Part shown: piece by piece, positions 1 to 64,000 of the stretch
Position numbering within the stretch: position 1 is the first letter of the stretch
Layout: every line of letters starts with the position of its first letter
Assembly (NCBI GenBank): GCA_021292105.1
Contig: CM037869.1
Coordinates: 24,566,050 to 24,630,049, forward strand
From: Anadara kagoshimensis
Lineage: Eukaryota; Mollusca; Bivalvia; Arcoida; Arcidae
Direction: 5' to 3'
Length of the DNA stretch: 64,000 nucleotides
Position numbers and translations under genes: made by a program
Notes under the pieces: model-generated
What the model was told of the DNA's origin: nothing
The model's database searches: none
The model's input: the letters and a program-made list of their open reading frames with translations, nothing else

Positions 1-170
1 TTTGAGAGCCTTGATAAGCATGGACTTGCAATACTAATATGAACAATGAACTTTTAAGCAATTTGTATCAGTGTTCTAAAACCTTTAAAGTATGGGAATA
101 CAAGAAAAAATCGGGTTTTATGCCTAACAATTGTTTCTTCTTTTAATATCAATAACTAACATGCTGAACC

Positions 171-480
171 ATATCCAAATCACAATTCCAGAGCAAGTTT
201 AAAAAACAGAAAAACTTAGTGAACTTCCACCCGGGAAGTAAGACCAACCAGGTGCTTCAGTAGGATATTAGCTAGCTACACCCACAAAGTGTGTAATCAA
301 TTAAAAACAAACATACTTATCCCTGCCCAAATCACTATTCCAGAGCAACCGAAAACGTTGAAACTGACAAACTTAATGAACTTCCGCCAGGGAAGTCTGA
401 TCAGGTGCTTCAGAGGGATATTAGCTAGCTACATCCGCCACGTGTGTAATCAAACTTTAGAATGAAAGGGACAATTTTGA
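171..480 (+). repeat. Two copies of dispersed repeat family R1
   Basis: Two head-to-tail copies (about 171-300 and 326-480) of a 130-200-bp repeat. Its core reads GAACTTCCACC-GGGAAGT, then GTGCTTC-G-GG, then TTAGCTAGCTACA and GTGTGTAATCAA. The same family recurs in plus orientation near 2200-2380, 2540-2640, 13165-13350 and 13850-14060, and inverted near 8330-8470, 12465-12620 and 12650-12800. No coding capacity or clear termini were found. A non-autonomous element is likely. Confidence 0.6.
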
Positions 481-709
481 ATTCAGAGACATCATACTTA
501 TCAATAATATTGTGATGACGCCCCTAAAACTATTTGAGGGTCTTGAAAAGCCTAGTCTTCCTGCGATATCACTGCGTCAATAATTTATTTATAAGCAACT
601 TGTTTCGTTTTATAAAGTTCCCGTAGTTAGAACAAACTCTACCATAAAAATTAGAGGGATGTATATCGCTACTAGAAACAGAAAGTTGACAATAGAAAAT
701 TGACACTAC

Positions 710-3700
710 CTCTAAGAGTGGTTTGGTAGTGGCATCCTGAGCATCGAGAACCTCCTGATGGTTCATGTGATATTCAAAGCACCCATCACTTCTTACAATA
801 ATGGCTTTGTGCTGAAAGTAACAAGTAACAAAAAAATTAAAATCAGCATGGATGCATATAAATGTACATATTTTGTATGAATGTAGTAATAACTAGAAAA
901 ACTGTGAGCCACAAGCTCACAAAAAATACCCCAAGCTCCCAAAAATCCATCGGATCAAATGTTTAAATAAAAGGTGCACATCTACATTATATTTCAAAGA
1001 TTGTGTGAAAGTTTCATGAAAATCCATTGAAGGGTTTAGGAGAAGTTGCGGATGAGAGATAGGTACCCTAAGGTGTAACGGAAAGACGGACACACGGACG
1101 GACACCCCTATCACTATATACCCCCCCCCCACTTTTTAAGCGGGGGATATAATGATGAATGATGTCATGTACCACATATACGTTTTGCTAGATACAGATA
1201 CATACAGAGTGTGCGTTTGACAAGGTTACACAACCGTATTTTATGTATGGAAAAATGGAAGTTGTATATTTTTAACTACCGCAGATAGTTGGCAATCGCC
1301 ACACTTTAGAATTCTAATTAAATTCTGTCAAGCAGTATAAAATACTTTGTATGAAAAATAAAATGGTAAGAACTGCCTAGACCTATTGGCCTTTTGCAAT
1401 ATATATGTTTGCCAGTTGACGAAGGTGGGTAGTTTTTTGGCATTTTTAAGTTTCCATACTATATAATCCAGCACTGTGTAAAACACCATAACCGTATATT
1501 AAAGATTCTTCTTGATTGAATCGTTCTTAAACTATAGTCTTAATATTCCAATGACGAAAAACGTCAAATTTAGTCGTACGCATGTGCAATCATTTCCACT
1601 AATAGACTTCTTCTACCATAAAAGTTTAAGTTGAATAAACTAAGAATTATTGGCCAATAAAGTATTCAAATGCTTGTAAGTATAATGCTTATTTGTATTG
1701 TTGGTTTCCTGCGCAGTATAGTGCGTCAAATTATAACTGACCTTTAATTTAAACATTAATTTGGCTAATAGTCAGTGTGATTTAATGAAAACAGCATGTT
1801 TCATTACCTTAAATAGCTGATACCTGGTACCCAGTATTACGATTATCTATCCTTATATGCAACTTACTATAACCTGTAAATTACACAATGGATGTTCAAA
1901 TTAAAGGTCCGACGGCCAGGTCAAACTTGACGTACTATATATTACACGCCAAAAGATACCCTATATAATGTGACCTCCTATACATCATTATTGGGTATAT
2001 ATTAGGAAGCCATTGTTGACGCAATCTGATTTATATCAACATAACAAAAAGCATGAGGTACTTAAACCTCTTTTAATTGTTCATTATTTCCTTATCAGTA
2101 GTAATCAGACAAAAATTGTGGAAAAATCTAATATTTTTAAGATGTTAAAATGAAAAAAAAATAGACGGACCAATTTTTCTTGTACAATCTAATCAACAAC
2201 ATGTCCAAACCACAATCCCAAAGCAAAGTTAAAATTCTGAAGCTGGCAAAATAGATAAAACACGTGAACGCATCCGGGGAAGTGAGACCTGGTGTTCCGG
2301 AAGAGTAAGCACATCTTGTTTAGATAGCTACATCAGTCCGACAAGTGTGAATGAAATGAAAACTTACATGTTGCATATCGTACAATATTTTTACAACGGC
2401 TGGTGCTGCTGTAGATGCTGGCATTGTTGTAGCGGAATACGCCTACAAAATAAACAGTAAATACAATGTAGGATTTCATATATGGCTTCATTGCACAATG
2501 AATCTCTTTAAAAAATACGCTCTGATCAAAAACAAAAATACCAATTCAATATTTAAATCACACTCCAAAAGAAAAGTAAAATTTTAAAAACTGGCAATTA
2601 AGTTTTAATATTTAAACTTCCACCAGAAAAGTAAGCACTTTAAACAAACTACTAGAAATTTTAGTCAAGAATTTTAGGCTGTTAATAGTCCCAATATCTG
2701 TGTTTTTTGTGTGTCGTATTCTTGGTTGCATTGAATTTTTTTTTACATTTTTTTCAGTTGGAGATTTTTATCTTCTATTTATGAAATGCCAGTCTCTTGT
2801 GACTATATATATTTACACATAATGAAAATAGATATAACTAGAAAAACTGTGAGTCACAAGCTCACAAAAATTACCCCTGCTCCCAAAAATCCATCGGATC
2901 AAATTTTTAAATAGGATGTGCACATCTACATTATATCACAAAGATTGTGTGAAGGTTTCATGAAAATCAATTGAAGGGTTTAGGAGGAGTTGCGGATAAG
3001 AGATAGGTATCCTAAGGTGTAACGGCAGGACGGACGGACACACGGACGGACACCCCTATCACTATATACCCCCCACTTTTTAAGCGGGGGTATAATGAGG
3101 GCTACATACAGTTATTTGATTGCGGATACTATAGTCATACTCATCTAAAGGAATAAACCACTGCCCAGTATAGAGTGATCGCTCCGTAAGTGGAAGGTTG
3201 CGGGTTCGATCCCCGGCCGGGTCTGAACTAAGACTTGAAAAAAGGTAGTAAGTGTTCTTTCATCAAGCACTTGGCATTACGAAATGATAGTCACAGTTCT
3301 GTCAGATGGGAACCGTGTGTCACGGTTGCCGTTGCACGATAAATAACCATGCTGTATAATGCCATCAGCGCAACGCACAGACAAAATTTCTTCATTTCGC
3401 CTATAGCTGGCGACGTCTCGATATAAGCGAAATATTCTTGTCTGAAACGTTAAACAAAATTACTGAACTCAACTCCTTAGGGAATACTGCCATTATGCAT
3501 GTAATTTTGTGAACAGTTGATTCAAAAATTGCATTTGTGCACAGCACGACGATAGCTATTACTTTTAAATTATAAACATTGCACCACAACATATTGATGT
3601 CCCGTCGACAAATAAATAAATATTGGTTTCTTTTTAAAAAGTGTTCAAAATCGCCGCTTTTTCATTGTCTAGTTTTTTGTTTTCGAAAATAAGTAACAAA

Positions 3701-3807
3701 TATGTTATCATAAAATTAACAAATATTAAAAACAGAACAAACAAACAAATAAATATTTATAATCTCACCACAGCAACCATGCACGCAAAACTTATTACAA
3801 ACAACAT
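710..3807 (-). CDS. Secreted BRICHOS-like protein, paralogue 1 (spliced, 3' part outside window)
   Basis: Assembled by hand from three minus-strand exons that match paralogue 2 exon for exon: exon 1 3769-3807 (ATG, 13 codons, donor GTGAGA), exon 2 2368-2442 (25 codons, acceptor TTTTGTAG, donor GTAAGT) and exon 3 710-811 (34 codons, acceptor CTTTCAG, donor GTAGTG). All junctions are phase 0. Exon 1 encodes a hydrophobic signal peptide (MLFVISFACMVAV). Exon 2 encodes a Pro/Thr/Ala-rich linker ending in KILYDMQH. Exon 3 carries the first domain cysteine in SDGCFEYH. The last exon, with the second cysteine, should lie left of position 1: its expected place has been pushed out by two dispersed repeats at 171-480. 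Differences from paralogue 2 are mostly conservative and all junctions are kept, so I infer a working gene. BRICHOS assignment rests on the Asp-Cys layout and is clearer in paralogue 2. Confidence 0.68.
892..1152 (+). mobile_element. Hairpin-ended short element, family HA, copy 1
   Basis: About 260 bp, starting ACTAGAAAAACTGTGAGC, where TGTGAGC and GCTCACA form a 7-bp stem. It ends in a C-run, TTTTTAAGC and a G-run (TATACCCCC...GGGGGATATA), a second stem. The copy at 2836-3095 is nearly identical along its length. The palindromic ends and absence of ORFs resemble non-autonomous rolling-circle or Helentron-associated elements of molluscs; that classification is inference. Confidence 0.6.
2836..3095 (+). 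mobile_element. Hairpin-ended short element, family HA, copy 2
   Basis: Second copy of the 260-bp family seen at 892-1152, in the same orientation, inside intron 1 of BRICHOS-like paralogue 1. It keeps both terminal hairpins. It differs from copy 1 by small changes, including a shorter C-run and a duplicated GGACGGAC stretch. Confidence 0.6.
3155..3475 (+). mobile_element. tRNA-derived SINE, family S1
   Basis: The head resembles a tRNA gene, with a box-B-like GGTTCGATCCC preceded by CGCTCCGTAAGTGGAAGG. It is followed by a conserved body: AAGCACTTGGCATTAC, then CGATAAATAACC, then GCTGTATAATGCCATCAGCGC, then GGCGACGTCTCGATATAAGCGAAATATTC and ACGTTAAAC-(A)ATTACT. The same body occurs at least eight times in the window in both orientations. 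It is non-coding and mobilised in trans by a LINE. Confidence 0.75.
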
Positions 3808-4459
3808 TTTGTGTTTTGTGAATGGCAGTAAGATTGCAGAGTAAAACTTGTTCTAACCGTTGCAGACTATATATGTACTAGTTTATAATGTCATTATCCT
3901 TATCTGATTTTTTAATATTTTATTTTTGATTTCTAGGTCAAGATAGCACATTTAATGCAGAATAGTGTCTATATACGCAGGACATTTTACGAATGTTTAC
4001 TTTCGGGGAGCCCAAAATTTCCAGCATTAAAGTTACTAATTTTTTAAGAAAATGACTATAAAACAATATTTTTTGGAGAATAAATCATACGGTAGTGAAC
4101 AATTATTTGGCTATTGTCATGCAAAATATACCTCTCTTTTGACATGTGTTTGTAATTTCTTTTGGAGACATTTTCTTTTTCATAGTTACTCAATTAAATT
4201 TATGCGTAAAATTTATTTATACTTGTCCCCGAGATGTCATGAATCAGAATAAATAGAACACTGTGTTGGCCACTTGCTCTGGTTGTAACCAGCATAAGCT
4301 CTTGGCGTATATTATTTATATTTTACCCATCTTTTGTCAAATCAACTGGACTACAATGTCCTGTAGTCATTTTTTACACAAACATGTATATATTTTTGGT
4401 TATATATATCACGTTTGTTAGTAATTAGCGTTCAATAGTTTCTAGTCATTTATTGTATA
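3808..4459. other. Upstream flank of BRICHOS-like paralogue 1
   Basis: About 650 bp. The part to about 3990 matches the flank of paralogue 2 (14937-15110), including the single-copy precursor of the 103-bp array seen there. I see no further gene; short ORFs here are not supported. Confidence 0.5.
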
Positions 4460-4687
4460 GGTAAACAACTTTGACCTGTTCGTTTGACCTTTCATTTAAA
4501 TATTTATCATGGGCAAAGTATAGGGTGTTTATATTGTATATAGCATGAGATATACTCATCTCTTTGAGAACATCTGTGCACTGTGTATGTATTAACTTGG
4601 ATATTAACACTACCCATATATTGGGTGAATCCTTCTATATGAATATTCCTAATGAAAGGTCAAGCGGACAGGTCAAAGTTGTTTACC
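4460..4687. mobile_element. MITE with about 43-bp TIRs, TA target duplication (copy 1)
   Basis: 228 bp with inverted ends GGTAAACAACTTTGACCTG and its complement, flanked by TA on both sides. The TIR holds two GACCT(G/T) boxes. The same element is found at 7119-7351. The TA duplication suggests a Tc1/mariner-type transposase acting in trans; there is no ORF. Confidence 0.7.
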
Positions 4688-6633
4688 TATATGTATAACA
4701 TTTAAATCTTACAAATAATGTTTAGTTTTACTGGCATTTGGAATACATTTTTATTTCAAATAAACTTTAGTCATGTGTTATTTTGCAAAACATTAGCAGA
4801 TATCCACATTGAAAGAAAAATAGAATTACTTTATTTCATATAGCAGTGAAAATTTTACAGCACTAGACGGACTACTATTTCTCACAAATAGTGCATGGAT
4901 AAAAATTGTGAAATCAAAATTTATAAGGGGTTGAAAAATATTCAAAGAATCAAACTATATTGTTAATGTAAGACAGTTTATCAATATGTTTTCTTGGTGA
5001 AATTTATGATGATTTTTTTTTTAAATTGTGCTTTATAAACATTTTCTTTTTGTTTTATACATTTTAGTTCACTTTAATTAAATTTAAGATTTACAACATC
5101 ACCATCTCACGGTTGAAGAGGTTTTTAATTTTAAAATATTAAAATGATAGTTTAAAGAATATTTTATTCAATTAAATTTAATACATATAACAAGATTACA
5201 AATAATAAATTTATACGATTCTGAAACAAGGAGAATGTTCAATAATTACTTCCTATTGTTATTAAATATGACGCATTTGAAATTGATTCGTTCCTTAGTT
5301 CTGTTAGTAAAATTCACATAGTGTAATGTTGGCGAATCTTCACTTTTGTTTTTAATTAATATTGATCACTTTGTGTGAAGGTTAAGACTTTTATTTTATT
5401 ATTAAACCCGTTTTTAATTTTGCAGAACTTGACCGCCGTTCCGGAATAAAGCTCCTCGACAGTAGTGCTCGGGCCAAAATCATGGAAATCCAAATATATT
5501 TGAGAAATCTGAAATTAGAAAAATAGGCCCAAAATTATAAAATTAAAATACATGTACCGTGTTTATGTAGAACACATATAATTTCTATTCTAATTTAGGA
5601 TTACGAAAATATTACAAAACTATATGAGAAGTGAACATCTTATCAAGTCATGCAGACGACCCAGAACTTTGGTCTCCTTCAAAGTGACACCATTTGTAAT
5701 GGCAGACTCAAATTCGAAAGATAACATTAGGACTGCCACACTGTCAACATATGTTTGGTTGACCTGCATAATATAATCTCTGTTTGTTGCATTTTTTAAA
5801 TTAAAATTATTCTAATTATTACTAAACCTGTTTTTATTTTTTTAAACATGGACGACGGTTTAATTAATTTCAAGATGTTGGAATGTGAGTAAAAAGATCT
5901 AAATTGTATTTTACCATATCCACCTAAGTTATTAAAGGCACATTGTTAAGCAACACAAAAAAGCACGTTAGCTTGTCCAAAAATTTAAATATCGTTTATT
6001 ACCAGTACCAAGTATAACGTTGATATTCACCTTTATTTACAAAATTTGTGCAATTCGTTTCATCATATACTGTTTTTGTCAGAAATATATATTATTGTCT
6101 AAATTTCCTAAAAAACAAGGTACATTTCCTCATGCAAGGTTATTTTCTTAGCTGATTTTTGTCTTTTAAGTATGTTTTTATTATCTTCAAAAAAATTGGT
6201 TTCACTATTTTGGTCCCATCACTACTGACGAATTGTGTTTCAAAACGGCCGTCTAGTGTTGTAAAATCAAAACTGGTATAATGTATAATTTGTACAATTC
6301 GTTTCATTCTATACAAATGATGTAAGCATGTCACCTGGTCGTCTTCAGATTCCTCCGTTCTGGAAAGGTTTCTTACAGCTGAAACCTTTCTACTTCAAAA
6401 GTACGAAACCACAGTCATTTAATATTTTACGTTTAATATTTTACGTAAATGAATACTGTGTTTGGAATAAAAATACTGAAATACAAATGCTTTTGATAGC
6501 AGTGTAACATTTTAGGTATAATAAATTACAATATAAGAAACGTCGTTAAAATTTTTTGAATTCTTTTTTTATTTATTATTTCTGGTTCTCATATAAATAT
6601 GGTGATGTAAATTACGAAAATAACAGGTGATAT

Positions 6634-6664
<31 letters not shown>

Positions 6665-7118
6665 CATATATATGGTTAGGTCGCGGGTCATTCTTTTGTG
6701 CTAAAGGGTGTGTATTCGAGCCCTTTAAGTGGCAAAGAAATATTTACTTTGGAATTCTTTGTTTTGTAACACAGGTAGATCAAGTCCCTGCAATTCATAT
6801 TATTCAATCAAAGATTTTGGCATGTGTTAATAAACTAGCAAAGAACTCAGGAGGAAAAGACAATAATTATAGACTACTATAATTAGAAGTACATATTACT
6901 AAACCAGTTTTAATTGTATAGCACTAGACGGTCGTTTCTGAATAAAATTCACCAGTAGTACTGGGCCAAAACTGGTGGAAATCCAAATATTTTTTAAGAT
7001 TTTGAAATGAGAAAAATAAATAAATGTGCAAAAAAAGTTGCTTATGTAACGCGGTAAATGCAATCCTTCTAGGGAATATTTGACAATAATGTTGCTTTTC
7101 GACAAATATCCGATTATA
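4688..7118. other. Non-coding, dispersed repeat fragments
   Basis: AT-rich sequence. A roughly 100-bp repeat with the core ACTAGACGG-CGTTTC, AGTAGT-CTGGGCCAAAA, occurs near 5425-5520, 6180-6290 (inverted) and 6905-7010, and again near 16445-16560. Positions 5615-5750 match 17684-17815, extending the BRICHOS-region duplication upstream. A (CA)n microsatellite lies at about 6632-6664. I see no gene. Confidence 0.5.
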
Positions 7119-7351
7119 GGCAAACAACATTGACCTGTCCGTTTGACCTTTCATTAGGAATATTCATATAGGAGGGTCCACCCAATACATAGGTAGCGTT
7201 AGGATTCACAGTTAATACATATACAAATTGCCCGTGATTAGTGTTCACATCAAAGACGAAATATACACGTTTAATCCCTATTACTTAAATTTATTCGACC
7301 ATTATGAATATTTAAATCAAAGGTCAAGCGGACAGGTCAAAGTTGTTTACC
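7119..7351. mobile_element. MITE with TA target duplication (copy 2)
   Basis: 233-bp relative of the 4460-4687 element: same inverted ends (GGCAAACAAC...GTTGTTTACC), TA on each flank, and different interior. It is non-coding. Confidence 0.65.
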
Positions 7352-10104
7352 TATAACAAGCATTGCAATAGCCCTGTACCGCTTACCTGGACATAGAAAC
7401 AATAACAAAAATATAACAATTTTTTGACTGCATATAAGTGATTTATTAAATAGCCAAATTATTGTGAATTATTAAAACAAGTTCTAGAAAATTGTAAAGA
7501 TAATAAATAAAAAAAATACCAACAGAACTAGAACCCTCGAATTATATATCTTTGCACATTATCAAGGTATAATTTAAAAAAAAAGGTCACAAGGTCATGA
7601 CCCTAAGTTTGATATTTGTTCATTTCAGAAACAGTTCTGCTTAACTTCAAAGATGATAATCTGGACTGAAATATCATTACACGTATAAGATAGCACTGAA
7701 AAGTACAAAAGATAAAACCTGGACCATGGCCTTCACATCACCAAAAAGTCATGATATTTCAATTTATAGACATTTTATCATTTACATGCAAGTGCAATAA
7801 ACCACGAAGATATTGGTCCATGCTCAAAACTAAATTTTCAAACCCAAAGTCAAAACGTTGCAAACTGGCAAATTTATTAAAGCTCTATTAAATCAAGTTT
7901 TTTCTATTTGTCGTTAAGTGGTATTATACTACCGATTCTTTAAGTTCTCTTTATACTTAGACTTTTACCTCATTTATGCCACCAACGAAAGACTACATTT
8001 GAAGTATTGACAAACCTGATGACCTTAACTTTTCTATTACCGTCTTCCTTTGTTATGCAGCAATATTCCTACTTTTCCTGTTTATGGTGTATTTGTTTCG
8101 GAATGAATCAGCTATGGTAGAGCTTGTTCGCACTACGGGAGCTTAATAAAACGAAGCAAGCTGCTTACAGCTGTAAAAACAAAATGTTGATGGAGTGATG
8201 CCGTAAATCTAGGTTTATCAAGGAAATAAAAAGTTCTATGTTCGTCAGCACAATATTGTTAATAAGTATGATGTCCCTGTATGAAAAATAAACCTGGATA
8301 TATTTGACGTCCCCTAATAGTCTCAATTTCCTTTCATTCTCAAATTTGATTACTCAAATGACAGGTGTAGCTAGTTAAACAGGAGATGTTTATCCGGTTT
8401 CATTTACCTGGTGGAAATCCACGTGATTAATTTAGTTTGCCAGTTGTTTTGGGAATGTTATTTGGTGAATCGGTTTGTTTGTTGTTGATACACCGTGCTT
8501 TGTATATTGATATGTTAAAATTACATTGCATGTAACCGTTGCAATGCCAGAGTTTGTGAGAATAATGTTAAAATCAGGTTATTAATTTACTCCTTAAATT
8601 TTTAATTGATTAAATTAAGATGGATGACATATCTATAGCAAAGCACCAGTCTTAGGTTTTAACTTAATTTGTCAGTTGCAAATTTTTAACTTTAGGATTG
8701 TGATTTGGACATGGATTTGTATGTATATTTTTTGAATTGCTATAAAAAGTTGCAATATTAATTTTGCTTTCAAAACACGAGGTTGACTTTATTTAGCATG
8801 GTAAACAATGAGGTTACTTCATTTAATGGATCCTATCGAATCCATTCGTAAACATCTTAATCAAAAACAAATTAAGCGATGTTTCTCCAAATCACAATAC
8901 AAAAGCAAAGTTAAATTTTGAAGTCGAAAAAACAAATATACTAATCCAGACGTTAACAATAGCTTATGATCTTATTTTCTTGGTACACATTGACATATTC
9001 ACAGCAGAAGTCAAGGCAACTATGCCTTTCTTACTGTCGACAGGCGATACAGATTGTTATTTCAGATAACAAGACCAATGTTTTGCAAATCTTCAGCTTA
9101 AAAGAATTTCAATGGACCATATTATTATGCCCATGGTCTTTAATAAATTGTTTTGATGACTATTGTCATCCAATTATCGTTTTAGCTGTTTGCATATTCA
9201 TCATAAATTATTTGTCGGAGTTACATGTTCACGGTAATTTCTTTAGAGCAAAAAATAACAAAAAAATTACCCACGCGAACATTTCCCCATTTATTGTTTA
9301 TGTTTTGAAGCATTATTTCTTTTGTAGGAAGCTAAAGCCAAAGACCAGGACCATGCCTTAGCCATACCAGTAAAGATTAGATTGTGTCATACGGCTTTAT
9401 AGGTTTGATTTTTCATGAGATAACCTACCTAATGGGATCAAAGGTCAAGGACCTGGCCAATTTTTACGTTTGTACTTTTGCTAACATTGTAATTGTTTTG
9501 ATGCAGCAATCAATTATTGATGCTTTGAGGCGTTTCCTATAGCTAAATGAAGTAAAGGTTTTAGGTCAGGGTTATGGCAGTATTGATAAAAATAAGCTTT
9601 GACTTCCTACACATTTATGTAAAAAATGACAATTTTCAATTTTGATGTTTTCTTACAATTCTTATCAAAATTGAGTCAGGGTCAAAGGACTTAGTGGCCT
9701 TTCGGCACTTAGGTTCGATCCCACTAGATAAACCGATCCTAGTTTTAAACAGTTCAGCCATTTAAATAGCCAACAATAGGTGGTTTGCTTCGACCACTCC
9801 GGATTACTATCATGGAACCGCCTTGATATTAGTGACAGAACCATGACTGATGACGTAAACTCTATTACTTCACTTCATCAAAATCTACACTCAACTTCAC
9901 TATTATCACGTTGTTGGTTTTGCACTTTTTCAAAGTAACCTATTGTTGAATAATAAGCAACAATTATATAAAATGCATGTATATTTATTTAGATACAAAC
10001 ATAAGTGATGTTGAGCCAGGACCTGTAAATAGAAATAAAATATAAATCACAAGAAAAAAAAAAAACCCAAAGTATCCACATCGTAAAACACAATAGGCTT
10101 CACC
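7352..10104. other. Non-coding stretch, no gene recognised
   Basis: It contains inverted R1 repeat pieces (8330-8470 and about 8600-8760), a plus-strand R1 fragment near 8880-8950, and scattered AGGTCA-type fragments near 7583 and 9430. One 131-codon open frame at 8966-9361 has no recognisable domain, and I do not call it a gene. Confidence 0.45.
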
Positions 10105-10410
10105 AAACCCCTACGAAAGCTAAGTTGGTAGAGTATTCGCTTTGTAAGTTGGAGGTCGTCGGTGTATCTAACCCAAGGCTTGAAAGTAGACAGTGACTGT
10201 TCTATCACCAAGCACTCGGTATTAAAAGATTTAATAAGAGTCGTGGTTCTTTCGGATGGGAGCTTAAAATAAACGAAGTCCAGTGTCATGGTAGGTATGG
10301 AATAAAACTTTGTTGTATAATGCCATCAACGCAACGCACAACTGGCGACGTCTTCATATAAATGAAATATTCTTGACTGGGACGTTAAACACCATTACTC
10401 AACCCTCAAC
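10105..10410 (+). mobile_element. tRNA-derived SINE, family S1
   Basis: The head GCTAAGTTGGTAGAGT...GGAGGTCGTCGGTG, the body AAGCACTCGGTATTA...GTATAATGCCATCAACGC and the tail GACGTTAAACACCATTACTC match the other S1 copies. It is preceded by an A-run near 10050. Confidence 0.7.
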
Positions 10411-11105
10411 CCAACAAAAGGCTTCAAATAAATATATACACAAAAAACCAACCAAATATGGACATTACACCTAATCTACTTAAGTTACACTTTTGGGACA
10501 GGTACCTGTATTTAAGAGCTTTTGGTATACGTCAGATATTCGTCTATAGAAGCATGGAACAGATACCAATCTATAGTTGCTTTATAACAAGTATACGTCT
10601 GTAGATGTTTTTGGAACAGATACCCGTCCTTACTATGAGAGTCAGTGTGTTAATGACAGTATAACAAGCATAATTTCTATAGAAAATCGAATAAATTGAC
10701 CCTAGTATTAACCGAATATCTACATTATATTGTCATAAAATATTTCGGTAGAAGTGATGTTATACGTCATATGCTTAACAGGATTAACCGTTTCCCTGGT
10801 TTTTCATCACAGTAATTCCCAATAGCGTCGACATTTTACTCTGTGCGTGGATATTCTACGTTACACACGAATGTGTATACAGATTTCCTGTTATGACAAT
10901 GTAAAAGTAGGTTAATTATACCAAACTTTATGTAAATATATTTCATTTTCTGTGGAAATAAAGCGCAATTCATTGTCCAAATACAGTGACCCGAAAAGTA
11001 AGTCTACACGTATAACAAGGAACAGGTACCCTTCCTTGAAAACTTTGGGACAGGTTTATGTATTTTGACATCTAGACCTTATTAGTAACCAAAAATGTTA
11101 TGTTA

Positions 11106-11283
11106 CACTGTCAAATCTGTCTATAAAGGCCACCCAAGGGAACCAGTAAAAGTGGCCTATTTGGAAAATTGCCTTATATACAGTTTCCATGATATTAATA
11201 AAGAACAATTAGGATACAATTACGCTGGCCTTTACAAGAAACTTGCCCTTATATAGAAGTGGCTTTTAAGGCAGGTTGGACTG
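11106..11283. mobile_element. Short MITE-like element
   Basis: About 178 bp with imperfect inverted ends: CACTGTCAAATCTGTC at the left, and CAGTCCAACCTGCC as the complement at the right. TA flanks both sides. Each end continues into a shared AAGGCCAC/AAAGCCAC box. It is non-coding. Confidence 0.5.
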
Positions 11284-11392
11284 TATATACCATAAAACCT
11301 TTATTCGAGTGTGTATTTAAAACTTTGAAAAAAATATACAATGGATATTTGGAGAGGAACAGGATTTTAAGTACAAACCTTATAAAGAATGA

Positions 11393-12052
11393 TCAATGAA
11401 ATCCGTAAATATGTTTGTTCATACACGCCAACGTGATTTCAGTAGTCAAATGGTCTATGTGGTGATGACCCATCTCGTGTATAGCTGTAGCAGATTCTAG
11501 TGCCCGCATGATTTTAGCCTGTGTGACATAAAAATAAATACATTAAAAAGGTATAAAAATCGGTACTTCCATATAGATATAACCGTCACTTTAACTCTTC
11601 AGTAATTTTGAAGCTAAACGAATCATACACCACTGACAGTAAAATCGGTTGTCTGGACAAAAGTGTTGACAAAACGATCTCGGACAAGTCTTTCCGAGTC
11701 TGGGATTCCATTTTCTTTCATTGCAAACAAAGAAAGGTAAATAATAGTTTCCTAAACAAACACATTGTTTTTATTTTTGTTAGACTTATGGTTTGTCCTT
11801 AGTATGTTCTTCGCATAACGCCATGAAGGGCACTACACTGCTTCTTGTAGGGCACAAGACAGGATTTTTTATCATCCAACTTTGGCAGAGCATGAAGACA
11901 CAATATGAAATCGAGAATAGTAAATAATATGGAATGTACATGTTTATTCACAGAACCACACTTGTTAAAAGACATCCGACACCCCCCAGAAAACTTGGAA
12001 ACAACAACAACAACAAACACACACACACACACACACACACACCACACACACA

Positions 12053-12093
<41 letters not shown>

Positions 12094-14936
12094 CTTTTGT
12101 TTGTAGTGTTTTGTAATACCTCTAACAATTGCCGGTCTTGTTCAGTTTCAAGCAACGCCAAATCCTGATGGGACAGGTGATATTCATAACAACCATCACC
12201 TCGTACAATCATAGCTGTGTGCTAAAAATATGTGCAAAATATAACGTTCAAAATATAATTACTACAACCTACTTACAATCAGTGATTATGACGTTGTATA
12301 AAATGTTGAGCATTTGCATATAAGCTAAGTATTCTTGACACAAGTGTAAACCATTTTATTTCACTTCACACCACTCATATTGGAGTCTATTAAGGCAATA
12401 ATATGTCGTGAATGTTATCTGTTTCATTTTTCACTTTTTGACGTCATATAGTTCTATGTTCCTCCCATTCTCAAGTTTATTACACACACGTGGCTGGTGA
12501 AGCCCGCTAAACATGAGGTGCTTACCCTTCCGGAACACCCGGCCTCACATTTCTGATGGAAGTTCATGTGTTTAAATTAATTGTCAAGTTTCAAAATTTT
12601 CACTTTCCTTTGGGTTTGTGGTTTGGACATGGATTGGAATGTGTATTTATAATTGGATTAAACACGTGGCGGAAGTAACTTGCAAATATGAGGGGATTAC
12701 TCTTCTTGAGCACCCATATTTACTTTCCTGGAGGAAGTTCACGGGTCAAATCTAATTTGTCAGTTTCAAAGTTTTTACTTTGCTTTGGTATTTTGGTTGT
12801 GTCATGGGTTGTTTTTTTTCATCGATTATATGCATGTATATCCAATAGTTCTTATTAAGTTATCACACATAAACATACATATTAAAATTACAATCACAAA
12901 AGCAAAAATACTAACAAATCAGATAAAACACAAGTCTTATCCTGGTTAATGACTTGGTTATAAATGAAGCACATGTTGCTGGTAGCATGATTTCTAATAA
13001 AAGTAATTGTTCTAAAGTCGAGAAATTAAAAAGCGGAAGGTGTAATGGGAATTTCATGATTCTAAAAAAATAATAACTATATATGATGTAAAGAAAGTAA
13101 CTTATTTGAAGAACATGACAGGAGTTTCGTCAACATCATTAGAAACATACGTTGTTAAAGTATTAATCATAATCCAGAAACAAAGTAAAAACTTTAGAAC
13201 TGACAAGTCAGATTAAACACATGAACTTCCACCAGGGAAGTGAGGCCGGGTGCTCCGGAGGGAGGGGAAATCACCTCCTGTTTAGCTAGCTACACCTGCC
13301 ACGTGTGTAATCAAAATTGTGTGAAAGGAACATGGAACTATGGGTCGTCAAACATATCCAGGGCAATCCTGGACACAGAGACACCAAATTTGACAGATGA
13401 CAGCCATAAAACATTTTGAGTACCTTGATAAGCCTAGGCATGCAATATCACTGAGTAACTGTAAAACCTATTACTTCCTATGTATTTTGTGGATCCTCCT
13501 ATATTAACATTCCTTATGAAAGGGCAATATTGTTTGTCTATAAAATAGTGTCTCAACAAGATTGAAAACTTACATGTTGCCTATCGTACAATATTTTTGC
13601 AGGTGCTGCTGTAGATGGTGGCATTGTAGCGGAATATGCCTACAAAATCATAAAGAAATACATTGAAAGATATTATTGTTGTTTAAATATCGCACATAAT
13701 TAATTAAAACCTTATATTTACAGCTTACAAATAATACGTACATTTATTTATGCATATTACGTCATTCTGCGTCACCCAAAAACTCAAGGTTTCTATTACT
13801 AGAAGTTCCGCCCTCTGGAAAAGATATCACCTTTTTTCCAATAGAGACAGAAAATGAGTCTTAGCGTAACACCAAATTACAAAGGTCTGAGAAAAATAGA
13901 AATAGTTAGGCACGTGAACTTTAACCATGAAAGTTAGACGCTTCTAAAGGGTAAGCATTCTCTGTTTAGTTACATTCACCACGTGTAAAATACTAGTACA
14001 TATTGAGAATGAAAAAAACATGGAATTATATCCAGGATTCCAGGATAATTTCTGATACACAGACATCATACTTATCGAGAATATTGTGACAATGGACATA
14101 TAACTTTTTAATGGTGTTTATGTTGCAATATCTCCAACAATGCATTTATAAGAAGCTAACCTTTTTAAGTCACAAACCTCGAAGGGGGTATGTGTGTACT
14201 AATTGCCCTGTACAGTATGCATATAGCAAACTAATACAAAACAATCACCGTGACATAGTATAGAACTTTTATCGATAAATAAAAAAATATTAATTTCTTC
14301 TGAAAAGTTCCAAAATGCTACTAATTAAATCAAAACAGGAAACAAAAATAACTAATTATAAGTTCCAAAATGCTACTAATTAAATCAAAACAGGAAACAA
14401 AAATAACTAATTATAAGTTCCAAAATGCTACTAATTAGATCAAAACAGGAAACAAAAATAACTAATTATAAATAAAAATATTAATTTCTTCTGAAAAGTA
14501 CCAAAATGCTACTAATTATATTAGAACTTGAAACAAAAATAACTAATTGTAAAAAAAAAATATTAATTTCTTCTGAAAAGTTTCTAAATGCTAGTACTTA
14601 TATCAAAACAGGAAACAAAAATAACTAATTATAATTGAATATATTAATTTCTTCTGAAAATTTTCAAAATGCTACTAATAATATCAAAACAGGAAACAAA
14701 AGTAATATTATAATGGAATATATTAATTTCTTCTAAAAAGTACCAAAATGCTACTAATAATATCAAAAACAGGAAACAAAAGTATAATTATAATTAAATA
14801 TATTAATTTCTTCTGAAAATTTTCAAAATGCTACTAATAATATCAAACAGGAAATAAAAATAAATACTTATAATTAAATAGATATGGAGAATCTCACCAC
14901 AGCAACTACGCAGGCAAAACTTATTACGAACAACAT
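11393..14936 (-). CDS. Secreted BRICHOS-like protein, paralogue 2 (complete, four exons)
   Basis: Four minus-strand exons, all phase 0: 14898-14936 (ATG; donor GTGAGA), 13574-13639 (acceptor TTTTGTAG; donor GTAAGT), 12120-12221 (acceptor TTTTTAG; donor GTATTA) and 11393-11518 (acceptor TCACACAG; stop TGA at 11393-11395). Joined, they give 110 residues. Residues 1-13 are a hydrophobic signal peptide; an A-V-A cleavage site follows at the exon 2 boundary. Residues 14-27 form a Ser/Thr/Pro/Ala linker. The rest fits a BRICHOS domain in size and layout: KILYDRQHHTAMIV (conserved Asp), then DGCYEYHL (first Cys), then a helix-rich stretch, then HEMGHHHIDH, and finally ITLACMNKHIYGF, where Cys followed by an aromatic end is typical. 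BRICHOS domains act as intramolecular chaperones in secreted or membrane proproteins; in annelids they precede antimicrobial peptides. Here translation stops just after the domain, so no C-terminal cargo peptide is visible. Intron 1 and the upstream flank carry tandem arrays. Confidence 0.75.
12017..12090. repeat. (CA)n-(CT)n compound microsatellite
   Basis: A (CA)n tract, then a short interruption, then (CT)n to about 12090. It lies about 30 bp past the 5' splice site of exon 3 of BRICHOS-like paralogue 2 (donor at 12114-12119), inside the intron. On the minus strand it reads as Arg-Glu repeats, which creates a spurious longer ORF. Confidence 0.85.
14281..14875 (+). repeat. Tandem array of about 80-bp units in intron 1 of paralogue 2
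   Basis: About seven to eight units built on TATTAATTTCTTCTGAAAAG, then CCAAAATGCTACTAATT, then CAAAACAGGAAACAAAAAT. Early units are near-identical and later ones diverge. A single related unit sits at the matching place in paralogue 1 (about 3610-3690), so the array expanded after duplication. Confidence 0.8.
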
Positions 14937-15097
14937 TTTGTCTAATCTCGGTGAGATTGCAAACTAAGAGTGGTGTATGGGCTCTGTTTTAACCATTGCA
15001 GACTGTATATATACCAGGTCATTGTTCTTATCTGATTTTTTAAATATTTTATTTTGAATCGAGGCTAGGATAGCGCATTAAGTGCAAAATATATCTA

Positions 15098-16453
15098 CAA
15101 ACGCAGTATGGTTTAAAGAATGAATAACTCGTGCTTTTGTACTTAAAACATAACTCGCTCACTCTTGTATCACATTTATACCATCAGACGCAGTATGGTT
15201 TAAAGAATGAATAACTCGTGCTTTTGTATGTGTAAATCGGACCTTAAAACAATAACTCGCTCACTCTTGTATCACATATTATACCATCAGACGCAGTATG
15301 GTTTAAAGAATGAATAACTCGTGCTTTTGTATGTGTAAGTCGGACCTTAAAACAAAACTCGCTCACTCTTGTATCACATATTATACCATCAGACGCAGTA
15401 TGGTTTAAAGAATGATAACTCGTGCTTTTGTACTTAAAACAATAACTCGCTCACTCTTGTATCACATATTATACCATCAGACGCAGTATGGTTTAAAGAA
15501 TGAATAACTCGTGCTTTTGTACTTAAAACAATAACTCGCTCACTCTTGTATCACATTTTATACCATCAGACGCAGTATGGTTTAAAGAATGAATAACTCG
15601 TGCTTTTGTATGTGTAAGTCGGACCTTAAAACAATAACTCGCTCACTCTTGTATCACATATTATACATCAGACGCAGTATGGTTTAAAGAATGAATAACT
15701 CGTGCTTTTGTATGTGTAAGTCGGACCTTAAAACAATAACTTGCTCACTATCTGTATCACATATTATACATCAGACGCAGTATGGTTTAAAGAATGAATA
15801 ACTCGTGCTTTTGTATGTGTAAGTCGGACCTTAAAACAATAACTCGCTCACTCTTGCATCACATATTATACCATCAGACGCAGTATGGTTTAAATTGAAT
15901 AACTCGTGCTTTTGTATGTATAAGTCGGACCTTAAAACAATAACTCGCTCACTCTTGTATCACATATTATACCATCAGACGCAGTACTAGTATGGTTTAA
16001 AGAATGAATAACTCGTGCTTTTGTATGTGTAAGTCGGACCTTAAAACAATAACTCGCTCACTCTTGTATCACATATTATACCATCAGACGCAGTATGGAT
16101 AACTCGTGCTTTTGTATGTGTAAGTCGGACCTTAAAACAATAACTCGCTTACTCTTGTATCACATATTATACCATCAGACGCAGTATGGATAACTCGTGC
16201 TTTTGTATGTGTAAGTCGGACCTTAAACAATAACTCGCTGACTCTTTCACATATTATACCATCAGACGCAGTATGGATAACTCGTGCTTTTGTATGTGTA
16301 AGTCGGACCTTAAAAACAATAACTCGCTGACTCTTGTATCACATATTATACCATCAGACGCAGTATGGATAACTCGTGCTTTTGTATGTGTAAGTCGGAC
16401 CTTAAAACAATAACTCGCTCACTCTTGTATCACATATTATACCATCAGACGAC
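15098..16453 (+). repeat. Tandem array of 88/103-bp units upstream of paralogue 2
   Basis: About 13-14 units with the core CAGACGCAGTATGG, then AATAACTCGTGCTTTTG, then AACTCGCTCACTCTTGTATC and ACATATTATACCAT. Two indel types alternate: presence or absence of TATGTGTAAGTCGGACC, and of TTTAAAGAATGA. It starts about 160 bp upstream of the paralogue 2 start codon, so it occupies the putative promoter side. Confidence 0.85.
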
Positions 16454-17299
16454 CGTTTCGGAAAACAATTATTCATCAGAAGGTACTTTTGAATTTTTTA
16501 ACCATAAAGGCCCAAAAAGAACCAACATTTCGAAACCATGATTTTTTCAAGGGTTTCAAAACATGTCCAAAAAAAGAATTAAAATTTTAAAACTATGATT
16601 TTTTTCAAGGGATTGAAAAAAATGTCCAAAAAGGACCAAATATCCTTAAACCAAATATTTTTGCTAAAATACTTTGCATGAGGAAGTATACCTTAGTTTT
16701 TGAGAATTTTCAGATTGAATGTTAAAATATTATCCTCTACATTAGCAACACTTGAAACATTACTATTATTTAGATGCATTTTACATTTAGTATTCTTATA
16801 ACACCGATTAAAGCTCCCGGCATATACAGTATCTTGAGAATCTGCATCTGTTGCACTTGAACTGACAGACTATTATTTGGAAGTCGTACTCGTAGACGTT
16901 TTGGAAAGAGGTTTCACGACAAGCACCGGTTTTAGAAGCCCAATCGTCTTCCTCGAAGTGTTGTATACGAATAAGCCTATTTACCGTGCCACGTAGCCGG
17001 GATCTCTCCGCATATCCCTATACTACTATGGTTATTTACAGGACTAAAAAGTGATTCCTCGCTGAAGATCTGTATGTAACTGGGGCCATTCACGTTGTCT
17101 CAAAGACGGGTTCTCTCTGGAGATCCATGTACTACTAGGGATATTTTCGATGTCACATGGCTGGGTACTTTTGGTTCTTAGGTGAACAAAACTGTTGTTA
17201 CCTATTAATTATGAATGTTTGTTTCTTTATGACTTTTTACAATACACATTAAAATATCACTAGCCTAACAAACAGCTTTATAGATATTACAATATTAGA
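16454..17299. other. Non-coding, no feature recognised
   Basis: AT-rich sequence with short A/T-run repeats (GTCCAAAAA-G-A motifs near 16510-16640). The first 100 bp resemble the ACTAGACGG repeat. I see no gene or element ends. Confidence 0.4.
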
Positions 17300-17615
17300 A
17301 TTCGTAGAGTGCTCGCTCCGTAAGTGGGAGGTCGTTGATTCAACCCAGACAGGGTTTGACCCATGACTTGAAAAAGGGTAGTGACTATTTTTTCGCCATG
17401 CACTTGGCATTACCACATGACTGTCATAGTTCTTTCGGCAACTTAAAATAAACGAAGTCCTGCGTCAGAGTAGGCGTGGCACGATAAAGAATACTGCTGT
17501 AAAGTGCCGTCAGCGCAACGGTCAGGCTAAATTTCTGCACCAACACCTATAGCTGGCCACGTCTCTATATAGGTGAAATATACTTGACTTGGACGTTTAA
17601 TATCAATTCTCAACA
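17300..17615 (+). mobile_element. tRNA-derived SINE, family S1
   Basis: The tRNA-like head TAGAGTGCTCGCTCCGTAAG leads into the S1 body (GCACTTGGCATTACC, GATAAAGAATACTGC, GCCACGTCTCTATATAGG). It is about 315 bp and non-coding. Confidence 0.7.
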
Positions 17616-18119
17616 ATATTCGAATTTTTCTAGCTCTTTCTACATCTACATTTCTTTTGGAACTTTTCAAGGTGCAATTAAAACGAAACTATATGAGAAG
17701 TAAACATCTTATCAAGTCATGTAGACGACCCAGAACTTCGGTCTACTTTAGAATGACACCAATCGTACCAGACAGACTTAAATAAACCAGATAACATGAA
17801 TACCGTCACACTGTGTCTTATTTTTATTCTTACGTAAATTGCAGAATTTAGCTTCATGAATTATACTTTAATTTTTATAGGACGCAAAATCGGGCAGCAA
17901 AAAACAATTCTGTTATCGTTGTTTGCTCTTTTGCAGTCTTAATATTATATGAACTATTTATTATTTTATTGTCATTGTTTTGGTGATTTATATATATGAT
18001 TTGTAATGTTATGGCCATAAGAGGACTCATGTTTGCATTTAACAATTGAACTGTTTTGAAATGGCGTTCACATTTTATATGAATGCCAAACCTATGCACG
18101 ACAAACTAAATAATGCACG

Positions 18120-18560
18120 ATAACGCATTATGATCGGTTTGTAGTGCAAAGGTTTAATCAATATCGCAAAACTATTTCGGACGTCATCGACACAGCATGC
18201 AGACTGTCTGTTTTTGTGTGTTCAAAAGTACACGAAATGTCCTGTCCGCATGTACAGTACAGACGTGTCGAAAGTTTAACACTTAGATAACAAAAAGTAG
18301 CCTTAGCTCGGCCGAGATATGGATACTTAGTGAACGAAACTACCGAAAAGATAGATTGATGGATTGAATGGGGATTTACGTCCCATTAAAGAACATTTCA
18401 CTTACTAGTATATCGTAACTTCACCAACTGAAGGTGGAGTGACAGAATTTTGCCTTTTGTAGTGAGCTTAGGTCATTGTGTAGGGAAGGGTTCATTACCG
18501 TGTCATGCCTGCCGTGACATGTGGCATCGATGTACAAGGCTTAAGAGTTGCAGTACAGTT
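18120..18560. repeat. Local duplication, unit 1 (partner 19195-19620)
   Basis: AATCAATATCGCAAA, then TCGGACGTCAT, then AAAAGTACACGAAATGTCC, then GCATGTACAGTACAGAC and TCGAAAGTTTAACACTTAG recur at 19195-19390 in the same order. Both units are followed by an inverted S1 SINE body, so the SINE insertion predates the duplication. The spacing is about 1.05 kb. Confidence 0.7.
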
Positions 18561-19194
18561 AAAAAAGTTTTTCAAAAAGATCCAAAGAGCAATCAATCCA
18601 ATACACAGTTCGCTGCTGTTCATGTGGGTGCACGTGTGTGCGTACGCCGGCCTGTATGTTAACGCTTCCGCTCATCTATCGGCATGTGGAAAGAAAAAAA
18701 ATTGTTCAAAGCAACTACTATATCATACCTTTTAATGTAAATACAATTTTTCCAATTGTTCATAACTTTACCGAAAATGTTCATCTTTTCTTATTTACCG
18801 CATTTTCTTCATTTTCCATGATTTGTACACATTTTAACATTTTAAAATAGCGATTGTTAGTTTACATTTTGTTTCATTCACATTTTGCTAGGTGCGTTGA
18901 ATGTCACAAAAAGAACTGTGGCGTTATAGACAAGCGCATTCTCTATTACGTCACAATCTATATCGCAAAAGTATTCCGGGCGTCAGTGTACATGCAGTAT
19001 TGCTGTTTAGCTTAATGTTAAACTTTCGACAGGTCTGTATTGAACATGTGCCGTTATATATTATTAAAACGAAAATTCGAGGAAGCGTGTATAATCTATT
19101 TCAGGAAACAAAACTGGATCAAATCAGTTTTCCAAATTGAACAAAATTACAAGAAAAATTGAAAAAGAGTAAGAACAAATTGGGGCATCACAGA

Positions 19195-19620
19195 CAGCAT
19201 CCTCTATGACGCCAGAATCAATATCGCAAACTTTTTTCGGACGTCATTGAAACAACATGCGAACTGTTTGCTTTTTGTGTGTTTAAAAGTACACGAAATG
19301 TCCTGTCCGCATGTACAGTACAGACCTGTCGAAAGTTTAACACTTAGCTAACAAAAAGCAGCTTAAGCTCTGCTACCGACTGGTAGAGATATAAATAGAC
19401 TGTCGAAAGATGAGATTGATTGGGGTTTTACGTCCCGGTCAAGAATATTTTACTTACATCGGGACGTCGTCAGCTGTAAATGAAGTGGCAGAAAATTTTA
19501 CCTTTGCGGTGCGCTTAGGTTAATGTGCAGGGAAGGGTTCATTACCGTGTCATGCCTGTCATGACATGTGGCATCGGTGTACAAGGTCTCTTCCGAAGGA
19601 CTCCTTGACCTTCATTTCTT
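19195..19620. repeat. Local duplication, unit 2
   Basis: Partner of 18120-18560. A third, shorter relative (AACTTTCGACAGGTCTGTA, then CCGTTATAT-TTATTAAAACG) lies near 19018-19080 and again near 19835-19880, next to the start of element H. Confidence 0.65.
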
Positions 19621-19745
19621 TATGCAAAGTGCTTGGCGAAAGAACAACCACTACCTATTTCAAGTCTTAGTCAGACTCGGTTGGGGTTCGAACCCAAAAC
19701 ATTCCACATACGAATCGAGCACTCTACCACTGAGCTACCATAGTG
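19410..19745 (-). mobile_element. tRNA-derived SINE, family S1 (inverted)
   Basis: Reverse complement of the S1 family. The head at the right end reads on the plus strand as GTTCGAACCC and CGAGCACTCTACCACTGAGC; the body is ACGTCC-GTCAAGAATATTT. The right part lies beyond the 19195-19620 duplication and completes the element. Confidence 0.7.
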
Positions 19746-20008
19746 AATCGAAAGATAGATAACAGCTGCCAAAAAGCTGTGGAAATATAGCTAAAGAGGG
19801 TCGAAATAAACACTACCAATTTGTTATCTTAACTTCCGACAGGTCTGTACTGTACATGGGCCGTTATATGTTATTAAAACGTAAGTCCGACGAGGCGCAC
19901 ATCTAAATTGAGATGATGCGTATTATGTAGTAAAATGCATTATGGGAAAATTTTAGTCGCTCTAGGCCAAACAATTTTATTTTTTATTTAGGTGTTTGTG
20001 CTGTTTTA

Positions 20009-20999
20009 AGGGTCATTTAAGTAGGAAAATTCAAGTGAAAACCATTTGGTTGAAAAGCGTGAAAGAGGGTTATAATTATGAAATTACCTACAAAAGTGTG
20101 AAGATTTATAAATAAAAATAAAGTAGGAATTGATAATTTAAGAAATTTTAAAATATTTGTTGCATTTTTTAAAGAAAATTGTGCAAAAATACACGTGTTG
20201 GGGAAAATAGCTTACACCTTGTATAACGAATTGATTTTAAAAAATGAAAAGATATTAAGATAGTCAACATCATAGAGCAGTGCAAAGGGGGTAGAGTTTG
20301 TTAAAGAAATACGAGGTTTTTGAAAACTCGACAATTTACGGTTGAGGTTTTTTATGTTTTGTTTTCCTTTTAAAAATGCGTGTACCAGGCGTGATAGTTC
20401 ATATTCTAAGGCTACCAACGATCCAAGGGAAGATTATAAAAGCTAAGTTTGAATATTACTTGATTATTGCTGAGGCATATTCGGCTTTATATAGTTCAAC
20501 ATTGTTGAAACCAAACAATAGTTACCTCAATTTAAATAGAACAGTATTGAGTGACCGTACACTTTTAGTGACTTGTTGTATTTCGGATTAGTAGTGGCCT
20601 TAGAATATAAATATCACGCCTGGTACACGCATTTTTAAAAGGAAAATAAATCGTAGATAACCTCAACCGTAAATTGTCGAGTTTTCAAAAACCTCGTATT
20701 TCTTTAACAAACTCTGGCCCCTTTGCACTGCTCTATGATATTGACTATCTTAATATCTTTTCATTTTTTAAAATTAATTCGTTATACAAGGTGTAAACTA
20801 TTTTCCCCAACACGTGTATTTTTGCACAATTTTCTTTAAAAAATGCAACAAATATTTTAAAATTTCTTAAATTATCAATTCCTTCTGTATTTTTATTTAA
20901 AAATCTCCACACTTGTGTAGGTAATTTCATAATTATACTCCTATTTCACGCTTTTTCACGAAATTGTTTTCACTTGAATTTTCCTACTTAGATGACCCT
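20009..20999. mobile_element. Foldback MITE M, 991 bp, TA target duplication
   Basis: A giant hairpin. The left arm (20009 to about 20413) is the imperfect complement of the right arm (about 20592-20999), leaving a loop of about 180 bp. The ends read AGGGTCAT-TAAGTAGG and complement. TA occurs at 20007-20008 and 21000-21001. The uninterrupted H copy at 37 kb has a single TA at the matching position, which shows the insertion directly. Open frames in the arms (such as 20212-20418 and 20745-20930) are mirror images and not genes. A Tc1/mariner-type mobilisation is inferred from the TA. Confidence 0.88.
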
Positions 21000-21064
21000 T
21001 ATATGTTGTTCATTCATAAACAAGTACAATGGGCTAGTCCGTGACGTATACTGGTTAAGAATAG

Positions 21065-21195
21065 TTATGTTCTACTTCACGATGTTCATACGAACATAAA
21101 TTATTTCTTTCCTAATTAAGAAATAAAACAGAAAACTGTAAATACATATTTATTACTATTATAATATTTAGATTTGAGGTTAATATAAATAGTTC
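21065..21195 (-). repeat. Split direct repeat B2, terminal
   Basis: 131 bp, identical or nearly so to 21665-21795 at an offset of exactly 600. It forms the 3' terminus of D on the minus strand and abuts element H at 21064/21065. Confidence 0.85.
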
Positions 21196-21513
21196 ATATA
21201 ACAAACTATTCGTATAAATATAAAGAAAAAACATGAAAATATTATAATTAAAGTCCATTATTAAAAACTGGAGAAAAGCTATTGCAAAAAATGGATGACG
21301 GAAACTGTCCAATAAGTATTAAAACACTTATAGTTAAATCCACGTAATGGCAAATCCATAAAATAAAGTCCTAACTGGTCATCCATGAATAAAAGTCTGC
21401 AGTAGCCACTCCAATGCTGTTGTAAATAAGAATTACAGGTAAATACATCATACAAATTATCTACAAGTAGAAAAAAGTATATTAGAAACTGGCAAATAAA
21501 ACACTTTTTAAAT

Positions 21514-21795
21514 TTTGCCGTATAGAGAATAGCTTGTTATATAGTATAACCTCGAATGCGGGTATATACTGGACACGGCTTTATATACCGTAACAAAAAT
21601 CACTGAACCATGAATATCAATACACAAAATATAGTCCCATAATAAAAAACGAAAAGAAATGCATTTATGTTCTACTTCACGATGTTCATACGAACATAAA
21701 TTATTTCTTTCCTAATTAAGAAATAAAACAGAAAACTGTAAATACATATTTATTACTATTATAATATTTAGATTTGAGGTTAATATAAATAGTTC
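21514..21795 (-). repeat. Split direct repeats A2 (21514-21664) and B1 (21665-21795)
   Basis: A2 matches A1 at 50946-51095 with only small indels; B1 matches B2. Their direct abutment (GAAATGCAT then TTATGTTC on the plus strand) reproduces the junction expected when the two element ends are joined in a circle, the accepted intermediate of tyrosine-recombinase retrotransposons. Confidence 0.85.
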
Positions 21796-21843
21796 GATTA
21801 ACAAAGGGATGGACAATTAATTTATATGTTTGTTAATTCTATA

Positions 21844-21945
21844 TTACAAACCAAGATTCAAGGATACTGATAATTTTGAGCGCAAATCATCCAAAACATA
21901 ACCATCTTTTGCAGTCTCAGTTTTCCAGCGACCGTGGGACTTGAA
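21844..21945 (-). pseudogene. Tyrosine recombinase of D, C-terminal piece
   Basis: Minus-strand codons from the 5-bp duplication at 21941-21945 to a TAA at 21844-21846. The piece holds the two C-terminal landmarks of the family: SHGRW (the box-II region after HxxR) and DGYV, whose Tyr is the predicted nucleophile. It continues the frame of the main recombinase ORF at 46692-47609 once X is removed. The two halves lie 24.7 kb apart. Confidence 0.88.
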
Positions 21946-22160
21946 CAGTCCAGGGACTTACTAAATATTGTAATATTACAGTTATCTGTAATATAACAAA
22001 GTAACTAGAGTTATCTCTCTTTACTTTGTAATGTTTGTATTACAAAAAACTGTAATTTAACAATTTTCTATAATGGTTATCTCCCTTTCAAATACAAAAA
22101 ACCTATAATTTAATACATTTGTAACAATTCTCTGTAGTGGTTATTTCCCTTTAATTTTTT
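21946..22160 (+). repeat. Left TIR and subterminal repeats of X
   Basis: The TIR at 21946-21979 is followed by ATATTACAG-TTAT-CTGTAATAT, a 9-bp-stem palindrome. Then come three roughly 63-bp subrepeats marked by GTTAT(C/T)TC(T/C)CTTT at about 22011, 22075 and 22139, and further CTGTAAT copies. The layout is typical of transposase-binding subterminal repeats. Confidence 0.75.
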
Positions 22161-23800
22161 TTTAAATTAACATGAATAAATCAATTATAAGTTGAAAAAG
22201 GTTATTTTTAAAAAAAAAAAGATTTCTTAAATTTCTACAGTAGAATATTAGTATATTCAGCAATTAAAACATCAAATATAACACAGTATCATATGAATAA
22301 TGCCATTTATATTACAGAAATTTTTTTTATTGTTTAATTGACAAATATGGGTCATACAGTACATGTATATAAAACGAAATCTACATTTTAATTTCAAAAG
22401 TCTATGCAGCAGAATATACCATGCAGTCATTCCAAAATAATATTGTAACATTTAACATTGACAATGGTTTTTCTTGTCCGTGGAGACAGATTCTGGAAGG
22501 AAAATGTGACGTTTGAGCATGTTGCAATAGCAATATGTAAACTTTCAGAGCTGATATTATAGTTTTTAAATGGAACCATTTTACAAATTCTATCAGATTT
22601 ATTTCTTAACATCAGATAGGGTCTTGAACCAAGTAGATTTTCTAAAAGTGATTATTCATAATTTTGCACTGGTTATTTTACATGTGTCGGAAAAAATTCC
22701 TAACCTGTAACAGATATTTCATTACGTGCGGAATTCATAACTAAAAGCAATAAAGATATGAAACTTATTTCAGATTACAATGATGGCCTAAGAGTACAGG
22801 GCAAAACTTTATATTAGATAGGAATTTTTAAATCATGTCTTGAAATCCAATATTGAGATAGAATTTTTCAAAGTCTCATATAAGGAACTAACCCCGGTTA
22901 CACCATTTTCTGAAAAACTATGTTGATATGATAAAATTGTATTTGATTTTAGAAAAACAGTGGCATATGTCTTCTTAGTATTAAAATGATGTAAAATTCT
23001 GTTCGGATTTATTCAGTGTTAATAGCGCACAGTTGTTAATTTCTAACCTCCATAATGCCTAACCTCCTAATATGGATAAAGTTCCACGATTTCAGATTGC
23101 ATATAAGCATTTATCCAGGATATATTATCACTAGAGCGGACAAGTTCTTACAAACAACATTTGCCTTTTCTGTAATTAATGCTAAAACCAGCAAAATAAT
23201 AGTCACTTAGAACAGTTTTATATGACTTTATTGTTGAAAGTATGAAATTATCCAGCTGTTATCATAATTTTTTTATTTCAAATTTGGTGTGTGTAATAAT
23301 TCATTTTTTAATTCTGTACATATACATCTTTGTTTTTAAGAGACATAAAAGAGTCTGATTTCAAAATTTCATTTTTGACCATTTAAAGGAATATAAGCAA
23401 TACGATTATTTCTGGAATGACTGCATGAGGTTGGAGTAAGCCAATCTGTCATATGGGCATGAGGGCAAATTAATATATTACTGGATACATGAAAATGAAA
23501 TATAGGCTGGTCTTGGTCATTTCAATTATAATTTTTTTTTTCAGAGTAACAAATCTTTCAACTGACTTTAATACCCATGAAAAAAATGTTATGTTTTAAT
23601 TAATATATGGAAACAAAGTCAAAATACAGTCACATGTTGACTGACGAAAAAAGTGGAAAATGGTTTTAAGATATACAATGGCGTCATTTGTAGCAAAATG
23701 ACACAATAGAAAAAAACATTCATTACCATGTAATAAAACACAGTATAGATTTTATTTACATTCACATGTGACTAGACAAATTTGAATCTTACATTACAGA
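22161..23800. other. Unique AT-rich interior of X
   Basis: No gene, tRNA, repeat array or element end recognised. The longest open frames are about 60 codons. Confidence 0.4.
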
Positions 23801-26040
23801 AATATAATAGAAATATGTAATATTAATACATCCGCTAATTCTGATGATACAATGCTACATATTGAAATGGCCATAAATGATTGAATCTTATATTACAGAA
23901 ATATGTAATATTGATGAATCAACCAATTCTGATCACACAATGCTACATATTGAAATGGCCAAGTTTAATTGAATCTTATATTACAAAAATATGTAATATT
24001 GATGAATTAACCAATTCTGATCATACAATGCTACATATTGAAATGGCCATAGTTGATTGAATCTTATATTACAGAAATATGTAATATTGATGAATCAACC
24101 AATTCTGATCACACAATGCTACATATTGAAATGGCCAAGTTTAATTGAATCTTATATTACAGAAATATGTAATATTGATGAATCAACCAATTCTGATCAC
24201 ACAATGCTACATATTGAAATGGACATAGTTGATTGAATCTTATATTACAGGAATATGTAATATTGATAAATCAACCAATTCTGATCATACAATACTACAT
24301 ATTAAACTGGTCATGTTTGATTCAATCTTATATTACAGAAATATGTAATATTGATGAATCAACCAATTCTGATCATACAATACTACATATTAAACTGGCC
24401 ATGCTTGATTGAATCTTATATTACAGGAATATGTAATATTGATAAATCAACTAATTCTGATCATACAATACTACATATTAAACTGGCCATGCTTGATTGA
24501 ATCTTATATTACAGGAATATGTAATATTGATAAATCAACTAATTCTGATCATACAATACTACATATTAAACTGGCCATGCTTGATTGAATCTTATATTAC
24601 AGAAATATGTAATATTGATAAATCAACCAATTCTGATCATACAATACTACATATTAAACTGGCCATGTTTGATTGAATCTTATATTACAGAAATACATGT
24701 ATGTAATATTGATGAATCAACCAATTCTGATGATACAATGCCACACATTGAAATGGTCATGTTTGATTCAATCTTATATTACAGGAATATGTAATATTGA
24801 TGATTTAGCCAATTCTGATCACACAATGCTACATATTGAAATGGCCTTGTTCGATTGAATCTTATATTACAGGAAAATGTAATATTGATGAATTTGCTAA
24901 TTCTGATCATACAATGCCACACATTGAACTGATCATGTTTGATTCAATGTTATATTACAGAAATATGTAATATTGATGAATCAACAAATTCTGATCATAC
25001 AATGCTACATATTGAAATGGTCATGTTTGATTCAATGTTATATTATAGAAATATGTAATATTGATGAATCAACTAATTCTGATCATGCAATGCTACATTA
25101 TTGAAATGGTCATGTTTGATTCAATCTTATATTACAGAAATATGTAATATTGATGAATCAACCAATTCTGATCATACAATGCCACACATTAAAATGGCCT
25201 TGTTCGATTGAATCTTATATTACAGGAATATGTAATATTGATGAATCAACTAATTCTGATCATATAATGCTACATATTGGAATGGCCATAGTTGATTGAA
25301 TCTTTTATTACAGGAATATGTAATATTGATAAATTAGCCAATTCTGATCATACAATGCTACATATTAAATTGGCCATGTTTGATTAAATCTTATATTACA
25401 GAAATATGTAATATTCATGAATTTGCTAATTCTGATCATACAATGCTACATACTGAAATGGCCATGTTTAATTGAATCTTATATTACAGAAATATGTAAT
25501 ATTGATGAATCAACAAATTCTGATCATACAATGCTACATATTGAAATGGTCATGTTTAATTGAATCTTATATTACAGAAATATGTAATATTGATGAATCA
25601 ACAAATTCTGATCATACAATGCTACATATTGGAATGGCCTTGTTCGATTGAATCTTATTTTACAGGAATATGTAATATTGATGAATTAGCCAATTTTGAT
25701 GATACAATGCCACACATTGAACTGGTCATGTTTGATTTAATCTTATATTACAGAAATATGTAATATGGATGAATTTGCTAATTCTGATCATACAATGCTA
25801 CATATTGAAATGGTCATGTTTGATTCAATCTTATATTACAGAAATATGTAATGTTGATGAATCAACTAATTCTGATCATACAATGCTACATATTGAAATG
25901 GCCTTGTTCGATTGAATCTTATATTACAGAAATATGTAATATTGATGAATCAACCAATTCTGATTACACAATGCTACATATTGAAATGGTCATTTCTGAT
26001 TGAGCCTTATATTACATTATGTAAAATTGTTGAATCAACG
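23801..26040 (+). repeat. 88-bp tandem array inside X, about 25 units
   Basis: Each unit runs GAATCTTATATTACAG, AAATATGTAATATTGATGAA, TC-ACCAATTCTGATCATAC, AATGCTACATATTGAAATGG, (C/T)CATGTTTGATT. It contains ATATTACA, a 6-nt loop and TGTAATAT, the same palindrome found at the ends of X. Units differ by 5-15 per cent, so the array is not freshly expanded. The last unit (about 26010-26095) is diverged. One frame of most units stays open from ATATGT to a TGA. Confidence 0.88.
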
Positions 26041-27603
26041 GACAATGATTTTTCAATATTGGCGAATGAAAAAGAAAAATGTTTTATTTGTAGTTGAAAA
26101 TCGACATGTATTATAATTAACAAAGAAATTATATTTATAGCAGAAAACTATTTTGTTCAAGATATTGTTTTTAGTTTGTCTAGGATTAATTTGCTGGGAA
26201 GATTCAATTTGTCAAAGGGGTATTCATGATAAGGAATCCTTATGTGCTCCAAAATTTTAATTTGTGATGATTAATCTCTACACTCATAATAAATACACAC
26301 ATGTGTAAAATCAAAATAAATTTATTTTTCTTAGTAATATAATTAAAGCAACTTTATCAAGTTAAAATTCATTACATTACATAAGAAATTTAAATTGTAA
26401 GGATTATTAGAGACACATTTCCATGATGAAATTATCACAGATTAAGGAGCACTATCACATTATGTGTATATGGAAAAATTAACCTTTTGATCTGATCAGT
26501 AGAAGTAATGAGTTTTAAATTGATGGACACTTGAAAGTGTACATTCATTGTACTGACATGAGGGTTAAACCTTTTATTGTGTGGCCATTATTTTTTGGTT
26601 TTATAGGTTTGCTATTGTGCCATTTGTGTTACTTAAATTGATATTCAACCCACCAAATGAAAGTTGGTTTATTCTAAACTCATAATCATTTGGTTATTCT
26701 TCCCACCTATTTAAAGATTTATTCTGGGTGTCAATGATGCATGGGTTTTTAAATACCTAAATGGCTATTAAGCTTTCTCCAGTACAATAGAAATGATTGG
26801 AAGGGGTGTGATCTAAAAGGTATAACATATTGTATTATCATAGGAGGCACATTTAGTCCCAGATATACTTGAATGTCTTTCAAAAGTTGGACAATTTTAA
26901 AAAAAAACAGTTTTAAAGATACATAGTGTCAAACTTTTATTAGATATTAATTAGTCCATTGAAACTGGAAGGGGACTATAGGTTTTCTCTCTGGTTGTCC
27001 ACTTGTCTGTCCCTAAACAGTTTTTCTTGATTTGTTGAGATGTTGGATTCATATTTGGTATGAACTTCTGACTCAATTTTGATTAAATTTGACAGCCATG
27101 TGGACCTTTTCAAATTTTCACTTTTTAAATTTTTTTCTGGTTACTTTGTGAACCAGAAATTCTGTCCTCTCTATACCAAGTGCAAGAGGAGGAAGCAGCA
27201 TCTCAAACTTTAAAGTCTTATGCATGATCTGTTTAAAGATAATATCCATGACATCATATTCTCTAACCATAAAGTCACACCAATGCAGTGAACCATGATG
27301 GCAAGATTCTCTCGGAAAATTTATTATATATATTTGCATTTGTACATACATGTATTTTTGATATTATAAAAAGACTATTTTTATTTTTCTTGCATGCTAA
27401 ACAAGCATTTATAAAAAAAATCCATTTTAATTTTGACTCTGTATGCCCCATCTGATTACTACTAACTTATGCAAAGACTTTTTTTTTAGCACATGGGATT
27501 TTTTGTGAAATTTCTTGTTTATTGTTTGCTTGATATCAAAATAAGTTCAATCTCCCTTCTCAACATTTAGAATATAAAAAGTTTGGTTATTGTTATACTC
27601 TTG
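26041..27603. other. Non-coding interior of X
   Basis: AT-rich. A repeat-like piece near 26960-27130 (GGGGACTATAGGTTTTCTC, then TTTTCTTGATTTGTTGAG) looks like a 5' fragment of a common short element. I see no gene. Confidence 0.4.
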
Positions 27604-30600
27604 TTAGCTCACCTGGCCAAAGGCCATGTGAGCTTATGACATGGCGAGGCGTGCGTGCGTGCGTGCGTGCGTGCGTCCGTGCGTGCGTCAGTAAACTTTA
27701 ATCTTCTTCTCCGAAACTACTGGGCCAACTGAAACCAAATTTGCCATGAAAGGTCCTTGACAGAGTCTAACTATAGTTTGTTCAAATCATGACGATCGAA
27801 TATCCAAGATGGCCGCTGTTACTAAAAATAGACAAAACCTAAAAAAATCTTCTTCTCTTGAACCACTCATTGGAGGCAAAAACTGATGTGATATTTGGAT
27901 TCTACATAGTCTTAACCTTTAAGTTTGTTCATTTCATGAAATTTGGTTAAAAAATAGGTTACGCGTTTTTGCGTTTAAATTTGCAAAAATCGTAAAATAT
28001 TTTTAAATTGTTATAACTTGACTATATGACCAGATAATGACATGGGGTTTTCAGTTTTGACATATTCTTGTAATTACCTTCAAAATGGTGTCAAGGTCAA
28101 TAATGAAGGTCATGACCTAATTTTTTACCTTTCTAATATTATTTATTATCTTGAAAACTATTAACTTTTTGTATAGGCATGTATATTAGAATGTTGTAGG
28201 TATTGATACAACGATCATTTTGATGTATAGAAAAAGGTCATGGGTCCAAAGGTCAAGGTCACAGTAGCAAAACAATACCAAAATCGTTAATTATCTTGAA
28301 AACTATAAACTTTTTGTATAGGCATGTATATTGGAATGTTGTTGGTTTTGATGTAACAATCATTTTGATATATAGATTTAGGTCATTGGTTCAAAGGTCA
28401 AGGTCACAGATGCGTAAGAATACTGAAATGGTTCATTATCTTGAAAACTATTAACTTTTTGTATAGGCATGTATATTAGAATGTTGTAGGTATTGATACA
28501 ACGATCATTTTGATGTATAGAAAAAGGTCATGGGTCCAAAGGTCAAGGTCACAGTAGCAAAACAATACCAAAATCGTCAATTATCTTGAAAACTATAAAC
28601 TTTTTGTATGGGCATGTATATTGGAATGTTGTTGGTTTTGATGTAACAATCATTTTGATATATAGATTTAAGTCATTGGTTCAAAGGTCAAGGTCACAGA
28701 TGCGAAAGAATACTGAAATGGTTCATTATCTTGAAAACTATTAACTTTTTGTATAGGCATGTATATTAGAATGTTGTAGGTATTGATACAATGATCATTT
28801 TGATGTATAGGAAAAGGTCATGGGTCCAAAGGTCAAGGTCACAGTAGCGAAACAATACCAAAATTGTTAATTATCTTGAAAACTATAAACTTTTTGTATA
28901 GGCATGTATATTGGAATGTTGTTGGTTTTGATGTAACGATCATTTTGATATATAGACTTAGGTCATTGGTTCAAAGGTCAAGGTCACAGATGGGAAAGAA
29001 TACTGAAAGGTTCATTATCTTGAAAACTATTAACTTTTTGTATAGGCATGTATATTAGAATGTTGTAGGTATTGATACAACAATTATTTTGATGTATAGA
29101 AAAAGGTCATGGGTCCAAAGGTCAAGGTCACAGTAGCAAAATATTACCAAAATCGTTAATTATCTTGAAAACTATAAACTTTTTGTATAGGCATGTATAT
29201 TGGAATGTTGTTGGTTTTGATGTAACGATCATTTTGATATATAGATTTAGGTCATTGGTTCAAAGGTCAAGGTCACAGATGCATAAGAATACTGAAATGG
29301 TTCATTATCTTGAAAACTATTAACTTTTTGTACAGGCATGTATATTAGAATGTTGTAGGTATTGATACAACGATCATTTTGATGTATAGAAAAAGGTCAT
29401 GGGTCCAAAGGTCAAGGTCACAGTAGCAAAACATTACCAAAATCGTTAATTATCTTGAAAACTATAAACTTTTTGTATAGGCATGTATATTGGAATGTTG
29501 TTGGTTTTGATGTAACGATCATTTTGATATATAGATTTAAGTCATTGGTTCAAAGGTCAAGGTCACAGATGCGAAAGAATACTGAAATGGTTCATTATCT
29601 TGAAAACTATTAACTTTTTGTATAGGCATGTATATTAGAATGTTGTAGGTATTGATACAACGATCATTTTGATGTATAGAAAAAGGTCATGGGTCCAAAG
29701 GTCAAGGTCACAGTAGCAAAACATTACCAAAATCGTTAATTATCTTGAAAACTATAAACTTTTTGTATAGGCATGTATATTGGAATGTTGTTGGTTTTGA
29801 TGTAACGATCATTTTGATATATAGATTTAGGTCATTGGTTCAAAGGTCAAGGTCACAGATGCATAAGAATACTAAAATGGTTCATTATCTTGAAAACTAT
29901 TAACTTTTTGTATAGGCATGTATATTAGAATGTTGTAGGTATTGATACAACGATCATTTTGATGCATAGAAAAAGGTCATGGGTCCAAAGGTCAAGGTCA
30001 CAGCAGCAAAACAATACCAAAATCGTTAATTATCTTGAAAACTATAAACTTTTTGTATGGGCATGTATATTGGAATGTTGTTGGTTTTGATGTAACAATC
30101 ATTTTGATATATAGATTTAAGTCATTGGTTCAAAGGTCAAGGTCACAGATGCGAAAGAATACTGAAATGGTTCATTATCTTGAAAACTATTAACTTTTTG
30201 TATAGGCATGTATATTAGAATGTTGTAGGTATTGATACAACGATCATTTTGATGTATAGAAAAAGGTCATGGGTCCAAAGGTCAAGGTCACAGTAGCAAA
30301 ATAATACCAAAATTGTTAATTATCTCGAAAACTATAAACTTTTTATATAGACATTTATATTAGAATATTGTAGGTTTTGATGTAACAATCATTTTGATAT
30401 ATAGATTTAAGTCATTGGTTTAAAGGTCAAGGTCACAGATGGGAAAGAATACTGAAATGGTTCATTATCTTGAAAACTATTAACTTTTTGTACAGGCATG
30501 TATATTAGAATGTTTTAGGTATTGATACAATGATCATTTTGATGTATAGAAAAATGTCATGGGTCCAAAGGTCAAGGTCACAGTAACAAAACAATACCAA

Positions 30601-30966
30601 AATCGTTAATTATCTCGAAAACTATAAACTTTTTATATAGACATTTATATTATAGAAAAGGTCATAGGTCCAAAGGTCAAGGTCACGGTTGCAAAACAAT
30701 ACCAAAAAGATTCATTATCTCGAAAACTATGAATTTTTTGTATAGGCATGTATATTAGAATATTGTTGGTATTGATGCAATCATCATTTTGATATATAGA
30801 TTATGGTCATTGGTTCGAAGGTCAAGGTCACAGATGGAAGTAGCAAGTTTCATAAATATCTAAATATCCACATCGGAGTTATTGCTCCTTAAATGTAGTA
30901 TTTATTGTGTTTTTGTGTTGTTAACGGCCCAGGTGAGCGGTACAGGCCCTATTGGGCCTCTTGTTA
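27604..30966 (+). mobile_element. Hairpin-ended array element, family HB, copy 1 (3.4 kb)
   Basis: The left end AGCTCACCTGGCC-AAA-GGCCATGTGAGCT is a 13-bp stem with one mismatch, followed by (GTGC)n. The right end is CAGGTGAGC, then AGGCCCTATTGGGCCT (stem) and CTTGTT. Between about 28080 and 30840 lie about 19 half-units of about 144 bp, alternating between two subtypes, so the higher-order period is about 288 bp. Every half-unit ends in GGTCAAGGTCA. Structure (palindromic ends, internal tandem core, microsatellite) resembles pearl/HINE-like elements of bivalves; that is inference. Confidence 0.78.
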
Positions 30967-32078
30967 AAACTGGTGACACTAGAATAAAACTACAGGAGGT
31001 GGTCAATAATGTCCAACACAGAATTGAGCTCTCCACCCCAATGATTCTAAATACAAATGACTTTGGAACAGGGATTCCCATTTAAACCAGAGGAAAGGCA
31101 TTTATCTTAAAGAACAAAACAACATCTGCTACTTTCCTTATCTTTTAAATTTTAAAATACCTGTTTAGAGAAGCTATATTGTGACATTACAGTGTTGATG
31201 AAATTTTATCTTGATTCAGACATCATCCTTTCTAGTACTATAGCTAGGTTGGAGACATGATAATTTTATATTAAACAAGGTGTTCAGAGAACACTATCCC
31301 CCACCCCACCTCTGCAAAGGCAAACATCAGTGAATTCCATACAAGGTGAAATATGTTTTATGGAACACTGGTGTTAAATAAGTGGCCCATTTATTAGATT
31401 GAAAACCACAACAAATTAAAGTACACCTTATTTGCATATTTTATAAATATTACGCAAACTAAAATTTAATGGAAAATTCTATTACATATGATTAATTCCC
31501 ACAGTTTTATTTCCTATGTTTAAAATTCTGATGAAATTGGTTCATAAATATGGCTGTAATGGTCATATATATTTTGCAAACTAAAATTTTTTCAGAAAAT
31601 CCAGTTAAATATGTTTAATACCCGAGTTCTATTTTCTATATATATTGAAAATATCGATGAAATCGGTACATAAATAAGGCTGCAACAGCCATATATATGA
31701 TTTTGTTATTTATAATAATGGTGGCCATCTTGGATATGCTATAAGGCTGTTGAGCAATTCCACACCAATCACTATCATAACGAAGCAACTGACCAAGTTT
31801 CAGCTCAATCTGATGTAGGGTTTTCTCTTTTAAATGCACGGAAACCAACTAGGACGGACCCCCGACACACACACACAAAGCAGTATTACTATATCCCCCC
31901 TCACCACTGATGGCGGGGGTGGGGGGGGGATAATAATATTAATACATAAAGTGCATCAAGAAAAAACCAGGATCATGGTAAACATGATCTATTCCAAGAT
32001 AAATATACTTACATGTATTATAAAAATGTGTTTATTGAAATGTTGAAACATCACTTTATGTTTGCATATTAACCCTTT
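30967..32078. other. Non-coding; fragment of another hairpin-ended element
   Basis: Positions about 31500-31935 hold a truncated short element ending ACTATATCCCCCCTC...GGCGGGGGTGGGGGG, a terminal stem like that of family HA. Tandem sub-blocks (GATGAAAT-GGT-CATAAAT-GGCTG-AA) precede it. I see no gene. Confidence 0.45.
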
Positions 32079-33713
32079 AATGCATCCACGATTTGGTATA
32101 AGATAAGGCCATAAATACTACTTTACCCCTGCAATGTTTTGCTGGTGCGGACTACGAAGCATTTTTCAATGCAAAACATGGTAGTGTGTACACTTGAAGG
32201 TCTACACAATGCAGATTTTGCATTCGGTATGTAAAATATCATCTATACTTTCATCTGTACCAAACTTATACCACAAAACCCCCTATTTCTTTCACAATTA
32301 GTGTTTTAAATATGTATTAACCGGGGGACATGACTTTAGAATCGCCCGGGGGACATGATCAGAGGTAAATTACAGACAATGCTGTTGATTTTCACAAATA
32401 ATTTCAGAAAACACACCACCAAATGCCACGAACGCTTGATCACATCATAAGTTAACTGTTTGGGCAATGTGCACCAATTTTTACAGAGATACGCATTCAT
32501 ATTGCTTTGTGAAAGTTTAGTCAAATCTTTTATACGCGTTTGAGGATACCAATAGGGTACACGTATATAATAATTGATGTTTTTGAATAAATATATGTAC
32601 ACATTAAAAAACTGTGACTGAAATAAAGATGATTAACATAACAATCAAGAATATTTCACTTAAAATTAACTAGATGATGATGATGATGGTGATTATTATC
32701 ATTATACATGTATTTGCCGTCAGTTTGGGTGTGAATGCAGTCCCACTCAAAGCTTTAATGACATTCGCTTGCCGAGGATACGTGGTTTTCTCTGAGAGTA
32801 CTATGGTTTTCCCCATCATTCCTAAGCTGATCGCCCCTATAGAAGTGAAATAATGTTTAACAGCATTCAACCAACTAAACACCTGTATTGCAATCCTAAT
32901 GATTTTCTAATATCAGGTATATGGTCGTATATGGTTCATATACCAATGATAGGTGCATATAGTTGGACCTTTTGAAAGTTTACCAATGAGTAACGAAAAG
33001 AAACAGAAGTTGGCCTGCCGTCTGGCTGAGAAATTCATAGCCCTTGGTCGAAAAGCAAGCGAGATATTGATATCATTCGATGAGATATTTCACCCATTCA
33101 TTAGCTTTGTGTTAAACTTTCGACAGGTATGTACGGCTGTAGGTCAAGAGTCGTGACCAAATTAAATGGAAAAAGCTTACTTGTATGCAAGGGGGATTAC
33201 AAGTCAGCTTCACTGACAGTTCTAGTTGGTACTGGGCATTAGGAGGTAGTAACCGGTGTAATGAAGAATTTTGATCCGGGGTTCATTTTTCAACGTTGAA
33301 TATTTAGCCAGGGGTGCTTTTTTGACAAAAATTCTTAAATTTATACCCGGGGTCATTTTCAACAGGTTGATAATTATTTTTTTCTATAAATATTATCTCA
33401 ATTTGTTGAAAATTTACCCTGTTTAATATTGCCTCTTCCCACAAACACAGAGTTTTGGTCTGTCTTCCGGACTCGAATGTACACTGTAGCCATTAACGAT
33501 ATGACACACCGTCGATTTTGCAGCTATACGTAATACATAATAGGACAGTAAAATTTACAACAATGACAAAATTCAACTTTACGGAAGTCTATTGGGTTCA
33601 ATTTGGTAGAACAAAAAGCATTCGAGTAATAACGCTTAATTTTTGCGAAATAACACATTTCTTTCTCATAAAAACGTGTACTTTTCGCCAAGGTTACGTA
33701 GCGAAAATTGTTA

Positions 33714-35168
33714 AACAAGAGGCCCATGGGCCTGATACGCTCACCTGATAACTAATGGCTAGCTGATAGATTTAAAGAAAACATAAATACTAAACCCCAA
33801 TGACTTTTTTCTTTGTATCAATACCTACAACATTCTAATATACATGACTTTACAAAAAGTTAATAGTTTTCAAGATAATTAACCATTTCAGTATTGTTTC
33901 ACATCTGTGACCTTGACCTTTGAACCATGACCTTTTTCTATACATCAAAATGATCGTTGTATCGATACCTACAACATTCTAATATACATGCCTATACAAA
34001 AAGTTTATAGTTTTCGAGATAATAAAACATTTCGGTATTGTTTCGCATATGTGACCTTGACCTTTGAACCCATGACCTTTCTCTATACATCAAAATGATC
34101 GTTGTATCAATACCTGCAACATTCTAATATACATGCCTATACAAAAAGTTTATAGATTTCGAGATAATTAACCATTTCAGTATTGTTTCACATCTGTGAC
34201 CTTGACCTTTGAATCCATGACCTTTTTCTATACATCAAAATGATCGTTGTATCAATACCTACAACATTCTAATATACAAGCCTATACAAAATGTTTATAG
34301 TTTTCGAAATAATTAACCATTTCGGTATTGTTTCGCATCTGTGACCTTGACCTTTGAACCCATGACCTTTTTCTATACATCAAAATGATCGTTGTATCAA
34401 TACCTACAACATTCTAATATACAAGCCTTTACAAAATGTTTATAGTTTTCGAGATAATTAACCATTTCGGTACTGTTTTGCATCTGTGACCTTGACCTTT
34501 GAACCCATGACCTTTTTCTATACATCAAAATGATCGTTGTATCGATACCTACAACATTCTAATATACATGCCTATACAAAAAGTTTATAGTTTTCGAGAT
34601 AATAATTATAATCAGATGTAAAAAAAATTAGGTCACGACCTTCACAATTGACCTTGACCTCATTTTGAAGATACTAACAAGAAGATGTCAAAACTGAAAA
34701 CCCCATGTCATTATCTGGTCAAATAGTCAAGTTATAACAATTTGAAGCTATTTTACGATTTTTTTAAAATTAAACGCAAAAACGCATAACCTATTTTTTA
34801 TCCGAATTTCACAAAATGAACAAACTATAGGCTTAAGACCCTAGAGAAGCCAAATATCACATCAGATTTTTTCTCCAATCAGTACTTTCGGAGAAGAAGA
34901 TTTTTTAAGATTTTTGAACCCCTAAGTCACCTTGACCTAGTTATGGTAGCCATAGCAACGCCACGAACAAATCTGAATTGCACTGGCCCATATATACTTC
35001 TGACAAAGTTTCATTAAAAACTGTCCACTAGTTTCAGAGGAGAAGTCGAAAATAGGTGTTAACGACGCACACACGCACGCACGCACACACGCACACACAC
35101 ACACGCACGCACATACACACGCTGCGCTATGCTATAAGCTCACATGACCTTCGGTCAGGTGAGCTAAA
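33714..35168 (-). mobile_element. Hairpin-ended array element, family HB, copy 2 (inverted)
   Basis: Reverse orientation of the 27.6-kb element. It begins ACAAGAGGCCCATGGGCCT (a perfect 14-bp palindrome, AGGCCCATGGGCCT), then CGCTCACCTGA. It ends GCTCACATGACC-TTCGGTCAGGTGAGC after an (ACGC)n/(CA)n tract. The core has only about five roughly 145-bp units, each with TGACCTTGACCTTTGA. The non-repeated part near 34600-35060 matches 27690-28080 inverted. Confidence 0.78.
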
Positions 35169-36424
35169 AATGCAATGCACGTGCCATGTTATTTAAAAAT
35201 TGTTAACTATGTTGCTTACTATTGCCATATACCACTTTTTGAATGTATTTTATGCTCAAATTTAAAAAGTGGTATATGACACTATTAACCAGTATATTGA
35301 TCCAATGTATCATTAAGTTAATGGTTACTAAATTATCTTACTGACATCAGAATATACAAACTTTTAAACAAACGAAAAAATATCGACATAGCATAAGTTA
35401 AGCTTATTAGTGTGTAATCACTAGTTTCAATATACATCTGTTCTATAAGTTTTTGTAATGTATTCTATTAATGGGATATGTGTTCTTAATGTCCATTTCA
35501 TTAGTTTGTTGTAGCTCGTCATTGTGTTGTGTGTTATTATGCTTTTTTCAAACTTTCGTACAACTGTATGCATTTAGTAATTATACAATTATCTAATTGT
35601 AAAACACACGGGTTTAAGTTCGGGTATATCAAAGTATTTTACAGTGGTCCTGTTTTCTCTAAATATTTATGCTATTTTTCACACCTGTTTACTGAAAGTT
35701 GTCTATTTTAAAATTTTGAGTATGTTGAAGTTGCTGTTTGGTTAGTTTATTAAAAACCAATTGTAATTGACAACCACTATCTTAAAATGGGTACGGAACC
35801 ATAATTTCATAAAATGTTTTTTATTTTAGTTTTTATGAACACTATATGCATTTTAATTGTGCAGAGGGGAAATGTTCTGTTCAAAAAGGACAATGTTTAA
35901 ATGTTCAAGTCCCAAAATCGCTTCTTGTACAGTTAACCACACCATTATTATTATTTATGCATGTCCTATCTATGTCGTGTCGTTTATCTATTGGCCTCGA
36001 GCATGCAAGTGTAGTGAATTATTGCTTCTACTGGTTCTATTTAACTTCACCAGTTTCAGCCGTCATTTCTCTCTCGTTAGTTTAAATTTACCTCATTCAT
36101 TTACAATGCATGTAACGGTGCTTTTTGTTATCTAACTTTTTTCAATTTATATTTAATGTCAATGGGTCACTAATTGAAAAAATGACAGGAAAAAGTTATT
36201 TGTTACTTTTTCAGTTATTCTACTTTTGAGAAAAAAATCAAATTTACTTACATAATTCCCAGAAATTATTGAGAATTTTTATGAAAATATTTCGAACACA
36301 TTGGTATTTCTGGAAATAGTGGACTAACAAAATATTACTTTTTATGTATTCATTGTGATTAATGAATAGTTTAACAAAATCGGTTTCCATCAGAATTCCT
36401 CAATATTTTCTAGGAACACTATAT
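35169..36424. other. Non-coding spacer of the 7-kb structure
   Basis: It contains one strong hairpin at about 35226-35279 (CATATACCACTTTTT, 22-24-nt loop, complement). No gene is recognised. Overlapping 79- and 92-codon frames near 35846-36135 have no recognisable domain. Confidence 0.4.
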
Positions 36425-36635
36425 ATTGGAGTTTAACACCCCAGTCAAGATTCTTTAATTTATATCAAGGCGGTCAGTCAAGAAATGGTAGAGAAAGACC
36501 AGAGTGTGCAAAGAAAACCACTGACCTTCTGCAAGCTACAAACTTCTCACACTACAATCTGTCCCGATTGGGATTCGAACCTTGGCTGTGAGGCAATCCG
36601 TCTCTAACCACTTGGCTACCAAGTTACCCATATAT
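36425..36635 (-). mobile_element. tRNA-derived SINE, family S2 (inverted)
   Basis: The right end reads on the plus strand as GGGATTCGAACC and CCACTTGGCTACC, the complement of tRNA-like B and A boxes. The body GTTTAACACCCCAGTCAAGA is partly shared with S1, but the rest (AAAACCACTGACCTTCTGCA) differs. I therefore list it as a separate family. Confidence 0.6.
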
Positions 36636-37146
36636 ATCACACTGTATGCTGTTGTCGTTTAAGATTCAACACAACTGGTCTCAATTTTCAACGTTGAAAA
36701 ATAAGCCCCCCCCCCAAAGAATTGCTTTGGAAGACAGAAATGTTGATCATGTTATCAAATAATTCGAACCCGAAGATACACATACATGGCGATGCAAGAT
36801 TTGCAACAAAACCTTTCGTACTCAAGTCATGTGAGTCTACACACATGCTTTGCCACAAAGATGCTTCATCCAAAAGCAAATGTTTAGCATTATCACAAGT
36901 TCGTGGCAGTTTCTGAGAAGAATGACTTTTTGTAAACGGAGAAACTGTAAATCGACGTCTCTTTGAAGAAGGCTGACATATTTTGGCTTGAGTTTATGGG
37001 GTGAAGCAAGAGACTAGTCTCTTTTTGTTTGGCATATTGTCTGAAAACAAAAGTTTTCTTTTCAAACCATATACAGTGATATACCTGATATTAGAAAAAT
37101 CAACAATAAAATTAACTTATTTTCAAATATGACCGCGAAATACTTC

Positions 37147-38096
37147 TATAGTCCGATCACTTATTTGGTGATGAATACCGATGTGGCCTTAAAAAGATCG
37201 TGGATAACTTACCTCAAATTTTATTAATGCTATATGTAGATCTGTTATTTTTATAACATGTGTTTAAATAATTTGATCAAATTCCTTATATTAAGTCTAA
37301 AAATCAAATAAAACCAGTTTTTATCCGACGCGCATCTGAATTCAGATAATGCGTATCACGTAGTAAAATGCATTATCGTCAATAACTTCATCTTTTGAGA
37401 TAAAAATCGTGGCTTAGTTAGATGAGCTTGAAGGTTTTGCAGTTTCAAAACATTAAATTAAAAAATTGCGTCGTTCTAGGTCAAACATGTGTAATAAATG
37501 AATATCATTCATTATTTTGATGTTTGTGCTGTTTTACCTGTTGTCCATTCATAAAAAGTGCAATGGGTTAGCCCGTGACGTATACTGGTTAGAAATAGAA
37601 ACACCTGTATAAACCCGTATGGCGTGAATAGGTATTAGCCAATCAGAACCCAATTATGAATAACGTATATGAATGAAACTGTCGAATATGCCATATCAAC
37701 ATATGAGAGGGACAACAGCTACCTTTCAATTAATTGCTAAATTTTGACTCCGAAAACTAAAAAATTACAGTGACTATTAATAATTTAAGCATGAAGATAG
37801 AAACATAGTATTTTTTAATACTTATCTTTAAAACAAGACTGCAAACGAACAAGTATTAATTTCTCAACAAACTTTTATCGAAAAAGTTTATTTAAATTTA
37901 TTCATATAAATTAAAAGCAAAAAATTGAAAAGTTGAGAATATTAGCAAAAAATATTCAAAATATGAAAAAATATGTTCTAATAACACGTGTGAAATTTCA
38001 AGTCTATTGAAGTTATATCAAGTAAGATATCTAAGTTTGAATCACACACCCATTCAAAACATGTTTTTTCATCACTGAAAATGTGATCGGACTATA
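37147..38096. mobile_element. Element H, copy 2, uninterrupted (about 950 bp)
   Basis: 14-bp perfect TIRs TATAGTCCGATCAC and complement; the outer TA may be the target duplication. It sits inside the right arm of the 7-kb inverted repeat, which resumes on both sides. It is important as the empty-site reference: it lacks M at about 37535 and D at about 37596. No ORF and no recognised domain. Confidence 0.82.
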
Positions 38097-39041
38097 ACAA
38101 TGCATATACAAAGAGCTGAATTGCAAACATGCTATATTCACGTTGACTTCAGTTAAACATTATTTCACTTATGTTGAGGCGATTAGCTTAGAAAAAATAG
38201 AGAAACCTCAGTATTCTAAGAAAAAATAACATATCCTCGGCACTCGAAATGTCATTTTTGTTCACTAGAAAATGCTTTGCATGGGATTGATAAAAAGGCA
38301 CTACATTCGCACCCGAACTGAAATGATAATAATGATAATACATGCAATACTAATCATCATTATTTAGTTTAACTCCATAGATTCCTAATCTGGAAGCTGT
38401 CAGTAAAACAGCACCATGCAGAGAGCATATGTATGCCAATACACAGGTGGATATTCTTGATTGTGATGTTATCTTTATTGAAAAATAAACCAATCTATTT
38501 CAGTCACAATTTTGTAAAATATAAATATATTTATTCAAAAACATCAATTATTATGTAGTGTACTTTATTGGTATCCTCAAACGCATATAAAAGTTTGACT
38601 AACCTTTCCCAAAGCAATATGAATGCGTATCTATGCAGACATAGGTGCACATTGCCCAAACAGTTAACTTATGATGTGATCAAGCATTCATGGCATTTGG
38701 CAGTGTGTTTTCTTAAATTATTTGTAAAAATCAACAGCACTGTCTGTAATTTAACTCTGATCATGTCCCCCGGGCGATTCCAAAGTCATCCCCCCCGGTT
38801 GATACATATTTAAAACACTAATTGTGAAAGAAATAGGGGGTTTTGTGGTATAAGTTTGGTACAGATGAAAGTATAGATGATATTTTACATACCGAATGCA
38901 AAATCTGCATTGTGTAGATCTTCAAGTGTACACATTACCACGTTTTGCATTGAAAAATGCTTCGTAGTCCGCACCAGCAAAACATTGCAGGGGTAAAGTA
39001 GTATTTATGGCCTTATCTTATACCAAATCGTAGATGCATTG

Positions 39042-40359
39042 CCTCACAGACATATCGTAATGTTCCGTGAGGCAATAATTATGACCGAAATATGTTATTT
39101 TGGTACAAAACGAAAGCATTTTGAACCCACCTGTCTGAATTCCCGCTTCAAATCATGTCCCCCGATATGACATAATCATGTCCCCTAATGCGAAGCAGTA
39201 CAGGGTGTATCTGGAGACTTGTACCCTAGAAAAATATGGTTTTGCAGGAAATCAAAGTTAAGTATCAATGAAAGATGCCGCAAAAAGATAATTAAAAAAT
39301 TTTGCATGTTTTTACAAAAGATAAAAAGAACAAATTTAGTAGTTATTAGGTCTAAAATATAAAAATTGGCATACCATTGATGAGAAAAATGTGTTTTATT
39401 TTGTTAAAGCTGATCATTATTTTGACATAAATATTTAAGTTTTCGCTGAAATTTTACCATTACTAAACCACACATAAATAAACTGTTTTTCCAAAATTTT
39501 TATTTAAAAATATTTTCAATAAAATTATGGTTGCCATGGCAATAAAAACCGTGCAAAAACGAAGATTAAGAGTAAATTGCTTTTTAATTTCAATATATTT
39601 TGATATTTTTACATGTTGGCAAGTGTAAAATATATGACTTTTGATGCTTTTACAATTTCTGTTTTCACCAAAAACTATGAATTCTGAATTTTGTAGTATT
39701 TTCGGCCAATCATTTAATAACAACATTGCAAAAGCCATTTTTGAAAAAGTTTGGTCGATAAATTTGAGTCCAAACTCCAATGATATCAATGGTTGGATAA
39801 ATACTAAATTGTGTATAATAGGAATCTCATAGTCTGCTTTCACTAAAATGGTACTTTGAAACAAAGAAATCCGTTACCATGGTAACCAAAAGTGCGATAA
39901 CTGCGTTACACAAGTGATGAATTAATTGTGTAATTTGACTTTTTCTCATAATTCCTTGAGCTTGGGTTGATATAAAACTCAAATATGTTATTTGTGTTGA
40001 CTTGAATATTAGAAGAAGATAAATAGATGGGCGGAAAAAATCCAAATTTGCATGTTTCACCCAAAATAGGAACTCTGAAAATAATAGATTTTCGATCAAT
40101 TATACAAAATAAAGCCCACGCAAATGCTTTTATTTTGATATATCTTAAGTTTTAAAAGCTGAAACCGTAACTTTGATTCCGAAACTTTAACCATACAAAT
40201 GGACTGATCATTGTTAAACATTTTTTTAAAAATTAGCAACCAAAACAGAAAACTGATCACAACTAGTGTAGTTCAAACGGTCACTACATATTCTCAATGT
40301 CGGGGTCGAGAAAACCATCACTTACATCATATATAGTATGACCAACTCAACACAGAGTA
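39042..40359. other. Non-coding; unrecognised minus-strand open frames
   Basis: It starts with a hairpin GCCTCAC...GTGAGGC (39039-39085) and two ATCATGTCCCC motifs. Minus-strand frames of 133 and 90 codons (39463-39864, 39827-40099) overlap in different phases. They are rich in Phe/Ile/Leu/Lys as expected by chance in AT-rich DNA, and I recognise no domain. Confidence 0.4.
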
Positions 40360-40670
40360 ATGATGTTACGTCCCAGTCAAGAATATTTCACTTATATTGA
40401 GACGTCACCAGCTATATAAGCGAAGGTGCTGATGGCATTATACAGCAGGGTTCTTTATCGTAGCGAGCCTGTCGTGACACGGGACCTTGTCTATTTTAAG
40501 TTCCTATCCAAAAGAACCGTTACTTTAATTTCCTAATGCCGAGTGTTTGGTGAAAAAAAAGTCAATATCCACTTTTTAGTCTTCGGTCGGACCCAGTCGT
40601 GATTCAAACCCACGACCTCCCATTTACAGAGCGAGCACTCTATCAACTGTGCTACCGCAGTGGTTGTACA
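40360..40670 (-). mobile_element. tRNA-derived SINE, family S1 (inverted)
   Basis: On the plus strand: TTACGTCCCAGTCAAGAATA, then GCTGATGGCATTATACAGC, then GTGATTCAAACCC, then AGCGAGCACTCTATCAACTG. This is a full-length complement of S1 with recognisable tRNA-like head. Confidence 0.75.
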
Positions 40671-41039
40671 GTTAAGAGTTTTATAATCAGTGGTCTTAAT
40701 ATATTTATGTCTTTTCCTATATTGATTCAATCACCTTTTGTTGTGTTGTCGGTTGTGTCCTGTTTTTGGTTACATTGTATGTTGTCAAGCATGTTTTACT
40801 ACCCGGTCAAAATTCTGTCATTTATTATAACGAGGCCGTCAGATAAGGATGGTGGAGGCCACCGGATTGTTTTGAAAAAAAAAACCTTCGGCAAGGGATG
40901 ACAAACATTCTCACATTTTCACATTAGGATGTGTTCCAAGTAGGGTTTGAACGTAGGCACGTGATCAAATATAACAAGGTTTAGTCTTAGCTCTCTCTCT
41001 CTTTGTCTCTAAATTTACTAAAATATAAGTGTGTTGAAG

Positions 41040-41054
41040 TTTCATTTTTCTTGA

Positions 41055-41097
<43 letters not shown>

Positions 41098-41330
41098 TTA
41101 AAATATAAATGTGTCATGTGCTACTTTTGAATTTTTATAAAATAATATAATTCAAAAGTAGCACAAATTGCATGTGCTACTTTTGAATTACATATATTAT
41201 TTATAAAAATTCAAAAGTAGCACATGACAGTGTGCTGAAGTTACCAGTCTTAATATTCTTCTCTCTCCTCTCCCTCTCTCTCAAAGAAGTTTCATTTCTC
41301 TTGATATCTCTCTCTCTCTCTCTTGACATA
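41040..41330. repeat. (CT)n tracts flanking a 118-bp palindrome
   Basis: (CT)n at about 41055-41095 and about 41308-41322, with shorter CT runs near 41260-41282. Between them, 41112-41229 is a near-perfect palindrome: TGTCATGTGCTACTTTTGAA...TTCAAAAGTAGCACATGACA, with two further inverted GTGCTACTTTTGAATT boxes inside. The palindrome looks like a tiny foldback element that inserted into a CT microsatellite. Confidence 0.75.
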
Positions 41331-41451
41331 TAGACTAGGCAGGTTGAATATATTTTTCTAACTGTTCTAGTGGGTAATGACTTTTGAAAATCCCAAATAC
41401 CGGTATTGTGGTTTTTGCTTTACTTTTATTTTCTATAGCTTCACATTTTAT

Positions 41452-42172
41452 TAAGAAGCTCAATTGGGCCCGATACACTCACCTGATAAATGACTAGCTA
41501 AAACGTTTTTAAAAAAAATAAAATCTGAAACTCCAATGTCAAAATCTTCACCTATAGTGAAATTTTAAAGCTTTTCCAGATAATTATAATTATTTCAGTA
41601 TTTTTTCGCATCTGTTACCTTCACCTTTGAATCCATGACCTGTACTTATATTTCGAAATGATCATTACATCAACAGCAACAATATTCTAATACATGTATG
41701 TACCTTTATAAAAAGTTAATAGTTTTCAAGATAATTAATAAAAGCATAAGCCTGACCTTTGACCTTGCACCATTTTCAAGATTATTACAAGAATATGTAA
41801 AAACTGAATACTCCATGACCTTATCTGTTCAAATAGTCAAGTTACTACAATTTGAAGCTATTTTACAGTTTTTTCAACATTAAATGCAAAAAAAAAAAAA
41901 AAAAAACAACTTAACCCTTTTTTTCTCAATTTCACAAAATGAATAAACTACAGGCATTAGATTCTAGAGAAGCCAATTCACATCAGATTTTTTCTTCAGA
42001 TATCAGTTTCGGAGAAGTTTTTTTCCAGAGTTTTGCAGCCAAGTTCACCTTGACCTAATCTTTGTAGCCATGGCAATATCCCAATAAATCATATGAATTT
42101 CTGACCAAGATCCATTGAAATTTTTCTGGTAGTTTTAGAGGAGAAAATGAAAATAGAGGTTAACGACGCATC
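41452..42172 (-). mobile_element. Array element family HB, copy 3, truncated
   Basis: It begins with the degraded hairpin CTCAATTGGGCCCGATACACTCACCTGATAA, about one array unit (TTCACCTTTGAATCCATGAC), then the unique part down to GTTAACGACGCATCAAC. The terminal GCTCACATG hairpin is missing. It is more diverged than the other copies, so older. Confidence 0.65.
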
Positions 42173-44154
42173 AACATTACAGCAGGGAAAATACAGGATC
42201 TTTCAGATCATTTTCCTCATATTTATGTCATAGACTGGCTTGGCATCCCTCATATATGCAACTTTTTATCAACATTCATATTCAAAAAGTATATTTTGCA
42301 TTTGCCATTTTATTATTCTACGGAATTGCTGATTGAAACATACATCATGCATTGTAGTAAAAACATATGATGCTGCTTCATGGAGAGCTGGTCATGGTTC
42401 CCACACTTGACTTTATTTAAAATTCCCTGCCAATTCTCTGACCTTAGAAAAATTCCTGATACTTCCCAGATGTATGGGGACTATGTTGATGGTCCATTTG
42501 AATCTTAATATATATTTTAGAGAAAACCATAAAAACAAGTAAATTACCCATTTAAAATATGTGTATGTTATCCTCTGCTATGAATAAAAGTTAAAAACAA
42601 TGTAAAAATTAACATTTAAAAATCGAGTCAGTCCAATAATGTTCATACAGTTAGAAAATGCACAAATGTTTGTTTAGTCTCAACCTTTTACATGTTCTTA
42701 TCAATCAAATTTTCAATTTTAATGCTTGAAATTTTGAAAAAATATTTTTGTCATAGAAGCCATATACCCCTATCTGGCTTATGCACTGACTATGTCTAAC
42801 TGCCTCTAACAGGGTTAGCTCGTTTGAGCCAAAACATAAGTCAATCTTAGAAATTAGGAGCCAATTTTAAAATGTAGGAGCCAATTTATACATTAAAGAG
42901 TTAGAAATACTGAGGAACTAAGAGCAACAAAAAATGTATCAAATATAGTTCTATTCTGCAGTATAGATTGTTTTCAGTTGATAGTTTGTAACTTATGTTT
43001 TAGGTTTTCATACTTTTGTATAAAAGAATAGAAAAATCAGTGATTTTTGTCTGCCTCATTATGAAATTGATAAAAATTTGGAACAAAAATATGTCAAAGG
43101 CTATTTTTGGAGCCAGAAATTATAAAAACAAGCAATTAGCTAAATTCACAAATGATCAGAGCTAACACTGCTCTTATATACATTTTTAGGATAAAGTAGA
43201 ACTTTGATAACTCGGAGTGCATAGGGATTTGTTGGTACTTTTGAATTATTCGGGTGTTTGAGGTTTTGTAGTTGAAGAGTCACCTTGCCAGAAAGAAATG
43301 ACTTTTATATTCTTGACAGTTAATCTTGCATGATAAACCAGTACTCTGTGCACTAATGCAATTGACACAATTGTTTTCATTAACATTGTGAGTAGTTACA
43401 CTGTATTGCACATATGGTAGTGAAAACAGTCTTTTGACTGTAAATAATAACATTGACCACAGGTATAACTCTCTTTTTACTTTATATAGAAAACAGATAC
43501 AATATTGACTTGAAGATATCTGTGGTAATCAAGATATTGAAGTTTGATTGTATTTAGCCTATCATGTATTCAAACATCCTATCAAATATAAATGCTGTAG
43601 CTTTCAAACTGAAGTAGAAGAGAGCTTTGCAAGCCATGAAATCCAACCCAGACAGATGAATGGACAGACACATCCAAATCAATACATTTACCCCCAAACC
43701 CGCTTTTTGTTGAATATGCATTAGAATGCAGTAGCCAAACTAGGACCCCAATGTGGGACCATCTTATACTAGAAGGCAGCTCTACCTGTCTAAAACATTG
43801 AGTACAGCCCACTAGAGAATTTTGAAAAAAATATCAAACTGCAAAGCTTACTATAAAATAACTGTACCATGTACAACCTCACCCCACCCCACCCAATTAT
43901 TGACTTGCTTATTTTAATGAATACATAATGGTGCTTTTTGTACATTTGATTTTCTAACTTTTGACAATTTAAGGGTAAAATATGATGAGTACATACTGTC
44001 TATATGAGATGTACATAAAAATATTATGAAACATAAAATACTTGTATGAAACTGTTACTTGATTTCACCGTGTATTGCTTGGCCTTAGGTGGACATGATA
44101 TGTTGTATCGGGGGTGGGGGGTGGGGGGGGGGGGGTTGCAGTGATGGTGCAGAA
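42173..44154. other. Non-coding interior of X
   Basis: No gene or repeat array recognised. A G-run (about 44110-44138, mostly G with single T/A breaks) could form a G-quadruplex. Confidence 0.4.
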
Positions 44155-44705
44155 ATTTTCCTATGCATTAGGCTGATGACATTATATATACTTTAGGATT
44201 CTTTATCGTGCCACACCTTCCATGACAGGCCCTGTTTACTTTAAGTTCCTATCCGAAAAAACTGTGACTTTCATTTTGTAATGCCGAGGCCATGCATCAT
44301 GATTTGATGGTGATTCATTATGGTAGACTCACATACCAAATATTAGTTTAATATCTGCAGGTGTTTAGAGTTGAGTTGAGTAATGTTGTTAAATGTCCTA
44401 GTCAAAAATATTTCAATTATATCGAGACATCACCAGCTATAAGTGATGGTGCAGAAATTCTGCCTTTGCATTAGGCTGATGACATAATATATACAGTAGG
44501 ATTCTTTATTGTGCCACACCTTCCATGACACGGGCCCTGTTTACTTTAAGTTCCTATCCGAAAGAACTGTGACTTTCGTTTTGTAATGCCCAGTGCCTTG
44601 TGCCCAGTGCCTTGCAAAAGAACATTCACTACCCACTTTAAAGTCTTTAATCAGACCCTGTTGGACTTTGATCCCACAACCTCTCACTGAGCTACCGCAG
44701 TGGTA
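44155..44705 (-). mobile_element. tRNA-derived SINE S1, full copy plus partial tandem body
   Basis: Full inverted copy at about 44380-44705 (ATATCGAGACATCACCAGCT, then GATTCTTTATTGTGCCACAC, then CTCACTGAGCTACCGC). A partial body at about 44140-44290 repeats TGATGGTGCAGAAATT and TTCTTTATCGTGCCACACC. The head of the full copy is damaged. Confidence 0.7.
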
Positions 44706-45019
44706 TCCTGCCAGCCTGCTAACACACATGCCCAACCACATCACCAAATTAATGGTCAAGTTTAACTTTGTTCAACTCAACTAAAAATAGGGAGGAATGT
44801 GTCAGAATATGCTTAAGATAGGTGATCAAGTTAAGAACCAATCAGCAATACAAAGTGAGGGGTTTGATTCTTGTTAAGTACATAAGATGTAACCTTAGGT
44901 AGTCGCTCCATTCACACATTCTGTTGATAAATTTATCCGTGCCAGGATACAAGTGGAAACGGCAACTGCTGAGAGAACTACATATATCACATACAAGCTG
45001 TGTGATGTGCATATTACAG

Positions 45020-45230
45020 GTTGACTGATTGAGTGGGGTTTTATGTCCTAGTCAAGAACATTTCACTTATATCAAGACATCACCAGGTATAGGACAAGTG
45101 GCTGAAAGTTTTACCTTTGCAGTGCAATAAGATCAATGTGCAGGGAGGGTATTGTAATGTGCCATGCTTGTCCTGAATGGGCATTAGTTTATAAGGTCTC
45201 TTCTGTGGGCATCAGTTTTTATATTGTTGA
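45020..45230 (-). mobile_element. SINE S1 body fragment
   Basis: TTTTATGTCCTAGTCAAGAA, then TATCAAGACATCACCAGGTAT, then CAGTGCAATAAGATCAATG; ends within the body near TATAAGGTCTCTTC. The head is absent. Confidence 0.6.
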
Positions 45231-46480
45231 CTATACATGTGTAAAGTTATTTAAGACAAAACTTGTCCAAGTTTGTAGAAATTGTCATTGATATTAAACT
45301 GGTCAGTTTTAATGTTTACCTACACTACAGGGGGTGACCTTTTTTAAATTGCCTTAGCTATTAATTTAATGTAGCATGAAATGTCATTTCCCATCCTTTG
45401 GAGCTTGTACATAGAGAGTATAGAATCTGTAGAACATCAGACCTCAAAATTGAATTACTGTATTGTTAATTTAACTTTGTATTAACAAAAAGACTTTTTT
45501 CAGGCATCAGTGATTTCTTAGTTTGGTCCTACTGACTTTAAAATGAGGATACATCAATATTCCTTAGCTGTCACCACTTACACATCCCAATAAATTCAAA
45601 TTCAATCCAATGTCTCTGTCTATTACCTCTCATAACATAGTATTCTTTGTTATAAAATTGTAAAGTAATTAAAAGAATGCCAGAAGGGTGACAATTTTTC
45701 CCTTATGAGTGAAAATGTGAATTATTTATTTTTTAAATAAAAAAAAAATTATAAATCAAAATGAAAACAAATATTCAAGAGTTACATCAATTTGCATGTA
45801 GACAAGAAAAAAAATGCAATGGTCAAACCATGATTTTCAGAATTAATCAACTTCATCCTTTCATGTATTTCAGATAAATGATGAAGTGTGGTCTTAAGAT
45901 TGGAATAATTTATTTCTTATTAATTTCACAATTCATCATGACTATTGGTAGCTTGATTTATTGCAAAATTAGAAATCACCCACTCAATGTTGTTATAAAC
46001 CTTTGTCTATATAGATAATGTTGAATTCCATACTCTAATATAGATAAAAACTTATAAACCCTGATATCACAAAAAATAAACACACACCCATATAAAGTAC
46101 AAACCACTGATTTACTTTGATGTCAGAAGATACCATGAGGCACACATGAGTTGTTTCCCTTGACAAAATGTTTTTGAAATCAGGGGGTCATTTTTTCAGA
46201 GCACATTTCACTCAAAAACTAGACATTTCACCAATAACAGGGATATAGGACCATGTATTGCAAACTTTGAATTTCAACAGAAAATTATGTATAAAGACCA
46301 AAAAATTTTCTTTACCTGTTAATTTTAAGAAAATAGATGGACTAGCCTTTTCATGAGGTCAGATTTAACTGATTTTTACCATTCCTGTAGGTGTTACCAT
46401 GTCCATTCATGTTCACTGATGCAAGTGATGATTGAAGTGACACACCAGTATTTATATCCATTGCAACTTGATATCATAAA
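45231..46480. other. Non-coding interior of X
   Basis: AT-rich; no gene, array or element ends recognised. Confidence 0.4.
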
Positions 46481-46686
46481 CTTAAAGTATATAGTATTTT
46501 AGTGTAAATAAACACTTATATTACAGTTTTCTGTAATACAGAATCTTAAATTACATAAATCAATAATATACTATATTACTGATTTGTGTAATATAGTGGT
46601 TAGATTACAGTATTCTGTAAGATTACACTTTCCTGTAATCTTACAGATTCAAGTAATATTACAGTTTTTAGTAAGTCCCTGGACTG
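46481..46686 (-). repeat. Right TIR and subterminal palindromes of X
   Basis: TIR 46653-46686. Proximal to it lie ATTACAG-TTTT-CTGTAAT (about 46524), ATTACAG-TATT-CTGTAA (about 46605) and GTAAGATTACA-CTTTCC-TGTAATCTTAC (about 46618-46645), which has an 11-bp perfect stem. It shares motifs but not overall sequence with the left subterminal region. Confidence 0.75.
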
Positions 46687-47609
46687 TTGAATAATCTATC
46701 GGAAACTTGATTATTAGCAGCAGAAGTGGCTCCTCCACTTCTTAAACTATGTAAACCATAGTAAGATTTATCTGCATTGATAAGATCTAAAGCTTCAAAC
46801 AAAAGCTCTCTGGTTCTAGTGTAAGATAATGGTTTATTATTAGAGGATAACCTATGGATTCCTAAAGACTTGTAAAAAACTAAATTTCTAAACAAGTACT
46901 GGTCAGAGTTTAATTCAATACCTGCCAAGGTGAGATAATTTTCCAACCACATCACTGGACATGTTTTACTACCAGTTTTAGCTATAACAACTGTATCTCC
47001 ATTTCTATAAATATCTGTTTTACTTTTCACTATTCGAATCTCTACATGAGAGTTGAACTTTTTAACATTTTCAGCCTTAATGTTCACTAATTCATTAAAA
47101 CGTAAAAAACCAGCAAAAGCTAGCAAAAACATGGAACAAGATCTTAATTTATACAAGTCATCTGTTTTACCAATAACATCAACCATTTGTGATAACATAT
47201 CCGGCGTTAAAGGAGCCTTCTTAATAATAGGTTTACTTAAAATTCTTTTACCTCCTTCGAAAACTAAATGAATAAATTTATCATCACAAGGATTTTCAAA
47301 TAAAGCTAAATCATGCTTCCATTTAATTCCATACATGTTAGACTGTAACACAGCTACTGACACGGAAGACTGAATCAGTGAAGTCAAATATAAAGCCACT
47401 GTAGATACAGAAGCTGGAAGAGAACATAAACCATACATGGTACACCATGAAACAAATTTCTGATAATAACAATCATACTTTTTATGTGTATTCAAAGCTT
47501 TGCTCTTGCAAACGACATTGATAACAGCTTTTGCTGTATTTCTCAAATCAGGGTGTGACAAAAATTGCTTAACATCTTGCCAATGAGATCCCCAGCTTTC
47601 AATTTCTGA
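46687..47609 (-). pseudogene. Tyrosine recombinase of D, N-terminal and core part
   Basis: Open on the minus strand from an acceptor-like TTTTCTTTTAG (stop TAG included) to the X insertion. The main block is about 305 codons. It shows the family layout: an N-terminal helical part (QKFVSW-like, about residue 45), an Arg box (AFAGFLRFNEL), and near the end the HxxR box as HSLRSGGATSAANN. After SDRLF the native frame jumps into the TIR of X and stops after six foreign codons. The remaining catalytic tail is at 21844-21945. There is no ATG near the N-terminus; spliced expression is suggested, as known for some DIRS elements. Its role would be integration of the circular cDNA. Confidence 0.88.
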
Positions 47610-47799
47610 CTAAAAGAAAATGTAAATAAATATAAATAACTAAAAAGTAATTTCTTATCTGTCCATTATAAATAAACATGTATGATACCATCGTAAAACA
47701 TATTATTAAATAATAAAACAACTCGAACTCATCAAGTACTGGCAAATAAAATGTTTTATAATCAAAAAATCAAACCTATTAAGTGAATAAATAACAGTT

Positions 47800-48070
47800 C
47801 TGAAAATATGTGGCTCATCAAGCCATGAAAATATGTGGCTCATCAAGCCATGAAAATAAGTGGCTCATCAAGCCATGAAAATATGTGGCTCATCAAGCCA
47901 TGAAAATATGTGGCTCGTCAAGCCATGAAAATATGTGGCTCATCAAGCAAAGAAATAATGTGGCTCATCAAGCCAAGAAATAATGTGGCTCATGCCATGA
48001 AAAAACATGTGGCTCATCAAGCCATGAAAATATGTGGCTCACCAAGCCATGAAAACATGTTGCTCGCCAA
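47800..48070 (-). repeat. 25-bp hairpin minisatellite inside D, about 10 units
   Basis: Unit TGTGGCTCATCAAGCCATGA plus AAATA; each unit contains TGGCT-CATCA-AGCCA, a 5-bp-stem palindrome. It lies between the RNase H end and the recombinase, where the coding frame is closed. If the recombinase is expressed by splicing, the array is in the intron. Confidence 0.85.
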
Positions 48071-48096
48071 TAATACTATACAAAAACAAATATACA

Positions 48097-48555
48097 CTAA
48101 ACAAATTCAATTCTAAAAACCATAACATTACTTATAAAACGATCTGAATTACAAAATACACTGTTAACATTATGACCACCCGTGAAAAAACCGTATGGTT
48201 TATAAAACTCTACGTAATCAACAATGAATGATCGATAACTGTGACCGTCACGTGATACTAACAGCGGCCAATACAAGGAAGATTTCCACTTAGGTACAAT
48301 AAGTGCGCCTCTAGCTTTACAAGCACGCATATGGTTTAACACCTGAGGTATTAATGAAATGGGCGGTACTAACCAGTTGAAATCACTAGACCAATCATAA
48401 GTAAACGCATCAACGCCTTTAGAGCCGGGACAAGCAAACTTTGAATAAAATTTTTCTACCTTTGCGTTATTTGTACTTGCAAATAAATCGCAAGAAAAGG
48501 GTCCCCATAACAAGTTAAAATAATTAAATACTTGTTGACACACACTCCAGTCATC
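48097..48555 (-). pseudogene. RT/RNase H polyprotein of D, C-terminal piece after a frameshift
   Basis: Begins in frame as FDFDDWSVCQQVFNYF and continues with WGPFSCDLFASTNNAKVEKF, then VDAFTYDW and LVPPISLIPQVLNHM, then ALIVPKWKSSLYWPLL. This is the characteristic block after RNase H in DIRS-type pol proteins. It is shifted by one nucleotide from the upstream ORF near a T-run (about 48552-48562). The stop is at 48097-48099. No DNA methyltransferase domain follows, unlike DIRS1 proper. Confidence 0.82.
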
Positions 48556-48559
48556 AAAA

Positions 48560-50512
48560 TCAAAAATTACTAAAATAATCTGCGATTATATTATTATCGC
48601 GTGGCACCCACTCAACCTGCAAGTTAATACCATAACTGGAACAAATATTAAAGATAGAAACTGCAAGCGAGTGCAAATCTGCTTTCATACTACCAACTTC
48701 GATTATCCTAGCTGCATTTTGATTATCGGTGTGTATTTTAACTACCTGATCACGAAGACCATTCCCCAAAGCGTCTATGGTAATCTGAATGGCTTTTAAC
48801 TCGCGCCAGGTAGAACTTTTAGATCTCTCTTCAAAATTCCACATTCTATGAGCAACACTACCACTTAACTCTACACAATAACCAGCAGCAGCAACATTAC
48901 TAGCATCTGTATAAACTAGTCGATTTGGAAGCTTATATTCTACAAAAAGTTTCTTAAACGGCAGTAACTCACAATTATTAAGCCAATAATTCAATTCTGC
49001 TAAAACTGCAAAATTAAGTTGTATATGACAATCCCATGACTGCCGTGTGCATATAAGCAAATGCAAGTTACGTGTCATAAATCTACACACACTTCCTAAA
49101 CTATCCTTAAAAGATATTATTTTACCAGTGACAACAGCTAAATCTCTAGCTGAAACAGAGGCTGAAGCCAAGATTTTACTGATGATTTCCTTCAAATCAG
49201 AAATTTTCGATTTTCGAACCTCCAAAAACCCTTCTGACAAATTCCAAACAAAACCTAACCATTCTATGACAGAGGTAGGCTCCCATACAGATTTTTCTTC
49301 ATTTATGGTAAAACCTGCACTAAGCAAATCCGACCGAACTTTATTTGATATTTCTAGACACTTTTCATAAGTTTCTGCAAAACCAAACCCATCATCCAGG
49401 TATACGACTATTTTATAACCAGACTGTCTCCAATACTTTACTAAAGGTCTCAATAGTTTTGAAAATACAAAAGGACCTGAACTAAGACCAAACGGTAAAG
49501 ATGTAAATGCAAAATAAGAATTGACACCATTATAAAACCAAGAAAAACCTAGAAACTTAATATAATCTGGATGTATATCTACGTGGTGGTAACCAGATTT
49601 AAGATCAAATTTGAAGGCATAAAAACCCTTAGAGGCATAATGTAAGGCATGTTTGACACCTTCAAACTTAAATTTTTGCTTTAACACAAATTCGTTAACA
49701 TGACGTAAGTCTAAGATTAAACGTTCTTTGCCACTGGCATTAACAGACACTGATAAAGGATTGACAACAAATGGTGCATTTAATAAACGTATTACAATAC
49801 CGTTGTTAATCAAAGTATCTATAGCACTGTTAACGAAATCACTGTGTTTTAAAGCAGACTGGTTGTTTTTAGCAAAAAAGCGTGTGGGAAAATCGTAAAA
49901 CGGAATAATATAACCAAATTCTATTATATTGCATATAACAGAGCTTGCATTCAAATGAAATTTCCAAAAATCTAAATGACTTCTTAATACACTTTTAACA
50001 GATTTCTGATTTTGACTATATTTTAACTCTGGTTTAAACAATACATTAAAATAAAAAGTGTCGCTCACCAAGTCTTCACTGTTTGTTGTTTTTGCTGGTT
50101 GTTGGACTGTTGTAACTGGCTGAAGTGACTGTAGCTGATGGAGCTGAGTTCCTCGATGCTTTTCGTTGACATTCTGAAGCGTAGTGTCCCTCTGTGTAGC
50201 AGTAGTAACAGATGGGGGGCCGTTGATAGTTCCTGCTGTTCCCTGTAGACAGTTTGAACTGTAGCTGCTTGACGAGTTCCCGGAGTTCTGCCATTTGACC
50301 AGACTGCGATCCAGAGTCTCGAAAAAGATCATTTCCTGAAATCTTGTTGAAATTAAATTGTGATTTTTGTCTATCATAAGGCTTGAATTTTTGAGCGTTT
50401 TTATCTTTACGTTTCCTAATAGCCCTTGCCTCGGCTTGGCGCAAATTAGCACTATCATCAGCACTAGCACAAAGAGGGTTTTCGACATACTCCTCAACTG
50501 TATCCCAACCAT
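48560..50512 (-). CDS. Reverse transcriptase / RNase H of D
   Basis: Open for 650 codons; the first about 145 overlap gag in another frame, so the true N-terminus is probably near residue 146. The mechanism (frameshift or re-initiation) is not visible. RT motifs: LILDLRHVN (about 265-273), FDLKSGYHH (302-310), LPFGLSSGP (339-347) and the catalytic YLDD (371-374). RNase H motifs: YTDAS (534), WRELKAI (569) and HTDNQNAA (594), followed by IADYFSNF. It copies element RNA into cDNA. The frame ends early because of a one-base shift; see 48097-48555. Confidence 0.9.
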   Translation of the reverse strand: MVGIQLRSMSKTLFVLVLMIVLICAKPRQGLLGNVKIKTLKNSSLMIDKNHNLISTRFQEMIFFETLDRSLVKWQNSGNSSSSYSSNCLQGTAGTINGPPSVTTATQRDTTLQNVNEKHRGTQLHQLQSLQPVTTVQQPAKTTNSEDLVSDTFYFNVLFKPELKYSQNQKSVKSVLRSHLDFWKFHLNASSVICNIIEFGYIIPFYDFPTRFFAKNNQSALKHSDFVNSAIDTLINNGIVIRLLNAPFVVNPLSVSVNASGKERLILDLRHVNEFVLKQKFKFEGVKHALHYASKGFYAFKFDLKSGYHHVDIHPDYIKFLGFSWFYNGVNSYFAFTSLPFGLSSGPFVFSKLLRPLVKYWRQSGYKIVVYLDDGFGFAETYEKCLEISNKVRSDLLSAGFTINEEKSVWEPTSVIEWLGFVWNLSEGFLEVRKSKISDLKEIISKILASASVSARDLAVVTGKIISFKDSLGSVCRFMTRNLHLLICTRQSWDCHIQLNFAVLAELNYWLNNCELLPFKKLFVEYKLPNRLVYTDASNVAAAGYCVELSGSVAHRMWNFEERSKSSTWRELKAIQITIDALGNGLRDQVVKIHTDNQNAARIIEVGSMKADLHSLAVSIFNICSSYGINLQVEWVPRDNNIIADYFSNF

Positions 50513-50933
50513 AGCGGTCAGCTATTTTAATCAGTTTATTTCGTTCATGAATTTTTTCAATAGCAGAATTAAGCAAGCTCTCAGCTTGGCCACTGAAATT
50601 AGCCTTTAACAGTTCAATAGCCCTAGTAATTTCGTCCTCTCTCTGACAATTGAATTCAAATTGAAACTTATTACCAGAAAATTTAAAGTTAAAGTTATCA
50701 TAAGTTTTCTTACTGCAAGAAATGGCCGTCTCCAAGGTGGCAACTTTGGAATTAAATTCTCGAATAATAGAGGATTTGTGCTGCTCCAATGCTGTGTCTA
50801 GTCTTTGCGAAAACAAGCTCAAAGCATCTGTAGTAGTAAATGTAGCCTCAGGTTCATGTTCTTTACCAACATTGGAAGAAGAATCTTCGTGGTCAGTTTC
50901 AATACAACACGTGGCACCTGGATCACGACTCAT
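50076..50933 (-). CDS. Gag-like protein of D with one CCHC zinc knuckle
   Basis: 285 codons starting at ATG 50931-50933 (MSRDPGATCC), just inside repeat A1. The frame is also open further upstream through A1, but that part is non-coding repeat. The middle is predicted helical and charged; the C-terminal region is basic and Gln/Asn-rich. A zinc knuckle CYYCYTEGHYASEC (CX2CX4HX4C) lies near the end, then a Ser/Thr tail. Its role would be RNA packaging. It overlaps pol by about 440 nt. Confidence 0.85.
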   Translation of the reverse strand: MSRDPGATCCIETDHEDSSSNVGKEHEPEATFTTTDALSLFSQRLDTALEQHKSSIIREFNSKVATLETAISCSKKTYDNFNFKFSGNKFQFEFNCQREDEITRAIELLKANFSGQAESLLNSAIEKIHERNKLIKIADRYGWDTVEEYVENPLCASADDSANLRQAEARAIRKRKDKNAQKFKPYDRQKSQFNFNKISGNDLFRDSGSQSGQMAELRELVKQLQFKLSTGNSRNYQRPPICYYCYTEGHYASECQRKASRNSAPSATVTSASYNSPTTSKNNKQ

Positions 50934-50945
50934 ATCAGCACGGAA

Positions 50946-51095
50946 TTTTTGCCGTATAGAGAATAGCTTGTTATATAGTATAACCTCGAATGCGGGTATA
51001 CTGGACACGGCTTTATATACCGTAACAAAAATCACTGAACCATGAATATCAATACACAAAATATAGTCCCATAATAAAAACGAAAAGAAATGCAT
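50946..51095 (-). repeat. Split direct repeat A1, 5' terminus of D
   Basis: About 150 bp matching A2 at 21514-21664 except for two small indels. It ends GAAATGCAT at 51095 and abuts element H. Confidence 0.85.
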
Positions 51096-51350
51096 AAACA
51101 CCTGTATCAACCCGTATCGCGTGAATTCGTATTAGCCAATCAGAAACCAGGTCTGTAAAACTTTTATGAATGAAGCTGTCGAATGTGCCATATCGACATA
51201 TCAGGACAACAGCTACCTCTCAATTAATTGGTAAATTTTAACTCTCAAAAACTGAAAAACTAAAGTGAATATTAAATATGTAGATAGAAAAATAGTTTTT
51301 TTAAATACTTACTTTTGTTTTTCTCTCACTGAAAATGTGATCGGACTATA

Positions 51351-51786
51351 GTGTGGTTGCAAGAAATAAACCGTTGGGAGGCGTGAGTATATATATATAT
51401 AAGGTTATATGATATTATTACCCTTCGTGAAGTAAGACTCGTCCGTGTTTACGAACACTTTGCCATCAGTTCGTGAATGGCCTATATATGGTCCCTTCAC
51501 AGAATTACAATCACTACCTACACGAGCTACAAGTAAGAAATATTCAGTTATATTCTGACCACGTCTTGTTACTTTATTTTGTTCTTCACGAGGGTATGTA
51601 ACAAAGACAAACATACATCATGTCCAAATTACAGTGAAGACTTTGATACTGACAAACCAAGTATATCATAGATACACCATGATCAGTTATAATGAATGGT
51701 GTGGTGCCAGCTGCCATGTTCCTTCACGAGCTCATTCAGTGGTACAGTTATTCTAGATCATGTTTATGTTGTTGTTGAATGGGTAT
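51351..51786. other. Non-coding, no feature recognised
   Basis: Short (TA)n near 51385-51402. A 69-codon minus-strand frame at 51405-51614 is not recognised. Confidence 0.4.
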
Positions 51787-52527
51787 CAGGTAAATTCGCC
51801 CCACGGTAAATTCGACCCCACTTTCATCAAATTCGCACTTTTTGAAAAAAAACCCATCTTCTTTTATTGAGATTGTAAAACTAACATAAGATATTTTTGT
51901 TACGACCTCAGATATGCCTAATTAGCTGCACACAAATTATTTGTAAATACATATTGTTATTATTGCAACGTTGTTTTTTTTTTTTTTTTTTTTTTTTTGT
52001 CGCGCATTCGTATCAAAAGTCCTTTGTAAGATTATGATAGGGTACAGTAAAAAGAAAATACTTAACGTTTTATTAAAGAATAACATTAAAGTATTGATAG
52101 ATTACATCGTTGAGAGAAATCATTAAAACATCTTTTTCAACACACCAGGCCATTTTCTCTTTTCCTGGTAACATAATATGCATTGTTCACTTAAACGCTT
52201 CTACTATGTCAGTATATCATAAATACAAATTATTTTGTCAAAAGCAACATTGACTACGTTTAATAATACATTTAAACATAAAAGTCAAATCCATTATTGA
52301 ATGGATGCACTGATATGTTTCATTTCTAAAGTAACATTATTTTTTATTTGATTATTTATAAAAATAAAAAATAAAAAGAATATCTGTTATATGGTTATTT
52401 GCAAAAAATGGGGGCGATTTTGACAGTGGGACGAATTTGCAAGAAGTGGGGGCAATTTTGACATGAGGGCGAATTTGTTGAAAGTGGGGCGATTTTGAAA
52501 GGGAGTGAATTTACCGTGGGGCGATTT
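51787..52527. mobile_element. MITE-like element with GGTAAATTCGCCCC ends
   Basis: The left end AGGTAAATTCGCCCCACGG, then TAAATTCGACCCCACTTTCA, faces an inverted right end (TGAAAGTGGGGCGATTTTGA, then GAATTTACCGTGGGGCGATT). The right end has an extra internal repeat of the GGGGGC-ATTTTGAC box. An internal T-run lies at about 51973-51999. No ORF. The flanking duplication is unclear. Confidence 0.6.
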
Positions 52528-53399
52528 GACTTGAATTCGTTGAATGTTGCCTAATGTCACATCAGCAGTTTTTCAGCTATTCGCGACCAGAACTATTTTA
52601 TTAATCCATATGGATTAATTATGACCAAGTTCGTGTATGCATGTGAAGTGCGTGTTTGTTTTATGGTCTGCTTTGTTTCAGCAGGCACTCAGGGCGACTT
52701 TGAGATGCTAGCTCACCGAGTCAGTACGCCACAGACAGGCGTACCACTCCCCTAGACACATTATACTGACACCGGTTGAACCAGTAAAAACCAGGGAGAA
52801 TTCACTTTCCCACATTCTAGATCACGTTTCATAATCTAGACCATAATTAATGTACAAAGGGAGAGAACCAGAACTTACGTTGTGAAATGCAATACTTCTT
52901 GTAGTTTCTGTAATATGCAATGTAACTTGATTGACAGCTGACCATTTCATTTCCAACTGTACGATGACTACATGAAGCGTTTATCTTAATCGGATCCTCT
53001 TTTGATCACAATATGCCTCTGACCGCCCAGGTTCGAATCCCGCTCGGGACAGATTCTGTTTGAGAAAGTTTACCTGTCCGCTTGATGAAGCTCGATGATT
53101 TCTTGATTTTCCCGGGTACTGCAGTTTTCTCAGACATTCTTATTTATATATCGCATCAATATTGTTTAAAGAATCTTGTTCGAAAAACCTCACTTCACTT
53201 AGCCCGAATCTCATGTGCAAAGGACTAGTAAAGGGGAATCACTCTTAAACTTTTAAGAATTTTTACATAAATATTTTCTTTTATTCAGCGTTTATTATTT
53301 GTTTTGTTTTATTTCATGCTTAAATGTGTTTGAACATTGTTTAATATTTTCTACTCCTAATTTAAATATTAATAAAGGAGTTGTTATAAGGGTCCTAAT
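52528..53399. other. Non-coding with a partial third SINE family
   Basis: At about 52985-53125, GACCGCCCAGGTTCGAATCC with CGCTCGGGACAG looks like the B-box half of a tRNA-derived SINE, followed by TTTGAGAAAGTTTACCTGTC. A repeat-like block at 52680-52800 (GCGACTTTGAGATGCTAGCT) is unassigned. I see no gene. Confidence 0.45.
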
Positions 53400-53810
53400 T
53401 ACTCTAGATTTCCACACGATCTCTCACTTACGGAGCGAGCACTCTACCAACTGAGCTATCGCAGTGTAAATAGCAAGTCTAAATAAATCCAAGGAAGTGA
53501 GATTTAAAATACCGTTTAAACTATGTTCGAAAAAAAGTCTTAATGATACACAGAAGAGAGTTGAGTAATGGTGATTAACGTCCAGTGAATAATATTTCAC
53601 TTATATCGAGACGTCGCAGCTATAGGCGAAGATGCAGAAATTTTGCCTGTGAATTGTGCTGATGGCATGATATACAGCAGGATTCTTTAGCGTGCCAAGC
53701 CCACCGTGACACGGGGCCTCGTTTATTTTAAGTTCCCATCCGAAAGAACAGTGACTTTAATTATTTTCATTATGCCGAGTGCTTGGCGAAAGAAAAATAG
53801 TGGTCACGTG
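53400..53810 (-). mobile_element. SINE S1, separated head and body
   Basis: Head complement at 53400-53465 (CACTTACGGAGCGAGCACTC, then TACCAACTGAGCTATCGCAG). Body complement at 53550-53800 (GGTGATTAACGTCCAGTGAA...GAGTGCTTGGCGAAAGAA). They are in the wrong order for one element, so these are two partial copies. Confidence 0.65.
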
Positions 53811-53901
53811 ACAAACACTACGTCATTTATGACGTATCAGTTCTCTTCTCGTTTACTCAAGAGGGAGGATGTGCTTGTGTGCACTAACAAAAAATTACCA
53901 A

Positions 53902-54958
53902 ATGGAGGATAAATTAGAAGATTTTAAAGACTCTGTAAACAACAGAATTAACTATCTTGAACGTAAGTTAGACGTGGCAATACAAAGGCTTATTTTGTCC
54001 TCCAATCCATTAATTTCATCACAATGTGGTGCGAGTTTCGTGTCGTCAGACAACCCACGTGTTGGCCCCCGGTTCCGCAGCAACTACTGCCACTGGTTCT
54101 ATTGTTATTATCCAGGGGATTTTGCTGCGCTTAAGGACAGTTTGACACGGATCAAGTTGCCATCGGATCTAAAGCTTAATGAATCCCATCAAGAAATCAA
54201 GCGTTCAGATGTCCCAATATTGAACATTTACGTCAGCATACCAGCACGGTAGTGGACGTCCACGTGGTGGACAGCGTGGAGACTTATTCAGTGGTTTTGC
54301 TTCACGCCAAATTCCATCATCTAGGCGTGGTGGTAACAAAAGGGACGACGTCATGTCAAATACTCCGGACGATTATAATTATTATCTAGTTTTTGTACAT
54401 TCCTTATATATATTGTGAATTACTATGTGTCATTAAAGTGCGTGTCTAAACACGGAGTTTAAATGCATGGAAACGGATTGGTGCCCCTGATCACATTATA
54501 CAGTGGATAACAAACGTTGTAACTATTCCATTTGAGAGAGAGTCCAATATTTCGAGTTGGACAACCATATTTTTGGTGAAAAACAAATCCAATTTGTGAA
54601 TAAAGAAGTAGATAGACTGTTTTTACATGGATACATAACGCCTTGCATTGAAAAACCAATTTGTGTTAGCCCATTGGGGGTAGTGCCTAAGAAGAACAAT
54701 AAACTTCGTTTAATTACGGACCTACGTAAAGTAAATGAACACTGTAACGTTCCGAGGTACAGGAACGAAGACAAAAGGGACGCTGTTAAATTAATTGAAC
54801 CTGGAGATAGATTTATTTCCGCTGACATTAAAGACGGTTTTCTCCATATACCGGTTTGTGAAACATTCAGATAATATTTAGATTTTAAGTGGAATGGAGT
54901 TTATTATGTACGGAATGTTTTAGTGTTTGGTTTATGCTTTACAGTATGTTGCTTTTAG
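53902..54958 (+). pseudogene. Ngaro/DIRS-like retrotransposon fragment: gag and RT N-terminus
   Basis: The frame from ATG 53902 to 54252 gives a coiled-coil-like start (MEDKLEDFKDSVNNRINYLE). An RGG-rich tail follows in another frame (SGRPRGGQRGDLFSG, to about 54420). RT pieces then resume in two frames: WKRIGAPDHIIQWI at about 54465, and FELDNHIFGEKQIQFVNKEV to the motif LRLITDLRKVNEH at 54557-54874. A TAA is followed in frame by YLDFKWNGVYYVRN and VLVFGL, where family members have a Pro in place of the second Val. The YLDD region, RNase H and recombinase are absent. It is a dead 5' fragment of an element different from D. Confidence 0.78.
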
Positions 54959-55341
54959 ACAACGTTTTCAAAAATTCTTTTAATGCCAGGTTTTAGGTAA
55001 AGTCGATTTTAAAAGCTTAATAGAGCTTGTTAATGTATTCTATAATTCGAATTAAAAATATAAAATCATTTGATTATATTTGGACTAGAGAACGTTTTCC
55101 AAACATCTTTAAGTACCAAGTTAAAGATCCGATAAGCTTATTGGTCTTCCAACTCTTGTGTTTTCATAATGATTTTTGTTCTTTATCTTTATAGGGTGTG
55201 GGATACATTCCCGAATACCCTGGAGAACGTGTCAGCTACATGATTGAATGTCGACCATAACAGATGGAAGGTCATATATGCTACACCCATTTTGTCCCTG
55301 TGATACCAATTAGAATCTTTTTTGTTATACTATAAAAGGTC
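54959..55341. other. Non-coding, no feature recognised
   Basis: AT-rich. Two related pieces (GACAACGTTTTCAAAAATTC and GAGAACGTTTTCCAAACATC with following sequence) suggest a small local duplication. Confidence 0.4.
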
Positions 55342-56115
55342 TCGGTGCACCTTTTGGACACCGTTCTGCACGTCACTAATAATGATGTTATTTGTATCTA
55401 TGGTGACCTTGAAGGGACACTACATTATTAAATAAATATTAAAGACGTTCCACGTAGGTTTTTGTTTTGTTTTTTGTTGTTGCTGTTGGTATTTTAGACA
55501 CCGTTCTGCACGTCACTAATAATGATGTTATTTGTATCTATGGTGACCTTGAAGGGACACTACATTATTAAATAAATATTAAAGACGTTCCACGTAGGTT
55601 TTTGTTTTGTTTTTTGTTGTTGCTGTTGGTATTTTAGACACCGTTCTGCACGTCACTAATAATGATGTTATTTGTATCTATGGTGACCTTGAAGGGACAC
55701 TACATTATTAAATAAATATTAAAGACGTTCCACGTAGGTTTTTGTTTTGTTTTTTGTTGTTGCTGTTGGTATTTTAGACACCGTTCTGCACGTCACTAAT
55801 AATGATGTTATTTGTATCTATGGTGACCTTGAAGGGACACTACATTATTAAATAAATATTAAAGACGTTCCACGTAGGTTTTTGTTTTGTTTTTTGTTGT
55901 TGCTGTTGGTATTTTAGACACCGTTCTGCATGTCACCAATAATGATGTTATTTGTATCTATGGTGGCCCTGAAGGGACACTACATTATTAAATAAATAGT
56001 AAAGACGTTCCACGTAGGTTTGTTTTGTTTTTTGTTGTTGTTGTTGTTGGTTTTTTTTAGACACCATTCTGCACGTCAACAATAATGATGTTATTAGTAT
56101 TTATGACAATTTTAT
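55342..56115 (+). repeat. 140-bp tandem array, about 5.5 units, very homogeneous
   Basis: Unit: TTTTAGACACCGTTCTGCAC, GTCACTAATAATGATGTTAT, TTGTATCTATGGTGACCTTG, AAGGGACACTACATTATTAA, ATAAATATTAAAGACGTTCC, ACGTAGGTTTTTGTTTTG, TTTTTTGTTGTTGCTGTTGG. Units starting near 55342, 55493, 55633 and 55773 are essentially identical over the conserved part; the fifth and sixth are diverged. Confidence 0.88.
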
Positions 56116-56351
56116 GGTAGCCCTGAAGGGACATAAGATTAATATTTAAGAGTTTCACGGAGTTTGTTTCGAATTCAATATGCTTCCATAACCAATGTAA
56201 CAAGTACCCACATGTGTGCAATTGTTTATGAAAACATTAATTGTCAATAAAGAATGCATTCAAAATGATTTTATGAAGTTGGCGTATTGACACTTACGTA
56301 GGACTGCGTATTAGTACGAACTGTTCATTTTACCGTATTGTTTTCGTTCTG

Positions 56352-57000
56352 TTTCTTCTTATATTATGATTCCCTACCACCAAAGGTGGGGAATCATATT
56401 GTTTTCGTTCTGTTTCTTCTTATATTATGATTCCCTACCACCAAAGGTGAGGAATCATATTGTTTTCGTTCTGTTTCTTCTTATTCTTATTATTATTCTT
56501 ATTATTAGTCTTATAATACCTTTTCTCTCAAAACCTACAATCACAGTACGATCGAAAACGGCTTGATGGAATAAGATGAAATTTGGTACTAATAATATGT
56601 TATCCGTGTAGATATGCAAGATATGATCAATTTCTTTTATCTCGAAGTTGGGTGGGTCTAAATTTCGTAATTAAATACAGTTTAATACCCGGGGAAATCA
56701 ATTCTGAATGATCTTAAGTTGGTTATGACAACTTTAATTATACCAAGCAAATGCTTTCACCTATGAGTAACCCCAATTAGTGACCGTCACAAGATCCACT
56801 CGAGCATGAAACCTTGTAAATGAACAATTTGATTGAACAAATCCAAGTAATAAATCTGTACAATATCAAGTCAGCCAATATAAAAGTTAAAATCAAATGT
56901 TCTTTTTTTTTAAAAAAAAACAGACATGTCAGATGTATATAATTTATGGATGGTGGGGAATCATACGTTACTGGTATCCCAGTTACAATCTTTAGTTATT
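56352..57000 (+). mobile_element. Hairpin-ended element, family HC, with a duplicated 5' end
   Basis: The 5' hairpin TGATTCCC-ACC-ACCAAAGGTGGGGAATCA (12-bp stem) occurs twice, about 60 bp apart, at about 56367 and 56427. A common body follows (ACGGCTTGATGGA, then GATGAAATTTGGTACTAATAA, then TACCCGGGGAAATCAATTCTGAA). The 3' end is GGTGGGGAATCATACGT-ACTGGTATCCCAGT, a second stem, then CAATCTTTAGT. The terminal CT(A/T)AG-T after a hairpin recalls Helitron 3' ends (CTRRT). Confidence 0.68.
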
Positions 57001-57585
57001 ATGATTCCCCACCACCAAAGGTGGGGAATCATATTGTTTTCGTTCTGTTTCTTCTTATTATTATTATTTTTATTACTTATTATTCTTCTTCTCTCAAGAT
57101 CATATGCTGACGCATATCTCGGGAACGGCTTGATGGATTTAGATGAAATTTGCTACCAATAATCTGTTGTCTGTGTAGATAATCAAGACGCGTTCATTTT
57201 CGTTATCTTGAAGGTGGGTGGGTGGGTGTAAATAAATACGTAGTTAAATACCCGGGGAAACCAATTCTGAATAGACATAAGCTGGTTACGACACCTTAAT
57301 TATACCAAGCCAATGCTTTCACCTATGAGTTAATCCGATTAGTGACCGTTAAAAACTTGGCGATTTTCAAAACCACAGCTTGTCACGTCACACGCCTGTA
57401 CTTAAAACCTTACACAATGAGATGAATGGTGTATACAATTTGCCTTGATAGATCAAATGGCTTGGGGGTTTTCTGTTAATCACTGACTGTGGAAGTAGAA
57501 GACTGCCCACTTTTTTAAGTTTACACCAATGAAATGTCTCCTTTTACTGACTGACACTTTCCTAATGACCGGTATGTCGAGTACA
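57001..57585 (+). mobile_element. Element HC, next copy in tandem, plus unique tail
   Basis: The 5' hairpin starts at once after the 3' end of the preceding copy. The body extends to about 57370; its 3' terminus is not seen. The following sequence (GAATGGTGTATACAATTTGC to CTAATGACCGGTATGTCG) is repeated at 61507-61682. Confidence 0.65.
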
Positions 57586-58215
57586 AAAATTTGTAGTTTT
57601 AGTCGGTAATGAATCTTCCGAGTAAGCCGCCACTCTGTTACTATTAACACTTTTCAAATAAGAGATGGACAATTATTTCAGGTATTGTTCAAGTTTAAGA
57701 TAAAATATTTTTGTGTCGTTTTTATTCGATTTAAACATTGGAATTTTCGTAATTTGGACTGAAAGTTCACTTCGATTTAAACATGGGAATTTTCGTAATA
57801 TTTCGTAATTTGGACTGAAAATTCGCTTCAAATTCGGCAAATCGAATTAACTAACAAATTTACATAGAAATACATAGCGATCTGACGGGACCATTTGTAT
57901 CATTTCGATTTAAGCGAAATTTCAATTCAACCGATTTCGAATTAACGAGAGTCGACTTTATTTCTTTTGCATCAAAAACACCTAAATAATCTATAGAGCA
58001 ATGAAGATCTGAGTCTTTTAGATGCTGGAAATAACAATATGAGATTTATTCCGTATAATACACCTAAACTAATATGTACCTCAACGTGTTGAAAAGTACG
58101 TTTATTTCAATAGAGGGGGTCTTTTAAATCGGACTATATATACAGCGCGAGCGTCGATCTATTTCAACACACTATACACAGAGTTAACATACATGCTTCA
58201 TATAAAAATGTCCGT
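57586..58215. other. Non-coding, small direct duplication
   Basis: TTCGATTTAAACAT-GGAATT and TTTGGACTGAAA occur twice in tandem (57727-57772 and 57773-57828). No gene. Confidence 0.4.
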
Positions 58216-58515
58216 CTTTTACTATTTTGACTGAGTAGATGTATCGTTATGATCATGAACCTCAAACATATAGGTATAACCGATATAAGTCGCGTAATTA
58301 AAATACAAACAGATGGCCTCCTATGATGTGTATTGCGCATTGAATCACGATTATTAATCAATAAACTTTTTAGAAAAAATATTAAATAAACATCACAAAG
58401 GGTAACTTTTATTATATTTTATTTTGGATTTTACAATAATTCCGAGTCCATTGGTGTTTATACTGTCTGACGACATCGGGAGGGCACCTGGGTATATCCT
58501 CAGGCAGTGTCGACA
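58216..58515. repeat. Duplicated segment, left copy (empty site of the LINE)
   Basis: TGTATCGTTATGATCATGAA to GTCGACACGCTCC matches 62195-62480 closely. Both minus- and plus-strand frames stay open here with scattered replacements, so I do not call a gene. The copy continues uninterrupted to the right, whereas the partner is broken by a retrotransposon. Confidence 0.7.
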
Positions 58516-60889
58516 CGCTCCAATATTACTTGGATCTACCTGCCCATCATTAGAAGTTCTTACATTCGCACCTAAGACAACGATCTTAATCAACTCAGTC
58601 GTTAATTACTGTGTTTATTCAGTGACACTCGCCAATCCGTCACTGGCTTCAATGTGTTATCACCTGTTAATTACTGGTGACCAAGATACCGGTGAACTTT
58701 GAAAACTTGTGGCCAGAAAAATCGCAAAGCGACGTGTTTTGTCGCCAGTTAAAGAAAAAAATCGCAGTTAGCGATGCCCAGCGCAAACCCTCCCATACGT
58801 GTTCATTCATTGTAACACGCGACGACGCCAAATCAGAGGCCTGAGAGGGGTTCTACGAGTTTTCTTATTCAATAAAATTCATTGAAAACGTCACTTCTTT
58901 TGCCGAGAAGGCCTTCCAATACACGATTCTTCTCAACCGAAAAATTTAATTCAAATCTACTTTAACTTTCAAAGAAATTTAAAAAAGTAATCAAGGTATG
59001 ATTTTTTTAGTTTACCAGGTCGGCGCGGTACAAATGTACTTCATACACAACTGCCTTTAGAATGTAACCGTACATCAAGGCAATGTACAGATATATACAC
59101 AAAATTAAAAACAATGATTACCTGTTGATTAATAACTAAACAACAACATCTCTTGTTCATTTATTGTTTTATTCATTTTGTAATTCATATATGAAGGGCC
59201 GTAACTTTGATGTAAGACTACCTACACACAGGTACCCTACTAGACTAGTGTATTAAGTCAAATATTGTATGTGTCAAAAAGTACCCTTTTTGGCGACACA
59301 GTAATGAATTTGGCGACAGAATTTTACAATCAGGGGTTCAAAATTATGTTTTGTAATGGAAGGTCCAGGACATTTTGCCTTTATTTTTGGCAGATCTCAC
59401 ATAAAGTTTTGAAAGTCCAATATCAACATTGAACCATGTGCAATTATGTAATTATATTGAAAAAGTAGAATTATTCTGGTAAAAATGGCAGGTTCAGCGG
59501 ACTTTTACAATTTAAATATTAATGGTCCCAAGGTAAAATCAATAGGTCTTCGGACCCAGGGAATTTTGAACCCTTGTACAACTGGCGATTTCCTTGGCGA
59601 CAGACTTGTCCAACCCAGCGCTAACCCTGCTAGGTTCTTTTCACCAGATATATGCCATAAATTATTTATAGATGGTGGGGAATCATACGTAACTGGTATC
59701 CCAGTTACAATCTCTAGTTCTTATTATTCTTTTATCAAGACCTACTATTCTGAAGTAGACCTCTTAAATGGCTTGATGGATTTGGATGAAATTTGGTACC
59801 AATAATCTGTTATCTTTGTAGATGTGCAAGACATGATTTGTTTTATCTCGAAGTGGATGCGTGTAAATTGTGTAATTAAATGCCAAACATATTCCTGCCA
59901 AATATGTACAAAGAGAGATAGCTCTTTCCGAATCTTCTTTAAGACACTAACTTTATGTCGATATAATTTTGTTAAATAAATTCTCAATTACACTGCATTA
60001 AATAGTTTAAAATATATTAAATCTTTATTAGCACTGTCAAACAAGTTTTAAACAAATTTAAAAGAATATTTCAGCTGTCATGTTTTCAAATTAAATATTT
60101 CATAAAATCAGTAACACAAAAAATGTTGGCCATATTCATATACAGTTCAATATTAGCACATCTGTGACATATCTATTCAAATACTGTTACATATATGTAA
60201 AGTGTGTCTATTGTGTGTAATTATATCGATATTTATAAATGTTAGAAGAAAAAAAAAACAAATATAAATTTAAATCTATAGCGAATAAATCTATAAGTAT
60301 ATAAACAAATGATCTATATAGGTGTTACATGATTTAATGCCTTGGGAAATCAATTCTGAATCGACATTGACAGGTGATGACAATTTAGGCCATATGCTAA
60401 TATTCATTAACAATTTAAAATTAGCTCATCTGGGACATATTTATTCAAATTCTTTTAAAGATTATGTCTTATACAAGAAATTATTAATATTAATTTATTG
60501 TATTCATAGTTTGATTGAATCAGAATTGTACCAGGTATTCATAATGTGTCTGTATCAGTATAGAATTTGTAGACACCTGACTGCCAAGATGAAATTTAAT
60601 ATATTGATAAAACGATAGCATAACATTTAAATGTATGTAAAGTGTGTGACTTGTGTGTTATTATAACGATATTTATATATGTAAGAATAAAAAAAATATT
60701 GTACATTTTGTAAGAAATCAGTCTGCATTTGGAAGAGAAACTAGTCTTCTAAATTTGGAAGGAGAAATAAGTGAAGTTAGGCGTGTTTGATTAATTTATT
60801 ATGTTTAATGCAATGTTGTTTAACGTCCAATTCAAGATTCTTTCACCTATATCGAGACAAACCAGATGTATATTTTAGATAATATATAG
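58516..60889. other. Non-coding; HC fragment and a small internal duplication
   Basis: A 3' end of HC (GGTGGGGAATCATACGTAAC, then CCAGTTACAATCTCTAGT) at about 59672-59720 is followed by HC body to about 59880, lacking the 5' hairpin. Sequence at 60120-60250 recurs diverged at 60385-60690 (ATGTAAAGTGTGT, TATAACGATATTTATA). A SINE S1 scrap lies at about 60815-60865. I see no gene. Confidence 0.5.
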
Positions 60890-61690
60890 TTTATGCGTGG
60901 TGGAGAATCATACGTAACTGGTACCCCAGTTGCAATCTCTAGTAATGATTCCCCACCACCAAAGGTGGGGAATCATATTGTTTTTGTTTTGCTTCTTATT
61001 ATTATGATTCCCCACCACTAAAGGTGGGGAATCATATTGTTTGTGTTCTGTTTCTTCTTATTCCTAATATTATTATGATTCCCCACCACCGAAGGTGGGG
61101 AATCATATTGTTTTCGTTCTGTTTCTTCTTATAATTATTATTTTTATTTTTATTATTATTATTATTCCGTCAGGACCATATGCTGCAGATTATCTCGGGA
61201 ACGGCTTGATGGATTTAGATGAAATTTGGTACCAATAATCTGTTGTCTGTGTAGATAATCAAGACGTGTTCATTTTCGTTATCTTGAAGGTGGGTGGGTG
61301 GGTGTAAATTGCTTAATTGAATACGTAGTTAAATACCCGGGGAAACTAATTCTGAATGGACATAAGCTGGTTACGACACTTTAATCATACCAAGCAAATG
61401 CTTTCACCTATGAGTTAATCCGATTAGTGACCATCAAAAACTTCGCGATTTTTAAAACCATAGCTTGTCACGTCACACGCCTGTTATTAAAACCTTACAC
61501 AATGAGCTGAATGGTGTATACAATTTGCCTTGATAGATCGAAGAAGGTTAAGCGTGTCGAAATGGCTTCGGGGTATTCTGTTAATCACTGACTGTGGAAG
61601 TAGAAGACTGCCCACTTTTAAGTTAACACCAATGAAATTTCTCCTTTTACTGACTGACACTTTCCTAATGACCGGTATGTCGTTTTTTCC
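60890..61690 (+). mobile_element. Element HC, nested triple 5' end, plus duplicated tail
   Basis: A 3' end (60890-60945, ending CAATCTCTAGT) abuts three successive 5' hairpins at about 60949, 61005 and 61074. The first two are cut short in their T/A-rich stretch by the next. Only the last continues into a body (to about 61440). The unique tail to 61690 matches 57425-57585. It forms the left part of the second copy of the roughly 4-kb-spaced duplication. Confidence 0.7.
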
Positions 61691-62048
61691 TTTAACCGGA
61701 CTTTATATAGTGTGTTGAAATATATTGGAAAATTGACGCTATGGTGATGCATAAGATAAGAATTATATTAAAATTTGAAATGAAATTTAGAACATTTTTT
61801 GAAAAACTAATTTGTTCCCTTAGTCGTGATCACGATCTATGAGGCACCAATATTTATTTTTCCCGAAATCATACTCGTAAAATTTAGGCAAAAATTGTAA
61901 ATAAAATTAAGTTATTATAACTACCATTTTGTATATTATAGGATAATTATTTTGTTGTAAACATTTCAATTTAATGTACCATTTCCATGAACATTGCCAA
62001 AATATTGTACTATATTGTATATACACTCATAAGTTGTAAAACTTTCAG

Positions 62049-62121
<73 letters not shown>

Positions 62122-62194
62122 ATATATATACGAAAAATGAAGAATATTCTTGACCGAACGAAATATTCTTAACTAGAGTTAAAAAAATTCATAT
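61691..62194. other. Non-coding with (TA)n microsatellite
   Basis: (TA)n at about 62058-62128, interrupted once by AATA and once by CATG. No gene. Confidence 0.6.
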
Positions 62195-62480
62195 ATTTTG
62201 ACTGAGTAGATATATCGTTATGATCATGAACCTCAAACATATAGGAATAACCGATATAAGTCGCGAAATTAAAATACGATGTGTATTGCGCATTGAATCA
62301 CGATTATTAATCAATAAACTTTAAAAAAAAAAAATTAAATAAACATCACAAAGGGTAACTTTTATTATATTTTATTTTGGATTTTGCAATAATTCCGAGT
62401 CCATCGGTGTTTATACTGTCTGACGACATCGGGAGGGCGCATGGGTATATCCTCATGCAATGTCGACACGCTCCTATATT
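62195..62480. repeat. Duplicated segment, right copy, interrupted by a LINE
   Basis: Partner of 58216-58515. Similarity stops at about 62480, where retrotransposon sequence begins. Confidence 0.7.
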
Positions 62481-64000
62481 TAATATTCGCTCTCTATCAA
62501 GTATTGTTGGTGGTAAAGCAACTGAACAAATAAGTGGTAGTTTTAGACGCGCGCCCAGAAAGTACTTGCTGCGAAATTTACCGAATGATTTTATGTGTAA
62601 CGAAGAGGTGCGTGCATCCATCGAAGAAGCCATTAAACGTATCGAACACTGTTTAACTGTTGAAAGTGACCTAAATGCAGCCTATAATAGTTTTTTAAAT
62701 TTTGTTCAAAGCGAAATAAAATCCAAGTTAACTGAATCAAAGCCGTTTGTTCCGAAAAATAATAATGCTAAAAGTCGCAGAAAACCTTACTGGACTAGAG
62801 AACTACAAGAACTATGGGATAAAGCGTGTGAAAAAGAACGTGTGTGGTTATAATATAACGGCGTTGCTTCCAAAAGGAAAGTTTTGAAAGAACAATTTTG
62901 TTGTGCGCGTAAAGAATTCGATAAGAGGCTTCGGAAAGAAAATCGGAAGTTTCAGCTTCGTCAACAAGAGATGTTAACTAATATGTGTAAACAAAATGAC
63001 ACTCGAGAGTTCTGGAAAAACATCGGTAACGTTGGCATTGCAAACGAACGGAAAAATGACATCCCGTGGAAAATGAAAAATGAGGCGGGTGATATAATAA
63101 CGGACGTTAATGAAATAATGAACAATTGGAAGTCGTCTTATGAAAAACTTTACAATGAAATTATTAACCCCGACGATTTTGACGGAGATAATCTTAATCT
63201 TGTAAGAGATAAAGTAAACACTAATAATATAGACGTTTTAAATAATATAAATACATGTAGTGACTGTTTGAACGAATCTATTACGTTTAGCGAAGTGCGA
63301 GAAGCGGTATATGACGCCAAATTAAACAAAGCTACGGGACTAGATGAAATAGCAGCTGAGTTTATAAGAAATGACTATTGTGTTAACTTGCTATATATCA
63401 TAATTAAACACTGTTTTGATACCGGAAAGGTTCCGACCCAGTGGTGTAGTAGTATTATAAATCCTATTCTTAAACCGGATAAAGATCCCATTGACCCTCA
63501 TGGCTATAGAGGGATTGCACTTATGTCAGTACCATGTAAAATATATGCCGGAATTCTTAATAAACGTTTAAGCTCTTGGTTAGAGGAACACCAACTTCTC
63601 GCGGATGAACAAAACGGATTCCGCAAGGATAGAAGTTGCATTGAGCACATTTACACGTTAGTAGATGTTATTAACCAAAGGAAAATTAGACGGAAATCAA
63701 CATTTACCTGTTTCATTGACTTAAAGAAAGCTGTTGACTGTGTTAATCATGATATGTTATTTTACAAACTTAAAACATTGGGATTGAAAGGAAAATTTTT
63801 ATCCAGTATCAGGTCACTTTATAATGATGTGAACTATTCAGTTAAAATAAACGGACTTTTAACGGATTCATTTAATATATTCCAAGGAGTTAAACAAGGA
63901 TGTAAATTATCGCCAACACTTTTTTCTATGTATATAAATGACTTGGTAAATGAAGTTAATGATTTAAATGCCGGTGTTAGCATAAATGAGGGTGAAAAAT
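62481..64000 (+). pseudogene. Non-LTR retrotransposon ORF2, 5'-truncated, runs off the window
   Basis: Open in one frame to the window end except for a TAA at 62851-62853. The endonuclease domain is absent. Sequence starts in the linker (KYLLRNLPNDF), passes RKPYWTRELQELWDKACEKE, then the RT: NKATGLDEIAAEFI, then YRGIALMSVPCKIYAGILNK, then ADEQNGFRKDRSCIEHI, then FIDLKKAVDCVNHDML (family members usually have Phe where this has Val), then GVKQGCKLSPTLFSMYINDL. The catalytic YxDD motif lies beyond 64000. Clade is not assigned; an I-, Daphne- or CR1-like group is possible. 5' truncation is normal for target-primed reverse transcription. Such an enzyme could mobilise the SINEs here; that is inference. 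Confidence 0.88.

Follow-up and report, generated by a model that had tools for sequence, protein, structure and literature searches.

Structure of the insertion locus

The stretch of DNA analyzed here (the window) comprises 64,000 nt of Anadara kagoshimensis (assembly GCA_021292105.1, CM037869.1, positions 24,566,050-24,630,049, forward strand) and contains a complete element with terminal inverted repeats (TIRs), designated X, which interrupts the tyrosine recombinase gene of a retroelement. The host element and the ends of X have the following features.

21065..51095, minus strand: host PAT-like (DIRS-order) element, 5,285 bp without X and one TTGAA; split repeats, RT, Dam, integrase
50944-51095 (A1), 21665-21805 (B1), 21510-21664 (A2), 21065-21205 (B2): host repeats
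46692..47609, minus strand: tyrosine recombinase, N-terminal and central part (frame, Pfam, relatives)
21844..21945, minus strand: tyrosine recombinase, C-terminal part with HGRW box and catalytic Tyr (frame, relatives)
21946..46686, no strand: X, complete TIR element and copy of a giant family, 24,741 bp (ends, target duplication, and 61 further paired elements)
21941..21945, no strand: TTGAA, left copy of the 5-bp target duplication (TSD), read directly
46687..46691, no strand: TTGAA, right copy of the TSD, read directly
21946..21965, plus strand: left TIR, 20 bp (L end; 71 L ends genome-wide)
46667..46686, minus strand: right TIR, 20 bp (R end; 72 R ends by 39-mer, 74 with two added)
21966..22115, plus strand: left subterminal region with CTGTAATATTACAG-like repeats (motif matches; limits approximate)
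46517..46666, minus strand: right subterminal region with CTGTAATATTACAG-like repeats (motif matches; limits approximate)

The cut that X makes in the recombinase gene separates the HxxR box from the catalytic tyrosine, and joining the flanks without X and one TTGAA yields a single open frame (...SDRLF-KSHGRW...DGYV...). The joined protein scores 31.9 bits against Pfam Phage_integrase, over the cut-off, versus 25.9 bits, under the cut-off, for the right part alone, and the junction stretch of 42 residues shows no length difference in 117 of the 120 relatives listed out of 1,228 found (the other three differ by +2, -10, and -13). The open joined frame and these relatives bear out the sequence-only reading, according to which X splits one tyrosine recombinase gene with the frame exactly preserved. 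Chance ends or an assembly artefact are ruled out by the joined frame together with the other family copies described below.

PAT-like DIRS elements are characterized by split direct repeats (A1 / B1-A2-B2), by RT, RNase H, methylase, and tyrosine recombinase, and by the lack of a target duplication. The split repeats, RT, Dam, and recombinase were found in the host of X, as was an uninterrupted relative of its target repeat; Pfam detected RVT_1, Dam, Phage_integrase, and RVT_3, the RNase H being represented by a weak RVT_3 match only (14.7 bits, under the cut-off). The host had been called a DIRS element, an assignment that is correct as to the order, while PAT-like fits better in view of the split repeats and the Dam-type methylase. 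One of its repeat pairs is free of substitutions over 140 aligned bases (2 gap columns) and the other has 1 over 152 (3 gap columns), and the host of X is a young retroelement of the class that we take to be PAT-like.

The TIRs of X, at 21946(+) and 46686(-), are identical over 20 bp; a search of the window that allowed up to 3 mismatches recovered this sequence nowhere else, and 100 shuffles yielded no match. The two ends are 84% alike out to 58 bp, TTGAA counted in, and about 66% alike over some 170 bp; the family end sequence is CAGTCCAGGGACTTAC. Inverted termini at these positions and TTGAA on both flanks had been noted before, and both are present; of the 34-bp termini described, the inverted orientation stands and the length does not, since similarity beyond 20 bp is imperfect. 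From the window alone a 3-bp duplication with A-CAG ends would be possible, which is ruled out by 15 elements with 5-bp TSDs. All 12 matches to the CTGTAATATTACAG motif in the 64 kb (up to 2 mismatches) lie in the two ends of X or in an 88-bp array in its interior.

Interior of X

X consists of a core of approximately 19 kb and three insertions of its own (Y1, Y2, and M; 5.75 kb), with the following features.

23802..26039, no strand: 88-bp tandem array, about 25 units, with a TGTAATATT motif that resembles the subterminal repeats
27607..30957, plus strand: Y1, insertion found in X alone of the eight copies compared, 145-bp units (empty site in 7 of 7 others)
33716..35165, minus strand: Y2, inverted second copy of the repeat family of Y1 (empty site in 7 of 7 other copies)
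37149..38094, no strand: M, MITE-like TIR insertion flanked by TA (empty site in 4 of 7 other copies)
38142..39040, no strand: part of an inverted duplication in the core (partner 32079-32871; 93.6% over 547 bp, 78% over 116 bp)
40355..40665, minus strand: tRNA-type SINE, old copy in the shared core, 16.2% from its leave-one-out consensus
44140..44690, minus strand: two old SINE pieces in the shared core, 16.0-17.2% from the leave-one-out consensus

The Y1/Y2 repeat is presumably Helitron-like. M is an uninterrupted relative of the repeat that hosts the PAT-like element, as it matches the joined flanks of the latter; its site was not recovered in the three copies in which it was not seen empty. 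The 88-bp array has a counterpart of variable length in all seven other copies examined, and the old SINEs fall in segments common to other copies and are of the same kind as those in the window flanks.

Genome-wide distribution and spread of the family

Searching the assembly (1.115 Gb) with the TIR 20-mer returned 200 places versus 35 for a reversed-pattern control, approximately 20 of the 200 being accounted for by neither family ends nor control. The L end was found at 71 places and the R end, by 39-mer, at 72 (control 0 for both); two R ends from the 20-mer search bring the latter to 74. From these ends 62 L-R pairs could be assembled, including X, with lengths of 18,130-29,111 bp (median 22.0 kb), while 9 L and 12 R ends had no partner; the 71 L and 74 R ends gave neither shorter pairs nor outward-facing pairs within 60 kb. 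Hence, the paired inverted termini that the sequence-only reading proposed to search for do exist, its alternative that the termini lack a second copy is excluded, and the shorter relatives with a transposase that it envisaged did not appear, as no pair among the 62 is below 18 kb.

All 30 end loci compared resemble the L or R end of X, 29 of them along almost the entire 1.5 kb, the remaining one carrying a deletion. The ends start with CAG, apart from two variant places with CGG. Flanking 5-bp duplications, also anticipated for other loci, were exact in all 15 elements for which both flanks were read, and comprised 13 different sequences; inverted ends in each paired copy and a TSD of fixed length at different sites are as in cut-and-paste TIR elements. 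For movement by a DDE transposase acting on the ends, a further hallmark of such elements, the structure alone would speak. Among 26 insertion sites, 9 had both bases of nTnAn and 23 at least one, where composition predicts about 3 and 14, respectively, which represents a modest site preference.

Most of the approximately 19-kb core is common to the eight copies compared (X and seven others; matches below 300 bp or 85% dropped, and below 150 bp in a later comparison that included a 28.7-kb copy). Pairwise substitutions among the eight amounted to 0.47-3.1%, segments covered for less than 60 or 70% in a copy being dropped before counting. An interior probe yielded 149 candidates, of which the best 40 were scored and were 97-100% alike; 38 of these have an R end no more than 15 kb away and the other two are situated inside of L ends, so that no core without a surrounding element was seen among the best 40 of 149. 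As 62 elements with the same ends occupy separate places and eight of them are 0.5-3% apart, the spread of the unit was recent and involved its full length. The suggestion of a very large non-autonomous element is thereby supported, for a whole family of 62 paired elements of 18.1-29.1 kb.

Search for a gene or transposase

Six-frame Pfam scans of X, covering it outside the arrays of 145-bp units (28143-30836 and 33815-34603), detected no transposase, a single sub-threshold repeat match being of no meaning, and the same scan recovered the domains of the flanking host element. The earlier statement that X has no recognizable transposase therefore holds in these scans, and the proposal that it lost its enzyme gains no support, as they contain no transposase remnant. 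No Pfam transposase was found in the additional stretches scanned in other copies, including, over three of six frames, the insert of the copy on C7. Within the core of X, the longest ORF (136 aa) was equalled in 17 of 100 shuffles and had no homologue at E 0.001; the 12 core ORFs of at least 80 aa, a number reached in 7 of 100 shuffles, are borderline. Outside the array, no ORF above 147 aa was present in the other seven copies. Pfam and ORF tests alike are blind to a novel enzyme in short exons, and an intact gene could reside among the 54 elements beyond the eight compared.

Of 724 hAT domain candidates 150 were scored, and none of these came within 61 kb of a family end; 143 of the 145 ends entered this comparison, two duplicate variant ends on C7 being set aside. 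Two hAT loci inspected had no family-type ends. The hAT elements of this genome include many long open frames, of up to 769 aa. Exact matches to the TIR pattern were absent from viral and prokaryotic contigs.

Two leads to an autonomous relative were rejected. The variant end C[AG]GTCCAGGGAATTAC occurs at 3 places only; two of these are a segmental duplicate, with a right-end fragment of about 145 bp and, some kb inside, a frame that by eye is GPCR-like. The 28.7-kb copy has the family core, enlarged by nested and tandem sequence. Its CBS matches (33.8 and 26.9 bits versus a cut-off of 24, in two of three forward frames) are attributed to chance, because the cut-off is not reached by any one stretch on its own and the matches are located in a tandemly repeated SINE piece.

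Discussion

X is likely a copy of a giant cut-and-paste-type TIR family that carries no recognizable gene, is non-autonomous, and is moved whole in trans. A trans-acting enzyme is inferred because no transposase partner with family ends was found. A transposase supplied by another element would bind the 20-bp TIR as well as the CTGTAATATTACAG-like repeats of the subterminal regions, excise the whole unit, and reinsert it at A+T-rich 5-bp sites of the nTnAn type; copy number may rise through gap repair or through transposition during replication.

The hAT5 transposons, reportedly described by Kapitonov and Jurka in 2007, are elements of a few kb with terminal CAG, which the family has too, and A+T-rich nTnAn-like sites. 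Judged from the sequence of its ends, its TSD length, and its site preference, the family may fit a hAT5-type transposase best, an assignment with about an even chance of being correct; membership of hAT5 is not claimed because no enzyme was identified. Ac macrotransposons of maize, likewise hAT and cited in PMC10175614, were compared alongside Ds. hAT families with 5-bp duplications exist, and hAT5 shares 5-bp TSDs and subterminal repeats with the family (PMC12730594); unlike hAT5, the family has elements of 18-29 kb, for which neither a hAT transposase nor short derivatives were found. Maize Ds has only ends and subterminal repeats in common with its enzyme source, may contain filler DNA, and is moved in trans, as proposed for the family, whereas its described classes are heterogeneous and for the most part measure some 0.4 to 1 kb or more, in contrast to one core of approximately 19 kb at 62 places (PMC3260210). 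Fungal ToxTA (formerly ToxhAT) is similarly a 14-kb non-autonomous TIR unit moving with cargo, but it is gene-carrying, has a single copy per genome, and makes a 2-bp TA duplication (PMC12506042). Teratorn and Polintons share the size class of at least 10 kb and encode polymerases, recombinases, or viral genes, whereas none were recognized in the family (PMC6431247, PMC10175614), and the "large" Tc1-Mariner elements of the seed beetle also form a non-autonomous TIR family, yet measure 0.65-2.2 kb and are often palindromic (PMC10849321).

Several other explanations were weighed against a non-autonomous family moved in trans. Growth after landing, in which a short element in the recombinase gene was enlarged by later insertions, is extremely improbable: nested insertion accounts for the 5.75 kb of Y1, Y2, and M, unseen in other copies, but the remaining 19 kb, old SINEs included, recurs in the copies that were compared, and the size of X is therefore not the result of growth after landing; moreover the host, whose repeats carry 0 and 1 substitutions, is too young for SINEs to have reached some 16% divergence in place. 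The capture of a host segment, whereby the two ends of a smaller element moved with the DNA between them as a macrotransposon that became the family founder, is a possible, tentatively held model of origin and is compatible with a non-autonomous family moved in trans. The core resembles ordinary genomic DNA, with SINEs shared with the window flanks and no recognized genes, but the inner TIR copy expected in a recent macrotransposon was not found in X (up to 5 mismatches of 20), nor was a core locus outside an element seen among the best 40 of 149 interior matches. A decayed giant element of another class is very unlikely, despite the size range. Polintons/Mavericks have a 6-bp duplication and pPolB and integrase genes, whereas the TSD is 5 bp here and X has no pPolB or integrase domain; piggyBac and other TTAA families are rejected since 15 of 15 duplications are 5 bp and not TTAA. 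Helitrons, to our knowledge, have neither TIR nor target duplication, and no polymerase, integrase, RAG, or helicase domain was found in the scanned stretches of X. RAG-like elements of molluscs do give 5-bp duplications, but RAG-like and Transib ends begin with an invariant CAC (PMC7204232), whereas the family ends start with CAG or, in two variants, CGG.

An autonomous giant transposon, whose core encodes its own recombinase in short exons or of a profile-less family and for that reason keeps full length, is unlikely. The lack of any pair below 18 kb, the recent spread, the recurrence of ORFs of 125-147 aa in shared segments of several copies, and the borderline number of longer ORFs would agree with it; the shuffle result and missing homologue of the 136-aa ORF, the six-frame scans of X, and the old SINEs in the core argue against it. 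Shortened copies are usual in hAT and other cut-and-paste families, and all 62 paired copies measure 18-29 kb with none shorter, which raises the somewhat less doubtful, though still improbable, idea of a size-maintaining DNA transposon, for which approximately 19 kb would be obligatory, either through a hidden short-exon recombinase or because length or arrays are needed for excision or re-replication. In the literature searched, partly accessible and with few subscription journals covered, neither such a transposon nor a description of a comparable giant gene-less family was recognized.

Non-autonomous transposon families are expected to be short, and the recent spread of a unit of approximately 19 kb without short derivatives is unusual. 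The family shows that non-coding DNA as large as gene clusters can be moved and copied, while X itself is a clean case of a young retroelement whose gene is disrupted by an insertion and in which several levels of nesting can be read from empty sites. If true, size maintenance would be the opposite of what cut-and-paste families usually display. Finally, with a unit lacking recognizable genes present in nature at 62 places or more, the size limit of such elements becomes directly testable in an animal genome.

Structure of X and its insertion site

The CAGTCCAGGGACTTACTAAA ends of X, the element with terminal inverted repeats (TIRs), lie at 21946 (+) and 46686 (-), and a search of the window at up to three mismatches gave no further such end. 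The inverted ends and the flanking TTGAA described in the sequence-only reading were both seen directly, and its claim of frame continuity held as well: the two halves of the tyrosine-recombinase gene fuse in a single frame once X and one TTGAA are deleted. The joined recombinase scored 31.9 bits against Phage_integrase (Pfam) versus 25.9 for the right part alone, and in an alignment 117 of 120 listed relatives (from 1,228 found) showed no length difference over a 42-residue stretch at the junction, the other three differing there by +2, -10, and -13.

The interrupted host element encodes RVT_1, RVT_3 (weak), Dam, and Phage_integrase domains (Pfam), and is taken to be PAT-like on account of its A1 / B1-A2-B2 repeat layout:

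Host repeats of the PAT-like element
50944-51095, host repeat A1
21665-21805, host repeat B1
21510-21664, host repeat A2
21065-21205, host repeat B2

The repeat pairs differ by 1 substitution in 152 aligned bases (A) and 0 in 140 (B), with a few gap columns. Among the recombinase relatives listed, those bearing names were almost entirely from bivalves, plus a brittle star, and relatives of the RT frame came from mussel, brittle star, coral, and symbiont bins. The PAT-like element resides inside a TA-flanked TIR repeat (21065-21205 and 51096-51350), and X carries an intact relative of that target repeat (37149-38096, ~0.95 kb; 84% over 293 columns); the retroelement therefore has a paralogous empty site within the window, and this uninterrupted relative shows where the PAT-like element's borders lie. 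A distinct element with RVT_1 (E 2.3e-23) at 62854-63999 reaches the window end.

A genome-wide family of giant elements

The check for further copies of the termini that the sequence-only reading had proposed was run on one 1.115 Gb assembly of 36 contigs, used throughout, and yielded 71 left (L) and 74 right (R) ends forming 62 pairs. The 20-mer end, at up to three mismatches, had 200 genomic places versus 35 for the reversed pattern, ~20 of the 200 being explained by neither L/R ends nor the control level. The longer probes, which detect close ends only, gave 71 places for L and 72 for R (control 0 for each), to which two R ends from the 20-mer search were added. The pairs span 18,130 to 29,111 bp (median 22,021); no shorter pair, and no outward-facing ends within 60 kb, occurred among these ends, and 9 L and 12 R ends lacked a partner. 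All 30 end loci fetched at first match X's own L or R end, 29 of them across almost the full 1.5 kb; the remaining locus, L004, carries a deletion. L ends fall into two subtypes, CTAAA (42/71) and CAAAA (29/71), with median element sizes of 22.0 and 22.2 kb, pointing to two giant-element subfamilies of like size. Three family ends occur within ~44 kb at C12:16129720-16172990 and C9:346510-390395, in both cases a complete element with a one-ended second element beside or within it.

Comparison of the flanking duplications gave exact 5-bp repeats in 15/15 elements with both sides read, and their flanks (10-15 bases read) differ: TTAAA, ATTAT (twice), TACAA (twice), TTATA, TTACA, GGTAC, ATACC, TTTCA, AAACA, TTTAC, TTTAT, TATAT, and TTGAA. 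Base preference was scored at 26 sites, 13 of them from paired elements and 13 from single ends: 23 had a T in the second position or an A in the fourth (~14 expected from base composition), and 9 had both (~3 expected).

Shared core and private insertions

The insides of eight of the 62 elements, X and seven other copies fetched in pieces and aligned piecewise to X, were compared; most of X's core was matched in all seven. Pairwise substitutions among the eight were 0.47-3.1% (8-13 kb aligned segments), with 0.90% between X and the C5 copy, and the other copies carry their own local deletions and insertions. The C8 copy has no match to ~X 39462-41238, and the C8 and C14 copies contain 145-bp-unit repeats like those of X at different sites. 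The sites of Y1 and Y2, the 145-bp-unit insertions of X, are empty in 7/7 other copies, and that of the MITE-like insertion M in 4/7, the probe not recovering it in the remaining three. Growth by nested insertion, as the sequence-only reading had envisaged, holds for X in respect of Y1, Y2, and M (~5,747 bp); the remaining ~18,994 bp are the core common to the copies compared, 2.26 kb of it an 88-bp array, and X did not reach its size after landing.

An interior probe (42200-42900) gave 149 candidates, the best 40 of which were 97-100% alike, plus one 46-bp piece; 38 of these 40 lie within 15 kb of an R end, and the other two lie on the inner side of L ends (C11:37760057, C15:3558826). Pieces of a tRNA-type SINE lie within segments common to other copies:

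SINE pieces in X
40355-40665, within a segment common to other copies
44140-44690, within a segment common to other copies

They diverge 16-17% from a leave-one-out consensus, within the span of SINEs outside X (12.8-26.1%), and belonged to the giant unit prior to its spread. The same SINE occurs at 3171-3475, 10106-10410, 17301-17614, 19425-19745, and 53556-53801, with an Rfam tRNA match at 19674-19744. The 145-bp tandem-unit family (27607-30957, 33716-35165; remnant 41551-42170) has fixed ends GCTCACCTG... and ...GGGCCTCTTGTT and T-rich insertion sites with no clear duplication, and appears Helitron/pearl-like. A 3.1-kb TIR insertion with AAGGGACACTGAAGTCTAG ends and no Pfam domain lies in the L end of the C14 copy (L048:5225-8326).

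Coding capacity and candidate mover

The absence of a recognisable transposase from X was borne out by six-frame scans with stops masked (arrays 28143-30836 and 33815-34603 omitted), which gave one meaningless sub-threshold repeat match; no transposase was found in the subset of extra stretches scanned in other copies. The longest core ORF of X (136 aa) was equalled or exceeded in 17/100 shuffles, and the number of core ORFs of at least 80 aa was equalled or exceeded in 7/100; a homology search with the 136-aa ORF gave 6 candidates, none reaching E 0.001. In the seven other copies, where piece borders could truncate frames, the longest were 173 and 153 aa within the 88-bp array, and elsewhere the maximum was 147 aa. 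Protein conservation is not apparent in the core inverted duplication, because its frames differ at 10/72 residues (by eye) despite 93.6% DNA identity. Ends and subterminal repeats are the only recognised parts of the giant unit, which is most likely a non-autonomous cut-and-paste element.

We take the ends of the family to fit hAT. RAG-like and Transib elements, 5-bp-duplication superfamilies, were ruled out by the CAC rule for ends (PMC7204232). hAT5, a named group that makes 5-bp duplications (PMC12730594), fits as a candidate class for the mover, membership not being claimed. Among 724 hAT-domain candidates in the genome, 150 were scored, several within long open frames; none of the 150 lay within 61 kb of family ends (143 compared). 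At one of two fetched hAT loci, the best hAT-like candidate pair of ends is CAGGCATGGG with an 8-bp duplication, and no ends were found at the second. At twelve hAT places in the genome the score is identical and the open frame is 722 aa long, which suggests an autonomous hAT family with recent activity, a possible helper for the giant family. Two loci on one contig, L049 (C7:39947280-39957279) and L050 (C7:40470300-40476299), have 99.9% identical segments, each with a ~145-bp fragment of the R end; in L049 a 497-aa frame, GPCR-like by eye, lies 1.7 kb inside that fragment.

An unusual size

The giant unit may have multiplied to 62 by either of the usual routes, gap repair following excision or transposition during replication. 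Non-autonomous families are normally short. The earlier view that a long TIR unit without recognisable transposase is unusual is upheld. In a beetle study, non-autonomous elements of 1-2 kb are termed 'large' (PMC10849321). A review reports a significant drop in DNA transposition above 6 kb of cargo, and artificial constructs of 100-200 kb (PMC6431247). No published account of a comparable giant non-autonomous family was recognised in the open-licence literature searched. The ~19-kb unit, non-coding by the Pfam, ORF, and homology tests used, recently spread and long in all paired copies, is beyond the usual range.
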